From Sodiomyces alkalinus F11 (lineage: Eukaryota; Ascomycota; Sordariomycetes; Glomerellales; Plectosphaerellaceae): a stretch of DNA of 64,000 bases. The position numbers and the translations under genes are program-made. Within the stretch, counting starts at the first letter, position 1. Every line of letters starts with the position of its first letter. Under the pieces are notes generated by a model, which made no database searches, was not told where the DNA came from, and saw only the letters and a list, made by a program, of their open reading frames with translations. Positions 1 through 64,000 of this stretch are shown one piece after another. The DNA lies in assembly GCF_003711515.1 (NCBI RefSeq), contig NW_021167082.1, positions 1,853,691-1,917,690 of the forward strand, given 5' to 3'.

Positions 1-2390
1 TATAGACGCTAGGCTAAACCTTAACCCGAAGAAGTGCGAGTTTAGTATTAAAACGGTTAAATACCTAGGGTTTATCGTTACGGCGGAAAAAAGGGTATTT
101 TACGACCCTGAGAAACTAAAGGCTATTATAGAATAGAAAACGCTAGTCTCTACGACTAGAGTATGACGTTTCCTAGGGTTCGCTAACTTCTATAGGATAT
201 TTATCCGCGACTTCGTAGCTATTACGGCGCTACTTACGGCCCTAATAAAGAAGAACGCCCTGTTCTATTACGGCCCCTTATAAAAGGCAGCCTTTAAGAA
301 ACTAAAATAGAGGTTCTAGGAAGAGCCTTACCTTTAATAATAATAACCCGGAAGGAAGACCTAGCTAGAAATAAATTACTTAGGGTTCGCGTTAGGTAGT
401 ATATTCCTATAGGAAGACGAATAAGGACGTAGGTATATTATTATATACTACTCACGCCGACTTAACTACACCGAGTATAACTACCCGATTCACGATAAGG
501 AGATACTAGCGATTATAGACTACCTATAAGCTTAGAAAGCCGAGCTTATAGGTAGTAGCTGGTTTTAGATTTACTCCAATTATAAAGCGCTCGAATACTT
601 TATAATAAAAAGGGCCTTAACCGAGCGCTAGAGTCGCTAGGCTATTAAGCTCGCCTAATACGACTTTGTGTTAGAGTATAAGCGAGGGGCCGATAATATT
701 ATAGCCGATACGCTCTCGCGTTAAGAATAGGATATACCTAAGAATTCTTCCGATATCTAAGAGTAAGAGAGGTATATCTAGATAATCCCCAATATAGCTA
801 TCTCCCCCCGGGTATACCTAATAAGAGTAATATTACTAGAGCTAACTATAGTCTTCGAAGTAGACCCCGACCTATAGCGATTATAGGATAAAGCTAGGGC
901 TATCGATAAGTGTTATTAAAGTGCCTTTACCGTAATAGTAGCGGGGGAACGGAGTTTTCCCCCTAAGCTAAAGCTTAAAATATAGATTACCAAGTATAGA
1001 ATCCACTAAGGATAGCTAATATTTCGTCACTGCCTATAAGTGCTAGGGGATAGCGAAGACGGTGTTAGCCACCCGTTATAAGGCTATCTTATATAAGCGA
1101 TCTATAACTTAGTAATCGGTGGATACCTAAGCAGGGATAATACTATTACCCTAATCGCCCGCTAATTCTTTTAGCCCGGTATAAATCGAGATATTAGAAG
1201 GCTTATACAGAATTACGATATATACCGAGGTAGCTATGTATAAAGGGGTATAAAGAGAGGATTATTACGCTTACTCCTTATACTAAAGCGAATCTTTTAT
1301 AATATCGCGATAGACTTTATAATAGACTTATTACCTACCCGTAAGGGTAAGTATAAATACCTATAGGTGATTACCGACTAACTCTCGAAATCGGTAATAC
1401 TCGAAGCGATAGATACTATAGATACCAAAGCCTATACTAAACGGCTTTTACTATACTATTATAGGTTCTACTGAATACCGAAGTCTATCGTTAGTAATAA
1501 GGGGTTAAACTAGACTAGCCGCTTTTAGCGATACGTTTATAAACTCGCGGGTATTAAATAACGACTAAGCACCGTATACTACCCATAGACGGATAGAGGT
1601 CCTAAACGTATTAACTAGGAAGTTTAAGCCTACTTACGGGCGTATACCTATTACGCCTAAGATAATTAGAATATGCTATTACCGGTAGCGTAACTAGCCT
1701 TAAATAACCGGGTAAAATCGATAATCTAAATAAGCTCGTTTTTCTTATAACACGGGTACTACGCGAGTCCTCTCTAAGTTAATAAGACTATACCGACTAA
1801 TAGGCGTAAGGCTTCCGTGTAGGACTTATTCAGTCGCCTTAAGGAAGCCACCTAGTTCGTATAAGCCACGATAGCCGCTATATAACTACGCTAAGAGGAG
1901 TTAGTAAACCGTCGGCGTTACCCTACTAAAAGGTTCGAAAAGGACGACCTTATATAGCTAGATATCGGTAACTACTCTTCGCTATAGCGATTAAAAAACC
2001 TTACCTAGCTCTACTATAAGTATAAGATTATAAAGATTATTAACCCCTATATTATAGAACTAAATATTCCCTTATAGATCTATAACCGTTTCTATATAGA
2101 TCTCCTACAGCGAGCCGATTATAACCCCTTACTAGGGTAAGCGATATTAGACTCCTAGCTACCGCTAATCCGTAAAGGGCTAGATAGGGAGGAGGAATAG
2201 GTAGTAGAGGAAGTCCTTTACGCTTATACCCGAAGGCGAGGTCGCGGTAAGGTCCGCGAAGTATTAATATAATAGGAGGGCTATATAGAACTAACGTGGG
2301 AACCGCTTAAGAGCCTACGGGAGATATAAGCGCTTAACGAATTCGAGAGGAAGTATAGCCCAGTATAGTCGAATAATAGGCCCTTATAAT
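1..2390 (+). pseudogene. gypsy pol remnant (RT end, RNase H, integrase, chromodomain)
   Basis: The plus-strand conceptual translation gives the RT C-terminus (NLNPKKCEF, VKYLGF, FLGFANFYRIFIRDF) in the first 250 bases, RNase H around 350-720, and integrase around 1180-1900. The first integrase catalytic Asp is kept (AIDFI near 1310), while the second is Asn (IVSNKG near 1490). A chromodomain-like tail follows around 2200-2390 (RRRGRGKVREVLI, ALNEFERKY). In chromoviruses this domain binds modified histones and steers integration. Dozens of in-frame TAG/TAA replace CAG, CAA or TGG. The homologous gene in B confirms the frame. Confidence 0.88.
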
Positions 2391-2556
2391 AGTATATAAA
2401 AAAGACACGGGCGTGAAACAAAGCCGACGCGGCGGGGAGGAGGATAAGGACCGAAAGCGAAATCGTATTAGGGGCGTAGCCCCGCTCTACTTAATTTATA
2501 AGTAGCGAGAAATTAAGTAAAATACCGAAAATAACCTAAATAACTGAGGAGACCTA

Positions 2557-3815
2557 TTACTCTACCACTTCCCCCTCCTCCTTTAACTCCTCCTTTTACG
2601 AGGCTATACTATCCTCGGCAGCACCTACCTATAACTCCTCCGGAAAAGGAGCTACGGCGAGCGCGGCCTCGGGAGTAGCCCCCGGATTATTACCCGCGGT
2701 AAGGGGAGTCACGGCCACGTAGTGCTTATACACGCGGCGTACGGAGTAAGAGAGGTTACGAACCTCTTACGATATTATAGTAACGTCGTTATTCTTATCC
2801 TCTAGTTTTTACAATACTTCCTTAAGCGTCTTATCCACGCTACGTATAAAGGTAGCGATATTATTAAGGGCTTATACTATACTTACCTAGAACTCGGTAA
2901 TAGCGGACGGGGCGGTGGCGGATAACGGGGCGGCGCGGGTAAACGGGGCGGCGGCGGGAGCGGGAGTAGCGGCGGGAGCGGGAGCGGTAATAGGAGGGGC
3001 GGTAACGGGAGGGGAGGCGATAGCGGGAGTAGGGGACTATAACGGGCCGGCGACGTTTTTACCTAACTTAGCTAGGCCGAGGGCGACCTAAAACCGACCA
3101 TAAGTATCCTAGAACTAGCGGCGATTCTACACGGAAGAATTAGTATAAAGACTACTAAGCGAAGGGTAGGTATAAACTTATATCCTTATCGTTAGTATCC
3201 TTATCGTTAGTATCCTTATCGTTAGTATCCTTATTTATAAGACGAGCGGTATCCTATAAGGCGTTAACGGCGTTATAGGCGGCGGGCGGGAGCTATATTA
3301 CTCGTAAGTCGCGGTTATTATACGTATAACTAGCACGCCTACCTTAGAATACTTATAAGTACGGTATAAGTACTCGTAATATTTAGCGTCGGCCTTAGCC
3401 GCGCTAGGGCCCGACTAGTAGTAACACTTAACACTATATTCCTATTTATACTACTAAGTAGCACACTATACGTAGAGGGCGAGGCGATAAGGGCCTAGCG
3501 GGTTCTTAGGTACGCGTTATTTCTTAGCGGGGGGGGGGGGGGTTAGAGTCTACTTATCGTTAGTTACGGCCGACCTCGTAACCCATAATAATAAGGGCCG
3601 CGAAGTTATATCGTTATCACTATTACCCTTATAAGGGCGTTTACTAGGCGAGGCGAAATTAGATATCTACGGATAATTAGCTACGGCACGACACTATAGG
3701 TAAGCGGCGTGCTAACTTATACTAAGGAGGACGTGGGCAGCTTAAATAATAAGCTATTACTCGGCGACGTTAGTTATACTATTACCGGACCTATAAGGTA
3801 TCTTAGAGCTACTCA
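2557..3815 (-). pseudogene. antisense ORF of A1, unknown function
   Basis: This is a long degenerate reading frame opposite to pol, between the chromodomain and the 3' LTR. Read on the minus strand it has a stretch rich in Cys-derived Tyr (KYYEYLYRTYKYSKV, near 3342-3392) suggesting a lost zinc-binding cluster. A Pro/Ala-rich middle follows near 2900-3060, then a probable coiled coil (SVDKTLKEVL, KLEDKNNDVT), then an acidic C-terminus (KEELKEEGEVVE) and a stop at 2557. Copy B has the colinear frame at 20641-21910, so it belongs to the element. A run of 14 G at 3529-3542 disturbs the frame. No enzyme family was recognised; a nucleic-acid-binding or gag-like accessory protein is only a guess. 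Confidence 0.6.
3181..3235. repeat. 15-bp tandem repeat within the A1 antisense ORF
   Basis: The unit TATCCTTATCGTTAG begins at 3181, 3196 and 3211, with a partial fourth at 3226. Fifteen bases keep the antisense frame (a five-residue Asn-Asp-Lys-Asp-Thr repeat). Copy B has a single unit here, so the expansion is specific to A1. Confidence 0.9.
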
Positions 3816-3893
3816 CGATATAAAAACTAATAAAAACAATCGGAAAAATAGAAGCTATAGAAGAGGAAGAACATAGTAAAAAACGAAGAGTAG

Positions 3894-4416
3894 TGGGAGG
3901 TTTATTTTACTACCCTTCTTACGCCGTTTAGGTGGAAGGAATAACCCCCGGTTATATATTCGGCAGGCACGTTATTAATAATACGCACGTATACCGGCGA
4001 GGAACTCGCGATAGCACCGCTATATAAGACCCCCTTTATGCTATTTTAGCCCTAAAAGAATCTTAGCTGCCGCGGATTACCTCCTTTTAAAGAAGCCTTT
4101 AATAGAATCGAATAAAGGAGGTTATTTTCAGATTATACACGGTGTGGCCAGGGGCTATACAAGGTCACGACCGCACGACTACGATATAAGGGCGACCTCG
4201 CCGCCTCCGGCGGGGGGGGGGGAAATTACGGGCTATAGCCCGCGGAATAGTCCCCGGTAGTAGCCGGGACTAAAAAGCACGGACCTCTAGCGAGGCCCGT
4301 GCGATCCTATATATACTTAGCCGTCTACACACCGTGCAGACTTTTCCTTTCCTTCTTTCCTTCCTTAGTTCGAATAATCTATATTGTCGGCCTCAATACG
4401 TGAACAACTTTTAACA
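3894..4416 (+). repeat. 3' LTR of gypsy A1
   Basis: About 523 bp, matching the LTR of copy B (21990-22512) along its length at the same size. It starts TGGGAGG after a purine-rich tract and ends TTTTAACA. A third partial copy in reverse orientation lies at 9857-10047. It holds a TATATAAG-like box near 4020 and G-run 4211-4220. The left border is set by the TG and by equal length in B, so it may be a few bases off. Confidence 0.8.
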
Positions 4417-4559
4417 AGCCGTCACACTAACTCGGTAATAAATATATCGGCCTAATTAAGATAACGGTCCCGGTCTTAGTAACAGGTCTAGACCCGCCTA
4501 GGGCACTAGGAGGTATCTCTTAACCCTAACCGCCCGGTATAATACCGGCTAACCCGACT

Positions 4560-5714
4560 AATCCTAGCCTAATACCCGCTAAAGCGCCTCCTACGAAGAC
4601 TCCGGAGTAGCCGAAGGTAAAACCGAAGGTCGCCCCGCCGAAATCGAAACGGTAATAAAACCCTCCCCCCGCTAGCTAATAGGATTAGACTATTATAATA
4701 AAGGGGAAAAAGAAAAAGAATAACGTAACGCCCCCGGGACCTCCCGGGGAATATATACCGAGGAAAGATAACAGGGTCTTTATCCGATTTCTAGATAACG
4801 TGCTAACCTATCTAGAGAAGCGAGAGGCTATAGCGATCCTATAATAGGCGATCACGGATACCGGTAAAGTCGATAACTAAGATATTCTTATCGTTAAACG
4901 GACCCGTACCGGTGCGGCTATCTACCCTAAGAACGCGGTGGCTAGGAAGAAGATCCTAGATACTAGGGAGGATATACACAACGTGACGGGGGCTCTTTAT
5001 ATTTAAGGGGCAGAGATATAGTATACCTACGTGGTTTACGAGGTGGTTAACTATATCGATAATCTTATAGTGATAGAGTCTATAATAGAGGCCGAAACCT
5101 TTAAAAGAACCGGATTAAAACCGGTTCGCGTTTATAGATATAAGAAACGATAGACTAATAACCAGGAACTCTTAAGTTAGACAGTCTCCTTCTAAACGGA
5201 ACTAAGGCGTTATTTCCGCCTTTTTAAAGATATTACTATAAATAAAACCCTATAAAGCTAAACGCCCGATATTTAGTATAGGAAGTGCTAGGGATATTAC
5301 CCCCGGTATACCTATAACGTCGGAAGTAAATATAGAGATTACGGCTCCCCCCTAATAAAGGGATATATTCACGATGTACGTTATATTAACTATTACGGAC
5401 CCTATACCGCGAATACTCCGAAATACTTGGCTTATCTAAGGAGGGTAAATAATAAGATTATTCCTCCTGTAAAAGCTAAACTTAGAAAGATTAGGGCGGA
5501 GGGTATAGCCCTCCGCGCTAGGCTATGGAATCCGGAGAAGCCTGCTCCTAAGGGCGAAGTAATGTCCGACTAGGAGATATAGTACGCCCCTAACTCTAGC
5601 CCCGGCGCTACCGAAACTAAGGGGACTATCTCCGACGCCGGTAAAACCGGCGTTAATAATAGCGGAGAGACTTAGAACGGAGTCGATATAGAGGTCGATA
5701 TAACCGAGTCTTAA
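4560..5714 (+). pseudogene. LINE L1 ORF1 (gag-like)
   Basis: Plus-strand remnant. Near 5275-5400 it reads as tandem zinc-knuckle relics where Cys/His have become Tyr (GYYPRYTYNVGSKYRDYG, then YINYYGPY). A fairly open Ala/Lys/Glu-rich C-terminus runs to a TAA at about 5714 (VDIEVDITES). The family product coats LINE RNA. The start is uncertain. The minus-strand frame across 5523-5720 is a shadow of this gene. Confidence 0.65.
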
Positions 5715-5989
5715 ACCCACTAACCTAAGACCCCGAAAAGGGGGAGAGATAATAGAATACTAATACCTATACCTATAGTCGCGAAGAAACCTATAACGAT
5801 ACGATTCTAGCTAAGGTAAGCTAATATCCGACTAGGCCCCTCTTAACCGGACCCCTTTCTAAATAGGCTTATCCTATAAGAGCTTTATACTAGCCGTGAA
5901 CCCTAATAATCCTTATAAAAGAATATAGTAAGAATAGATAAAGGGGCTACCGGGGGGCCTAAGGACCCCGGAAGGATTTTACCTATATT

Positions 5990-8440
5990 TAATAGAATAT
6001 AGATAAGAACCACGGCCTACTAAAACCAGCGCTCGCTATCGCCTAGGAACGTAAACTAGACGTGTTAATATACTAAGAGCCGCTAAAAGAGGAGGTAAGG
6101 CTCCGAACCTTAACAAACCTTCCCCGCTATAACAAATACTTGCCTATATAGGTATAGCCTAACCTAGGCGATGAACCACGGGTTATTACCTACGTAAAAG
6201 ACGACCTTAGCTCCTAATAGCTTGAATCCCCCGTGCCCAGATCTAAGGACCTACTCCTAGTTCGAGTTAACAGGATAAGCTTTCTTAATTTTTACCGGGG
6301 TATGTTAGCGGAGGCAGATATCTAGGATACCCTAATAGGCGCCTAATAAACACCGCCACCGAACATCATTATTGGTAAAGACTTTAATGCCCGGTTTAAG
6401 AACTGGGAACTAGGAGTCTTATAGATAACAGATAAAGGCGATAAGATTATAGCGTATATAGCCTATCACGGGCTCCTCTTATATAATATGCCAGGGGAAA
6501 GGATATATAGCCAGGGCGGAGTTTATACTATTATCGACTTAGCCTTCTCTATAGCCTCCCTTACTAATATTAGGGCCACGGTAATAGTAGGTACCCCGGC
6601 ATATTACTACCCACTATTAAGAAAAGTCAGTATAGCGTATATCGCTCTTAAGAACGCTATTACTAGGCCTAACCGCTTTAAAATCCCCGCGGATAAGGAG
6701 AAAAAGGCCGCGATATAGAAAGAAGTCGTAAAGAATCTATAACTCTTTACACGACCCCTAAACTAAGACCCTAACTTTATCGACTAATAGGCATAGTAAC
6801 TAATCGACGCTATAATATAACTGTTACGCCGGTTTGGGATAAAATACTAGGGCCTATCTAGTAATAGGAAACTATAGTAGAATAACGAATATAAGGAGGC
6901 TTACTAGGGGGCTATCCGCCGTAGATATTATAACTAAAACGATACCGAAGCACGCGAGACCTTTTAGAAGGTTATAAAACGAGTTAGCCAGGAATACTAG
7001 AATAAAAGGATCGGAGATATAAAGAGTATAGATAAGTTATATAAGATTATCGGCTAGTATAAACTAGGAGACGGCCTCGTAACCCGTCCGAATTTCTATA
7101 ACGGTTAAGAATACTTCAAAGACGCGTAGAAGGGTAAACTGCTATAATAAACAAAACTCGCGAAGAAGCTAGAGGTGCCGGATCTAGAGGACCTATGGAA
7201 TCACCTATTAGAGTCCCCTAACCACTGTATATCGGAAGATAGCCCAATCATAAGGGATAAGACTAGATATTACACGATAGATATTAATATAACGGCTCCC
7301 AGAGGAGATAACGTTAGCGTACCGCTCCTACGACTAGTATAGCCCTATATCGAAAAAGAAGTCACGGAAGTCTTTAAGGTATATAGGACTATAGGCTACT
7401 ACCTACGACCGTTCTGAAAAGGGGATATAGTAATAATTAATAAGCCCGGTAAGGATACCGGAACTATAGCCGGCTATAGGCCGATTTAGCTATTTAGCGT
7501 GCTAGGTAAGGGCCTAGAATATATTATAGCATGCCGAATCGCCTTCTAAGCTATAGCCGCCAGAATGCTAAACCCGTAGTATATCGGAGCGCTACTAAGC
7601 TAATTCATAATCGATCTGGCGGTAATTCGTATATATAAGGTTAAGATATAGCTAGTATAGGCGAAGTAGTTATCACTATTACTAATAATATAAGAGGAGT
7701 GTTTGACTTAGTTCTATATAGATAGTTTATATACAGGCTTCGAAAATAAGGGTAGGACCTAGCCACGGTAAAATAGTAGGAGAGTTTCGCCTTATAAAGA
7801 AGCGCTCGCGTAGTCTTCAGGGCTTCCTGCCTATACGAGTATACCTCGCTAAACCCCGTAGGACTCCTATAGGGCTCGCTAGCCTCCCCGATTAGCTATA
7901 CCCTTAGTACCGCAGAAATACACCGTCTACCTAATATGGGGAACCGGTTTAGATACATAGATAACTCCTATATTATCACGGCCTATACGGACCTTAATAA
8001 GGCGGTGAAATCGGCGACCGAATACTAGAATAAAAGCTTTAATAGTGTAAAGATAACGGGGTTAAGCTAGACCTTAGTAAGGCCGAGGCCTAACTCTTTT
8101 CCCGGTAAAAGATCCTGGAAGTAACCGGCCCTGATAATATAGCTTAGTATTTATATAGATAGGCGACTTAAATTCGAGGCCTATATAAAGACGTAGGCGA
8201 AGAAAGGACTTAAAGTCGCTAACTATATTCGAGGACTCGCTAAAGCCTTATTCGGACCGAACTCTGCCCTATTACGTAAGGCTGCATTAGTCTATATCCC
8301 CACTATTACCCACCAGGCGGCGGAGATCTAGTAGGAGGGTTAAAGAGCCTTAGCCTAGGTTATACTTATATAAGTAGTAAGAAATAGGATTAGTCGCCCT
8401 CCGGATATCTCCCTAGAATGAGGACTATAAAACGCGTATA
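5990..8440 (+). pseudogene. LINE L1 ORF2 (endonuclease and reverse transcriptase)
   Basis: The AP endonuclease starts near 6000 (a KLDVLIYWEP-like motif). It continues through IIGKDFNARF near 6370 and a typical EN end at 6488-6718 (YTIIDLAFSIAS), the longest open stretch. RT follows with GYRPIWLFSVLGKGLE near 7470 and YIDNSYIIT near 7960, where the second catalytic Asp of the YxDD box is Asn. The C-terminal region ends near 8440. The role would be target-primed reverse transcription at a nicked site. Many TAG/TAA codons make it non-functional. Confidence 0.75.
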
Positions 8441-8449
8441 GATAACTTT

Positions 8450-8853
8450 TAGTAACTGTGGACAAGCGGAAGGGACGAAAGTCACGAAAAGCAGTGAAAA
8501 AAACAATAGATAGTAACAATGGGATTGTAAGGTAGGATTTCTGCGCGCGTATAGATCGAGAAAAGCGATTTAGAAGAAGAACAAAGAAAGGAAGAACCGA
8601 ACCGAGGCAACGGGTTAATATCCTTTATTCTTTCTTTCTTTATAAAGAGATCGATATCGTAATAATATCGTAATCGTTTATCTAAGATCGATATCGTAAT
8701 AATATCGTAATCGTTTATCTAAGATCGATATCGTAATAATATCGTAATTCTTTTTCTGACTCGAAAGAGAACGGTCTAGGCCTACGGGGAAGATATCCTT
8801 TATTCGAGTACAAAGAATATACTCGAAGGATATTATTAGTAATAATATCAATA
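8450..8853 (-). repeat. probable 3' LTR of Copia remnant G
   Basis: On the minus strand a run of seven G (8854-8860 on top) looks like a polypurine tract next to an LTR start (TATTGATATTATTAC, presumably from TG). The region holds an inverted repeat (ACTCGAA with its complement, near 8795-8830) and the tandem repeat at 8649-8746. The far end near 8450-8520 is undefined, and its first about 150 bases keep more CpA than the surroundings. No partner LTR is in the window. Confidence 0.4.
8649..8746. repeat. 37-bp tandem repeat
   Basis: Units beginning GATCGATATCGTAATAATAT start at 8649, 8686 and 8723; the third is partial. Each unit contains ATCGATAT and two ATATCGTAAT words. It probably lies within an LTR and could act as an enhancer-like array, which is inference. 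Confidence 0.92.
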
Positions 8854-9018
8854 CCCCCCCGTAAGCTGGTTCTTATGTAAGAAGGAGCAGCTTGAATCGA
8901 GTATGTATATTATATAGTTATAGCGCAGAAACCCTATTTAACTAACTAGGACTAATTACAAGACGAGAAATTAAAATAAAATCTCGACGGGAAAATTTAG
9001 AAAACCTTTTTTATAGTA

Positions 9019-9130
9019 CTAGGAAAACCCGTAGGTAAAACCCTAGTTATATTATCTTAGGAAAATCCGTAAGTAAAAAACCTAAGTATTTATATCTAGG
9101 AAAATCCGAAGATAAAAAACCTAGTTATAG
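9019..9130. repeat. three imperfect tandem units of about 37-40 bp
   Basis: Units starting CTAGGAAAACCCGTAGGTAA, CTTAGGAAAATCCGTAAGTA and CTAGGAAAATCCGAAGATAA begin at 9019, 9056 and 9096. They lie between the Copia stop and the putative polypurine tract of remnant G. Each unit starts and ends with a CCTAG-type word. Confidence 0.85.
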
Positions 9131-9132
9131 AC

Positions 9133-9856
9133 CTTAGTATTTTAATTGTTGAATTCGGGTATAAGGTGGTATATCGTAGTCAGGCAACGTATCGTTTTTA
9201 TAGCCTAAATTCATATAACTGCATAGCGTATTATATAGGTCTTTAGGTAGACCTTTAGTTATTATATCGGCTATATTAAATTTAGTATTTATATAAACGA
9301 CCTTTATTTTATTATTTTACAGCTGTCATCTGCAGTAGTGATACTAACGGTCTATATACTTTACACGTTTATAAAATTCAGGATTTTCACGAAGCTTCTT
9401 TACGCTTTCGCTATCTATTAATATAGTAGGAATCGGTATATTATTATTATTATTACTGTTATTATACAAACCAAAGTTTATATTAGTAAATAACCTAAGG
9501 TTATTTATTAGGCCTATATATATATTATATATATAGATTCCTTCTTTAGAAGCTTCGGTTAAGGACATATATTCTGCTTCTATTATTTATAAAGCAACGA
9601 CTTTGTATTTAGTTAAAGTCCAGCTTATTAAATTATTTACACCTATATAGTAGATATAGCCTGACGTAGAAGTCCTGTCTAGAAAAAGGGCTATATCTAG
9701 TAGTACTATAAAAGTAAGAAGGTTATAGTAGCCCGAATATCCCCTTAAAAGGAGGAATCCAAAAATATTCCCGAAAATATTAAAGACTCGGAAAAAGAGT
9801 AGCTTTAGTACGAAATCGGGTACCGGAGCTAATAGCACGAGAGTAATATAACGGCT
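9133..9856 (-). pseudogene. Copia pol C-terminus (RNase H), remnant G
   Basis: The minus-strand translation gives the Copia RNase H end: LDRTSTSGYIYYIG, NNLISWT, VVAL, EAEYMSLTEASKEG, IPTILIDSESVKKL and ADIITKGLP, ending near 9133. Two open pieces, 9587-9862 and 9344-9568, are genuine fragments of it joined by a single in-frame stop region. The upstream part is cut off at 9857 by an A-family LTR. It is a different Copia lineage from A-cop and H. Confidence 0.82.
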
Positions 9857-10047
9857 TGTCAAAAGTTATTTACGTATTAAGGCCGAAAATATAGTTTATT
9901 CGAACTAAGGAAGGAAAGAAGGAAAGGAAAAGTCTACGTGGTATATAGGCAGCTAAGTACGTATAAGATCGCACGGGCCTTACTAGAGGGTCCGTGCTTC
10001 TTAGTCTCGGCCACTACTAGGGACTATTCTATAGGCTATAGCCCGTA
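9857..10047 (-). repeat. truncated A-family gypsy LTR
   Basis: It starts TGTCAAAAG and matches the reverse complement of the last about 190 bases of the A1 LTR (4416 back to about 4240), including the GCACGG hairpin region. The match stops near 10047, where LINE L2 begins, and the rest of the LTR was not found. Its terminal sequence is less mutated (TTTTGACA) than in A1 (TTTTAACA) or B (TTTTAATA). Confidence 0.8.
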
Positions 10048-10359
10048 ATAAGTAACACGAGCACCTTTTATAAGTACTCGAACTTTCGACACGCCTATTA
10101 ACCACGGGCGCGTAATAGGAGTAAAATCGATAAAACTACTAAGACGGAGATTATAACCACCGCCTCCCTCCTAGGATACTATTATAGCAGCACCGTAATA
10201 CCGGCGCTATAGTATAGCTGGAAGACACGTAGGATAGCGTTATCCTGACCTCGACCACGTAGAATTCGTAATAAACCCACTTTTCGTAATATAAGGGTTC
10301 CCCCCCTCGCCTATAACGGGACGTAGCGCGGAACCGATATAAGACCGAAAGGGGATTAC

Positions 10360-11560
10360 CGTGCCCCCCGGAACTAAGAGTAATTAAGATTAAGGCAGAA
10401 GTTTAGGCCTTACTAGCTAATAGGAACACGATTAAGTAGGTTATAGAGCTAGTAAAGAAACTAATCACTATACGTAGTACCTATAAGAACGCCGGTATAA
10501 TACCGCTAATATACCTACACGCTACTATTCGCTATATTATCCGAGAAGAACTCCGAAAAGGAATAAGCGGTATAAAAGAGACCTGGGCTAATATTATAGC
10601 CTAGGCTCCCGTGGCGGCACCGCTACGGGACCCCGCCCCCCTTAAAGTAATCCCCGCTAGGTATTACCGGGAACTAATTATCCGCTAAGGAACCCTCCTT
10701 AAAGACTAGCCCCTTAAAGCTAGGACCCTAAAAGACATTATCTAAGCTATAAACGCCACGACTACCTAATACGATACCGTAACGGTATAGAAGCTACTAA
10801 GCGGAGATATTTACCTTACTTTTACTAAAGGGGTATAATAGTAGGCTACCTATAAGGAATAATAGATTAAAAAGGCCTTTAGTAAAGGAGCTACCCTAGC
10901 TATATATACCTACCCTACGCTAGCTAAGGCTATCCCTTAGGAGGTCCTTAACGCCCTATCCGAATAAGACCTGCTAGTATCCTCATAAGATACGAACTCT
11001 AAGGTAAAAATTATCCGAGTATAATAACGGGTACCCCGCCACGGTACTAGTAGGGTAGCCCTTCTCCTTATCGAATCGGCTTCGCTAAAAGGGGTAGTAA
11101 GCCTTATCCGGAATACCCTCCTTTTTAAGGGGGGTAGTTATATCTATAAGCTATACGATCCTAACCTTAGCCCCTTAAAGTGCTATAAGTACTTATACTT
11201 TGGCTACCGGGCGAATAGCTACTCTATAACGGAGAGGGTATACTATTACTATGCTAAGCCTAAATCGGCGTACTTATAGGGCTTAGGATACTATAAAGCT
11301 ATAACGCTTAGGCGCCCCCGCCGCTATACCGCCTATACTAAAGATTATAATACCTTTAATATTTTATACTAATTACTAAAGAAAGAGACTAAGAAGACCC
11401 GTAAAGCGTATAAGTACCGAGCTAGGGACTTTAATAGTACCTACTAAACCGAAGCGGTATACCCGTGGTAGCCGTAGATTTTCCCCCCGATTATTATCGC
11501 CTAGGACTAGGACCGCCCCCTCTATAAGGGTAGGGGTCGGCCCCTGAAAAGGACTAAAGG
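10360..11560 (+). pseudogene. LINE L2 ORF1 (gag-like, zinc knuckle)
   Basis: A degenerate plus-strand frame with a helical N-terminal part (LLANRNTI, VIELVKKLITIR near 10400-10480). A CCHC zinc knuckle near 11180-11225 reads CYKYLYFGYRANSY: the spacing C-x2-C-x4-H-x4-C is exact, but three ligands are Tyr. A second Tyr-rich knuckle relic follows. A basic tail continues to about 11470-11560. The family role is RNA packaging. Confidence 0.7.
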
Positions 11561-11689
11561 ATAGGAGGGCTCCCCGATACTAGGCCTAATAAACCCCTAT
11601 ATAGTCTCCCGCGGGGCCGGTAAGGCACTATAGTAGGAACCCTAGAGCTAGATCCCGGTTATACCAGGTATATTATCTTAACCCCCCCC

Positions 11690-14600
11690 CCTTTAATTAA
11701 TAGAAATCTATATCTTTTTATAGAATATAGGATGGAGTTAGGCGCGGCGGGAGCTACCGCTCCGGTACCGCGCTAAGTATAACGTAATAGTAATCCAGGA
11801 ACCCGGCCTTAACCGTTTTACGAAAAGCCCCGCCTACCCCTCCTAAGGGGTATACCGGCTAATCTAGGGAGGAGGCCGTGTCCTCTTAGATATCTATAAG
11901 AGACACCCGTTATATATATAGATATAGCGGGCCTACTATAATACCTACGCGGTTATATTCGGGACCGGAGATAATACCCTTATAATCTAGTCGATCTACT
12001 TAGAGAACTATTAGTTAGCTAGGATCCCCTAGAATACGCCTTTATGGGATATATTCGATACGGCACTACTACGGGGCCGATATATCTTTATAGGGGACTT
12101 TAACCTATACTACCCCTTATAGTTATAGCCACCACGGTACTACCCCTAAGCCGATACCCTGCTTACCCTTATAACCCGGTAAAACCTAGACCTAGTAAAC
12201 CCCCCTAGAATAACCATATAGCACTGCCCGGACTAGCGTGCTAGTACTATTAACCTTATATAGGTAATATAAGGGCTCCGCTATGATTTTAGCGGCCCGG
12301 ATAAGACTGTTATCGGGTTAGACTATTACTTATAGATAGCCTGAATCCTTATAAAGACGGATACTACGCTAATTACCGCGATAATACTATCATAGGACCT
12401 AGCCGCGCCCTGCTAAGTCTAGAAAGACTTTAACCCCTTATAGATCCCCTAGCTCGCTACTTTATAGTTATAGTAGACTAGTCCCCTTATAATACTAGGA
12501 GATATCGATTTAGTACTGGATAACTTAATAGATAACCTTATAACCCTAGCTAATAAGGCTATACCGCGCCGCCGCGGGGGTACCCCTAGACGCCTATCTA
12601 CCCTTTAATAGAATACAGAGCTAACCGCCCTTACCTAGGAAGTAAGGCGCCTTTACTATACATATAGATCTAGGAAGTCCCGGAACTAATAGGACGAGTT
12701 CTAGGAAGCGGAGAGGTGCTAAGATAAGGCTATAATAGTAGCGAAGCGGCTATACTAGTAATACCTGCTTTACTCGACTAGGAAGGATAATAGCTTTCTT
12801 TAGCGGTTATAGAAATAGGTATAAACTAAAGGGGGAGTATTACCGGACCCCTTATCGGTGCTACTATTATACTAAGATAATAGCGATAACCCGGTAACTA
12901 TACACGTAGAAAAAGCCGAAGTCCTTAACCGGAAGTTCTTCCCCCCCCCCCCTTCCTTACCGCCCCTAGGCCCTTAGACACGGAATTCCCCCCGGGGTAG
13001 GATATCCGCCGAGATATTACCGTAGTAAACGTATAGGGGCGCCTTAAGAAGACTAAACCCTAAGCGGTACTAGGACTAGATAGACTCCTAGTAGGGCTCC
13101 TAAAAGTATATAGACCCCCTATATATTAAAGACTTAGTGCTATATTTATTGCGTGCCTCGAAGTAAGCTATTACCTGAAGAGGTACTATTACGCTACCGT
13201 GGTAGTCCTTAAGAAGGAAGGCCGGCCGCTGGCCGATTACGGGATAGTAAAGGGCTAACGACCGATATTACTCCTTAGTATAATAGGTACGGTCCTTAAG
13301 GGGATACTAGCTAACCGGATCGTTACCGTAGCGGAGGAGTATTAACTCCTCCTAGAGGGATAGATAAATAACCGGATAGGGTAAAGTATAAAGACGGTAG
13401 TATAAAGAGTCACGGAGGCTATAAGGGTAAGCTAGGCCTATAGTAGCACCGTTTCGATACTTTAACTAGATATTAAAGGCGCTTTTAATATAGTCCTCTA
13501 TTCTCGCTTCCTTGAGGTATTTAAAAGAAAAGGCTTCCCCTAGTAGCTTATTACCCTAATTAGTAGCTTCCTTTAAGACCGTATAGCCTAGCTATTACTC
13601 GATAGCGAAACGGCCCCCCCGCGATACCTTTATAGGGGTATACTACAAGGCTCCCCGATCTCCCTTATTCTTTTTATCCTTTATATCTCCACCCTATATA
13701 AAGAACTAGAAAGGGTTCTTAAAATAATAGTAGTAGGTTTTACTAATAACACGAATATTATCGCCTTTAATAGGATAAAGGTATAAACGCGGTAACGCCT
13801 CGCCGCCGTGTAGCGGATATACCTAAATTAGGAGATAGCGAGCACACGATAGTTCGAACTAGCTAAGTATATCTATATCCCTTTTATAAACTCACGCTAA
13901 CCCTTACCTACCCCGCTCCCCCTTAATACTATTTCGGTGCTAGTAGCGGAGGCGATAAGGCTCCTAGGCGTTTAGCTTAATAGGAAGGTTAACTTCTGAT
14001 AAAATACTAAAAAAGTAAAGAGCTATCTAGCTACCTAAATATACGCCCTCTTAAGGCTTAGCGTGGTAGTATAGGGGTATAGCTTCGTAGATATAAGGAG
14101 ACTATACCTTATAGTTATACGATTAGTAATCGTCTATTACGTCTTAACCGTCTATAAGATAGGGGCTAGCCCTTAGTATAGCCTTGTAGCGGTATTTATA
14201 GCGGTATAGAACCGATACCTCCGACTAGTAGCCGGAGCCTATAAAGCCACGCCGGTTAGGGTCCTCGAAAAAAAGACCTTTATCTCCCCCCTTAACCTAT
14301 ACCTCTTAAGCCTAAGTGCCTAAAAGATCCTCCGGATATAAGAAGAAGGGACCGAAGATAAGATATTAGCCGGAGTATACGCCGCGGTAAGAGCTCTAAT
14401 AGCACTAAACCGGTATTATAGGACCTATACCGCCCTTATATATATAGTATAGCTTACCGCCCTAATAACCTAGGCCGGAACCTTATCCCCGCGGAAAGCC
14501 CTTATAAGGGAATAGGGCTAAGCCTAGGCAGAAGTATAGCGGCCTTATACCTACGCCGTAGAGGTACCGAGCTACCCCCCGATATAACGCTCCCTCCGGA

Positions 14601-14995
14601 AATATAAAGGGCTCCTTAAGCTATAAAGCTCTATACTTACCTAGATTAGATTAGAAAAACTAGGCCTACGGGTATTGCTAGCTAAAGTAAGGGTGCTAGG
14701 CTTCCTATTACCGCGGTGCCTTTACGGGGACGGAGGGGCGGAAACGGCGGAGTATATAGTACTCTAGTGCTAGGAGGTAACCGAGGAGGACCGTAGGGAC
14801 CTCTTCGGTGCTATAGGGAGGCTACTTATAACTAGAGGAGACTTATACGATATATTAGAATATAATACTAAGGCCGGGGTAGTTATAAGGTAGTTCCTAT
14901 AACGAAAGAGGCTTAAGGACTTCCGCCTCGCCCTCGAAGTTATAAAGGCCTACGAAGATACCCGCGATACCGAAGCGGGACTATATCGGGGATAA
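11690..14995 (+). pseudogene. LINE L2 ORF2 (endonuclease and reverse transcriptase)
   Basis: The endonuclease opens with NVIVIQEPGLN near 11775, then FIGDFNLYYPLW near 12080 and a Ser/Asp-rich end near 12310. RT shows RPISLLSIIGTVLKG near 13260, LDIKGAFN near 13465 and GILQGSPISLILF near 13640. The FADD box near 13737-13760 reads GFTNNTNI, so both catalytic Asp are Asn. The C-terminus keeps a Cys/His-like zinc region (CLYGDGGAETAEYIVLWC near 14715-14775), typical of Tad/I-clade ORF2. The frame ends near 14995. C-run 12939-12950 probably shifts frame. Confidence 0.8.
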
Positions 14996-15180
14996 AGCGG
15001 TATAATAACTAATTAATTATTAGGATAAGGGCCTTATAAGCCGGGACCCTAGCGGTATCGATATAGTATTAGTACGGCACCGATTAGCTTTTATCGTTAT
15101 TACCTCCCTCGGAGGTATTAATACCGCTCTTAATATACTTAAGACCCTACTAGGCTAATTAGCTAGCTAACACCGCTAAG

Positions 15181-15230
15181 GAGCCGTAGCGGGACTAAGG
15201 GGGAGCCGTAGCGGGACTAAGGGGGAGCCA
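15181..15230. repeat. 22-bp tandem duplication in the L2 3' region
   Basis: GAGCCGTAGCGGGACTAAGG plus GG occurs at 15181 and 15203, and a third unit starts at 15225 (GAGCCA) before diverging. The units are identical, so the duplication is recent or conserved. The rest of 14996-15396 shows no gene. Confidence 0.9.
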
Positions 15231-15396
15231 CTTATAAGGTATTCTAGGATTAAATCTATTTTACCCTCTAAACGTCTTATCTAATAAGATAACTCCTGCA
15301 CTTTTACTAACGCGGTGCCGCCGCGACCGCGACTAGAAGGTAACGCCCGGTTTAGGGCCCGGCTAAAAGACTAGGACGCTGTCCTTAGGCGCTCCT

Positions 15397-15683
15397 TGTC
15401 GCACGTCAAAAGGCACTTAGATAATTAACTTAGTAGAGCAGAAATCTTATATGTGTGTATTATATTAAGTTATATCTGTGAGAGTCTCTTATACCCTTAA
15501 TTTTAGGTGGTGAAGACTCTGTTATGGGTACTATGTTATTTAGATCCTATCCGGTCTTTTCCGGTATCCGCCCCTGTTATATCCTGATACCCGAGGTCCC
15601 CGATATCCGAAGCCCTGAGTCATGGCGTGGATCCCTCCTGGATCCCCTATAGACCACGTTGTAGTCCGTGCGCCTATGCGACA
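15397..15683 (-). repeat. solo Copia-type LTR with perfect TSD
   Basis: A 287-bp LTR starts TGTCGCACG and ends TGCGACA, giving a 7-bp terminal inverted repeat. It is flanked by the 5-bp duplication CTCCT (15392-15396 and 15684-15688). Its reverse complement matches the 5' LTR of Copia H (57848-58121) and the 3' LTR near 57553-57811, so it is in minus orientation. No internal region is attached: the element was probably lost by LTR-LTR recombination. Unlike its neighbours it keeps many CpA/TpG (for example CATGGCGTGGATCC, ACCACGTTGTAG). Confidence 0.92.
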
Positions 15684-15688
15684 CTCCT

Positions 15689-16985
15689 TAGTCTATAAAT
15701 TACTAACATAGAACTACCACGGTACTGAAAGGGGATACCTATAATAGCGATACCCGCGCTACTAGCGGCCTTTACCGCTATATATACCTAATAGATATCT
15801 ATAAGGCGTTACTACTACTTGTTAGTAGCGGAGGGGACCTATTAAACTATTAGCTATATCCACCTTAATATATACACGGCACTATTACGGTACCGAGGCG
15901 ACTTATATTCTTATATAGACGGCGATTATTAGTATACTAGTAATAGTCCGTGCCTATTCCCGTGGTGTTAGCGTAAGCTTTTACTTTATCCGGGTAAATG
16001 CCTAAACGCTTATAATAACGAATATAACTGCCCTACGTTAGCGCTATAATACTACTCTAATACTATCAAGGGCTATATATGGTATAACACGAACTATACT
16101 ATACTTATAGCGGCGGTTATTATTATTAGTATTAGTGTTATTAGGAGACGATATCTATAACTATCAGCACGCTGCTACTAAGGCACCGTTACGCCACGAA
16201 AAGAACTTATATTATACTACTACTTTGGATTACTTATTTATATATATAAATTAATACTATATTGCCTAGTTAACCCTACGCTACCACACTACCGCGACGC
16301 TACCCACAAAGCATTTATAGTTAAATTATAAAGGAGAAATAACAAGGAAAACTAAAGGGGTTTACTATTAGTATAGAGCCGTAACGATAAGCCTACGGTA
16401 CAATAAACGGGTATAGACTGGGAGGAAACCTATAATAAACTTATTAGTATTATAGGAGGAAGAGAGAGGAAAAAGAGGTATAAAGACCTTATAGGATATT
16501 AACTATCTAAATTCTATAATAGGGTAGAGTATTATCCTCCCTACTTACTACCGGATATAGTAGGAATCTACCTAGGGGAGGCAGGAGGCGCCTACCTCCC
16601 CTATACTTTTTATTAACCGAACGAAAGAAATAAAAGGTATAATCCTCGGAGATATAGGGAGGCCGAGGCTAAAGGGTTATAGCCGCTATACCGCGGAGGC
16701 GCGGCGGTACCCCCTCGGCCTTTACTCCGTCGCTAACGATTAGCTTAGGCTAACCTACCTAACTACTAGCCTGCTATACTTCCTGTTAGCTATTAGCCTA
16801 GAGGTATAATCTAGATACGTAGTAGAGACGAACCGGGGCTACGCCGGACCCGTAGCGGTACTACTCCACCTAAGGAAGTGTATAGAGGTTTTCCCCGGGT
16901 TATACCTGGGTTTTCCCCTCTATAGCTACCCGAGAAGGACTATATAGCCTAGAAAGGCTCCTATTAGATTAGTTAGGATAGCGGA
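15689..16985. other. unclassified degenerate sequence
   Basis: About 1.3 kb with no recognised protein. One plus frame near 15720-16320 and one minus frame near 16600-16950 give plausible but unknown protein-like strings. It contains a hairpin at 16573-16603 (TAGGGGAGG and complement around AGGCGCCT) and repeated GGTTTTCCCC words at about 16860-16920. It sits where the 5' LTR and gag of gypsy B would be expected, but shows no match to the A-family LTR. It may be a diverged element part or old host DNA. Confidence 0.5.
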
Positions 16986-17009
16986 GTAAGATCGATAATA
17001 ATAATAATA

Positions 17010-20000
17010 AGTAATACGAGTAGGAGGAGTTTAAGCCGCTATTACGGAGCGAGTTAGTATTAATCTAAGTAAGAGTTAATAATAATAGATTAATAAACGC
17101 TTTTATAAATACGGGTTATAATTACTATACCGTTATAAATAAGAAGTTTACTCGAAAAATACGCGTACCGTTAATCGATAAGAAAAAACGATTATTAAAA
17201 GGCTTCTCGGATAAGACTAAGCTGGCTAATAGGGCTAGTATCGTAGTCTTTACGCTAAATATATAAGGATATACTAAGCGCGTTTTTATATACGTAATAC
17301 TAGGTCTATACTAGGACCTTTTCATGAGACTTCTATAGATAAAATATAACGACGTAGTCCTTTACACTAAGGAAAGGAGGCTCCGCTATAAAGTAGCTAA
17401 TATCGATATCTAACTCTAAGGCGAGGAAGAGCCGAAGGTAGTATAAACGATCCGGGCTACGGTACTAATAATAGGGTCTATATTCGTAGGACTATACCGA
17501 TAATTACGGTACCGGAGAGGAAAAAAAGAGGGAAAGGGCTTATAAGCTATATCGTTAAAGGATATTAAAAAGGCACTAAGTATAAAGAAACCGGTAGATC
17601 CGTAAGAATATATCCCTAAGAGCGTGATATAAGAGTTCGACGACTTATTCGCGCCCTTATACTTTATACGCTTACCTCTATACTAACCTAGCGCCGACTA
17701 TACGGTCTATTTATAGAAGGATAGTAATAATAACGAATAAGCCTTACCGTAAGGCCTACTCTATAATATATCTCGCGAAAAACTCCTTATATTATAGAAG
17801 ACGATAACGGACCTAATAGATAAAGGGTTTATTCGTGCGAGTAGCTTAGCTACCACTATGCTTATATTATTTATAAGAAAGCTAAGGGACGGCCGCCGAT
17901 TTTACTATAACTACTACGCTCTAAATATAATTACCTAATGAGATCGCTACCTACTCCCCCTAATTATAAAGATACTATATAACCTAGTAAAAGCAAAGTG
18001 GTTTACTAAGTTAGATACTATCGCCGCCTTTTATAGGATATGGATAGCGTCTAGGTATAAATATAAAACCGTATTCCGTACACGGTTTAGACTATTTAAG
18101 TGGCTAGTATACCCTTTTAGGTTAACCGGCGTGCCCGCGATATCGTAGCGATATATTAACGTATTATTATAGGAGTTCCTCGATAGTTTTATCTCTGCGT
18201 ATATAGATAATATCCTAATCTACTTAGACGGATCTTATAAGGACTATAAGCAGAAGGTATGGTAAATACTCCGCGCCCATATAAATACTAAGCTAAACCT
18301 TAACCCGAAGAAATACGACTTTAGCGTAAAGACGGTTAAATACCTAGGTTTTATTATTATAGCGGAAAAAAGGGTATCTTATAACCCTAAGAAACTTAAG
18401 GCTATTATAGAATAGGAGGCCTTAGTCTCTACGATTAGGGTACGAAGTTTCCTATGGTTCGCTAACTTTTATAGGATATTTATCCGCGACTTTATAGTTA
18501 TCGTAGCGCCCACTTATAGCCTTAACGAAAAAGAACGCCCCGTTCAACTAAGGCCCCCTTTAAGAGGTAGCCTTTAAAGAGCTAAAGCAGAAGTTCTAGA
18601 AAAAGTCTTAGCTATAATAATAGTAACCTAGAAGAAAGACTTAGCTAAAGACGGATTATTTAGGGTTCGCGCTAGGTAGCGTATTCCTATAAGAAGACGA
18701 ATAAGGATATAGGCGTACTACTCGCGTTAACTTAACTCCGCTAAGTATAATTACCCGATCCACGATAAGGAGATACTAATAATTATAGACTATCTATAGG
18801 TTTAGAAAGCCGAGCTAATAGGTAGCGGTTAGTTCTAGATTTACTCGGATTATAAAGCGCTCGAATACTTTATCACTAAAAGGGCCCTAACCGAATACTA
18901 AAATCGCTAAGTACCGGAGCTAACTATAGTCTTTAAAGTAAACCCCGACCTATAACGACTATACGATAAAGCTAAGGCCACTAATAAACGTTATTAAAGT
19001 GTCCTTGCCGTAATAATAGTAAAAGAGCGGAGCTTTTCCCCTAAGCTAGAGCTTAAAATATAGATTATAGAGTATAGAATCGACTAAGGACGGCTAATAT
19101 TTTATAACCGCCTATAGGTACTAAGGGATAGCGAAGATAGAGCAAGCCACCCGTTATAAGTCCGTCTTATATAAGCGATCTATAACTCGGTAATCGGCGG
19201 ATACTTAGGCAGGAATAATATTATTACCCTAATCGCCCGCTAGTTCTTTTAGCCCGGTATAAATCAAGATATTAAAAGGTTTATACGGAACTATAATATA
19301 TACTAAGCTAGCTACGTATAAAGGGGTACGAAAAGAGGATTATTACGCCTACTCCTTATACTAAAGCGAATCTTTTACGATATCGCGATAGACTTTATAA
19401 CGGACCTACTACTTATCTATAAGGGTAAATATAAATACCTGTAGATAATTACCGACTAACTCTTATAATCGGTAATGCTTAAAGCGATAAATACTATAGA
19501 TACTAAAGCGTATACTAAACGGTTCTTACTATACTATTATAGGTTTTACGGGATACTAAAGTCTATTATTAGCTATAGGGGATTAAATTAGATTAGCCGC
19601 TTTTAGCGATACTTCTATAAACTTATAGGTATTAAATAGCGACTAAGTACCGTATACTACCCTTAGATAGATAAAGGTCCTAAACGTATTATCTAGGTAG
19701 TCTAAGCCTACTTACGGGCGTATACCTATTACGCCTAAGATAATTAGAATACGCTATTACTAGTAGCGTAATTAGCCTTAAATAACCGGGTAAACTTAAT
19801 AATCTAAATACGCCCGTTTTTTCTATAATACGAGTACTACGTGGATCCTCTTTAAGTTAATAAGACTACGCTAACCGATAAGTGCGAGGTTTCCATGTAA
19901 GACCTACTAAGTCGCCTTTAAGAAGCTACCTAGTTCGCCTAAGCCACGATAGCCGCTATATAACTACGCTAGGAGGAGTCGGTAAACTATTAGCGTTACC

Positions 20001-20465
20001 CTACTAAAAGGTTCAAAAAGGATAACCTTATATAATTAGATATCGGTAACTACTCCTTACTATAACCCTTAAAAAACCTTACCTAGCTTTACTACAAGTA
20101 TAGAGTTATAAAGGTTATTAACTCCTATATCGTAAAACTAAATATCCTTTTATAGATCTATAACTATTTCTATAGATCTCCTATAATAAGCTAACCGTAA
20201 CCCCTTACTAGGATAAGCGATAACGGACCCCTAGCCGCTACTTATCCGTAAAGGGCTGGATGGGGAAGAGGAATAGGTAGTAGAGGAAGTCCTTTACGTG
20301 TATACCCGGAGGCGAGGTCGCGGTAAAGTCCGCGAGGTATTAATACGATAGAAGGGCTACGAAGAACTAATATAGGAACCGCTTAAGAGCCTATAGGAGA
20401 TATAAGCGCTTAACGAATTTAAGAAAAAGAACGGCCCGGTATAGTCGAATATTAGGCCTTTATAA
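17010..20465 (+). pseudogene. gypsy B pol remnant (protease to chromodomain)
   Basis: Retropepsin near 17090-17150 reads AFINTGYNYYTVINKKF: the active DTG is NTG. RT near 17800-18400 shows KLRDGRRFYYNY, KWFTKLDTIAAFYRI and AYIDNILIY (YIDD to YIDN). RNase H is near 18650-18900, but a gap at about 18912 removes what corresponds to about 640-835 of A1. Integrase is near 19200-19900 (SIISYRG at the second catalytic Asp, so lost). The chromodomain-like tail is near 20280-20465 (TRRRGRGKVREVL). Stop codons are frequent. Confidence 0.87.
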
Positions 20466-20640
20466 TAGTATACTACAGAGTTATAGACACGAATAAGGCT
20501 AATATAGCAGCGAGGAGGATAAAGACCGAAACTAAGATTATATTAGGGTTATACGCCTGCTTTACTTACTTTATAAGTAATAAGGAACTAAGTAAAAAAT
20601 AAAAAGTAACTAAAATAACCTAAGTAGTTAAAAAGACTTA

Positions 20641-21910
20641 TTACTCTGTAGCGTCTCTTTTTTCTAACTCCTCCTCTTATAAGGCTATACCGCCCTCGGT
20701 AATACCTACCTATAACTCCTTTGTCGGCTTAAAGTAAGCTACTAACGTAGCCGCGCCCTCCTCGCTATTAACGATAAAAGGAGTAATACCCTCCTAAGAA
20801 GGAGCCGAAATAGGTATAGCCTTAGAGGCTACCTTTAAAGTACCGGCCGAGAGAGGGTATAACACGGTAAAATACTTATAAAAACGTCTCCTATAATAGG
20901 AGTGGCTATACACCTTTATCTTTATAAAGGCTATATTATTATTATAGTCCTTTAGCTTATACACGACGTCCTTAAGGGTTTTATCTATGCTATGTAGGGA
21001 TATAGCGATATTATTAAATACTCGTAGTAGACTCGCCTAGAACGTAGCGTTAGTAGGGGCGGCGGCGGGAGGCGGTATATCGGCGGGAGGCTAGGCGATA
21101 ATAGGGGGTATAGCGGCTAGGAGAGATAGCGTAACGGGGGCGGGAGTAAGGGCTATAGCGGGGGCAGGAGACTATAACAGCCCGGCTATATTCTTACCGG
21201 ATTTAGCTAGGCTAAGGGCAACCTAGAAATAACCGTAAGCTTCCTAAAATTAATAACGGTTTTATATAGGAAGTTAGCGTAGAGCCACTATACGGAAAGC
21301 AGATATAAACTTATATCCTTATTATCGGTGTCCTCATATATAGTATAAGTAGTATCCTATAGGGCGTTAGTAGCGTAATAGACGGAGGAAAAAAGCGATA
21401 TCGCTTATTAATCGTAGTTAATATACGTATAACTAGTATACTTACCTCGGAATACTTATAAGTACGGTAAAAGTACTTCTAATATTTAGCGTCGCTACGA
21501 GTAGTACCAGGACCTAACTAATAATAACACTTAACGGTATATTCCTGTTTATATTACCGAGTAGCGTACTACACATAAGGAGTAAGGCGGTAAAGGCCGG
21601 GCGGGTTCTTAGGAGCTCGGCGCTTCTTAGGGGGGGGGGGCAGGGTCTACTTAGTATTAGTTACGGCCGACCTTATAACCTATAATACTATAGACTAAAC
21701 TTATATCGTTATCGCTACTACCCGTATAGGGGCGCTTATTAGGAGGTTCGTGGTTAGATATCTACGAACGGTTAGCTATAGTACTAAGTCACGAGTAAGG
21801 GGCGTGCTAACTTATAATAATAAGGATATAGGCGGCCTAAGTTATAAGCTATTACTCGGCGATATTAGTTATACTGCTACGGGACCTACAAGGTATATCG
21901 GGGTAACTCA
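20641..21910 (-). pseudogene. antisense ORF of gypsy B, unknown function
   Basis: Colinear with the A1 antisense frame: minus-strand KNPPGLYRL, YATR, YKQEYTVKCYY, then the Tyr-rich motif YKYFYRTYKYSEV near 21450-21495, a Pro/Ala-rich middle, and a stop at 20641. The conserved Y spacing relative to A1, in spite of independent mutations, supports a real former coding sequence. It has an 11-G run at 21630-21640 at the same place as the G-run of A1. Function unknown. Confidence 0.6.
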
Positions 21911-21989
21911 CGATATAAAAACTAATTAAAAACAAATAGGAAACCGGAAGCTATAGAAGAGGAAGAAAATAGTAAAAAATAAAGAATAG

Positions 21990-22512
21990 TAAGAGGTTTA
22001 CTATACTACCCTTCCTACGCTAATAGGATAGAAAGAATAACCCCCGGTTATATCTACGGCAGGTATATCGTTTATATTAAGCATGTACGCCGGCGAGGAG
22101 CTCGCGATAGCACCGCTATATAAGAGCACCTTTATATTATTTTAGCTCTAAAAGGACCTTAGCTACTACGGAAAGCCTCTTTTCGAAAGCGCCTTTAATG
22201 AGAGCAAATAAAGAACGCTATTTTTAGATTATATATAGCGAGACCGGGTAATATAAGGTCACGACCGCGCGACCACGATACGATTATAACCTCGCCGCCT
22301 CTAGCAGGGGGGGGGGGATATTACCGGCTATAGCCCGCGAAATAGTCCCCGGTAATAGCCGGGACTAAGGAGCACGGACCTCATAGCAAGGCCCGTACGA
22401 TCTAACCTATACTTAGCCGCCTATATACCGCGTAGACTTTTCCTTTTCTCCTTTTCTTCTATAGTTCGAATAAACTATATTTTCGGCCTTAATACGTGAA
22501 TAACTTTTAATA
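21990..22512 (+). repeat. 3' LTR of gypsy B
   Basis: About 523 bp, aligned end to end with the A1 LTR. It starts TAAGAGG (A1 TGGGAGG) and ends TTTTAATA (A1 TTTTAACA), both explained by C-to-T/G-to-A change. It is followed by AGCCA. Confidence 0.82.
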
Positions 22513-22576
22513 AGCCAATATAATTCTTTATCTAATCTATAACTAATCGTTTATATTAGAACTAAGGGGTAGCGAT
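22513..22576 (+). pseudogene. Copia A-cop pol, upstream fragment of the split RNase H
   Basis: The frame ANIILYLIYN-stop-SFILELRGSD leads to the E target site GCGAT and resumes after E at 56723 as TIKIYTNASFTDN. This is the YL...L.L.GSD...DASFADN region at the start of Copia RNase H. The fragment shows that E, and on its left side B, inserted into one Copia gene. Confidence 0.72.
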
Positions 22577-22791
22577 TATAAACGACTGGTTATAGGTCGT
22601 GGTACTAAGTAAGGTCGTAATAATAGATTATCTAGAACTAAGGAAGGAAGAAGGAAAAAGGAGAAAAGTCTATAGCGCTAGGCTAGCTATAAGGTAGCGA
22701 TAACTTAGCGATATAGGTCCGTTAACTAAGCGCGTAGTTAGGAAGATTCGGAGTATAGCCAGATCCTCTATATTGGGGTTAACCCGTAACA
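22577..22791 (-). repeat. 3' LTR of gypsy E
   Basis: 215 bp, top-strand start TATAAACGAC and end CCCGTAACA. It pairs with 56503-56717 over its full length with mostly transition differences. It is preceded by the TSD GCGAT. Confidence 0.9.
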
Positions 22792-22869
22792 CTATCCCCC
22801 CCCTCTCCCTCCGGGGGTTATATAACCGCGCGTTACTATTATAGTTCGGCTCCCCTTTATATCGCGGTA
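22792..22869. other. E internal non-coding stretch beside the 3' LTR
   Basis: C-rich run (CTATCCCCCCCCTCTCCCTC on the top strand) directly inside the LTR. On the minus strand this is a purine-rich tract of the kind used as polypurine primer for plus-strand DNA synthesis. Confidence 0.6.
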
Positions 22870-23575
22870 ATAAAGGAATAATTATATCCCTTTATCTTAC
22901 CTCGCCCTTACCTTAATATTGAAAAAATCTTAGGTCGTTTACTAACATTTATTTACGTGCCTAATATAGTAATATAGGCCTGCCTCGCATAGATACTATC
23001 CGTAGATATATCGGCCCCGTTCTCCTTATAGGCCCTCTTTTCCTCTATTCCCCTCCTTACCTTTAATAATAATAATAATAGTAATAGCGGTTCCGTATAT
23101 ACTTATTCTTCCTTATAGCGATAATTCCTTTAATATCCCTTATCCTTAGATAATAATAGTAATACTCGGTTAGTTTAAGAGTTCCGTATCTAAGGTAAGC
23201 CGTCTCTTACTCGCGATCTTTTTATTAGGAACCCTTTACTAACTTATATCACTTTTATAAATAGCGTTAGCCCTTAGCGATAATAAGGGTAATAATAGTA
23301 ATAAGCGTGCCGCCGATAACGATATAGGTATAACGCTCTTATATCTTAAGGCGATACTAACCGTATAATAGTTTATATTATCGCCCTCGCCGCCGCCTAA
23401 GAAGAAGAAATTAACGGGTAGTTAGCCTCCTAAGTACCCTCTTAATAGTGTTTATACTAAGCTATACCTCCTTTATACACGCGATATCGTTAATAGGAAG
23501 TATAAGCGCCTTTATCGTAGCTAGATGAGTCGGGGGAAGAAATACTATATATACTCTATAAAGATATACCGGTAT
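22870..23575 (+). pseudogene. antisense ORF of E, N-terminal half
   Basis: Plus-strand frame, opposite to E pol. The first part reads FNNNNNSNSGSVYTYSSL near 23070-23110. After a frame change near 23260 it continues GNNSNKRAADNDIG, SPSPPPKKKKLTG and a Tyr-rich Cys relic GKKYYIYSIKIYRYTPI near 23532-23575, where C inserted (TSD 23576-23580). Poly-Asn followed by Lys-Arg is shared with the C and D antisense ORFs. The frame change is either an old indel or an intron. Function unknown; continues at 31804. Confidence 0.55.
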
Positions 23576-23580
23576 ACTCC

Positions 23581-23954
23581 TATTAGATAGGTAGTCACAA
23601 GGAGTGAGAAGGTAGTAGCGAGAGGGTCTAAAAGGGAATAGGCGTGGATCAAGTAGTGGTCACGGCTAGTCCGAACGTAGGTGGCCCTAAAGAATCAGAA
23701 TAATCGCTACCCTCTCTATACTAAGGAGGGGGCATTATACAAGCACTATATACTCCTAGGCTAATACTAGGGTAGTTAAACGGATATTATAAACGGATAT
23801 CTACGCCTAAGCCTAGGCCACGGCCCTATATAGTAGTATTAACCTAGGGTAGCTATAGCCACGTTAAGCCGGGCGCCCGGTCTTATCTATACGGGAACCC
23901 GTTATAGTCCTGTCGTGTATCCGGCCTTTATCTCCTAGGTAAGGGCACCTAGTA
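23581..23954 (-). repeat. 3' LTR of gypsy C
   Basis: 374 bp, start TATTAGATAGG, end CACCTAGTA; aligns fully with 31430-31803. Preceded by ACTCC. Contains the GC-rich GCCGGGCGCCCGG palindrome near 23868. Confidence 0.92.
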
Positions 23955-24679
23955 AGGCGACCTCCCCCAGAGTACTCCTATCCTTTGGAGCGGCCGGTAC
24001 CGGATAGGGTTATGTTTCCTAACTATACCCGGTGTCGGCCTATTTTCCCACTATCCTTTTATTATTAATCCTGTATACGACCCCGTGGTGGTCCTATTAT
24101 AGTCCTATCCTTAGTCCATCGCTCTATTTCTATAGTCCTTCTATCCTTAGTCCCGTATACTAACCCGTTATAGTCCTATAATAGTCCTATTCTTAATCCT
24201 TCGCTTCTATACTATAGCTAGTATCGGCCTCCCTTTAATCCGTATAAAGAACCGGCGCCGATATCCCTTTAATCTAAATAAAAAACCGGCGTTAATATCC
24301 CTTTAATCTAAATAAAAAGCCGGCGCCGTTATGTAATATATCTAAAAATAAGAATTTATCTCCTTCCTCTTATACCCCTTTCACCCTTATACCTTCTTTA
24401 TAGGCAGGAACAGTAACTATATACCCCTTAAGGGGGATATCTTCCTTAACGCCTCTATAACTCTATTCTCTTCCGTTTTCCTTCTTCTTCACGCCTCCGA
24501 TTTTTGATTTTTGTCGATATCCGCCACGTTCCGTAAATTAACCCTTATAGTGTTTTCCTTATAGGGGTAGGGCTTAATAGTTATTAATGTATTATAGCTC
24601 CTTAAGTTTCCTAATTTTTCCCTATTATCTTATAAGCATCCTTCTAATATCTCTCTATCCTAGGGGAAAATAACTTATA
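23955..24679. other. C non-coding region between 3' LTR and antisense ORF
   Basis: No gene seen. Holds many dispersed TAGTCCTAT words (about 24080-24200) and the 34-bp repeat array at 24231-24332. Confidence 0.6.
24231..24332. repeat. 34-bp tandem repeat, three units
   Basis: Units starting CCCTTTAATC begin at 24231, 24265 and 24299, each ending with a CCGGCGCC or CCGGCGTT word. Differences between units are mainly transitions. Confidence 0.9.
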
Positions 24680-24740
24680 TAGCTTCGCTAACTATCTTAT
24701 ATAGCCTCCTCCGCCGCTATTATACCTCCTAAGAAGACTG

Positions 24741-24774
<34 letters not shown>

Positions 24775-25985
24775 GCGGCCGGTATCTAAGCTAGCGGCTA
24801 GTAGCGTTTCTAAGAAGCGTAAGACCGCGACGACTATAGCGTTATCGTCGTCGACTACCCCTTATTAAGAGGTAGTGGATATTAGGGAAAGGGCCTCCGG
24901 GGGCTTAACCCTTAGGGACCCTTATTCCCGCTACGCCAGCTAACTAACTAAGATTAATTTTAGTAATAAAATATCTCGCCTACGGTTCGAGTCGTGCCGG
25001 CACTCTAGTATAATCTCCGCTAAGTATACTTTTTACTTTAGGCATAATAGTTATCGTTATAATAAGCTTCCTACCACGGGCCGTAACACGGCTATTTAGT
25101 TATAGAAGGTCTTTATCGTCGCCGCTATAAAGGATAGTCTTAACGATAGCCGTCGCGTAAGTTCTTTTTAGGGGGAAACCTAATATAGGCGTATACTAAC
25201 CGTGTTATAGACTATAGCTATAGAGTGATAGAATATCCTTAAGGCCTCGCTAGGTAAGCTTAAGAGGGAGATAACCTTTACCGCCGCCGATAAGTCTTAT
25301 ACCGCTTATCGGGCGAAGGAAGAAGTTAACGACGCCTGCTAGAAGACGGCGGACGAAATCCTTAAATCTCTCTAGGATTTAGCGTTATCGCTTCGCCGGT
25401 ATATCGATTAATAGGATTAATAGATAGCCGTGCAGAGACGCCTCGCTATTATCTTTAAAAGGGTTACTGCTAGTATAGTGTAGAACCCTCCGGTAATCCC
25501 CTCTTTTAATACACTACTAACTTCTCTTTCTCTCCTACCTTCTCTTCCTTAGCTAGATATCCCTCCTCCCGCCTTTACGCCCTCCGACTTATTCGCCGAC
25601 GATAATAATAATGATAACGGTATATACTAAGGCCCTCCTAACCCCTACGATATCCCTAAGTCCGAGCCCGCGACGCTTACCCCCGCGCCGAAGAAGAAGG
25701 CGCCGGCTAAGAAGAAGGCTACGCCTAAGAAGATAACGCCTTTAATACCTTTACGGAAGAAGAAGAAAAAGCAGTAAAAGGCTAAGCCTCTTATTATTCT
25801 CTCGGATAACACGCCGTCCACTAATAGGTAAGAGGTAGAAGGGAATAATACCTACGTAAGTAGAAGCGTTACTACCACGGGGCAGAGCGAGGTATATATA
25901 AAGGAAAACGGGGAAGGCCCTTAGGCATTTATACCCTTAGATTCGGAGTTAGAGGGTTACGCCGATGATCTATAACCGTAATAAG
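24680..25985 (+). pseudogene. antisense ORF of gypsy C, unknown function
   Basis: One plus-strand frame of about 430 codons with only scattered TAG/TAA stops, opposite to C pol. Order: SSAAIIPPKKTD, a poly-Asn run (24741-24774), KRPVSK and SKKRKTATT; a Cys/His motif KYTFYFRHNSYRY near 25018-25060; a probable coiled coil (KTADEILKSLWDLALSLRRY near 25350-25400); a Pro-rich stretch; a Lys-rich tract (APKKKAPAKKKATPKK, then RKKKKK near 25755); and a C-terminal motif TGQSEVYIKENGE near 25880. The D antisense ORF shares all these blocks. Basic, Cys-containing and coiled-coil features suggest nucleic-acid binding and self-assembly, which is inference. Confidence 0.72.
24741..24774 (+). repeat. trinucleotide run encoding poly-Asn
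   Basis: ATA/AAT triplet run, eleven or so Asn codons in the C antisense frame. Similar shorter Asn runs occur in the E and D antisense ORFs. Confidence 0.9.
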
Positions 25986-25993
25986 TATCCTTA

Positions 25994-26182
25994 GGGGTTA
26001 TACCGAGGATCTATGGCTATAGTAGGTAGTTAAAGGTATATATAGAGAATTAAGTAGGGGTTACGCTAAGGATCTATAACTATAGTAGGCGGTTAAAGGT
26101 ATATAAAGAGGATTAAATAGGGGTTATACCGAGGATCTATAGCTATAATATACAGTTAAAGGTATATATAAAGGACTATTTC
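25994..26182 (+). repeat. 63-bp tandem repeat, three units
   Basis: Units start with GGGGTTA at 25994, 26057 and 26120. Sixty-three bases equals 21 codons, so the array keeps the antisense ORF frame (GVIPRIYGYSR, GVTLRIYNYSR, GVIPRIYSYN). It lies just after the conserved C-terminus, then comes the poly-T. It may be a C-terminal extension or a non-coding array. Confidence 0.85.
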
Positions 26183-26204
26183 TTTTTTTTTTTTTTTTTT
26201 TTTT
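26183..26204. repeat. 22-base poly-T run
   Basis: Uninterrupted T run on the top strand (poly-A on the C sense strand), between the 63-bp array and the end of C pol. Confidence 0.95.
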
Positions 26205-26389
26205 AATATGACTTATAGGGTACGCCCGCTTACCACTTTGATTATACCCCCTTAATAGTCCCGTTATAACTTATAACCGTGTAACCGCCTAAGGGCAGGA
26301 GATAGAAAAGAGGGAAAAAGGGATAAAAGAAGGGAAACGCTTAATTATTTAAGGGGGTAGATCGAAGAAGAATAGAGAAGGAAGACTTA

Positions 26390-29300
26390 GCGGGTTAGTC
26401 GTAGTCCTACGATACTTTAGGTATATCGTGGTCCTATAATACTCCCGCTATATTAAGCTTTTACTTAAAGTAAGTATTAATAAGCTTATTCGGCACGTTC
26501 TGTTTTAGCTCCTATATATTCTCCTTATCGTTATAGCCGGCCTATTTAATAAGGTATTAGTGCTATCTCCCCTACTAGCGATAATTTAAGATTACTTTAA
26601 CCGTATATTCGTTAGAGTCCGGTTCTATGTTAATATCCTATAATTCGGGTATCTTTCTACCACGGGTCCTCTATAGTTCTAGCAGGGAGATAGGGAAAAC
26701 GTTATAGATCCTTATAATCTTCGGGACGGCGAGTTAATACGCTAGTCTATATATATCTATAGCCTTAGTAATTTTATATAATCCGATAAACTTATCGCTA
26801 AGTTTCTTCGAAGGCCTACGCTATCGGATATTCTTCGTGGAGAGTAAGACGTATTCGTTAACCGTAAATTATCTCTGGGTTCTCCTATCATTATAGTATT
26901 ATTCGTATATTCCTTAGGCTTTTTTAATTAGGTCTATAAGGGAGCGGCGGCTAACCACGAGTTACTCCGCGCGTATCTCGGCCTTAGCTAAATAAGCCTC
27001 CCCCGCCTTAGGTAATGAGATTTTATTAGGGCCCCTCGGGTTATAACCTATTAGTGCGTCCGCGGGTATTCGTTATATAGCGGAGTACTACGCCGTATTA
27101 TAAGTGAATTCCGTAAAGGCTAAGCGGTCTATCTAGTTATTCTATTCCTAGTAGTAAAAGACCCTAAGGTAGTATTCTATATTCTGGTTCTGTCTCTTTA
27201 TCTAGCTATTAGTCTACGGGGGCCACGCTATAGATAAGCGTCGCTTAGTACTAAAGTAACGGTAAAGGGTAGCCTAAAAAGGGCTTATAAATAAGGACCC
27301 TTAGTCGGATATAATCCTATTAGGGACCCCGAAGGTTCGAAAGATATAATAGTATAATATGTCCGTAAGTCCCTTGGCAGTAAGGCTATTACTTATAGGG
27401 ATATATAACGCGTACTTTATTAGATAGTATACGATAACGAGAATCGCGTCGCGTTTCCTGCCCCTATTATAGATAGGCGGTAATCCCGTAATAAAGTTAA
27501 TTAAAATCTCCGCGAAAGGACGATCTAGAATAGGAAGACTCGCTAGGTCGCTATACGGCTTATAATACCGCGGTTTTATTTATTAGTATACTATATAGAT
27601 AGGTATAAATTCTCTAATATCTTAAGGGAGGTAGTCCTAAAAGTAGAAGCCCGATACGCGCTTCACGGTACGGGCGACCCCGTGGTAACTAGTACTAGGT
27701 CTATTATAGAAAGCTTATAGTATTTTATCTTATAGCCCCGAATAGTTTAGTATAAATACTTATCCCTTAAAATAGAGGACGCCCTCGACGTCTCTGGACT
27801 AGTATTCCTTTATAGCTATTTCGCTATAGACCTCCCGCCACTAGTTATAGAAAGGGTTTTCGGCTTACGCCTTAACGACCTCTTTTATTAGGGTAGGGTT
27901 AGTCGGCGCTATAGGTATATCTAGGTTCGTCGATATTATAGGTAGGGGTATATTAGGATTCGTCGATACTATAGGTATATCGGGGTCCTATATGGTTCCC
28001 GTACTAATCACGGTAAGTATAAACTTCTTAAAGAACGACTCTACGGCGCGAGTCCGATTAACGATTAGGAACCGTTTATAGGGGGTATACTATAGCTTCC
28101 GCGAGAGGCTATTAGCGGGGTTTAACATACTAGGCCTATACCTAATCTCGAAATTAAAAAGGGCCAGTTCTGCTAGCTACTAGGCGTGCTATCCCTTAAG
28201 CTTTAGCTTATTAAGAAGGTGACGATAGTTTAGGTAGTCTATTAGGACTATAACGGGGCTCTAACTATAAGTAACGTAGTACCACTATATCCGAAACGAT
28301 TTGATTATTACTATTAGCTTAGAATCGGGCGTGCTATAATTTAGCTTAACGCTATATAACTTTTAGGATATAAACGCGACGGGTCTTTATAAACTATCTT
28401 CTTACTAGGTTAATACTGCGCTAATAGCGAATATAAAGGTATCGGGTTCGACATAGATCGGTAACGCAGGATTAAAATATTATAGTACCGGGCCGTCTTA
28501 GAATACTAGTTTTAACCGTTTAAATACGGTATAAGCGCGCGGGGATAGGCGTAGGAGTCCGGATTAGGCATCTTTTAAGAGGTCGGTAAGGGGGCTAGCT
28601 ACCTTAGAATAGTTTTTAATAAAGCGCCTATAGAACTTAGTAAAACCAAGGAAGATTTAGATCTTCTTAATACTATTAGACGTTTCTTAATCCCGGATAG
28701 TCTTAACCCGCGCGGGATCTATACGTACCCTGTCGGGGCTATAGATAAAACCGAGGAATTCCACGTCGCGAGTCTTAAATTTATATTTATCGGGGTTAGC
28801 GTAGAGGGACTACTCCCGGAGCCTCGCTAGGACCTAATATATATACTTCCGGTGATCTTCTAAGCTATTACTATACATAAGGATATCGTCTAAGTATTTA
28901 ATATAGATCGTATTAATATATCCGGCGAGGGCTTAGTTAATATACCGTTAAAAACTTATAGGGGTATTAGTCAGGTTAAAGGGTATTACGAGGTATTCGA
29001 AGTGGCCGTATTTCGTGCGGAACGCCGTTTTCTAATTATTATTAGCGCTAATCCGGAGCCGGTAATAGGCGTCCTTAAGGTCTAGCTTAGTATAGTACTA
29101 CGCCGAGGATAAATAGTCTAGAATCTTATAAATTAGTAGTAGCGGGGTGCGATCTTTAATAGTCACCTTATTTAATGCCCTATAGTCTACGCAGGGGCGT
29201 AACTTACCACCCTTCTTAGGGATAAATAGGATAAGGGCCCGTAGGGACTAGACGATAGTCGGATCTAACTCTTATGGATAGCGTCTTAGATATACTAGCG

Positions 29301-30079
29301 GAGGACCTTAAGCTCTTATACGGCTAGTGGGTAAATAGGGCTAAAAGGGGGCTTTTTCCCTTCCTTCATTTTAATTACGTAGTCCTATTATTAATAGGCG
29401 GGGAGTTATCCGGTATCGTTAATATCGAATACGTTAGCGAAATCTTAGTATAGTTTAGAGAGGATAGCCGACTTAGGGGGGGGTATTAGATTAATATCGA
29501 GGCTTACCCTGGCCACGCGTTAGATTAGTATAGAGGAGGATAGGGTTAAAACCGTCGCGGCCTCCTTTATAGCTTTCCGTAATTCTTATCGGCTTAAGAT
29601 AACGTAGAGGTCCGAGCGTTCTAGGGGGTAATTCTAGGTATTAGTTTACTAATCGACTATAGGGTTAACGGCTACTAGCTAAGGTTATCCTAGGATAATT
29701 CGGGAGCCCTTAGGGTCTAGGTTTATAATATAGAATTCGACGCGTTATATTTTTCTTTATTTTTATCGGTTAGTCGTGAAGATAAGTCGAGTAACGGAGC
29801 TAAGGGTGGATTTCTCTTATCCCTCCGTGATCTAGGATATAGGGAGGGGTAATCTAAAGGGGACCTAGGCGGGACCTAGAAGGGATCGGTCTAAAACGTT
29901 AATATCAGCTCCTTTATCTAGGAGAGCCGGGGTCTATACCTATTCCTTACCTTAATAGAGGGAGACGCGCGCTTTTACCGTTATAGTAGTAGCGGCCGCC
30001 AATTAAGGCGGGGTTAGTTCCTAGGCTATCTCGCCCACTACACGACCTATTATCGGGCGTGTTAGCGAAATAAGTAGTT
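26390..30079 (-). pseudogene. gypsy C pol (protease, RT, RNase H, integrase, chromodomain)
   Basis: Minus strand. Protease near 29910 reads LLDKGADINVLDRSLL (catalytic Asp kept, DTG changed to DKG). RT near 28870-28900 has YLDDILMYS with both Asp intact, then YANPDKYKF, EFLGFIYSPDRVRVDPARV and [11 protein letters not shown]. RNase H follows near 28400. Integrase has LINFITGLPP (first Asp to Asn) and IISDQGSLF (second Asp kept) near 27300-27480. The chromodomain near 26480-26640 reads EYTVKVILNYR and NKLINTYFK. It has frequent stops, but some catalytic sites escaped mutation. Very close to D in sequence. Confidence 0.88.
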
Positions 30080-31390
30080 TATTTAGATTAGTATACGCAG
30101 GGGAGGGGTAAGTACTAGCGTAATAACCCTTTTAGTTATAGTTAAAGTATATAATAAGTTTAATTAGGGTATACGGGGGCCTAGCCTAATCCTATAGTTC
30201 TCCCGAGTTCTTAGCGGTTCTAGGGGGGTTCGAAGTCGCCGTTATTGTAGGGAGGGTTCCTTAGCCACGGCTAGTACGGGGGGTATTCGGCTACTATCCC
30301 TCTATCAAGGGCTTGATTTTTAGTTACTTAGCCCTTTTATATTCCTTATTATACTCTAGGTAGGTTTTCGGTATTCTATATATAGATAAAACGTGGCCCC
30401 GGATTAGGGGTAAGACTCGAGTAAGGACTATCTAGATCCGCTATTAGTCTGGTAGGCGACTAAGGAGTTCCGCTTTTAGGGCTTCCCACCGCTAGATAAA
30501 CTTCGTAAAGGGTTCGCCGGGCTTCTAATCTAAATACTTATTAGTTTATATATTAAGGGCGACCTCGAGTAGACGCGTATCGTAATTATCGATTTATTCG
30601 CCTAACTAGGTTTTTAGGGCTCCTTAGGTAACCTAGGACGAATTATTATCGTAAGCGTGCCGGAGGTAAGATTACTATCTTTCCTTAAGGTAGTTTAGTA
30701 GGGAGGCTATAATATAGTAGTTCTTCGAGGCGTTATCAGGAAGGCCGTTAGGGTCGATTATAAACTATTACTTTACCTCCTAGATAAACGTCCGGTATTT
30801 TACCTATAACTCGCCGTTCTACTTAGGGACTACGTAGTTAACCTTCGCCTATAAGGAATTAGCCCTAGATCTAATAAGAGTCCGGCGGGGATTAGCCTTA
30901 ACGTGGCGCCGAATTATAGAAGAAGAGGGAATAAAGGACTAGGTATCTAGAATAGAGTAACAGGGCTCCGCGATATATCGTCGTATAATAGCACGGACGT
31001 TAAGGTTGAAATAAGTTAGGGAACTAGTCCTAGCGGCTTTAAGGGCGATAAGTCGGTCGAGTTTATATTTCCGCGCCTTTAATACCTCGAACTACTTAAT
31101 CCGTTCCCTAACCTATATATCGGTTAGCTAGTCGTGGGGGATACCTTTATAAGAATAGGGTGGGTAGGACGGGGTCGGGGTAATAAGGGGTACTATACGC
31201 TAAGGGGATAGAGGGTAGGGGTTAAGGTCTATCTCCGTCTAGGGCACGGCTTAGTTATATTATGCCTATATCGTGGAGGCGCCTAGGCTAAAGGGATTAT
31301 CGATATTTAGTAAAAGGTCGGAGGGGCTAACTATATTATAGGTCTTATTATTCTCGTGGGAGGATATTATTTTCCTATTAGTACTCCTTA
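30080..31390 (-). pseudogene. gypsy C gag
   Basis: Minus-strand frame between the 5' LTR and the protease. Near its end (top about 30111-30160) the zinc knuckle reads YFNYNQKGYYASTY: the spacing C-x2-C-x4-H-x4-C is exact and all four ligands are Tyr, as expected from TGY-to-TAY and CAY-to-TAY changes. Capsid and nucleocapsid function in the live element. Confidence 0.75.
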
Positions 31391-31429
31391 ACGGTCCTCG
31401 TGCCTTTTAGAAAGGTAGAGCGATTATTA

Positions 31430-31803
31430 TATTAGATAGGTAGTTATAAGGAGTAAGAAGGTAGTAGCGAGAGGGTCTAAAAGGGAATAGGCGTGGATTA
31501 AGTAGTAGTCACGGCTAGTCCGAATATAGGTGGCCCTAAAGAATCAGAATAATCGCTGCCCTCTTTATACTAAGAAGGGGGTACTATATAAGCACTATAT
31601 ACTCCTAGGCTAATACTAGGGTAGTTAAACGGATATCGTAAACGGATATCTACGCCTAAACCTAGGCCACGGCCCTGTATAGTAGTATCGGCCTAGGGTA
31701 GCCGTAGCCACGTTAAGCCGGGCGCCCGGTCTTGTCTATACGGGAACCCGTTATAGTCCCGTCGTGTATCCGGCCTCTATCTCCTAGACAGGGGCACCTG
31801 ATA
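31430..31803 (-). repeat. 5' LTR of gypsy C
   Basis: 374 bp, start TATTAGATAGG, end CACCTGATA, followed by the TSD ACTCC (31804-31808). Pairs with 23581-23954. Confidence 0.92.
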
Positions 31804-32758
31804 ACTCCTCTCCTAGCGTACCTTTTAGGCTACGCGTAGAGGTTATTCGAGATAGCTACCCTTATTAGCGGCGATAATAAAAACGCCCCTATAAGACTTC
31901 CTCCCCTTAAAAGGTCGTGATAGTATCGCTAACTCTTCTTCTAGGAGTAGGAACTGTATCTTAACGCCTACACGGCGTTCTAGGATACCCTTATAGCTAT
32001 GGAAGCGATAATAGCAATATTACCTATAGCTATATATCCCGTAAAGGCTCCCGGTATAGTAATCGTGTTAGCCCTTTCTCCTCTCTAAAAGGTCCAAGAA
32101 GCGGTACTACCGTAGTTAGCCTTATCACCTTTTCCTAAGTCGTTAACGAGGTAGCTAAACTAGCCTTATTTCCTCCGGTAATAAAGGTCGCTAATAAGGT
32201 GGTTATACTAATCTCTTCTCCTCCCTTAAAGGTTATAGAAGAGATAATATCGGGACTAAACGTATTACCTCCGGAGGAGGTTATTACTAGGGCGGAATAA
32301 CTAGCTTTATCTTTTCCTTATAAGGTTATAGGTAAAGTAGTAGTTTCGGGCCCGGTCCCTCCTAATATTATAGCGGAAGAGAACGCTTATCCTACTACTC
32401 TTACTCCTTTATCGGGGTTAACGTTATCGGATAAAGACTTTAGGCGCCTTAGTCTTATAAAGCTAAGGGAGTATACTCGACTATTTAGGGAGATATTTAT
32501 ACTTAGTCGTGCTAATATCGTGATTTCCGAACTCTAATAATACGCGGAGCGTAAGCGGGCTTATACGCCTATAGGTATAACTATCGCTAACGCGGTTATA
32601 ATCCCCGATAATAGCGATAATAAAAATAATAATAAGGTTAAGGAGATAGACTCCCACCTATAATAGGGCGATAAGGGTAAGACTTTTACGGAAGTTAATA
32701 ATCCTAAGGATAGTGATTTTAAAGCTAAGGATATTAATCTAGGCTTATATTAAGCGTA
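31804..32758 (+). pseudogene. antisense ORF of E, C-terminal half
   Basis: Continuation of the E antisense ORF after the C insertion. Plus-strand frame with Val/Ile/Pro-rich repeats (KVANKVVILISSPP, IGKVVVSGPVPPN), then SLIKLREYTRLFREIFI near 32450-32500, a possible coiled helix, and an acidic Asn/Asp/Lys-rich end (DNSDNKNNNKVKEID) before a stop near 32758. Weak match to the other antisense ORFs in this half. Function unknown. Confidence 0.55.
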
Positions 32759-33009
32759 GCTAGGGCACGGTGCCTATTTAGCCTGAATTAAATCCGACTC
32801 TTACTCCTTTTTAATTATTATAATATAATCGCTTATATATTAGTTCCTATATTATAATAGCGCGAAGGTGTTTAATAGGTTATTATTTAATACTACTAAG
32901 CCGAATTTCCTTTTAAGCTTATTAAGTGCCCGTATTTACGCTAATAGTTTTAGAGGTTTCTATATAGGCTTATAGTATCCTACCTATTATACTAGTACTT
33001 TACGTCTTA

Positions 33010-36000
33010 ATCCCCTACCTCGCCTTTTTATCCTTATATAGAGGATTTCCTTAACTTCCTATTCTTTACTATTAGTTATTTCATAAATAGGCGGTGGTTA
33101 GTTATTTACTACCTATCCCGGAAAGGGGTTATCGCCCGCGCGATATAATAAGTCTATATAGAATTAAGGGTAGATCTATAATAGTATAATAAGCTTAACT
33201 ATATATAGGCTAATTACCTTTAAAACTCGGTATTTATAATAAAGTTAGTTAAGCTTTTATAATAGTCGCGGAGTCGAATAGTTAGCTAATAATAGCTAAA
33301 CTAAGTTATTAACCTTAAAACGCTTAGCCGGTATATGATATTAGTTAGTAGACTCCTTATTTCTAAGCTATATCGATATAATTATAGCCTAGGCGAACTC
33401 GGTTATTTCCTATAAATAGTATAGTAGGTTATCGGCCGCTAATACTCTATGTTCTAAAAGGGGCTCCTTAGTTATCTAGATCGAATCGACGTAGTAGCTA
33501 CATTCTAAGAAAAAAGGACTAAACCCCGTCGCGGAGCTCTCGCGGTTATTTAGGGCTAATTATACTATTGGTAATAGGCGATCCTAGTCGTCCTCAGTGT
33601 AATAGATAAAGGCTTATAAATAAACTTATACTTCTTAGTTTATACGTTTTATTACGTTATCGGTTTAGGGGTAGTATACCGTGCTAAGCTTACGCGATAT
33701 CCGTATAAGCTCGTAAGAATACTTCTAGGACCTATTTATCTAGTCTAAGCCTTAGTTACTAATAATCGACCTAGGTATTCCGTTAAACCGGAAATAATAG
33801 TATAAAAACCGTTCTATATAAGCTTCGGCTTTTATTATTTCTATCGCTTTTAATATTATATCCTTAGTTAGACGGTCTATAATAACCTAAAGGTAGCGCG
33901 CCTTTTTCTCGCCGGCTAGTAGTAGGTCCGTTATAAAGTCTATTAATAGGTCGCTCCGTATTCGTTCTAGTACCGGGAGGGGGCATAAAAGGCCTTATTT
34001 CGTATTTCTCTATATATACCCTTTTCCGTAGATATCGTAGTTCCGGACGAATTATCGGATATCCTTATTTATCCTCGGCTAAAAAAAGCGATAATACGCT
34101 ATTAAGGCGATAGTATTTTCGTGTCCGGGGTATCTTCCGATTACTAAATTATAAATTAACTAGATAATCCTCCCTTATAACGTTAACTCTTTAATAAACC
34201 CGGGTACCTAAATTCGGTCACGGAATAGTACTAACTTAGTCGTAGAGACTAAGTACTCGGCTATTTATAGCTTTAATTCTAAGAATAGTAAGAATTATTA
34301 TTCTTTTTCGGTAACCGTAGATAAGGCCTTTCAATACTATTTATTAGTTATAAGCGTCTTATCCTATCATCGCTATAGCTTTTAGTCCACCTCGAAGATT
34401 ATGTCACCGTTATTAATATAGCGAATACTAAATAGAATCACGGTATCGGGGATTAATTAAATATAATAAGATTACTCCTATTTATCTATTATATCTTAGG
34501 GCTTATCTTATTATTAATATAAAAGGGCGTCCGCTATTATATTATCCTTTCCCTTCCGATACTTAAGTATAAAATTAAACTATATAAGCTTACCGGCTTA
34601 TTAGCTTTATCGCTTAGTAAGCGTTCGCTTTATTATAAAGTATTTAAGGGCTTTATAGTCGGAGAGGACTATAAACTACCTATAACTAATAAGCTCGGCC
34701 CGCTATATCGTTAAATAACTTATAATCGCTAGTATTTCCTTATTATAGATTAGGTAGGTATATTCCGCTCTATTAAGTTTATACGAGTAATATACGACTA
34801 TATAACGATTTCCGTCTATATCTTCTTGTATTAGGCTACCCCTAAGGGTAAACCCGAGTAATCCGTCTCGATAAATATCTTATTTACTAGGTCTTATTAT
34901 CGTACTATTAGTCCTTCTTAGAACGTCGTCTTTACCTCGTAAAAGGCCGCTTCTTCCTTAGGACCCTATTAAAAGGTATAGTCTTTCTTAGTTAATACTA
35001 TTAATAAGGCCGAGATCTCCGAAAAATTCTTAATAAAGATTTAGTAATAATTCGTAAACCCTAAGAAGCTTCGCACGCCCTTAACCGTTATAGGCGTTTC
35101 CTACTCGCGAATAGCTTATAACTTCTTTAGATTATAAGATACGCCTTTCCCCGCGGTGATTATACATCCTAGATACTTTACTATCTTTACGCTAAACTTA
35201 TACTTTAATGGATCTAGGTTTAGGCCGGCGTCCATAAGCACGCGGAGTACCTACTTTACCTTCGCCTCGTAATCGGCCTAACTCTTATTAGAGTAGACTA
35301 GGATATTATCGATATAAGCGGTAATAAAGTTATTTAGGAAGCGCTATAGCGTTTTATTAATATATCGCTAGAAAGTCACGGGGGCCTTACTTAGGCCGAA
35401 TAGATAGATAAGCTATTTAAAGAGCCTAAACCGAGTTCGGAATATAGTCTTATATTCGTGTCCTAGGGCTATCCTAATCTTATAGAAGGCGGCGATTATA
35501 TTAAGCTTTATAAACTATTTTACTTAGCTTAGGTTTTATAGTATCTTAGCGATTAGGGGAAGTAGATAACGGTCTTATTTCGTAATCGTGTTTAACGCTT
35601 AATAATTATAATAAAATTAAAGTCCTCTGCCTAGTTTCCTTATAAAACGAATAGGAGCCGTGGTTTCCGAACTACTAGCACGGATAAATCCCGTATCTAT
35701 TAAGTCGATAAGTATTTTCCGTAATACTAGGAGTTCTTCTCTTACTATATTATAGAGCGGCCCTTAAGGAAGCGATAGTTCTTTACTATCGCTTTTACGT
35801 ATAAGGTTTACCTTATAGTCGACTCCTAATCGGTATAGCGGTAATTAATTAGCCTTATCGGGCGCGAATAGGTTACTGAATTCTCGTAGTAGCTCTTCGG
35901 GTATAAAGTCCTTCGGGTCCGCTAGTTATTTCTTATATGACGCTTTTTCGATATCCCTTAAGCTTACTCCCTGGATTAAGACCTCTTTACCCTTTTATTA

Positions 36001-36530
36001 TAGGTATCGAATAATACCTATAAATATAGATTCTATAACTAAATAAGTATCGCGGATAGCTTATACTCCGGTAAGTTCCTTTTTATAATAAAGTTAGATA
36101 TTCAATCCGGCTACTCCGTAATAAAGCCGTTTATCTTTAGCGTAGTATATTATACTATTTTATTCTATTTAAGGCTTCGCGAGGAATATATCTTAATTAA
36201 GCCCGGGCACTATATATACGAATATCCTTTACGGGTAATCGCTAATCTTAAGCTCGTAAACGGTAATCCCCGCGCTATTAATAGTCCTAATAGCTTCCGA
36301 GAAGTTATTTAATAGTCGATTCGTCTTATCGACTAATAGTAATTAGAGTCTTTAGGTAAACTATTCACTTTTAGCGGTATAGTAGTTATATCTAGTATTA
36401 ATAAAGGCGAGGATACGCTATTTATTTACTCTAGCTACTATAAATACCGGGTTACTACTAGTATATACTTTAAACGCCTCTTACTCCCGCTATATCACGG
36501 CTATTAGCTTTAACGCCTATTTTCGCGTTA
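33010..36530 (-). pseudogene. gypsy E pol (protease, RT, RNase H, integrase, chromodomain)
   Basis: Minus strand. RT near 35200-35500 shows AFRIRFRLFKQLIYLFGL, AYIDNILVYSN (second Asp to Asn) and VKYLGCIITAGKGVSYN, then RSFLGFTNYYQIFIKNF. RNase H follows, ending near 34500 (YRKGKDNIIADALL). Integrase near 33700-34000 has DFIIDLPPSREKKA and SIISNQGLDWID (second Asp to Asn). The tail near 33010-33110 reads IKRRGRGLRRKVLV and RALNKLKRKFG, resembling the A-family chromodomain. Many stops. Confidence 0.83.
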
Positions 36531-37365
36531 AAGCTATTCTTTTTCCGAGTTATCCTTACTAATCGACTCGTCCCGGCTCTTATTATAATCCTTCGCACGA
36601 GTCTTTTTAACCTTCCGGACCGTGTCTTAGTTTTCCTTTAGCTTTTTATACTTCCGCGCGATATACCCCTTTCTATTATAGTTATAGTATATCTAAGTCT
36701 CTTACTTCGCTTTCCTATCGCTAACACGGTTTACTCCGCCTATCTTCGTATCGTTATCGGTATCCTTCTTTACGGTTATATAGTCTTAAGCTTATTTATC
36801 GTAGTTTTATTTAAACTAATAGCCTTCGAGTTTCCCGGCGATCTCTTATACGCTATTAACCTATATAGTATGGTAGTTAGTAGGGATTCGGGCGGAGATA
36901 AGTTTATCCCGAAATCGCGAAATAATCGCTTTTTTAAGGAATAAGATCTATATAGTAGCTTCTTATTCGGTATTACCTATACAGGTAATCTATCTTTTAA
37001 AATAAGGCAGGAAGGCGGTAAATAACTTATCGGTTTATTAACGAATTATACGTAAGGCTTAGGCGGCCTATAATTATTCCGTCGGGTTAAGGTAGGTATA
37101 ATTAAGATACGCTATAAAGCTATTAGGGTTTATAAGCTTACTTAGCCTATCGCTTTTATAGAAGGCTAATATAACCTATTATACTTCGAGCCCTAAGTAA
37201 TTATAGATTATATACTAAGCTTATATATTATTCTAGAATAAATCGCTATCGATTATAAGCTTTTACAGTATCGCGTAGGCCTACGCGCTATAGTATACTT
37301 ATTTCCCTAAGAACTTCGCCGGGCTATCAATAGTCTTACGGGGTATCGCTATTAAGGTCGGGGCG
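36531..37365 (-). pseudogene. gypsy E gag, C-terminal part
   Basis: Minus strand. The capsid-like region reads SPAKFLGKQVYYSAQAYAIL near 37260-37320. The zinc knuckle near 36670 reads YYNYNRKGYIARKYKKLKEN: exact CCHC spacing with all four ligands Tyr. The frame breaks at the D insertion (GGGCG, 37361-37365) and resumes at 56050. Confidence 0.75.
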
Positions 37366-37716
37366 TGTCAGGTGCCTGCAGCAGTGGTCACAATAGGTCC
37401 CCAGTATAAACCGACAGGGGTCTAGGTATACCTAGTCCAAGACCCCTCGAGGCATAAACAAAGCAAGTTATCACATAGCAAACACAATAGCCCCTCAAAG
37501 CAAATAAGGCAGCCCTCGAGGAAGCAAATAAACAGCCCTTAAGGAGTAAAGCATAGTCTTAAGGAGCGAGGGAGCCTCCCCCTTTAAAAGGGGAGGCTAG
37601 CGATTAATCTAATTCTTTAGCTACCCCTATACTTTTCCTATTATAACCCTATCGTAATCCTATCTAGTTCCTTACTTAGCCCTACCTTTTCACTCTTTAC
37701 GACTACCTATTTAATA
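37366..37716 (+). repeat. 5' LTR of gypsy D, partly unmutated
   Basis: 351 bp, start TGTCAGGTGCC, end TTTAATA. The first about 200 bases keep many CpA sites (CACAATAGG, GCATAAACAAAGCAAG, CACATAGCAAACACAATAG) that are TpA in the partner at 55699. From about 37600 both copies look equally mutated. Confidence 0.93.
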
Positions 37717-37739
37717 TTTTAATCGCTCTACCCTCTAAG

Positions 37740-39220
37740 GGCGCGAAGACCGTTAAGGAGAGTTACTAAGATATCTAACTATCACGAAAGAAACGATCCT
37801 ACCTTCGATTTTAATAAGGCTACTAGTTAGTTCGAGCGGTAGCTCCGCGATAGCGAGACCGCCTATATAAAGGACGCCCACGACCCTACCGATAAGGAAG
37901 ATAACAGGGGCACGCCGGGAACTAATACTACTCCCACCTTTACTACCGTACCGGTACCTATTCCTGCCCCTATACCTACTCCTATCGCTAGCATTACCTC
38001 TACCACTACCTTTTCCCCTATCGCCGTCCCCGTTCCTCCTATAACTATAATAGGACCCGCGTATAACCCTAACCTGCCCCCGCATATAAACGTTAACCCA
38101 GCCACGCTAATAGAGGAATAACTAAATAAACGCGTTAAGTGGATAAAGGCGTAAAACCACTATAAGCGTAAGCTCGCTTACCTCGCTAAGCTCGAGGCGG
38201 ACACTACTACTATCGCTACCGCCGCTATTAATCCCACCATTAATCCTAACCCGGCCGATATTACCTACTATCGTATAGCTAAACCTTAACGTCGTATTAT
38301 TATAACCCTACTAGAATCCTAGTATACCCACGATATATCCACGACTACGTCTATATAAGGATCGGCCACCTAAGCTAAGTTTAACTTCCCCCTACCTAAA
38401 TAGGATAGCGTATCCTAAGCCAAGTATCGTACGTTTATCTAGGAGACGAATTAGCGGTTTAACCTAGATTCCTAGTCCTTCCCCACGGACGCTACGAAGA
38501 ACTACTTCGTTATATTATACCTCTCCTATTACCTTAAGGAGCGCTAGTAGGCTAAACTACGATATAAGTATAATAGCGACTCTAATAGGGTTAGCTAAGC
38601 CGCCCTATAAGCCTGGCTATCCCGCTAGATTAATAATAATAATACCCGCCTATAAGAAGTAGCAGTGTAGATCTAGAGCGAAGCTATCTTATCCTAGAGA
38701 GAGGGAGAGTCCTACGCTAAGTTTATATAACGGTAGGAAGCCCTAGAGTCGGAACTGCCGGGCGAGCTCCTAGATTAGTAAAGGATTTAGATAGTGCTAA
38801 TAAGGGTGCTCCCGCCTATTCAGGACTATATAGTGTTTATAGGGGTTCCTAAGGATTACTAGGACCTAGCCCCGGCCTACTATAGGGCGGAGGCCTTAAC
38901 TATTACCGATAGTTTAACCGTTAGCCGGATAGACTTTTAGTCTACTACCTAATAACGTCGTCTCCGCTCGCGTGCCTATAGTTATAACCCCCACTCTCCG
39001 GCCACCTACGGTTCTATTAATAGCCCTGCTTCTGCCCTTATTCCTACGCCCACTCCCGCTCCTAGTTACCCTATACGCCCTAGACCGTTATCGTACCTCG
39101 ACTCTATCACTTACTATAACTATAACTAAAAAGCGCACTACGCTACTATATGCCCTAGCCCCTATTCCGAGTAACGCTTAAATAACGGTAACCCGAATAC
39201 CTAACCCGTGTCCACGTCTT
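37740..39220 (+). pseudogene. gypsy D gag
   Basis: Plus strand. It starts near the end of the primer-binding region, with a Pro/Thr-rich N-terminal part near 37920-38090 (VPVPIPAPIPTPIAS). The capsid-like core is near 38400-38900 (KNYFVILYLSYYLKER, ESELPGELLD). A zinc knuckle near 39110-39155 reads YYNYN-stop-KAHYATIC: exact CCHC spacing with His and last Cys kept. Open frames on the minus strand at 37753-38105 and another plus frame at 38972-39181 are shadows of this gene. Confidence 0.78.
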
Positions 39221-42200
39221 ATCCTATAATCGGCCGTGTTACGGGTAAGGTGCCCTAAGAACTATACCCGCCTCGGACTACCCCTACTACTATACTAGTA
39301 AAGGTATATATATCCTTTCGCCGAGGTAGGGAATAGGTATAAACGTCGGCTCTCCTTAACGGAGGCGCCGATATTAACGTTTTAGATCGGTCCCTCCTAG
39401 GACCTAGTTAGGTTCCTAAGGGGTCCCCGGTTCCTTTATCCTGGATTACGGAAGGATAAACGAAGATAACCCTAGGGTCCACCTATAGGGTTATCGTTGT
39501 AACCGACTATTAGGGACGGAACAGAGTATAGCGCGCCGAATTTTATATTATAGACCTCGATCCCTAAAGCGTAAAGATTATCTTAGGGAGGCCGTAGCTT
39601 ACGGGCGTTAACCCTATAATTAATTAGCAGGATAGCATATAGACCTACCCCTTAAACTATAAGGAACTTAGTGTAGTCACGACTCTAAAAGCCCTATATA
39701 AAGCGGAAAGAGAAGCTAAGTCTATCCTTACTCTAACCTATCTAGGTTCTATAAGGGGCCTACGTATCGGCTATATTAGCCTTAACGGCCTAGGAAACCC
39801 TTCAGTAGGATATAGAGACGAATTCTTAGAAGACGTGGCCTACCGTGATCTAGACGGGGACCTAGTAGCTACCCCCACGCTACCGGAATAGTATTAAGAT
39901 TTCGCTAATATCTTTAATATTAAAAGCGCCGGGAGGCTACCGACGGACTAGTAATAGGATTATACGATTAAAATCGAGGAAAGGAAAAAGCCGCCCTATA
40001 GTCCTATCTACTCCCTCGCTGTATAAGAGCTTAAGGCGCTACGTTAGTACTTACAAGATACCGTTACGAAAGGGTGGATTAGACTATCTATTAGTCCGGC
40101 CGGCGCGCCTATCCTATTCGTCCTAAAGAAGGGCGGTAAGCTACGCCTCTATATTAATTATAAGGGGCTGAATAAGGTGATTATTAAGGATCGTACCCTA
40201 TTACCCCTTATCCACGAAATCTTAGATCGTTTATCTTTAGCGTAGTACTATAGTAAGCTAGATCTTAAGGATATATACTATCGGCTTTATATACGGGCAG
40301 GTAATAAATAGAAGACGGCGTTCCGTACCAATTACGGCCACTACGAGTACCTTATTATACTATTCGGGTTAACTAACACGCCCGTAAGCTTCTAGCGGTA
40401 TATTAATTAGGCGCTAATAGGCCTTATTAATACTATTTACGTTATATACCTTAACGATATCGTTATCTATAGTAAGGACTTAGTTACCCACCGCATGTAT
40501 ATCCACGAGGTCCTTATAAGGCTTAGGTAGTAGTCCATGTATACTAACCCTCATAAGTGCGAATTCGAGACTAGAGATATCGAGTTCCTCGGGTTTATCT
40601 ATAGCCTAAATAGGGTACGTATAGACCTATCCCGCGTTAAGGCTATCCGCGACTAGGAGCTCCCTAATAGTATTAAGAAGATACAGATCTTCCTAGGTTT
40701 TACGGATTTCTATAAACGTTTTATTCGGAATTACTCTAAGGTCGCTACCCCTCTTGTAGACTATCTAAAAGGGGGATATATTAGGGTCCTTATACTATCC
40801 CCGTAGGCCTAGTCTACGTTTAAGAAAATAAAGCTATTATTTTAGAAAGCGCCCGTGTTACGGCACTTTAATCCCGCTCTACTAATACGTATTAAGCCAA
40901 ACGCCTCTACTTTCGTAATTAGGGCCGTTATTAGTTAGCTCGAGGATAGGCTATAAAGACCTATCGTATTTATATCGCGTAAGCTTTATAGCGCTAAACT
41001 TAATTATAGCACGCCCGATTCTGAGCTTATAGCTATTATCGAGTCTTTTCAGATATAGCGCCACTACGTGGCCTATAGTCAGAGCCCTATTATCGTTCTA
41101 ATAGACTACCTAAACTATCGTTATCTACTAAATAAGCCTAAGCTAAAGGGATAGCACGTATAGTGGCTTAAGGAGCTTACCCTATTTGATTTTAAGATCC
41201 GGCACCGCCCGGGGACAATAAACCCCGTGGATAGGTTATTAAGGAAGCCCTAATATACGCCCTATAAGCGTGCCCTGGTTACTAACCGGGCTAAGGCGGT
41301 AGAGTCTTTTTCTAAGCGTTTTATAGGCTATATCGGGAACCAGGGTAATTCCCGTAATAGTACCCGTGCTGTTTTTCCCGCTCCTCCTACCTTAGTAGTT
41401 AACACGTAAGTGGATAACCTTTCTTTAGAGTCTTTTTCGAAGTATTCTGCCTTAGGCCTATATAGGACCTAGTATAGTACCCGCGCTATTCCCGCTCTTA
41501 ACTCCCCCTTACCGGAAAAGGTAGTAAAGGCGTAAACGGATAACCTTCCTATCTTAGAGTCTTTTTCGAGGTAATTTATTTTAGGCCTTATCGGGAACTA
41601 GCGTGGTTCCCGCACTACCCCCGATTCTAACCCTATTTTTCCCGCTCTTAATTTCCCTACCTTACTAGAAGAGGTAGTAGAGGCGTAAGCGGAAGACCCT
41701 TTTTACGCCCGTTAGCAAGAAGCCCACGGCGACGATACTATATACAGATAGTAGTCTAAGAGTAGTAATATCCTTCGTTTTAAGAATCGTGTTCTTATAC
41801 TAGACCACTCTAGCCTCCGTTAGAAGGTCCTATAGTATTTCTATAATAGACCTAGCGTAGGGCATTATAGGGTCGTAAGGACTAGTAAAGGAATTCGGAC
41901 TTCTACTTTTAGGATTATTTACCCAGGGATATCCGGCAGTTTATACCCATCTATACTATCTATTAACGCACTAAGCCGCGGTACTATAAGTCTTATAGCG
42001 AGCTAGCGAGTCTCCTAATACTCTAACACCCCTTTATAGAGATATCTATTAACTTTATCACGGGGCTACCGCTAGTCTATAGCCTAGGCTATAAACGGGA
42101 TACTATCCTTATAGTGATATACCGCCTAATAAAGTACTCGATTTATATCCCTTCGAGTAGTAGTCTAATAGCAGAAGGGTTAGCGGAGTCCCTATAGTAT

Positions 42201-43110
42201 TACGTTTTCCGTACTTTTAGGTTACCCGATAGCATTATATCTAATCGCGGGGCCTTATTTATAAGTCGTTTTTAGGTAACGCTTTATCGATATTTACGTA
42301 TAGTTAGGCGCCTATCTATAACGTAGCACCCGTAGACAGATAGATAGACGGAGCGATAGAATTAGAACCTTAAGCACTACCTCCGCGTATTCTATTCGCA
42401 GGAATAGGAAAACTAGGTCAACCGATTACCGTTAGTAGAGTTCACGTATAATACGGCGTGGCACTCCGCGATATATTATACCCTGTCCGATATATTAATA
42501 GGCTATAACCCCCGAGGTCCTAATAAAGTATAGCTCCTAAGAGTAGGCGAGGTCCGCGCCGCCGAAGCTAAGACTCGGGCGGAATACCTTATAGCCTAGC
42601 GCCAGTCTATTTCGGATCTTATTAAGAGAGCCTAGGTTTCCTACGAATAGTACTATAATAACGGTCGGGCCTAGCGTTTATTTAAAGTCGATAAGTATAT
42701 ACTGCTATCCACGAAGAATATCCGGCAGAAAAGACCGTCGAAAAAGCTTAGCGATAAGTTTATCGGCCCCTATAAGGTAACTAAGATTATCGGCACGTAT
42801 AGCCTGGCTTACTAGCTAGTACTGCTAAAATATATAAGGATCTATAACGTATTCCCGGTTTCCCTACTAGAACTATAGAGGTCCCGTGATAAGTTATAAC
42901 CGGAACCACCCGTAATCGATATTAAACCGGACTCGGATAAGTACGAGGTTAAAGCCATCCTGGACTACCGGTATTAGGGTAAGCGACGCTAGTACTTAAT
43001 TAAATAGGTAGGGTATAGCGATAAAGAAAATACCTAGAAGCCGAAGCGGAATATCCACGATAAACTCATTAACGCCTACTTTAAGGTAAGACTATTAGGG
43101 AACTAAATAG
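39221..43110 (+). pseudogene. gypsy D pol (protease, RT, RNase H, integrase, chromodomain)
   Basis: Protease near 39350 reads LLNGGADINVLDRSLLG (catalytic Asp to Asn). RT near 40070-40700: GWIRLSISPAGAPILFV, KLRLYINYKGLN, YLNDIVIYSKD (YLDD to YLND), [35 protein letters not shown]. RNase H near 40850-41220 ends RHRPGTINPVDRLL. Integrase near 42050-42480: INFITGLPLV and SIISNRGALF, both catalytic Asp now Asn, then YNTAWHSAI-like text. The chromodomain near 42940-43105 reads YEVKAILDYRY and NIHDKLINAYFKV. It is long and still alignable in spite of stops. Confidence 0.9.
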
Positions 43111-43277
43111 GTTTACACACTATTCCTATAGAAGACCATATAGACACGACGTAAGGATATTATTCTACCTTTCCCCCTCCTTACGGATAATAAGACTTAC
43201 TAGGAACCTAATTAGTTTATATACTATTCTTATAGGGGACCCGATAAAGATACGATGTACATATCGGCTATACTAAT
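43111..43277. other. D 3' non-coding segment before F
   Basis: No gene seen. Ends with the F target site CTAAT at 43273-43277. The same D non-coding stretch resumes at 53116-53589, which is also without a recognised gene. Confidence 0.6.
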
Positions 43278-43625
43278 TAATACGCCTCTAGCGAGGATAG
43301 CGTAAGCACTATCCGCTCTATGGCTAAGCGGATAGCGCGGGCGCTATTCGCGCGGATAGAGGATATATAGCTCTGGCACTATCCGTACGGATAGGGAACG
43401 TATAGCGCCCGGACCACGCGCGGGAATAGCGTAGTATAGATACTCGGGTTATAGTTAGACCGGACCGGTTAAGGGATATACCCTTAGCGCGGTTCCCCTT
43501 TTATTTAGCAGAAGATATCTTTATTCTACCCTTATATACTAGAGTAAAGGTCGCCCTTTTAAACCTTAGAAGCCCTAGGTCTAATAATACTGGCTAGCTG
43601 GGGGATATACCGGATAGGTATATTA
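43278..43625 (+). repeat. 5' LTR of gypsy F, palindrome-rich
   Basis: 348 bp, start TAATACGCC, end ATATTA. Contains a 9-bp hairpin (43309-43317 with 43327-43335, CTATCCGCT) and a perfect 16-bp palindrome CTATCCGTACGGATAG at 43379-43394. The CTATCCG/CGGATAG word recurs five times in about 90 bases. Confidence 0.92.
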
Positions 43626-43789
43626 AATAGTAGTAACTAAGCTTTTAGGTAAGGTTTATATACCGCTACCCGGCGCGAACTACGTATACTAAAACTAAAT
43701 AAGCACGTAGTATATTAATAGAATTATTATAACCGCTAGCGCGCTAGGCGAAGACACCTCTCCTTCGCTAGACTGAAGCGTGGAGTATA

Positions 43790-46200
43790 TAAGGACTATA
43801 ATCTACTACTTGCACGCAGGCTTAACGACTATACTAACCTCGCTAATAAGAACCTAACGTGGAACCTACGCTCCGCTATTATAACCGATATAAACCTCCC
43901 CGATAATTCCCCTTATCCGCGAAACGCTAAAAGCGCGAAAACCCTTATTAAGTTTTTAGACGATTACCCGGAGCTTATCGCTAATCTCCTCACGGCTAAA
44001 GATATAGCTCTACTTAATATAGTTAGGAGGGCTATATACGCTCCGGGAACCGCCGGCGTAAGCGGCCTAACCTTAAGAGAAAGAATTTCGCGATTAGAGT
44101 CCGTATCCGACGTATCCTACCTAAAGAAATAGGTCCGAATACCGGATAATATCGTGGACGCGTTTGAAAAATAGCTTAATAGAGAACCTACTTATAGGGA
44201 GATCCTAGCGATAATAGGAGAACTCCGCGACTTTAAGGGGAAGTAGCCTATCCGATTATTTACTATTAGTCCTACTCCCTAAACTAGGTTTAAAGCTAAC
44301 CTAATTAAACTTAGCCGTATCGTAAAGAGCTCCGCCGGGCTTAGCCTTACCTAGCTTACTATAATAGGGCTTAGGATATAAGAGCTAGGTAGTCTACGTT
44401 ATCTTAAGATTACGGGGGAGTTAGGGGAACCGTTATTCACTATAATAAAACCTACTATACTCTTAATCCGTCCTACTATAAAAATAATAGATAAGGAACC
44501 GGTAATTGAAAAGGAGGAACTAATATACTCCCTAAGTAAATCCTCCTTATACTAATCGCCTATATCCTACTTATGTCCTACTAAGACTATTACTTACTAT
44601 TTAATCGCTATAGAACGCTAAACGTCCGATACCCCTAGCTATACCTTTTCGGCCGACTATCTAGTTAACTCCGAGGGTATAGTATCTAGTACGGGTATAC
44701 CCGGACCTAGCCGATAAAACACTTGTTATAGTAGCGGATAGTAGGATAAAACGCCTCCTCCTCCTCCTCCGCCGCTAATATAGCCGCTAACTTACCCGCC
44801 CTTTACGGGCGGAGATTAAACGTATATACGCTAATCCGACTTACTCGCTATTATCGGGGAGTTTTAGCGCGGGGCGTAGCCGTAATAGCTTTAGCACCGC
44901 TTTAAGGCGGATAACCTTGGATATTTCGACCCGCCGATATACTTTACCGTAAGCCAGGATATCCGTACCGAAGGAACTAAGCTTATCTTCCTAGACGTGT
45001 TTTATTTCACGGATGCTATAGAGTAATACACCGGCCTAAACGCCGGGTATCGTAAGGCCTTTCCGCGTAGTATTACCTAATACCTTTCAAGCGAGGCCTT
45101 TAAATAGTTTATAAGTCTAGATAGCGGTAACTATATATTCTATAACTAATAAGCCACTCTAAAGGACTAAAAGGACGCTTTTAAAAGATAGTTCCGACTC
45201 CCGCGTAAAGAAGCTAAATATAAGCTACGCCGAGAAAAGTATACCCTAAAAGATATCGTTAACCGTTATAACCTCCGTGTGTTTACCGATAGAGTAGTCC
45301 GATTAGCTAAGGTAGCCGATAAACCGAAAGGGAAGTACTTATCTATTATTTAGGATAAGCTAAACGCTAACCTAATAGCGATAGTAGTTTACCCGGGACT
45401 TAAAATAAAATAGGCCGACTTTATAGATAACCTAGCTAGTCTAATACCGGGATAGTATCGGAATTATATATGAGGAATCTAGCGCTAGCTTATTAACCGA
45501 TATAATCTTACTAAGACTAACCGCGGAACGTATAACGCTCCGTTACCGGTTATAGTAGTTTAGTAGCTTACTCCGCGGTATTATAACCGATATTTTAGCC
45601 CGACGCCCGAGTATCGCTATACGCTTTAGCCTAACCATCGCTCCCCGGGACTAAGCTAGTTCCGTTGCTAGAGCGAAAATCGCGCGCTATTAGCACTAAA
45701 CGCTAATCGTTTTACTAATAATAAGGGTTAGCGACTCCTAACTAATAACGCTAACGAGTAGTCTAATTATCGGTACGGGGATTATCGCCGGGACTAACCC
45801 CGAGACTAGGTTAACGCCTCCGCCGAAAAGACCGCTACTAAGCCTATATCCGGAGATACTACCAACGTAAAGCCTAAGAACAAGTACTACTATACTAAGG
45901 TAGACTCCGAGGGTTTTATAGAATCCGAGGATAAGGATAACGCGGAAAATAAGCGGGGCGACTAACTATACTAGGTCGCCGATAGACCCGGATTTATACC
46001 TAAATATACCGATCTCTACTAGGTATACTAAGAGTACGGTAAATACTATTAACCTATAACATTAAATCTAGAGACTATCCGACAGGAGAAGACCTACTCT
46101 TAACCGTACTAATTAGAGAGGTAGGACGGATAGGACTTACCGCTAATTAACGGCGCTATTTAGGAAGTTAGGGATCACTTTAATAGTCCCTACGGGTATA
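43790..46200 (+). pseudogene. gypsy F gag
   Basis: Plus-strand frame of about 800 codons. N-terminal: TWNLRSAIITDINLP, TLIKFLDDYPELIANLL and AIYAPGTAGVSGL near 43860-44080. Pro-rich stretch (PPPPPPPL near 44750). Capsid-like core near 44950-45420 (TEGTKLIFLDVFYFTDAIE, NRYNLRVFTDRVVRLAKVADK). A basic Asn/Arg-rich end runs to about 46100. No clear CCHC knuckle was seen; a Tyr-rich KNKYYYTKV at about 45880 may be a relic. Stops are scattered. Confidence 0.72.
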
Positions 46201-49200
46201 CGTACGCCCGGATCTAAGCCTATAGTTCCCCTATAGGCGCGCTATTCGATATTTACGTTAACTTAGGAGCCTCCCGCTATATAGTAAGCTAGTAGCTCCT
46301 TAGTCGATTCCCCGATAAGTATATCGATTCCACTAAATACACTGTGTTATAGGGTATAGGATTAATAAAGACCCTAGGATAGGCTACCTTTACTATACTA
46401 GTTCGAGGCATAGTAAGTAATAAGACGAAGATTAGCCGCCTATATATCGGGGCTTAGGTTATACCTAAGCTTAACGCCGGTCTTCTCCTAGGATAGGAGT
46501 TTAACTATCCTAATAGTCTAGATATCCTTAATACGTAGGAAGCTATTAATATTAGCGCTTATTAAGATCTAACGGTTTCTATAAGAGTATTCGCTAAACG
46601 TTCTCTAATCTAGCGGAGACTTAAGGCTACTAAATGCTTAATTATTCCGCTATAAGCGTATAGGTTTATACCGATTAATAAACCCGATATTAGCCTTAAC
46701 TCCCTAGAGTTTTTTCCGGATATAGAAGGCTCCCCGAACTATATCCTTAGCGACTAAGCTATAATACCTATTTTTAACACCGATAACCGGCTATTAGTTA
46801 TTGTATAAGGCACTAAGCTAGGCTGTATAGAGCTATTCTACACGGATAGGTATTAGTATACCGACCGCGATAACGCTCGAGATATCCTACTTAAGCGTAT
46901 AAAGGAAGAACCGCCCGCTAAGGGCGAAGGGAATATCTTTTATAAGTATATTACTCCTAAAGGTAAGCTAGGTATCGCTAAAAGCCTAAACGCCCCTATA
47001 CAGATTACTAAAAAGGGAGTAATAATTTACCGGTATAGTAACCGCTTTATACGCCGGTTTAGTAGGATTATCGAGAAGTATCTAAAGGTTTAGACTAACT
47101 AAGGCGTTATCGATATATCTCCCGAGGAATATATAAAGGTCTTTTTAGTTAACGGATAGTATAATTAGAAGATTAGCTAGATGCTATACCCCCTTAGTCG
47201 CGACGATTAAAAGTTCTTAAATAAGACCCTTAATAAACTCTATAAGTAAGGACGAATAGAGTAGCTAATATAGCCTATACTATTCGGAGCCTTAGTATTT
47301 ATTATATAGCGAACCCTAAACGGGAAACGTAAAGGCCGGATAGTGGTTAACCTCTATACCCTAAATAAAGTTATTATTCCTAATACGTACCCGATACCGT
47401 TATAAGACGAGGTAATCCGCCGCCTTTAGGGGAAGAAGTTTATCTCCGTTATTAACGCCCGAGCCTTCTTCTACTAATTCCCGGTATATAAGCCGTACCG
47501 TAAAAGATTTACTATTATCTTATATCGGGGATAGGAATATTTAAAGGTCGCGCTTATAGGCTTCCGTAATTTACTAGCCTACGTCTAACGCTATATAGAT
47601 AAACTGCTTTAACCGTATAAGATATTCGCCGCCGCCTTTATCGACGATATCGTTATAGCCTCTAACACCGAAGAGGAATACGCCTAGTATCTAGAAACCG
47701 TCTTTTCGCTATTTAATCAAAAGCGGATCTTTATCTCCCCGGGTAAATCCTTTATCGGTTACCTATTAGTCTAGCTCCTAGGATTTAAGATCAACGCTTT
47801 AGACCTCTCTAATATAAAGGAACGCACCAAAGCCCTATAAAGGATCCGTCCACCGATATCGCTTTAATCGCTTAAGTAATAGATTAGTATAACCGGATAG
47901 CTATAGCACCTTATTCCGAGGTTCGCCTACCGAATTACCTCCCTTTAATAACGGAAGACTACTCTACTCGCTAAAGCTTATTAGCTGGGAAAAGATAAGG
48001 GGTAAGCCTATAAAGCCTATACTAAATAAACGGTATTTAAACTCACGGCCGAAGAACTAGCGTCGTTTAAGGATATTACGGGCACTTTTACCTCCGAGGT
48101 TTACCTTTTCTATTATAACCTAGGAAAGATCCTCTTTATTTAACTAAACGCCTCTAAGGAGTACGGGTTCTTAGCTATACTATTCTAACTTATTAATAAG
48201 ACTAAATAGCTTATTAAGGGTAGTATTAGTAAGACCCTTATCTATCCGGTACTCTATATTAGTAAGGGCCTTAATACCGCTAAGTAAAAATATTAGCTAA
48301 CCGAATTAGAGGTTACCTGCTTAGTATAGGCTATTCATAAGACCCGGACTATTATATAGTCCGCCCGTTATAATACGACTATTATTCTTACGGATTACGC
48401 CGCTATTATCGGAATTATAAAATTAACTACGCTATCTAGTACCGATAAGACCCGGCTAAATATAAAGCTTATCCTCTCCTCGGAGTTTTTTAGCTAGTTT
48501 TAGTTAGATTATCGGTATATCCCCGGTAAAATAAATATTATAGCCGACGCCCTTTTACGGCTACTTATAACAGATCCTCCGGAAGCGGAAGATAGTAGCG
48601 AGCTAGAACGGATTTAGCACGATTAGGCTATTTAGTACTTCTCTAAGCTTAAGATAGACGCTGACCTATAATAAAGAATTAGCGATAGTTACGCTAATAA
48701 TGCTAAATAAGGACTTATCCTTACCTAGCTATAAAACTATAATTCGCCGGTTAAAATCCCCTTTAAGTTAGATAAAGGGCTCCTTTATTACCTAAAATAA
48801 AGCGGGAAGTATCGCCTTTATATCCCTTTCTCCCTATATTAGGAGTTTATTTAGGCCGCCTACGATAAGCGCTATTACTTTAGCGTTAAGCGAACCTAGT
48901 ACGAGTTAATTAGCCGATTTATTATTCCTAAACTCCGTAAGGAAATTAAGTCTTATATCGCTAATTACTCGACGTATACTACTAATTAGATTAATCGCTA
49001 ACGCCCGCTTAGCGAGATATAGCTAATTATAACTCCCCCTATCCTATTCTATACTATCGCTATAGACTTTATTATCGGCTTACCCAAGGTGCCCTTAGCC
49101 GGTTCTCCTTAATAAAAGGAGGGGTTCCCTTTATTCGACTCCCTCCTTACGGTAACGGATAAGTTCACGAAGGCTACCCTTCTTATCCCTAGCTATAGCA

Positions 49201-50470
49201 CCTACACGGCGGAGGAATAGGCTTATATCCTCTTCTAATTCCTCTAGCTCGGTAATTAGAGTATCCCTAAAGGTATTATCTCGGATTATAACCCTAAGTT
49301 TCTATTAGCCCTTTAGACGGCACTTTAGAAGGAAGCTAGTATACTACTTAGGTTCTTAATAGTATAGTACCCGTAGACGGATAGGCTATTAGAACGGAAG
49401 AACTAGATAATTAAGATCGCTATTCGTATATTCCTCGCTACTTACCCGGGTATCCTATAAATAAAGGGTATTATCGCCTTATAGTTTAACCTAAATAACG
49501 CCTTTAGCGAAGTCCTAGGCTACTTACTAAACGAACTACTATACGGTGTCTAAACTAATAGCCCCCTCGATATAATCGGAGATACTAACCTATAATTTGC
49601 CCGAGAACTTTTTTAGGAAGACGCTAAATTATCTATCGCCTTAGCTTAGATATATATAAAAAGGCTATACAATAAAAAGTATCGTAGTATTCGGTTCGCC
49701 CTAAAGGACTTTATCTTCGTTAAGCTCGGGTATAGCTACTCGCTACCTAATAAACCGTTTACTAAACTCGGTTAATAATAAATAGGCCTATTTAAGGTTA
49801 AGGAGTAAGTCTTACCGCTAGTATACTATTTAGATCTCCCCGCTACACTTAACGTCTACCCCGTTATTAGTATTACTTATCTTTAGCTAGCACGGGTATT
49901 AGGATTAGACCCGTTCCCGGGTCGGGAAACCGATAGTAATCCGGTTCGCCCCGGTAACCCGGACGATAACGGGTATAAATAATAAGACCTATACGAGTAC
50001 TATAAGATCGACGCTATCCTAGATAAGAGAATTACCCGGAAAGGGCGAGGTAAGCCTTATACCGAGTACTTAATTCGGTGGAAAGGCTAGCTAAGTTATT
50101 AGAATATATAGATACTAAAGGAAGCGATAGACGTACTAAAAATAGTCGAAGCCTTTAAGGCAGGATAAAGGGCCTTAAAGATACTACGAGCTACGATAAA
50201 AAGGATAACGCCGGATAAAACCCTTAAGCCGGGGGACGTTAAAGGAATAGATAGGTTAAAAAATACTCGGAGTAAAGAACCTTTAAGGGGCTTTAATATA
50301 GCCCTATAGCCTTATTAGGCACCGAATAAGGAAAGTAAGTTACCCGAGGTAACCACGCGTTATTCACGTATAGCGAACGACCTCGAACTCGGGCGAGGGA
50401 AAGTATAAGGGTTATCCGATCTCTAAATAATAGGCACGCGAAAGGAAAACAACGCGGAATAATAATAAAA
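46201..50470 (+). pseudogene. gypsy F pol (protease, RT, RNase H, integrase)
   Basis: Protease near 46245 reads DIYVNLGASRYIVS (catalytic DTG changed to NLG). RT near 47200-47800: QGRIEQLIQPILFGALVF, VVNLYTLNKVIIPNTYPIP, FISVINARAFFYQF, and FIDDIVIAS near 47640 with both catalytic Asp intact. RNase H near 48100-48560 (FIQLNASKEYGFLAI, YIPGKINIIADALLRL). Integrase near 49050-49500: TIAIDFIIGLPKVPL, LLTVTDKFTKATLLIP, KGIISDYNPKF, then QYPQTDRLLERKNQ, so the catalytic Asp residues appear retained. Fewer catalytic hits than D, but frequent stops. Confidence 0.88.
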
Positions 50471-50699
50471 GTAGTATAAACCGCGTTATTCTACTCAATT
50501 AGCCCGCCCTCCTACCCGGTTATAAAAAATTCCCTAAACGCCCGGCCACGCTTATTAATCTTCTCCTACTCTTTATAGCTATCTTCGTAAGTATCGTGGT
50601 TATTAGTCTTCGTATAGAACTACTATTATAGCTTATAAGGTAAATAGCTAGTAGTTCCCTAGTTATTATCTCGTGGTATCTTATATATACCCTTTTTTC

Positions 50700-52308
50700 T
50701 CTTAGTTCCTTAGGCGCTCGTAACGTTCTCTCTCCGTTTATAGTAAGTCTCCTAAATTACTACGTGGTTAAGTACCTAATAGACGTTTATCGGTTAAAGG
50801 ACTAAGAGTTCGTGCAGGAGTTCTTTAAATACTTCTCTAAGGGAAAGACCGGGGCCGGGCTTACCTTCGACGGATACTTTAGAGCTATTACGCTATTTAG
50901 AGATAAAAACGGTATTATTATAGGTTTATAGTCTATTAGCGTAGTGTTTAATTAAGAGCGCTGTGATAATAAGTTAATAGTCGCGTCCTACCGCTAATAA
51001 GCCCTCGATACCGGGTACGATAACCCCTTTAACTATCGACTCCGCCGTATAATATTCGCCCTAGTAAAGGAGGCGGAACGTGTAGTTTTAGTTAACCTCG
51101 CGTAGTAGCTTATTACCCTATACCCCTAGCCGTAGTTTCTGCTAAATAATAATATCGACGCCGCTAACTAGCCCTAATACTCCTAGACGTTCGAGTAATA
51201 CCTCGCTATAGCTTATTATAACGCCCCTAAGGCCTTTAATAGCTAATTCCTCCCTAACCCCCTATCCCGCCGCCGCCTAGGAACTATAGTTACCCCCTCG
51301 GGTTCGCTTTTACCGCGTAGTAATACCGCGCTGGTCGCCTAGACTCCGACTACTAGTAAACCCCCCCTATAGCTACGCGATACTATTACACTAGCTCGCG
51401 TCCTATAATTAGTCTATAAACTAGCGTCGCTAAGCCTAAAGCTAGTAAACTTAGTAGAATATCTGCAGAATAACGAAATTAGTAGTATAGACTTCCTTAA
51501 CTATATAGGCGATTACCCCTTTAGTATTAAGCCTCGTATGGTGGCTATTTAAGATTTCCTTTAATCGCTATAGAACGTCCTAGCGCTAGTTATATAAAGC
51601 GCCGCGGCCGTCCTCGCCGGATTAAGATTAGGTGCTCCGGTATTACCCGTCGCTAGCGTACTATCGCCTATCGCGGGCACTAAACGCCCTTACTAGGGCT
51701 ATACGTCGTTACCTTTAGCGAAGCGTATATTTATATAGTTAAGCTATAAGATCCTATACACTTAGGCGGCTATTAGCTTCGCAGCTAGCCTAAATAACCC
51801 CTCTTAGCTTATATACTATAATAAGTTTACGTATAGCGAATAGATATTTAGGGAAATTAGATAGCGCTCGCGCGCCGCTATACTACCGCTCCCGGTCGCT
51901 ATCTAGGCGGCTATATTCCTTAATAAGTATATACTAAACCACGATATATAGAACGCCGCTAAGCTAAGCCTACTCGTTAGTTTCTAGTATATAGGTAAAC
52001 TAGTATACCTCGCTAAACTAAACACGCTTAGCGTGTTAGAGGATACTAAACGGGAATATCTAGCCTAACGCTATATAGATAACGCTAACTTAGCTAAGGC
52101 AGTTATCCGGCGTATAGTAGTCATCGCCCGTTACTATAACTCCTATAGGAAGAAGGGAGTTATAGCCTCCTATAAGATCTTATAGTAAACGGTCGAAGAA
52201 GAGACTAATCCTATAGAGGGTGATATAACCACTATCCTTAGACGCGAGATATCGCGCTAGGGCTTCCCGGATACTAAGCCATAGCCTCCTAAGGTTATAG
52301 AGATCTAA
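50700..52308 (+). pseudogene. third ORF of gypsy F (sense strand, unknown function)
   Basis: A coherent plus-strand frame of about 530 codons between integrase and the 3' LTR, ending at a TAA at 52306-52308. It begins near LNYYVVKYLIDVYRLKD; then GLTFDGYFRAITLFRDKNG near 50860-50910; a Leu/Ala-rich middle (ARVLQLVYKLASLSLKLVN near 51390); SPIAGTKRPYQGYTSLPLAK near 51670; and a C-terminus with RREISRQGFPDTKP near 52240. No transmembrane or fusion-type pattern clear enough for an envelope protein, and no known domain recognised. Its position is that of env in vertebrate-type elements, but the function is unknown. Confidence 0.65.
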
Positions 52309-52762
52309 GGCTAAAGATTAAAAGCAGGGCGTGGTTTAGGTACTAGGTTTTAGGCGTATTAGTTTAATAGGAGTATTTAGGCACGGGCGTAGGAATACGC
52401 TATAGGAAATAGTTAGTTAGTCGCTTCGCTTTCTCCCGTTTACCTTATTTTATTTTTATTTTTTTCTTTTTTTTCTCGCCGTTCCCCTTTCGCTCCTTAT
52501 CGCTACCTAATAATTTACTTTCCCCTCGTATATCTTATTATACGGAGTAGTAGTTAGCGTAGTTAGCGTAGTTAGCGTAATATATTATATTACTATAACC
52601 ACCTTTTCCTTTTTATTATAAGCACCACCGCGCCTATAGTTATTAAAGTTATAACCGGGCGGCGCCGCCTTCCTAAAAGCGTAGGAGTTTATACGCCTCG
52701 CGCTATTAGTTCTGTGTAGGTTAACGCCCGCGGTACGTAGGGCTTTTATTACCCGGGGTATA
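52309..52762. other. F non-coding region before the 3' LTR
   Basis: No gene seen. Contains a T-rich polypyrimidine block (about 52430-52480) and three GTTAGCGTA repeats (about 52550-52580). The minus-strand open frame 52585-52794 crosses into the LTR and is not supported. Confidence 0.55.
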
Positions 52763-53110
52763 TAATACGCCTCTAGCGAGGATAGCGTAAGCATTATCCG
52801 CTTTATAGCTAAGCGGATAGCGCGGGCGCTATTCGCGCGGATAGAGGACGTATAGCTCCGGCACTATCCGTACGGATAGGGAATATATAGCGCCCGGACT
52901 ACGCGCGGGAATAGCATAGTATAGATACTCGGGTTATAGTTAGACCGGACCGGCTAAGGGATATACCCTCGGCGCGGTTCCCCCTTTATTTAGTAGAAGA
53001 TATCTTTATTCTACCCTTATATACTAGAGTAAAGGTCGCCCTTTCAAACCCTAGAAGCCCTAGGTCTAATAGTACTGGCTGGCTAGGGGATATACCGGAT
53101 AGGCATATCA
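52763..53110 (+). repeat. 3' LTR of gypsy F
   Basis: 348 bp, start TAATACGCC, end GCATATCA, followed by TSD CTAAT (53111-53115). Pairs with 43278-43625. The 16-bp palindrome is intact at 52864-52879. Confidence 0.92.
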
Positions 53111-53589
53111 CTAATACAACCCGTTAGTAGGCCGTGGAGATAGATTCTTAGGTAAGGACCCCCCCTTAACCTAGACGGAAACTATATAGGCGTTATCGCC
53201 TCGGTTATTATTTTCTTCCTTTTAAGCTTTTTACTCTTAATCTCTATTCTTCCTTTTTAAGCGTCCTGCTTTTAATCTCTATTCTTCTTCTTAAACGTAA
53301 CGCTCCCGCCCCCGACCCCGTTCCTCTTCTTTTAGTATAATGGGGTATCGCCCTTAAAGTCTATTTTCCTTTACTCCTTCTTCACTTAGCCGTCATAATT
53401 AAGACACGATTCATATTATAATAGGAGTATAGTTAGGGACCGTTAGGGTTATAATAGGAATACCCTAAAGCTAGTTAAAAAAAAAAGGAAAAACCTAACC
53501 CGAAGGCTAGTAAAAAACCTGAAAAAAAATAACCGTTCCTCTATATATACTATCACGGCCCCTTTAGGGCGTCCTTAAACCCCACTAAC

Positions 53590-55025
53590 TTATCGTCTAG
53601 AGGGGTAGGCTCCCGCCTAGCCACCTCGCCGTTATTATCCTCTATATATACCTGGCTCTGCCCTGCGGCAGTAGCCGTTACCCCCTCTTACCCGCCACCC
53701 GCGGATAGCGTCGAAGGATAAAAAGACAGCGGCGTCTTCGCTTTCTACTACTTCTTCTTCTTCTTCCCTAATAAAGGAGTCGAGGGGGTTAAAGCCTTCT
53801 TCCCCTTACCCTTCTTTACTAATAAGGTCGGTACTATATCGTTATCGTTAGGCACTTTATAAGAATCCGGGGGACCCTAAGGACCTTACGGTATAAAGCC
53901 TTAAGGTTACGCAGGACTACCGTTACTAAATATATCGTTACCTATAAAGATAACCCCCGCGGGGGCTAAGGCAGACCCTAAGAGTATAGGCATATTACCT
54001 TCTACGGCCTAAGCCTAGGCCAGGTTAAGAGCAGCTCTCTACTCGAAGGCAGTAGCCGTATATTGCTAGGCCGTGAGGTCGCGCTAATATAACGCTAGGC
54101 GTTATTACTCGATATTAAGCCGTTACTACTTAACGGCAAAGCGCTACTACTATAACCCGATAAATTACTTAAGGAGCGACTCTATACTATTAAGCCTTTT
54201 ATGGATATCTTCCGCCGTTTTCTAGCGGGTGTCGGTAACTTCCATAGCTTAACGCCGAGTAGTAATAGCTTCCTTAGCAGACGACCGGTTAACCTCTAGC
54301 GTCGCTTAACCTAGAACCTCTCTAAGAATAACCTAGCACCGAACTACTATAGCCTAGTACTATATAAGATTAGTAAAGAGACTATATAGGACTAGTAAGG
54401 GGATACGGTTAACGGGAAGGATTATAACACTTATATAATAACTCTTGTTTAGGCTACCTTTCTCGATAGTAATAACTAAAACCTTTTATAGCTACTCGGT
54501 AGTATTCTTACTAGTAATAGGAAGCTACTATATATAATAGACTAACTAAACCACGGAGTAGTCTATAAAGGGAGGAGCTATAGGGATAATAAAGATATAT
54601 AAAGGAAGACGAAGATATATAACTTACTACGCGGTATTTAAGGCTATTATGCTTAGAGTAGTAGTGGCATTTATTTATACGGCGACCGTTATCGGCGTGA
54701 CGGTATATCTTAGCCTTAATAGTATACGCCTTTTCCTTAAAGTTAATCGTTACTAACTTACCCGTATAACATATATAAGGGGCCCTTAGATCCCCGCCTA
54801 TACCGATATCTATTACCCTTTAACGTGGAGTAACCGATAGCGTAGTAGTCGATAACGACGTAGCCGTAATAGGAGTAAGAGGCTCTAGCGTAGCTAGCTA
54901 CGGGGCTAACTATTTAGCGGACTATAACGTTAACGCCGTAACCACGATCTTAATCCTCTTAGAGGACCGCGTTATACTCGCGGGAGTAGCGGCGCGTTTA
55001 TTATTTTTATTTTCCTAAGAAGGTA
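53590..55025 (-). pseudogene. antisense ORF of gypsy D, unknown function
   Basis: Minus-strand frame, opposite to D pol, between the F insertion and the D 3' LTR. Order from its N-terminus: NKNNKRAATPAS and SKRIKIVVTALTL (near 55000-54940); a Cys/His motif KCHYYSKHNSLKY (54634-54682); a probable coiled coil with KTAEDIHKRLNSIESLLK (near 54200); a Gly/Pro-rich stretch (near 53890); KKGKGKKALTPSTPLLGKKK (near 53770); and GQSQVYIEDNNGE (53645-53690) near the C-terminus. The block order and spacing match the C antisense ORF. Stops at Gln positions make it inactive. Function unknown; nucleic-acid binding is inferred from the basic and Cys/His parts. Confidence 0.72.
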
Positions 55026-55698
55026 TAGTAACTATACTATATCTCGTGCTTAGCTAGTATCCTGGACTAAAGACGGGGGAGCACTTATAAGATAGTAGTT
55101 AATTAATTAATTAATTAAGTAAAGCTGCTAACTATTAGTACGCGATACCTTAGTTTAGGTGGAACTTATAAGGCGTAGCACGATCGAAAATTAAGTATAG
55201 AAGGGGAAGAAAGAATAGGAAGAGGGAATAACAGTAGGTTACGAGATATCCCTAAAAAGCAGTTATATAGGCACCTATTTTTAGTATAAAGAAGGAAGCT
55301 ACGAAATTCACGGAAAGAGTAATATCGGGCCCCACGTAACACTATATAAGGGAGTCTTTATAGATAGATAAAAAGGATAACCTAGAAGGATAAAGGGGTA
55401 AATCCAAAAGCCCGGGAAGGAACCACCCTAAAACCTATTAGGAGCCCGGCGTGGGATATTAGCTTTACTGGTTTAGTTAATAGGATAAAGGGAGGGGTTA
55501 TATACCCGGGTTAGAGCCACGGCCGAAAAGGCTCCGTGTAGGAACCTATCGGGGACTTAATAGGGTCCCGCCGGGGGGGCTCTGGTTCGGGGCACCGGGG
55601 GATTTAGGGACGGGCTCGGAGGTTAGGTTCTAGAGAAGCTAAAAGGCCGGCACGGATCGGGCGCTCCTAAGGACAGGAGTATCCGGGGGAGGTCACTA
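55026..55698. other. D non-coding region before the 3' LTR
   Basis: No gene recognised. Contains a TTAATTAATTAATTAATTAA run near 55098-55117, a GC-rich block near 55540-55690 and a purine-rich CCGGGGGAGGT tract just before the LTR that could be the polypurine primer. Confidence 0.55.
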
Positions 55699-56049
55699 TA
55701 TTAGGTGCTTATAGTAGTAGGTATCATAGGTCCCTAGTATAAACCCATAGGGGTCTAGGTATACCTAGTCCGAGACCCCTTAAGGTATAAATAAAGTAAG
55801 TTATTATATAGTAAACAGAATAATCCCTCGAAGTAAATAAGGCAGCCCTTAAGGAAGCAAATAAGCAGCCCTCGAGGAGTAAAGCGTAGTCTTAAGGAGT
55901 AAAGGAGCCTCCCCCTTTAAAAGGGAAGGCCAGCGATTAATCTGATTCTTTAGCTACCCCTATACTTTTCCTATTATAACCCTATCATGATCCTATCTAG
56001 TTCCTTACTTAGCCCTACCTTTTCACTCTTTACGACTACCTATTTAACA
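55699..56049 (+). repeat. 3' LTR of gypsy D
   Basis: 351 bp, start TATTAGGTGC, end TTTAACA, then the TSD GGGCG (56050-56054). More RIP-mutated than the 5' LTR in its first half. Confidence 0.93.
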
Positions 56050-56490
56050 GGGCGATTACTATTATTATTGGTTATAGCGCTAGCGATAAAACCGGTAATA
56101 GGGTAAACTCTATTAGTATATGGATTATCGGGGTCTATAAAGGAGCCGGAATATTTAAGTTAATAGGCGTTAGGTTCTATAGGGTAGGTAATCCTAGGAG
56201 CCGGGCTATAAGCTATTCGACTAACTAGTATTATCGCTTATTAGCTTTTTCTCTCGCGCGTTATCAGTCTATAAACTAGCGTATTTCCGAGTAATATTCT
56301 TATATTAGAGCGAGGCTTAAGTTAATATCGGTATATTATTCATAGAGAGGGCCTAGCCTTATATTTAGGGCTCGGTTATTTTCTTCGAACCGTTAGTTTA
56401 TCCACTCTATAACCTATTTAATTCTAATAGGTTATTAAGTAGTAGCATTAGGATCCTAATCTATCGCTAGTATAGCGCGTAGGTATCGCT
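56050..56490 (-). pseudogene. gypsy E gag, N-terminal part
   Basis: Minus strand between the E 5' LTR and D. Readable strings include TYPIEPNAYQLKYSGSFIDP and YPITGFIASAITNNNSN, ending at the GGGCG target duplicate and continuing at 37365. It gives the N-terminal half of gag, although several frames compete. Confidence 0.55.
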
Positions 56491-56502
56491 AAGTTCTAGA
56501 TA

Positions 56503-56717
56503 TATAAACGACTAGTTCTAGGTTATAGCACTAAGTAAGGTCGTAATAATAGATTATCTAAAACTAAGGAAGGAAGAAGGAAAAAGGAGAAAAGTCTATA
56601 CCGCTAGGCTAGCTATAAGGTAGCGATAACTTAGCGACATAGATCCGTTAACTAAGCGCGTAGTCAGGAAGATCCGGAGTATAGCCGGATCCTCTATATC
56701 AGGGTTAACCCGTAATA
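56503..56717 (-). repeat. 5' LTR of gypsy E
   Basis: 215 bp, start TATAAACGAC, end CCCGTAATA, followed by TSD GCGAT (56718-56722). Pairs with 22577-22791. Confidence 0.9.
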
Positions 56718-57330
56718 GCGATACTATTAAAATCTACACTAACGCCTCTTTTACCGATAATACCCTTAATCGGAAGAGTAGATAGGCGTTTATACTAAGG
56801 CTATTTAGAGGTATAATCGCATAGCGCGCTAATAAGCAGGATACGGTTATAATGTTAATAATAGAAGTAGAGCTATTAGCGTTAGTATAAGGTATAAAAG
56901 AGAGTATCTTTATATAATACATATTACATAGTATAGGAGTAGAATTTAATAATCCGGAATTAAGAATTCTATACGATAATAACTAAACGATTCGATTAGT
57001 TAATTAAGAAATTAGTACGCTAATAACACGCCTCCACTATATCGATATCCACGGCCACTAGTTACGTTAAATAAAGGAATAATGGTAGATACTCGTAACG
57101 TATATTACGAGCACGGAAATAGTGTTAGACGGGCTAATAAAGGCGTTATACGGCGAGGAATTTAGGATATTTAGGTCCTAGGTTGGCGTAATAGATATAC
57201 CGGAACGGTTATAGCAGAAATAGCTAAAGGAAGTCCGAATAGAATATTTAGAGGACCTAGAGGATGAATTTAAGGGCGGCTATAGCGAATAGATTATATA
57301 GCTCGAGTATATACCGGTTACGAATAGCTT
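56718..57330 (+). pseudogene. Copia A-cop pol, RNase H and C-terminus
   Basis: After the E TSD the Copia frame continues: TIKIYTNASFTDN, LNRKSRQAFIL, LFRGIIA, ANKQDTV, EVELLALV, GVEFNNPELRILYDNN, TIRLVN, HYIDIHGH, EIVLDGLIKALYGEEF, then a charged tail (KEVRIEYLEDLEDEFKGG). This is the classic Copia RNase H with its C-terminal extension. The minus-strand frame 56734-56922 is a shadow. Confidence 0.83.
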
Positions 57331-57552
57331 TAATCGCCTAACTAACGTTAAGGGCGATTAGGGGGTATATCAAATAGACTATAGTCTTTTCAGTTATATA
57401 ACGGGCCGAATTACGAACATAATAATCCGGGTAGACACCTATAGATTCTTCACCACTAATATTACGGTGGCAGGAATTCTCTAACGGTCCGACAGAGCTA
57501 TAATATATATATATAAGTGACTTAATTAATCTTAACCGTTTTTATAACGATT
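57331..57552. other. A-cop 3' non-coding region
   Basis: No further gene recognised. Some C-terminal codons may extend into it. Confidence 0.45.
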
Positions 57553-57811
57553 TTGACTACGCTTTATCTAACAGGAGATCTATACCTGACTAAGGCCTTC
57601 GGATTTTAGACACCTCGGGTATTAGGATATAATAAGGCCGGATACCGGAAAAGACTAGATAGAAGCTAAATAATATAGTACCTATAACAGGGTCTTTACT
57701 ACCTAAATTAAGAGCATAAGAGACTTATAGAGATATAACTTAATATAATACACTCACACGAGATTTCTGCTCTATTATATTAATTATATAAGTGCTATTT
57801 TGACCTACGAT
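57553..57811 (+). repeat. 3' LTR of Copia A-cop
   Basis: From about 57605 (CACCTCGGGTATTAGG) to GACCTACGATA it aligns with the H LTR (57900-58121) and the reverse complement of the solo LTR at 15397. The left border is estimated from LTR length. It is followed by 36 bases and then Copia H. Confidence 0.72.
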
Positions 57812-57847
57812 AAGCAGAGGGTAAAGGATAGGTATATAGACGATAGG

Positions 57848-58121
57848 TGTCGTATAGGCAGGACCACGACGTGGTCTATAGGGGATCCAGGGGGGATCCA
57901 CTCCCTAACGAAGGGCTTCGCACCTCGGGTATCAGGATATAACAGGGGCGGATACCGGAAAAGACCGGATAGGATCTAAATGATATAGTACCTATAATGG
58001 AGTCTTTACCACCTAAATTAAGTGTATAAAAGACTTATATAGATATAACTTAATATACTATATATACACAAGATTTCTGCTCTACTAAGTTAATTATTTA
58101 AGTGCTATTTAACGTGCGATA
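57848..58121 (+). repeat. 5' LTR of Copia H
   Basis: About 274 bp, start TGTCGTATAGG, end AACGTGCGATA (the solo LTR ends are TGTCGCA and TGCGACA). Contains a short ACCACG/CGTGGT palindrome near 57864 and a doubled GGATCC-type word near 57882. Followed by TTATAAGCCCGG, a possible primer-binding site whose tRNA I cannot name. Confidence 0.82.
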
Positions 58122-58289
58122 GTTATAAGCCCGGTTTATAACGCCAAAACGATAGATATTAATAAGGCTACCCCTATTCCACTATAAAAGTAATCACGTT
58201 TATATAAGCACTCTTAAATAACTATTATTAACCTAATTAGAGTAATTAAGCGATTAATTAACCTATTAACCTATCTATTACTTAATTAA

Positions 58290-59740
58290 TTAATCGATAA
58301 GTAAGTAAAGATATCTTCTAATATATCTAACGCCGAATAGAAAGCGGCCGCTACTACCCTTATTAACTAAAAGGATTACGCAGTATAGGAGCGCGCCGTA
58401 CGCGGTAAATCTGCCTCCTACTAGGATAACTATCTTAATTTAAAGCTAAGCGATAAGGAGGCTAACGCCTATCTCCTCCCTATACCTACGCCGCCTAATA
58501 TCCGTAAATATAAGGCCCTTACCGTGGACCCTAACGCGGAGGAGGCTATAGCTATTACCGTCACGGCTACTCCGTCTGCTATTATCACGCTAAAGGGCGA
58601 TAAGGCCACGGACGCTACGGATACCGCCACGGCTACTATAGCCGGTGCTATAACGGCCACGGCTATCGGTAAGAGGAAGACGGCCGCTCGCCGGAAGGCT
58701 ATGGCCGTAATAAAAGAACTAATAACTAGGAGGCCTATATCTATTAACGACCTCTCTAAAAAGGGACGTACGCGTTACCTATAAGATCGCCGTGTATACC
58801 GCGAGGAAAAGGTAGACTATAACACGTAGTAAAAGGAGTTTAATAAGGTATACTCCTATATTAAAGGGACCGTCTATACTATATTATATAGCCTCCTTAC
58901 TTAGTTATAGAACGATACCGTAAATAACCTATAGGCTTACATTACTATCCTATACGCGTACGTAGGACTAACCTCTATAGACCTCTATAAGGAAGCCTTA
59001 GTCCTGTATCCATAATACACTACGCCTATAAAGGCTATACCTAAGGATATAGACGGCTAGGTTATAAGCTAGAAAATAGCAATAATATACTATAAATATA
59101 TAAACGTTTTCGAGCTATTAAGCGCGGACTATTAGGTAGAAGACGCGTTAAAAGCTATTAGACCTATCGCCTAGGAATAGAGTAATAACTACCTAGTAAA
59201 TAACTACGATAAGATTACGGAAAACGAGCTAACGATTAACGACTTCGAAAAGGCTCTACGTATAGTTCTTAGTAATATAAAGAGTCTATGATCCTCCGCT
59301 ATAAAGCCTAGAGTAGGGAGAGGTACCTTTAATACCCTCGGGAACCTCCCCAATACTAAGGATACTACTAATAATAAAGATAATAAGAAGTATTCTTATA
59401 GTAATACGTCCATAAAGGCTATCCCTTCTATAATAAAGAGGCCTTATGGGATATATAAGAACCCCTATACTACCGCCGCCTATTAGTATATAAGACCGGA
59501 TATACACCCTTATACCTGGCGTGGCCGTGAAGATAATACGAAGGTTACGGAAAAGAAGATATATAATTATAGTTTTAACAGCCGCGTGGATACCGCGATA
59601 TAGAAAAGGCGGGAAGCCTTAGGGGCTATTACCGCTAATAAGATAGAGGAAGTCTAGGAAGATTAACTCTATAATACCACGCCTAGTATAACTACTATAT
59701 AATAAAATCGGGGGGTTATTAGGCCGCCCGTAAGTATAGC
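58290..59740 (+). pseudogene. Copia H gag
   Basis: Plus strand. The longest open stretch, 58524-58784, is a genuine piece rich in Ala/Thr/Ile repeats (TATPSAIITLKGDKATDATD), ending KKGRTRYL. The capsid-like part follows (YSYIKGTVYTILYSLLTW near 58850, LQAYITILYAYVGLTSIDLY-like near 58930, NDFEKALRIVLSNIK near 59240). A zinc-knuckle-like spacing near 59555-59605 reads IYNYSFNSRVDTAI. Minus-strand open frames 58469-58660 and 59286-59507 are shadows. Confidence 0.7.
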
Positions 59741-61419
59741 TTTAAAAGACCTATCCGTTACCGCGATAGGGAGACTAGGCGCCCACCTAACCTAGGGGGT
59801 AACGCGCCGTCGTCGTACGACGACACTATTAAGATTATAATAAGAATAGGGAGTATCCCTCTCTATTAACTAAGCTAGAGCGCTATTATACTACGCGATC
59901 CTAGACTTAGGATCGTTAATCTATATCTTTAATAATCGAGGCCGTTTTACGGCCGTTAGACTACCCACGGATACTTTATCTGTATCCCTTTAGGTGGGTA
60001 CTTATAAGGCTTCTATCCTCGGATACGGAGACGTTAAGTTACGTATATAGTCCTTATCGGGCACGAAAAGGCTACTACGCCTCCGTGACGTTATATACTA
60101 TAAGGAATTCGTTATAAATATCGTCTCGGAATACTAACTACGCCTATAAGGTTACCGTTAGGATACCGTAAATAATACTATCGTTAGCTCCGCTGATAAC
60201 CGGCCTATCTATAAGTTACTAGATATCCACGGCTAGTATATAATTAAGCGCGCGGAAGCCACGGCCGCTACCGCGTTCGTAGTCTTAGTAAGGCACCCCC
60301 GCGATAACCCGTATAGAAGATCACGATAACCGCGGTAACCGTAGAAGACTACGGTATAACGGTAGTATAAACGCCTTGGCCACTACAGCACCGATACTCT
60401 TATAAAGATCGTCGACGCCACTTAGGGGGTAAAAATAAAACGACCTCGTATAACGGACTACAACGCGTGTAGATTATCGTAAATACCTACGTTGATCCGG
60501 CGGATACTATCCCTTTACCAGTTAAAGCCCGGAGAGGCCCTAGCCGTTAATTTCCACGATCTAGAAGAGACGGAGTCGTTAGCGGGCGGACTATATAAGT
60601 CTATTATATTCGTTATAAACGTGTATATATGTTATATATAGGATTATTACCTATAGAAAAGAGACTAAGGCTTTATCCTATACGCGCTAAAAGACGTTTT
60701 TACCCTACTTAAGACCTAATTCGATATTAGGCCACGCGTTCTATAGGCCGATTCTAAGATATTTTAGCACCTAGAAGTCGTTACTTTCCTCGCTACTATG
60801 GGGGTGGAAGGTTAGCCGTCGGCACTATATTTATAGAATTAAAACGGCGTTATAGAACGGATTAGAGGTATCGTTAAAAGGAGGGCGAGGGCTATAAGGA
60901 TTAAGGCTAATCTACCCACGTCTATCTCGCCTAAGATCTTTAAGACTGCTATATATCTGTATAATAGGACGCTACGATATATTAACGACTAGCGAACGCT
61001 ATATAAAGGCCTACGCGGCCGTTAACCTAACCTTACACACCTACGAGCTTATAGCTATAAAGCCTTTATAAAAACGCGCGATACCTAAGCTAAAAGGAAC
61101 CGCCTATAAAGGCTAGAACCGAAGGTATAGATCGGTTATTATATCGGATACTAATCCTTAAGTAGCTTCCGTATTTAGCTACTATACCTAACGGATATTA
61201 TCACTATAAGAGATATAGTCTTTAACGAAGATAAGATATTTAACGGTAGGATTAAAATGCTATAAGCTATAGCTTCCGCCGAGGAAATCGGGGAACGCCT
61301 ATAATCTATCCGTATTACCTAATCTAATAAGACCGTAAATAGGCTACTATTAAGAGGTATAGCCGTAGACGTATTAGATCTTAAGTCGGAAAACTCTAAC
61401 GCTACCACTATTACTATAG

Positions 61420-61760
61420 ACGAAGGCGAGGCCGTCGCTATTACTACGAGAGAGGCTACTACTATTACTATAGATAAGGTTCTAAATCTATAGCCTAATA
61501 CCTAAGCTATAGATTTAGAACCTCGTAACTCTAACACTACCGCTATTACTACGAGGCCGTCGCTATTACTACGAGAGAGGCTATTACTATTACTATAGAC
61601 TACACCGCTATTACTACGGGTACCGCTATTACTACGGATACTGCTATTACTATAGGAGAAGACTATACCACCGCTATTACTACGGGTAAAGGCGATAATA
61701 CCGCTATTACTACGAGAGACGCTACCGTTATTACTACGGACACTTTACGGTTTACCACTA
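61420..61760 (+). repeat. degenerate Ala-Ile-Thr-Thr repeats in H pol linker
   Basis: Repeated (G/A)CCGCTATTACTACG words encode TAITT-type repeats between integrase and RT, the usual low-complexity linker of Copia pol. About fifteen irregular units, interrupted by the hairpin at 61477-61523. Confidence 0.8.
61477..61523. repeat. 18-bp perfect inverted repeat (hairpin)
   Basis: AGGTTCTAAATCTATAGC at 61477-61494 pairs exactly with GCTATAGATTTAGAACCT at 61506-61523, with an 11-base loop. It lies in the pol linker of Copia H. In coding terms the arms read VLNLW and AIDLEP-like text, so the arms may be an inverted duplication of coding DNA. Confidence 0.92.
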
Positions 61761-64000
61761 CGAGGTTTAAACCGTTTCCTACGCCTCTAATATCCCCGGA
61801 AGATCCTACACGCACGTTCCTTATAGCGTTAGCGGTGGTCAGGGGCGTTAAGGTAGAAGGAGATAATAACTACTAACGGGCAGCCGCGGATACCCCTAAG
61901 GGGTGCCTATCGGCCGCGCGCCTATTACCCGCGCGCCTATTTATCGTAAGTATCTATAAGACCGAGAAGATATAGAATGATAATGCCTAGAAGGGGTTCT
62001 TTAACGCTAAAAGGACTTATAACCCTATACGCGCGAGGAAGTAAGCTATTAACGATAGCGATATCGGTGCTATAGATTCCACTCCCTCTAATACCTCCTA
62101 GCCTTTATCGTATATAACCCGCGAGGATCTCCCGCCTCTATTAAATCACCACCGCGATATACGTCTCCACCCGTTACGGGAGTAGTGGTTATAGGCTAAG
62201 GGGGAATACCTTAAAGGGCACCGATAGATAGGCCATTAGTAGGAGGTAGGTAGTAATTAGGCTAATAAGTAATAAGTCCTTATCTATAAATAGGTATACA
62301 CCTATAAATTTAATAAGGAGGGCACCCTCCTTAAGTGTAAGGCACGCCTTATAGTATAAGGGGATTAATAAAAACGGTTAGAGACTAAAGGTAACTACGC
62401 CGCCACGCTAGCCTCGCTGTCCTTCCGTATATTAATAGCGATCGCCGCACGATTTAACCTAAAAATAAGGTAATTCGACGCTATTAACGCGTTCTTTAAC
62501 GCTAGCCTTAAAGAAAAGGTATTTATAAAGATACCGTGAGGCTATAAAGTGCCAGGTAAGGTACTACTACTACGGAAAGCCCTTTTCGGATTAAGGGTAT
62601 CGCCACTACTATAGTAAAAGGAATTCAGCGGCACGCTATAGAGGATAGGCTTTATAGCCGTCCCTTATAACCCTTATATTATAATCCGCGACGGTTTAAT
62701 CCTATTCTTCTACGTTAACGATATCGGACTTATCTACTATAGAGATCGTAAGATAGACGCCGATAACCTTAAGGCTACCCTTAAGCGGAGCTATAGGCTA
62801 TCGGGAGGCGAGGAAATCCGCTAGTTCCTAGGAATTAAGGTCCTAAGGGATAAAGCTACCCGTAGGCTATAGCTATTATAATCCTCCTATATAGAAAAGA
62901 TCGCGGTTAAATACTATGTAGATATCCTTTACCGAAAACTATTAAAGGTCCTGTTATTAACGATAGAGCCGCTAATACCCCGCGGCGGTATACGCGCGTC
63001 GATTACCGAGGTCCGCTAATACTAGGGTATAATCGGTTCTATCCTATATACCGCTATTATAATAAGACCCGATATTACGTTCGCTTATTCAAAGCTTTCC
63101 TAATATAACGTTAACCCCTCCTCTAACCACCTTAGGAGGGCTTAATAAGTGCTGCTATTCCTATACTATATAAGACACTATTGCCTGGAATTCGGCGGGG
63201 ATGGGCTCTTCCTAATAGTAAGCGACGCGTCCTTTAGGGATAATCCAGACCGTAAAAGCTCGTAAGGATATACGATAAAGCTCTTCGGCGGCACCGTTAA
63301 CTAGAAGGCGGGTAAATAACCGATAGTCACGATATCGTTAATAGAATCGGAACTACTCGCTCTTATAGAGGCCGCTAAAGAGAGGCTATTCGTTAGCCGG
63401 ATATTGAGGGATTTAGAGCTTCGGTTAGACTAATAGTAACTATAGCTACACTATAATAATTAGCAGACTATTAACCTCGTTAATAAGAAGGCATAACGCC
63501 TACGAATAAGGCTACGGCACGTCGATATTTATAACCAGTAAGCATATTAGTTAGTATAGCAGGGCCTCTTTAAGGTTATATACGTTAACACGAAGGAGAT
63601 AATCGCGGACGGTTTAACGAAGACACTACCGGAGGCAGGGATCAAAAGACTATAGTAATAGCTTCATTTAACTAATTAAAAGGATCGTATTAAGTGGTCT
63701 AAACGACTACACGAAGAGATTAAACGCGCTAAAGCCACGGCTATAGCGACTACGAAGGCCCCCGAGGGCGTAGCAGATCCGATAAACATGAATTAAATAG
63801 ATTCGGCTAATCAGGATCAAGGAACCAATTAAGATAAAATTAAATTAAACGGTTAAATAGGGCGGATTTAGATCCCTTTTACGCGGGCGTTTTCCCCTAA
63901 CTATTGATTTTACGATAGAAAAGTTAAGAGCGTTTAGTTCAAACTAAAGCCTTTAATTAGTCAGTTAACCTAGGAAGACCCACCTTAACTAAGGGGGTGT

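What the first reader, a model, noticed from the sequence alone, without database searches (positions are those of the whole stretch)
2557..55025. Antisense ORF between pol and 3' LTR in four different gypsy families
A1/B, C, D and E each carry a long degenerate frame on the strand opposite to pol, always between the end of pol and the 3' LTR (2557-3815, 20641-21910, 24680-25985, 53590-55025, and 22870-23575 plus 31804-32758). The same position and orientation in two clear pol lineages (A/E and C/D) suggests an old, conserved accessory gene with its own transcription, not a chance frame. Antisense ORFs are known in some plant gypsy elements such as Grande and RIRE2; I do not recall a described fungal family with this protein. 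It is the best candidate here for an undescribed system.
Basis: partly seen in the sequence, partly recalled or inferred. Interest (0 to 1): 0.85.

Follow-up and report, generated by a model that had tools for sequence, protein, structure and literature searches.

The report
Spliced antisense gene in fungal retrotransposons
Several families of dead retrotransposons in this fungus each carry an extra gene with introns, written backwards behind their replication genes; antisense genes of this kind are known from a few plant and fungal elements, but what they do is still unknown.

Summary
The antisense frames are real. In D, E and A1/C a gene lies on the strand opposite to pol and 3' of it. Three lines agree: almost no frame-shifting length change inside predicted exons, much in introns and flanks; non-RIP dN/dS lowest in the antisense frame in 6 of 6 exon segments (0.13-0.60); conserved donor-branch-acceptor sets on the antisense strand of all three alignments and none on the sense strand. 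D, E and a third type F share a phase-0 intron; E and F share another with the same 30-codon exon between them. The protein has a Cys/His cluster; A/C shows a coiled-coil-like stretch, D/E a basic tail.

Corrections: three families here, not four (A1 and C are one); lineages are A/C and D/E, not A/E and C/D. A/C and D/E proteins match in exon layout but not detectably in sequence. Pieces 22870-23575 and 31804-32758 are not confirmed. A fungal precedent exists: antisense brtn of Boty (Zhao et al. 2011, seen only as cited); homology to it could not be tested. The scored copies are broken by RIP. Function is inferred: most likely a nuclear, DNA- or RNA-binding regulator of the element.

The parts
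24740..25156 (+). D antisense gene: exon with N-rich start, conserved block and Cys/His cluster, up to intron 2 (intron 1 of E and F is absent here)
   Evidence: dN/dS 0.41, lowest of six frames; near-zero frame-shifting length change in ref 331-660; 28 copies aligned
25157..25210 (+). D intron 2 (54 nt here, 53-67 nt in 28 copies)
   Evidence: GTAAGT or one-step variants at the donor, CTRAY branch in 28 of 28, TAG in 24 of 28, lengths in all three mod-3 classes; half of the copies shift frame here
25211..25912 (+). D antisense gene: exon after intron 2, ending in Lys-rich tail (end approximate, up to about 25950)
   Evidence: dN/dS 0.42, lowest of six; frame-preserving length changes
24632..24704 (+). 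D upstream intron (probable); an exon further 5' is implied but not resolved
   Evidence: ATAAGT 19 of 28, CTRAY 28 of 28, TAG 25 of 28, lengths 55-76
23581..23950 (-). D 3' LTR (partner 31430-31799)
   Evidence: 92.4% identical pair
28744..29223 (-). D reverse transcriptase, on the strand opposite to the gene
54628..55014 (-). E antisense gene: exon with N-rich start, conserved block and Cys/His cluster (exon may begin near 55031)
   Evidence: dN/dS 0.55, lowest of six, weak alone; Cys/His columns
54525..54627 (-). E intron 1 (103 nt here, 82-125 nt in 20 copies)
   Evidence: GTAAGT 17 and GCAAGT 3 of 20, CTRAY 18 of 20, TAG 20 of 20, 13 different lengths
54435..54524 (-). E middle exon, 30 codons
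   Evidence: 90 nt in 19 of 20 copies; same length as in F
54360..54434 (-). E intron 2, same place as in D and F
   Evidence: donor ATAAGT 9, GTAAGT 8, GTGAGT 2 of 20; CTRAY 17 of 20; TAG 15 of 20
53751..54359 (-). E antisense gene: exon after intron 2, Lys-rich tail
   Evidence: dN/dS 0.33, lowest of six; stop columns resolved in 16 of 22
55032..55088 (-). E upstream intron (probable)
   Evidence: ATAAGT 17 of 20, CTRAY 19 of 20, TAG 17 of 20, lengths 51-61
55703..56047 (+). E 3' LTR (5' LTR 37370-37714)
   Evidence: 88.4% identical pair
40123..40599 (+). E reverse transcriptase; RNase H, SH3_Tf2-1 and chromodomain follow on +
43278..53108 (+). Another LTR element nested in E between pol and the antisense gene (strand not examined)
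   Evidence: LTR pair 43278-43623 / 52763-53108, 93.9%
3349..3576 (-). A1 antisense gene: Cys-rich exon
   Evidence: dN/dS 0.13, mirror frame 0.20, other four frames 1.4-2.4
3254..3342 (-). A1 intron before the middle exon (probable; a donor 14 nt upstream also fits)
   Evidence: TAG 14 of 14, CTRAY 11 of 14, donor GTAAGT 6 of 14 plus variants, lengths 89-90
3182..3253 (-). A1 middle exon (72 nt here with a tandem repeat; 42 nt in 12 of 14 copies)
3127..3181 (-). A1 intron before the long exon
   Evidence: ATAAGT 14 of 14, TAG 11 of 14, CTRAY 11 of 14, lengths 53-55 in all mod-3 classes
2542..3126 (-). A1 antisense gene: long exon, P/A-rich then coiled-coil-like stretch
   Evidence: dN/dS 0.60, lowest of six, weak; frame-preserving length changes; PDB hits only to coiled coils and designed proteins
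21452..21718 (-). C antisense gene: Cys-rich exon
   Evidence: profile iE 2.8e-37, the window copy being one of its rows
21262..21314 (-). C intron before the long exon
   Evidence: aligned to the A1 intron
20626..21261 (-). C antisense gene: long exon
   Evidence: profile iE 6.1e-74, the window copy being one of its rows

Best explanation
Each of these Ty3/gypsy families carried a true accessory gene on the strand opposite to gag-pol, between pol and the 3' LTR. Shown here: protein-coding selection in the antisense frame, a frame interrupted by conserved phase-0 spliceosomal introns on the antisense strand, and a Cys/His cluster followed, past the introns, by a long exon (coiled-coil-like in A/C, Lys-rich tail in D/E). 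Inferred: the gene was transcribed by RNA polymerase II from its own promoter in the 0.6-0.8 kb between gene and 3' LTR or in the LTR, spliced in the nucleus, and made a nuclear nucleic-acid-binding protein that regulates the element, for example its LTR transcription, copy number or chromatin, in the way HBZ does in HTLV-1. Because the introns run antisense to the genomic RNA, they cannot be spliced out of it and so survive each round of retrotransposition; this explains how an intron-bearing gene persists in a retroelement. The scored copies here are dead by RIP. My odds: real antisense spliced gene 0.95; nuclear regulator 0.45.
For: Frame-shifting length change per 60-nt window is 0-0.07 in D exon windows (one exception 0.29), 0-0.05 in E exon windows and 0-0.07 in A's long exon, against 0.50 (D intron 2), 0.40-0.65 (E intron 1), 0.36-0.43 (A) and mostly 0.25-0.6 outside the gene; exons vary in length by multiples of three. 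dN/dS without RIP-type differences is lowest in the predicted frame in 6 of 6 segments: 0.13, 0.60, 0.41, 0.42, 0.55, 0.33; pol control A1 v C 0.36. Conserved intron-like sets: A 6, D 1 (intron 2 of D just missed the cut-off), E 7 rows at 4 donors on the antisense strand; 0, 0, 0 on the sense strand. Shared introns of E and F enclose exactly 90 nt in both. Of the 90 places with a scored RT within 6 kb (66 E, 8 D, 16 A), 86 lie 3' of it on the opposite strand; 86 of 150 scored RT places have such a gene. Cys/His columns. Coiled coil.
Against: No transcript was seen. The mirror frame on the sense strand is always second lowest and its interval overlaps. Segments were chosen after looking at sliding windows, and pairs of copies are not independent. 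Between D and E the DNA-level test is noisy and does not single out the frame. In A, 14 of 17 majority-stop columns show no copy with a RIP precursor. A loose intron pattern is not enriched in the window as a whole (2 found, 6.24 expected). No relative was found in protein, Pfam or PDB searches beyond coiled-coil-type matches. Nothing tested bears on nuclear location or regulation.
Confidence: 0.72

Rival explanations
1. The antisense strand matters as RNA: the element makes a spliced antisense transcript that controls it through double-stranded RNA or interference, and the protein is secondary.
For: Antisense transcription is implied by the conserved introns. PMC7264820 (passages) raises this for plant elements.
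Against: Selection is on amino acids and on frame, which an RNA-only role does not need.
Confidence: 0.12
2. The conserved frame is a sense-strand gene (mirror frame), such as an env-like or gag-like ORF.
For: The sense mirror frame is second lowest in dN/dS in 6 of 6 segments, and D v E protein similarity is equally strong in the mirror frames.
Against: The antisense frame is lower in 6 of 6; intron signals and frame switches occur on the antisense strand and none of the conserved sets on the sense strand.
Confidence: 0.03
3. A host gene or another mobile element captured once and carried along, without function in the retrotransposon.
For: No relatives with known function were found; the type-F copy was not found beside a pol.
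Against: Purifying selection within D, E and A during spread; same side and orientation in 86 of 90 places with a scored RT near.
Confidence: 0.1
4. Chance frame or by-product of RIP composition; no gene.
For: No long open frame in the window; stops in nearly all matched pieces.
Against: Frame preservation, dN/dS and strand-specific intron signals. RIP-type differences were left out of the dN/dS.
Confidence: 0.02

Closest known systems
brtn of Boty-like elements (Botrytis cinerea, also reported for Sclerotinia sclerotiorum; Zhao et al. 2011, not held, known here only as cited in PMC8365987, PMC7264820, PMC4227169, PMC5987419)
   Same: Fungal Ty3/gypsy element with chromodomain pol and one additional gene antisense to gag-pol, between pol and 3' LTR
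   Different: Sequence, introns and domains of BRTN were not available, so homology is untested; here the gene is in at least two pol lineages
Antisense aORFs of plant Grande (gene23), RIRE2 and PvRetro13
   Same: Same place and orientation; Grande's product is nuclear and transcribed from its own promoter (PMC7264820, sections and passages read)
   Different: No sequence link; the review text held has no occurrence of 'intron', so introns are not mentioned for them there
Retand antisense TRP28 ORFs (PMC11963269, passages read)
   Same: Same place and orientation in nearly all clusters, proposed DNA binding and regulation
   Different: TRP28 (PF04195) was not matched by the frames scanned here; described as single ORFs
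HBZ of HTLV-1 (a spliced antisense transcript named in the abstract of PMC2099442, search listing; the rest recalled)
   Same: Spliced antisense gene read from the 3' end; coiled-coil-containing regulator (recalled)
   Different: Retrovirus of people, bZIP protein; no sequence comparison made; analogy of working only

Membership tests
Antisense accessory ORF class (aORF-3R) | Antisense to gag-pol | tested here: met
Antisense accessory ORF class (aORF-3R) | Between pol and 3' LTR | tested here: met
   D and E by LTR pairs; for A1 and C only 3' of pol was shown
Antisense accessory ORF class (aORF-3R) | Present in many copies and conserved like other element proteins | tested here: met
   86 of 150 scored RT places have one; dN/dS 0.13-0.60 against 0.36 for pol in one pair
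Antisense accessory ORF class (aORF-3R) | Antisense transcript from its own promoter | not testable with these tools
   No RNA data; conserved introns imply an antisense transcript
BRTN of Boty | Sequence homology to BRTN | not testable with these tools
   BRTN sequence not held; Zhao 2011 not held; protein searches found nothing
Retand TRP28 antisense ORF | PF04195 domain | tested here: not met
   No match at E <= 1 in the 9 frames and the 24 alignment members; RIP damage lowers sensitivity
Env-like sense aORF | Sense orientation | tested here: not met
Chromovirus (host element of the gene) | Chromodomain at the end of pol | tested here: inconclusive
   E met; D only SH3_Tf2-1, two of three frames scanned; none seen for A1 and C in the stretches scanned

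The most novel reading that the evidence does not exclude
One ancient antisense gene with spliceosomal introns is shared by both pol lineages (and perhaps by Boty as brtn), kept for long because its introns are invisible to splicing of the sense genomic RNA; it is a fungal counterpart of HBZ. The sequences have drifted beyond recognition, but the layout Cys cluster exon, phase-0 intron, short exon (14 or 30 codons), phase-0 intron, long exon remains in A/C, E and F.
Probability: 0.4. Interest if true: 0.7.

Novelty: new variant of a known kind. Interest (0 to 1): 0.55.

Why it matters
Antisense genes behind pol are known in plant elements and in Boty, and the review read here calls their function unknown. 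This genome gives hundreds of copies of two or more such genes, a defined exon-intron layout, a Cys/His cluster and evidence of selection, so a search for un-RIPed relatives and a test of function become concrete. Introns that lie antisense to the genomic RNA would also explain how a retroelement can keep an intron-bearing gene.

Tried and rejected
Pfam on the frames: no match near a cut-off. Public protein searches with D/E profiles A2 and A3 and the A profile A8: 7994, 7994 and 7996 candidates scored, none at E <= 0.01, 1 and 1. These negatives are weak: RIP removes exact words, the first search was swamped by runs of N and K, and I ran no control that the collection holds fungal element proteins. 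A scan of viral contigs could not start.

Stop-column test: meant to show that antisense stops have RIP precursors in other copies. It favours the antisense frame after intron 2 in D (9 of 14 resolved, other five frames 26 of 82) and E (16 of 22, others 27 of 81), is even elsewhere and fails in A (3 of 17); the whole-region version is not clear either.

Homology of A/C to D/E: hhalign probability 0.3% twice; 178 and 455 of 2000 shuffles reach the observed score, against 1 of 2000 for D v E. Rejected as shown; kept as the novel case on layout only.

Generic intron pattern in the whole window: below chance. F beside a pol: no Pfam match on the minus strand of L052 1-9000, so F is a gene type, not a shown element family.

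They found brtn and the plant cases and no other fungal antisense gene; most subscription papers are not held.

Miscounts corrected on recheck: the acceptor of E intron 1 was first put 3 nt too early; and 96 place it at 54525. The frame reading through 'A-Y-N' in A, first taken as coding, is intronic in the layout.
Full report
Setting. The window is C4:1853691-1917690 of an unnamed 43.4 Mb, 22-contig genome. It is heavily RIPed: CpA 0.20 and TpG 0.15 of expectation, TpA 1.82. Long open frames are gone. LTR pairs define D (23581-23950 / 31430-31799), E (37370-37714 / 55703-56047) and an element nested in E (43278-43623 / 52763-53108). E pol is on +, with RT, RNase H, SH3_Tf2-1 and a chromodomain; D pol is on -; A1 and C pol are on +. 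D and E share 67% of RT-RNase H residues; A1 and C share 82% of DNA over pol. So the lineages are A/C and D/E.

Copies in the genome. The D frame matches 106 pieces (these include weaker hits to E-type copies), the E frame 129, the A frame 102; the tool calls such counts lower bounds. E: 65 of 66 places with a scored RT within 6 kb lie 3' of it on the opposite strand, 1 does not, 40 had none near. D: 8 of 8, 28 had none near. A: 13 of 16, with 2 opposite but 5' and 1 same strand, 71 had none near. Of 150 RT places 86 have such a gene behind them and 64 have none. Copies of one family are not independent, so this shows that the gene is a regular part of the element, not selection.

Coding. I aligned 20 E copies, 28 D copies and 14 A copies. 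In 60-nt windows, the share of copies outside the commonest mod-3 length class is 0-0.05 across E exon windows, 0-0.07 across D exon windows (with one at 0.29, D ref 301) and 0-0.07 across the A long exon up to ref 1291, where lengths vary by multiples of three (up to 7 distinct lengths). It rises to 0.50 in D intron 2, 0.40-0.65 in E intron 1 and 0.36-0.43 in the last A intron, and is mostly 0.25-0.6 beyond the ends of the gene. The A stretch upstream of ref 450 is irregular (0-0.50) and E intron 2 varies mostly by multiples of three.

Selection. Leaving out RIP-type differences and codons with stops, pooled dN/dS over pairs below 85% identity (A 87, D 235, E 90 pairs) in six frames gives for the predicted antisense frame: A Cys-rich exon 0.13 (bootstrap 0.08-0.21; mirror 0.20; others 1.4-2.4); A long exon 0.60 (mirror 0.71; others 0.84-1.11); D before intron 2 0.41 (0.45; 0.97-1.60); D after 0.42 (0.52; 0.72-1.30); E first exon 0.55 (0.64; 0.70-1.04); E after intron 2 0.33 (0.39; 0.74-1.39). 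It is lowest in 6 of 6, the mirror frame always second. As a control, pol of A1 v C gives 0.36 in its own frame. Limits: the segments were picked after the sliding-window scans, codons were resampled as if independent, and the D v E comparison at DNA level is noisy and does not single out the frame.

Introns. Conserved sets of donor ([AG]TRAGT in 60% of copies), CTRAY branch (70%) and YAG (60%) at fungal spacing were sought on both strands of each alignment. Antisense strand: A 6 rows (at 6 donors, two of them alternatives for one acceptor), D 1, E 7 rows at 4 donors. Sense strand: 0 in A, 0 in D, 0 in E. Intron 2: D 53-67 nt, branch in 28 of 28, TAG in 24 of 28; E 63-75 nt, branch 17 of 20, TAG 15 of 20. 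D's intron 2 is not in the list because only 16 of 28 copies keep a donor of that strict form. Both, and F, follow the codons for S-R-R/Y at phase 0. Intron 1 of E: GTAAGT 17 and GCAAGT 3 of 20, TAG 20 of 20, 13 lengths from 82 to 125 nt. E and F enclose exactly 90 nt (30 codons) between introns 1 and 2; D has the same codons without intron 1. F's intron 1 shows no clear branch motif by eye. Upstream introns are likely in D and E as well. A/C has an 89-90 nt intron (TAG 14 of 14), a short exon (42 nt in 12 of 14), and a 53-55 nt intron (ATAAGT 14 of 14, TAG 11 of 14). Many donors read ATAAGT; a preceding T with RIP of TpG would explain it. The loose pattern alone is not rarer or commoner than chance in the window (2 found, 6.24 expected), so the case rests on conservation across copies, strand contrast and shared position.

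Protein. E: Cys seen in 9, 9, 1 and 6 of 20 copies and His in 8, 13 and 8 of 20 at positions spaced C-x-H-x9-C-H-x-C-x2-H-x4-C, nearly all other copies having Tyr; D keeps C-x-H and a later His; A has nine columns where some copies show Cys and most show Tyr. TGY to TAY and CAY to TAY are the changes RIP would make, so these read as a degraded zinc-binding-like cluster; metal binding is inference. The A long exon matches coiled coils, mostly designed ones (best E 1.5e-4); D/E has only a keratin at E 0.93. D and E end in Lys-rich tails.

Are A/C and D/E one gene? Sequence says no detectable link. Layout is alike: Cys cluster exon, phase-0 intron, short exon, phase-0 intron, long exon (for A the phase-0 reading needs the donor at ref 609, while a donor at 595 fits the motif too). 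I leave this at 0.4.

Mechanism. Conserved antisense introns imply an antisense RNA polymerase II transcript; selection implies a protein. The gene lies 0.6-0.8 kb from the 3' LTR in D and E, where its promoter should be (inferred). Its introns are reverse-complemented in the genomic RNA and so are not removed by retrotransposition (reasoning, not tested). A Cys/His cluster with a basic tail or coiled coil suggests a nucleic-acid-binding, oligomeric nuclear protein; regulation of the element is the most likely role by analogy with HBZ, Grande gene23 and the proposals for Retand (PMC7264820 section 7 read; PMC11963269 passages). None of this is shown here.

Known or new. [quoted passage not shown] PMC8365987 passages; PMC4227169 and PMC5987419 passages). 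Zhao et al. 2011 is not held. What seems new here, within the 10 searches run, is the conserved set of introns and the layout; the review and the Retand paper have no occurrence of 'intron' in the search listing, and I cannot say whether BRTN has introns. Hence 'new variant of a known kind'.

Noticed in passing
window 3816-3754 and 21911-21849 (-): A 63-nt intron-like stretch (GTGAGT or ATAAGT ... CTRAY ... TAG) with nearly constant length (63 nt in 13 of 14 copies) just 5' of the A/C gene; intron or regulatory element.
   Followed up: partly
window 24600-24749 (D ref 151-300): A frame other than the gene's has dN/dS 0.29 across the probable upstream intron of D; not explained.
   Followed up: no
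L051 7997-9300 (G000:C2, near the contig start): A third gene type (F), 44-52% identical to D in its pieces, with both introns of E; no pol found on the minus strand of C2:10001-19000.
   Followed up: partly
L053 5270-8230 (G000:C4:1461k): A 987-aa open frame with reverse transcriptase and RNase H in GC-rich DNA with little RIP, LINE-like, beside WD40-repeat frames.
   Followed up: partly
window 25992-26178: Three 61-63 bp tandem copies between the end of the D antisense gene and pol.
   Followed up: no
window 23315-23575 (+): Weak match (iE 0.28) to the A Cys-rich exon just before the D insertion; D may have landed in the antisense gene of an older element with pol at 33-36 kb.
   Followed up: partly
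window 25130-25210 region of D copies; 3533 and 4212: Runs of G (about 5-14) that vary in length between copies inside D intron 2, and G runs in A1/C.
   Followed up: no
window 61404-61736: Imperfect short tandem repeats of a CTATTACTA-like unit.
   Followed up: no
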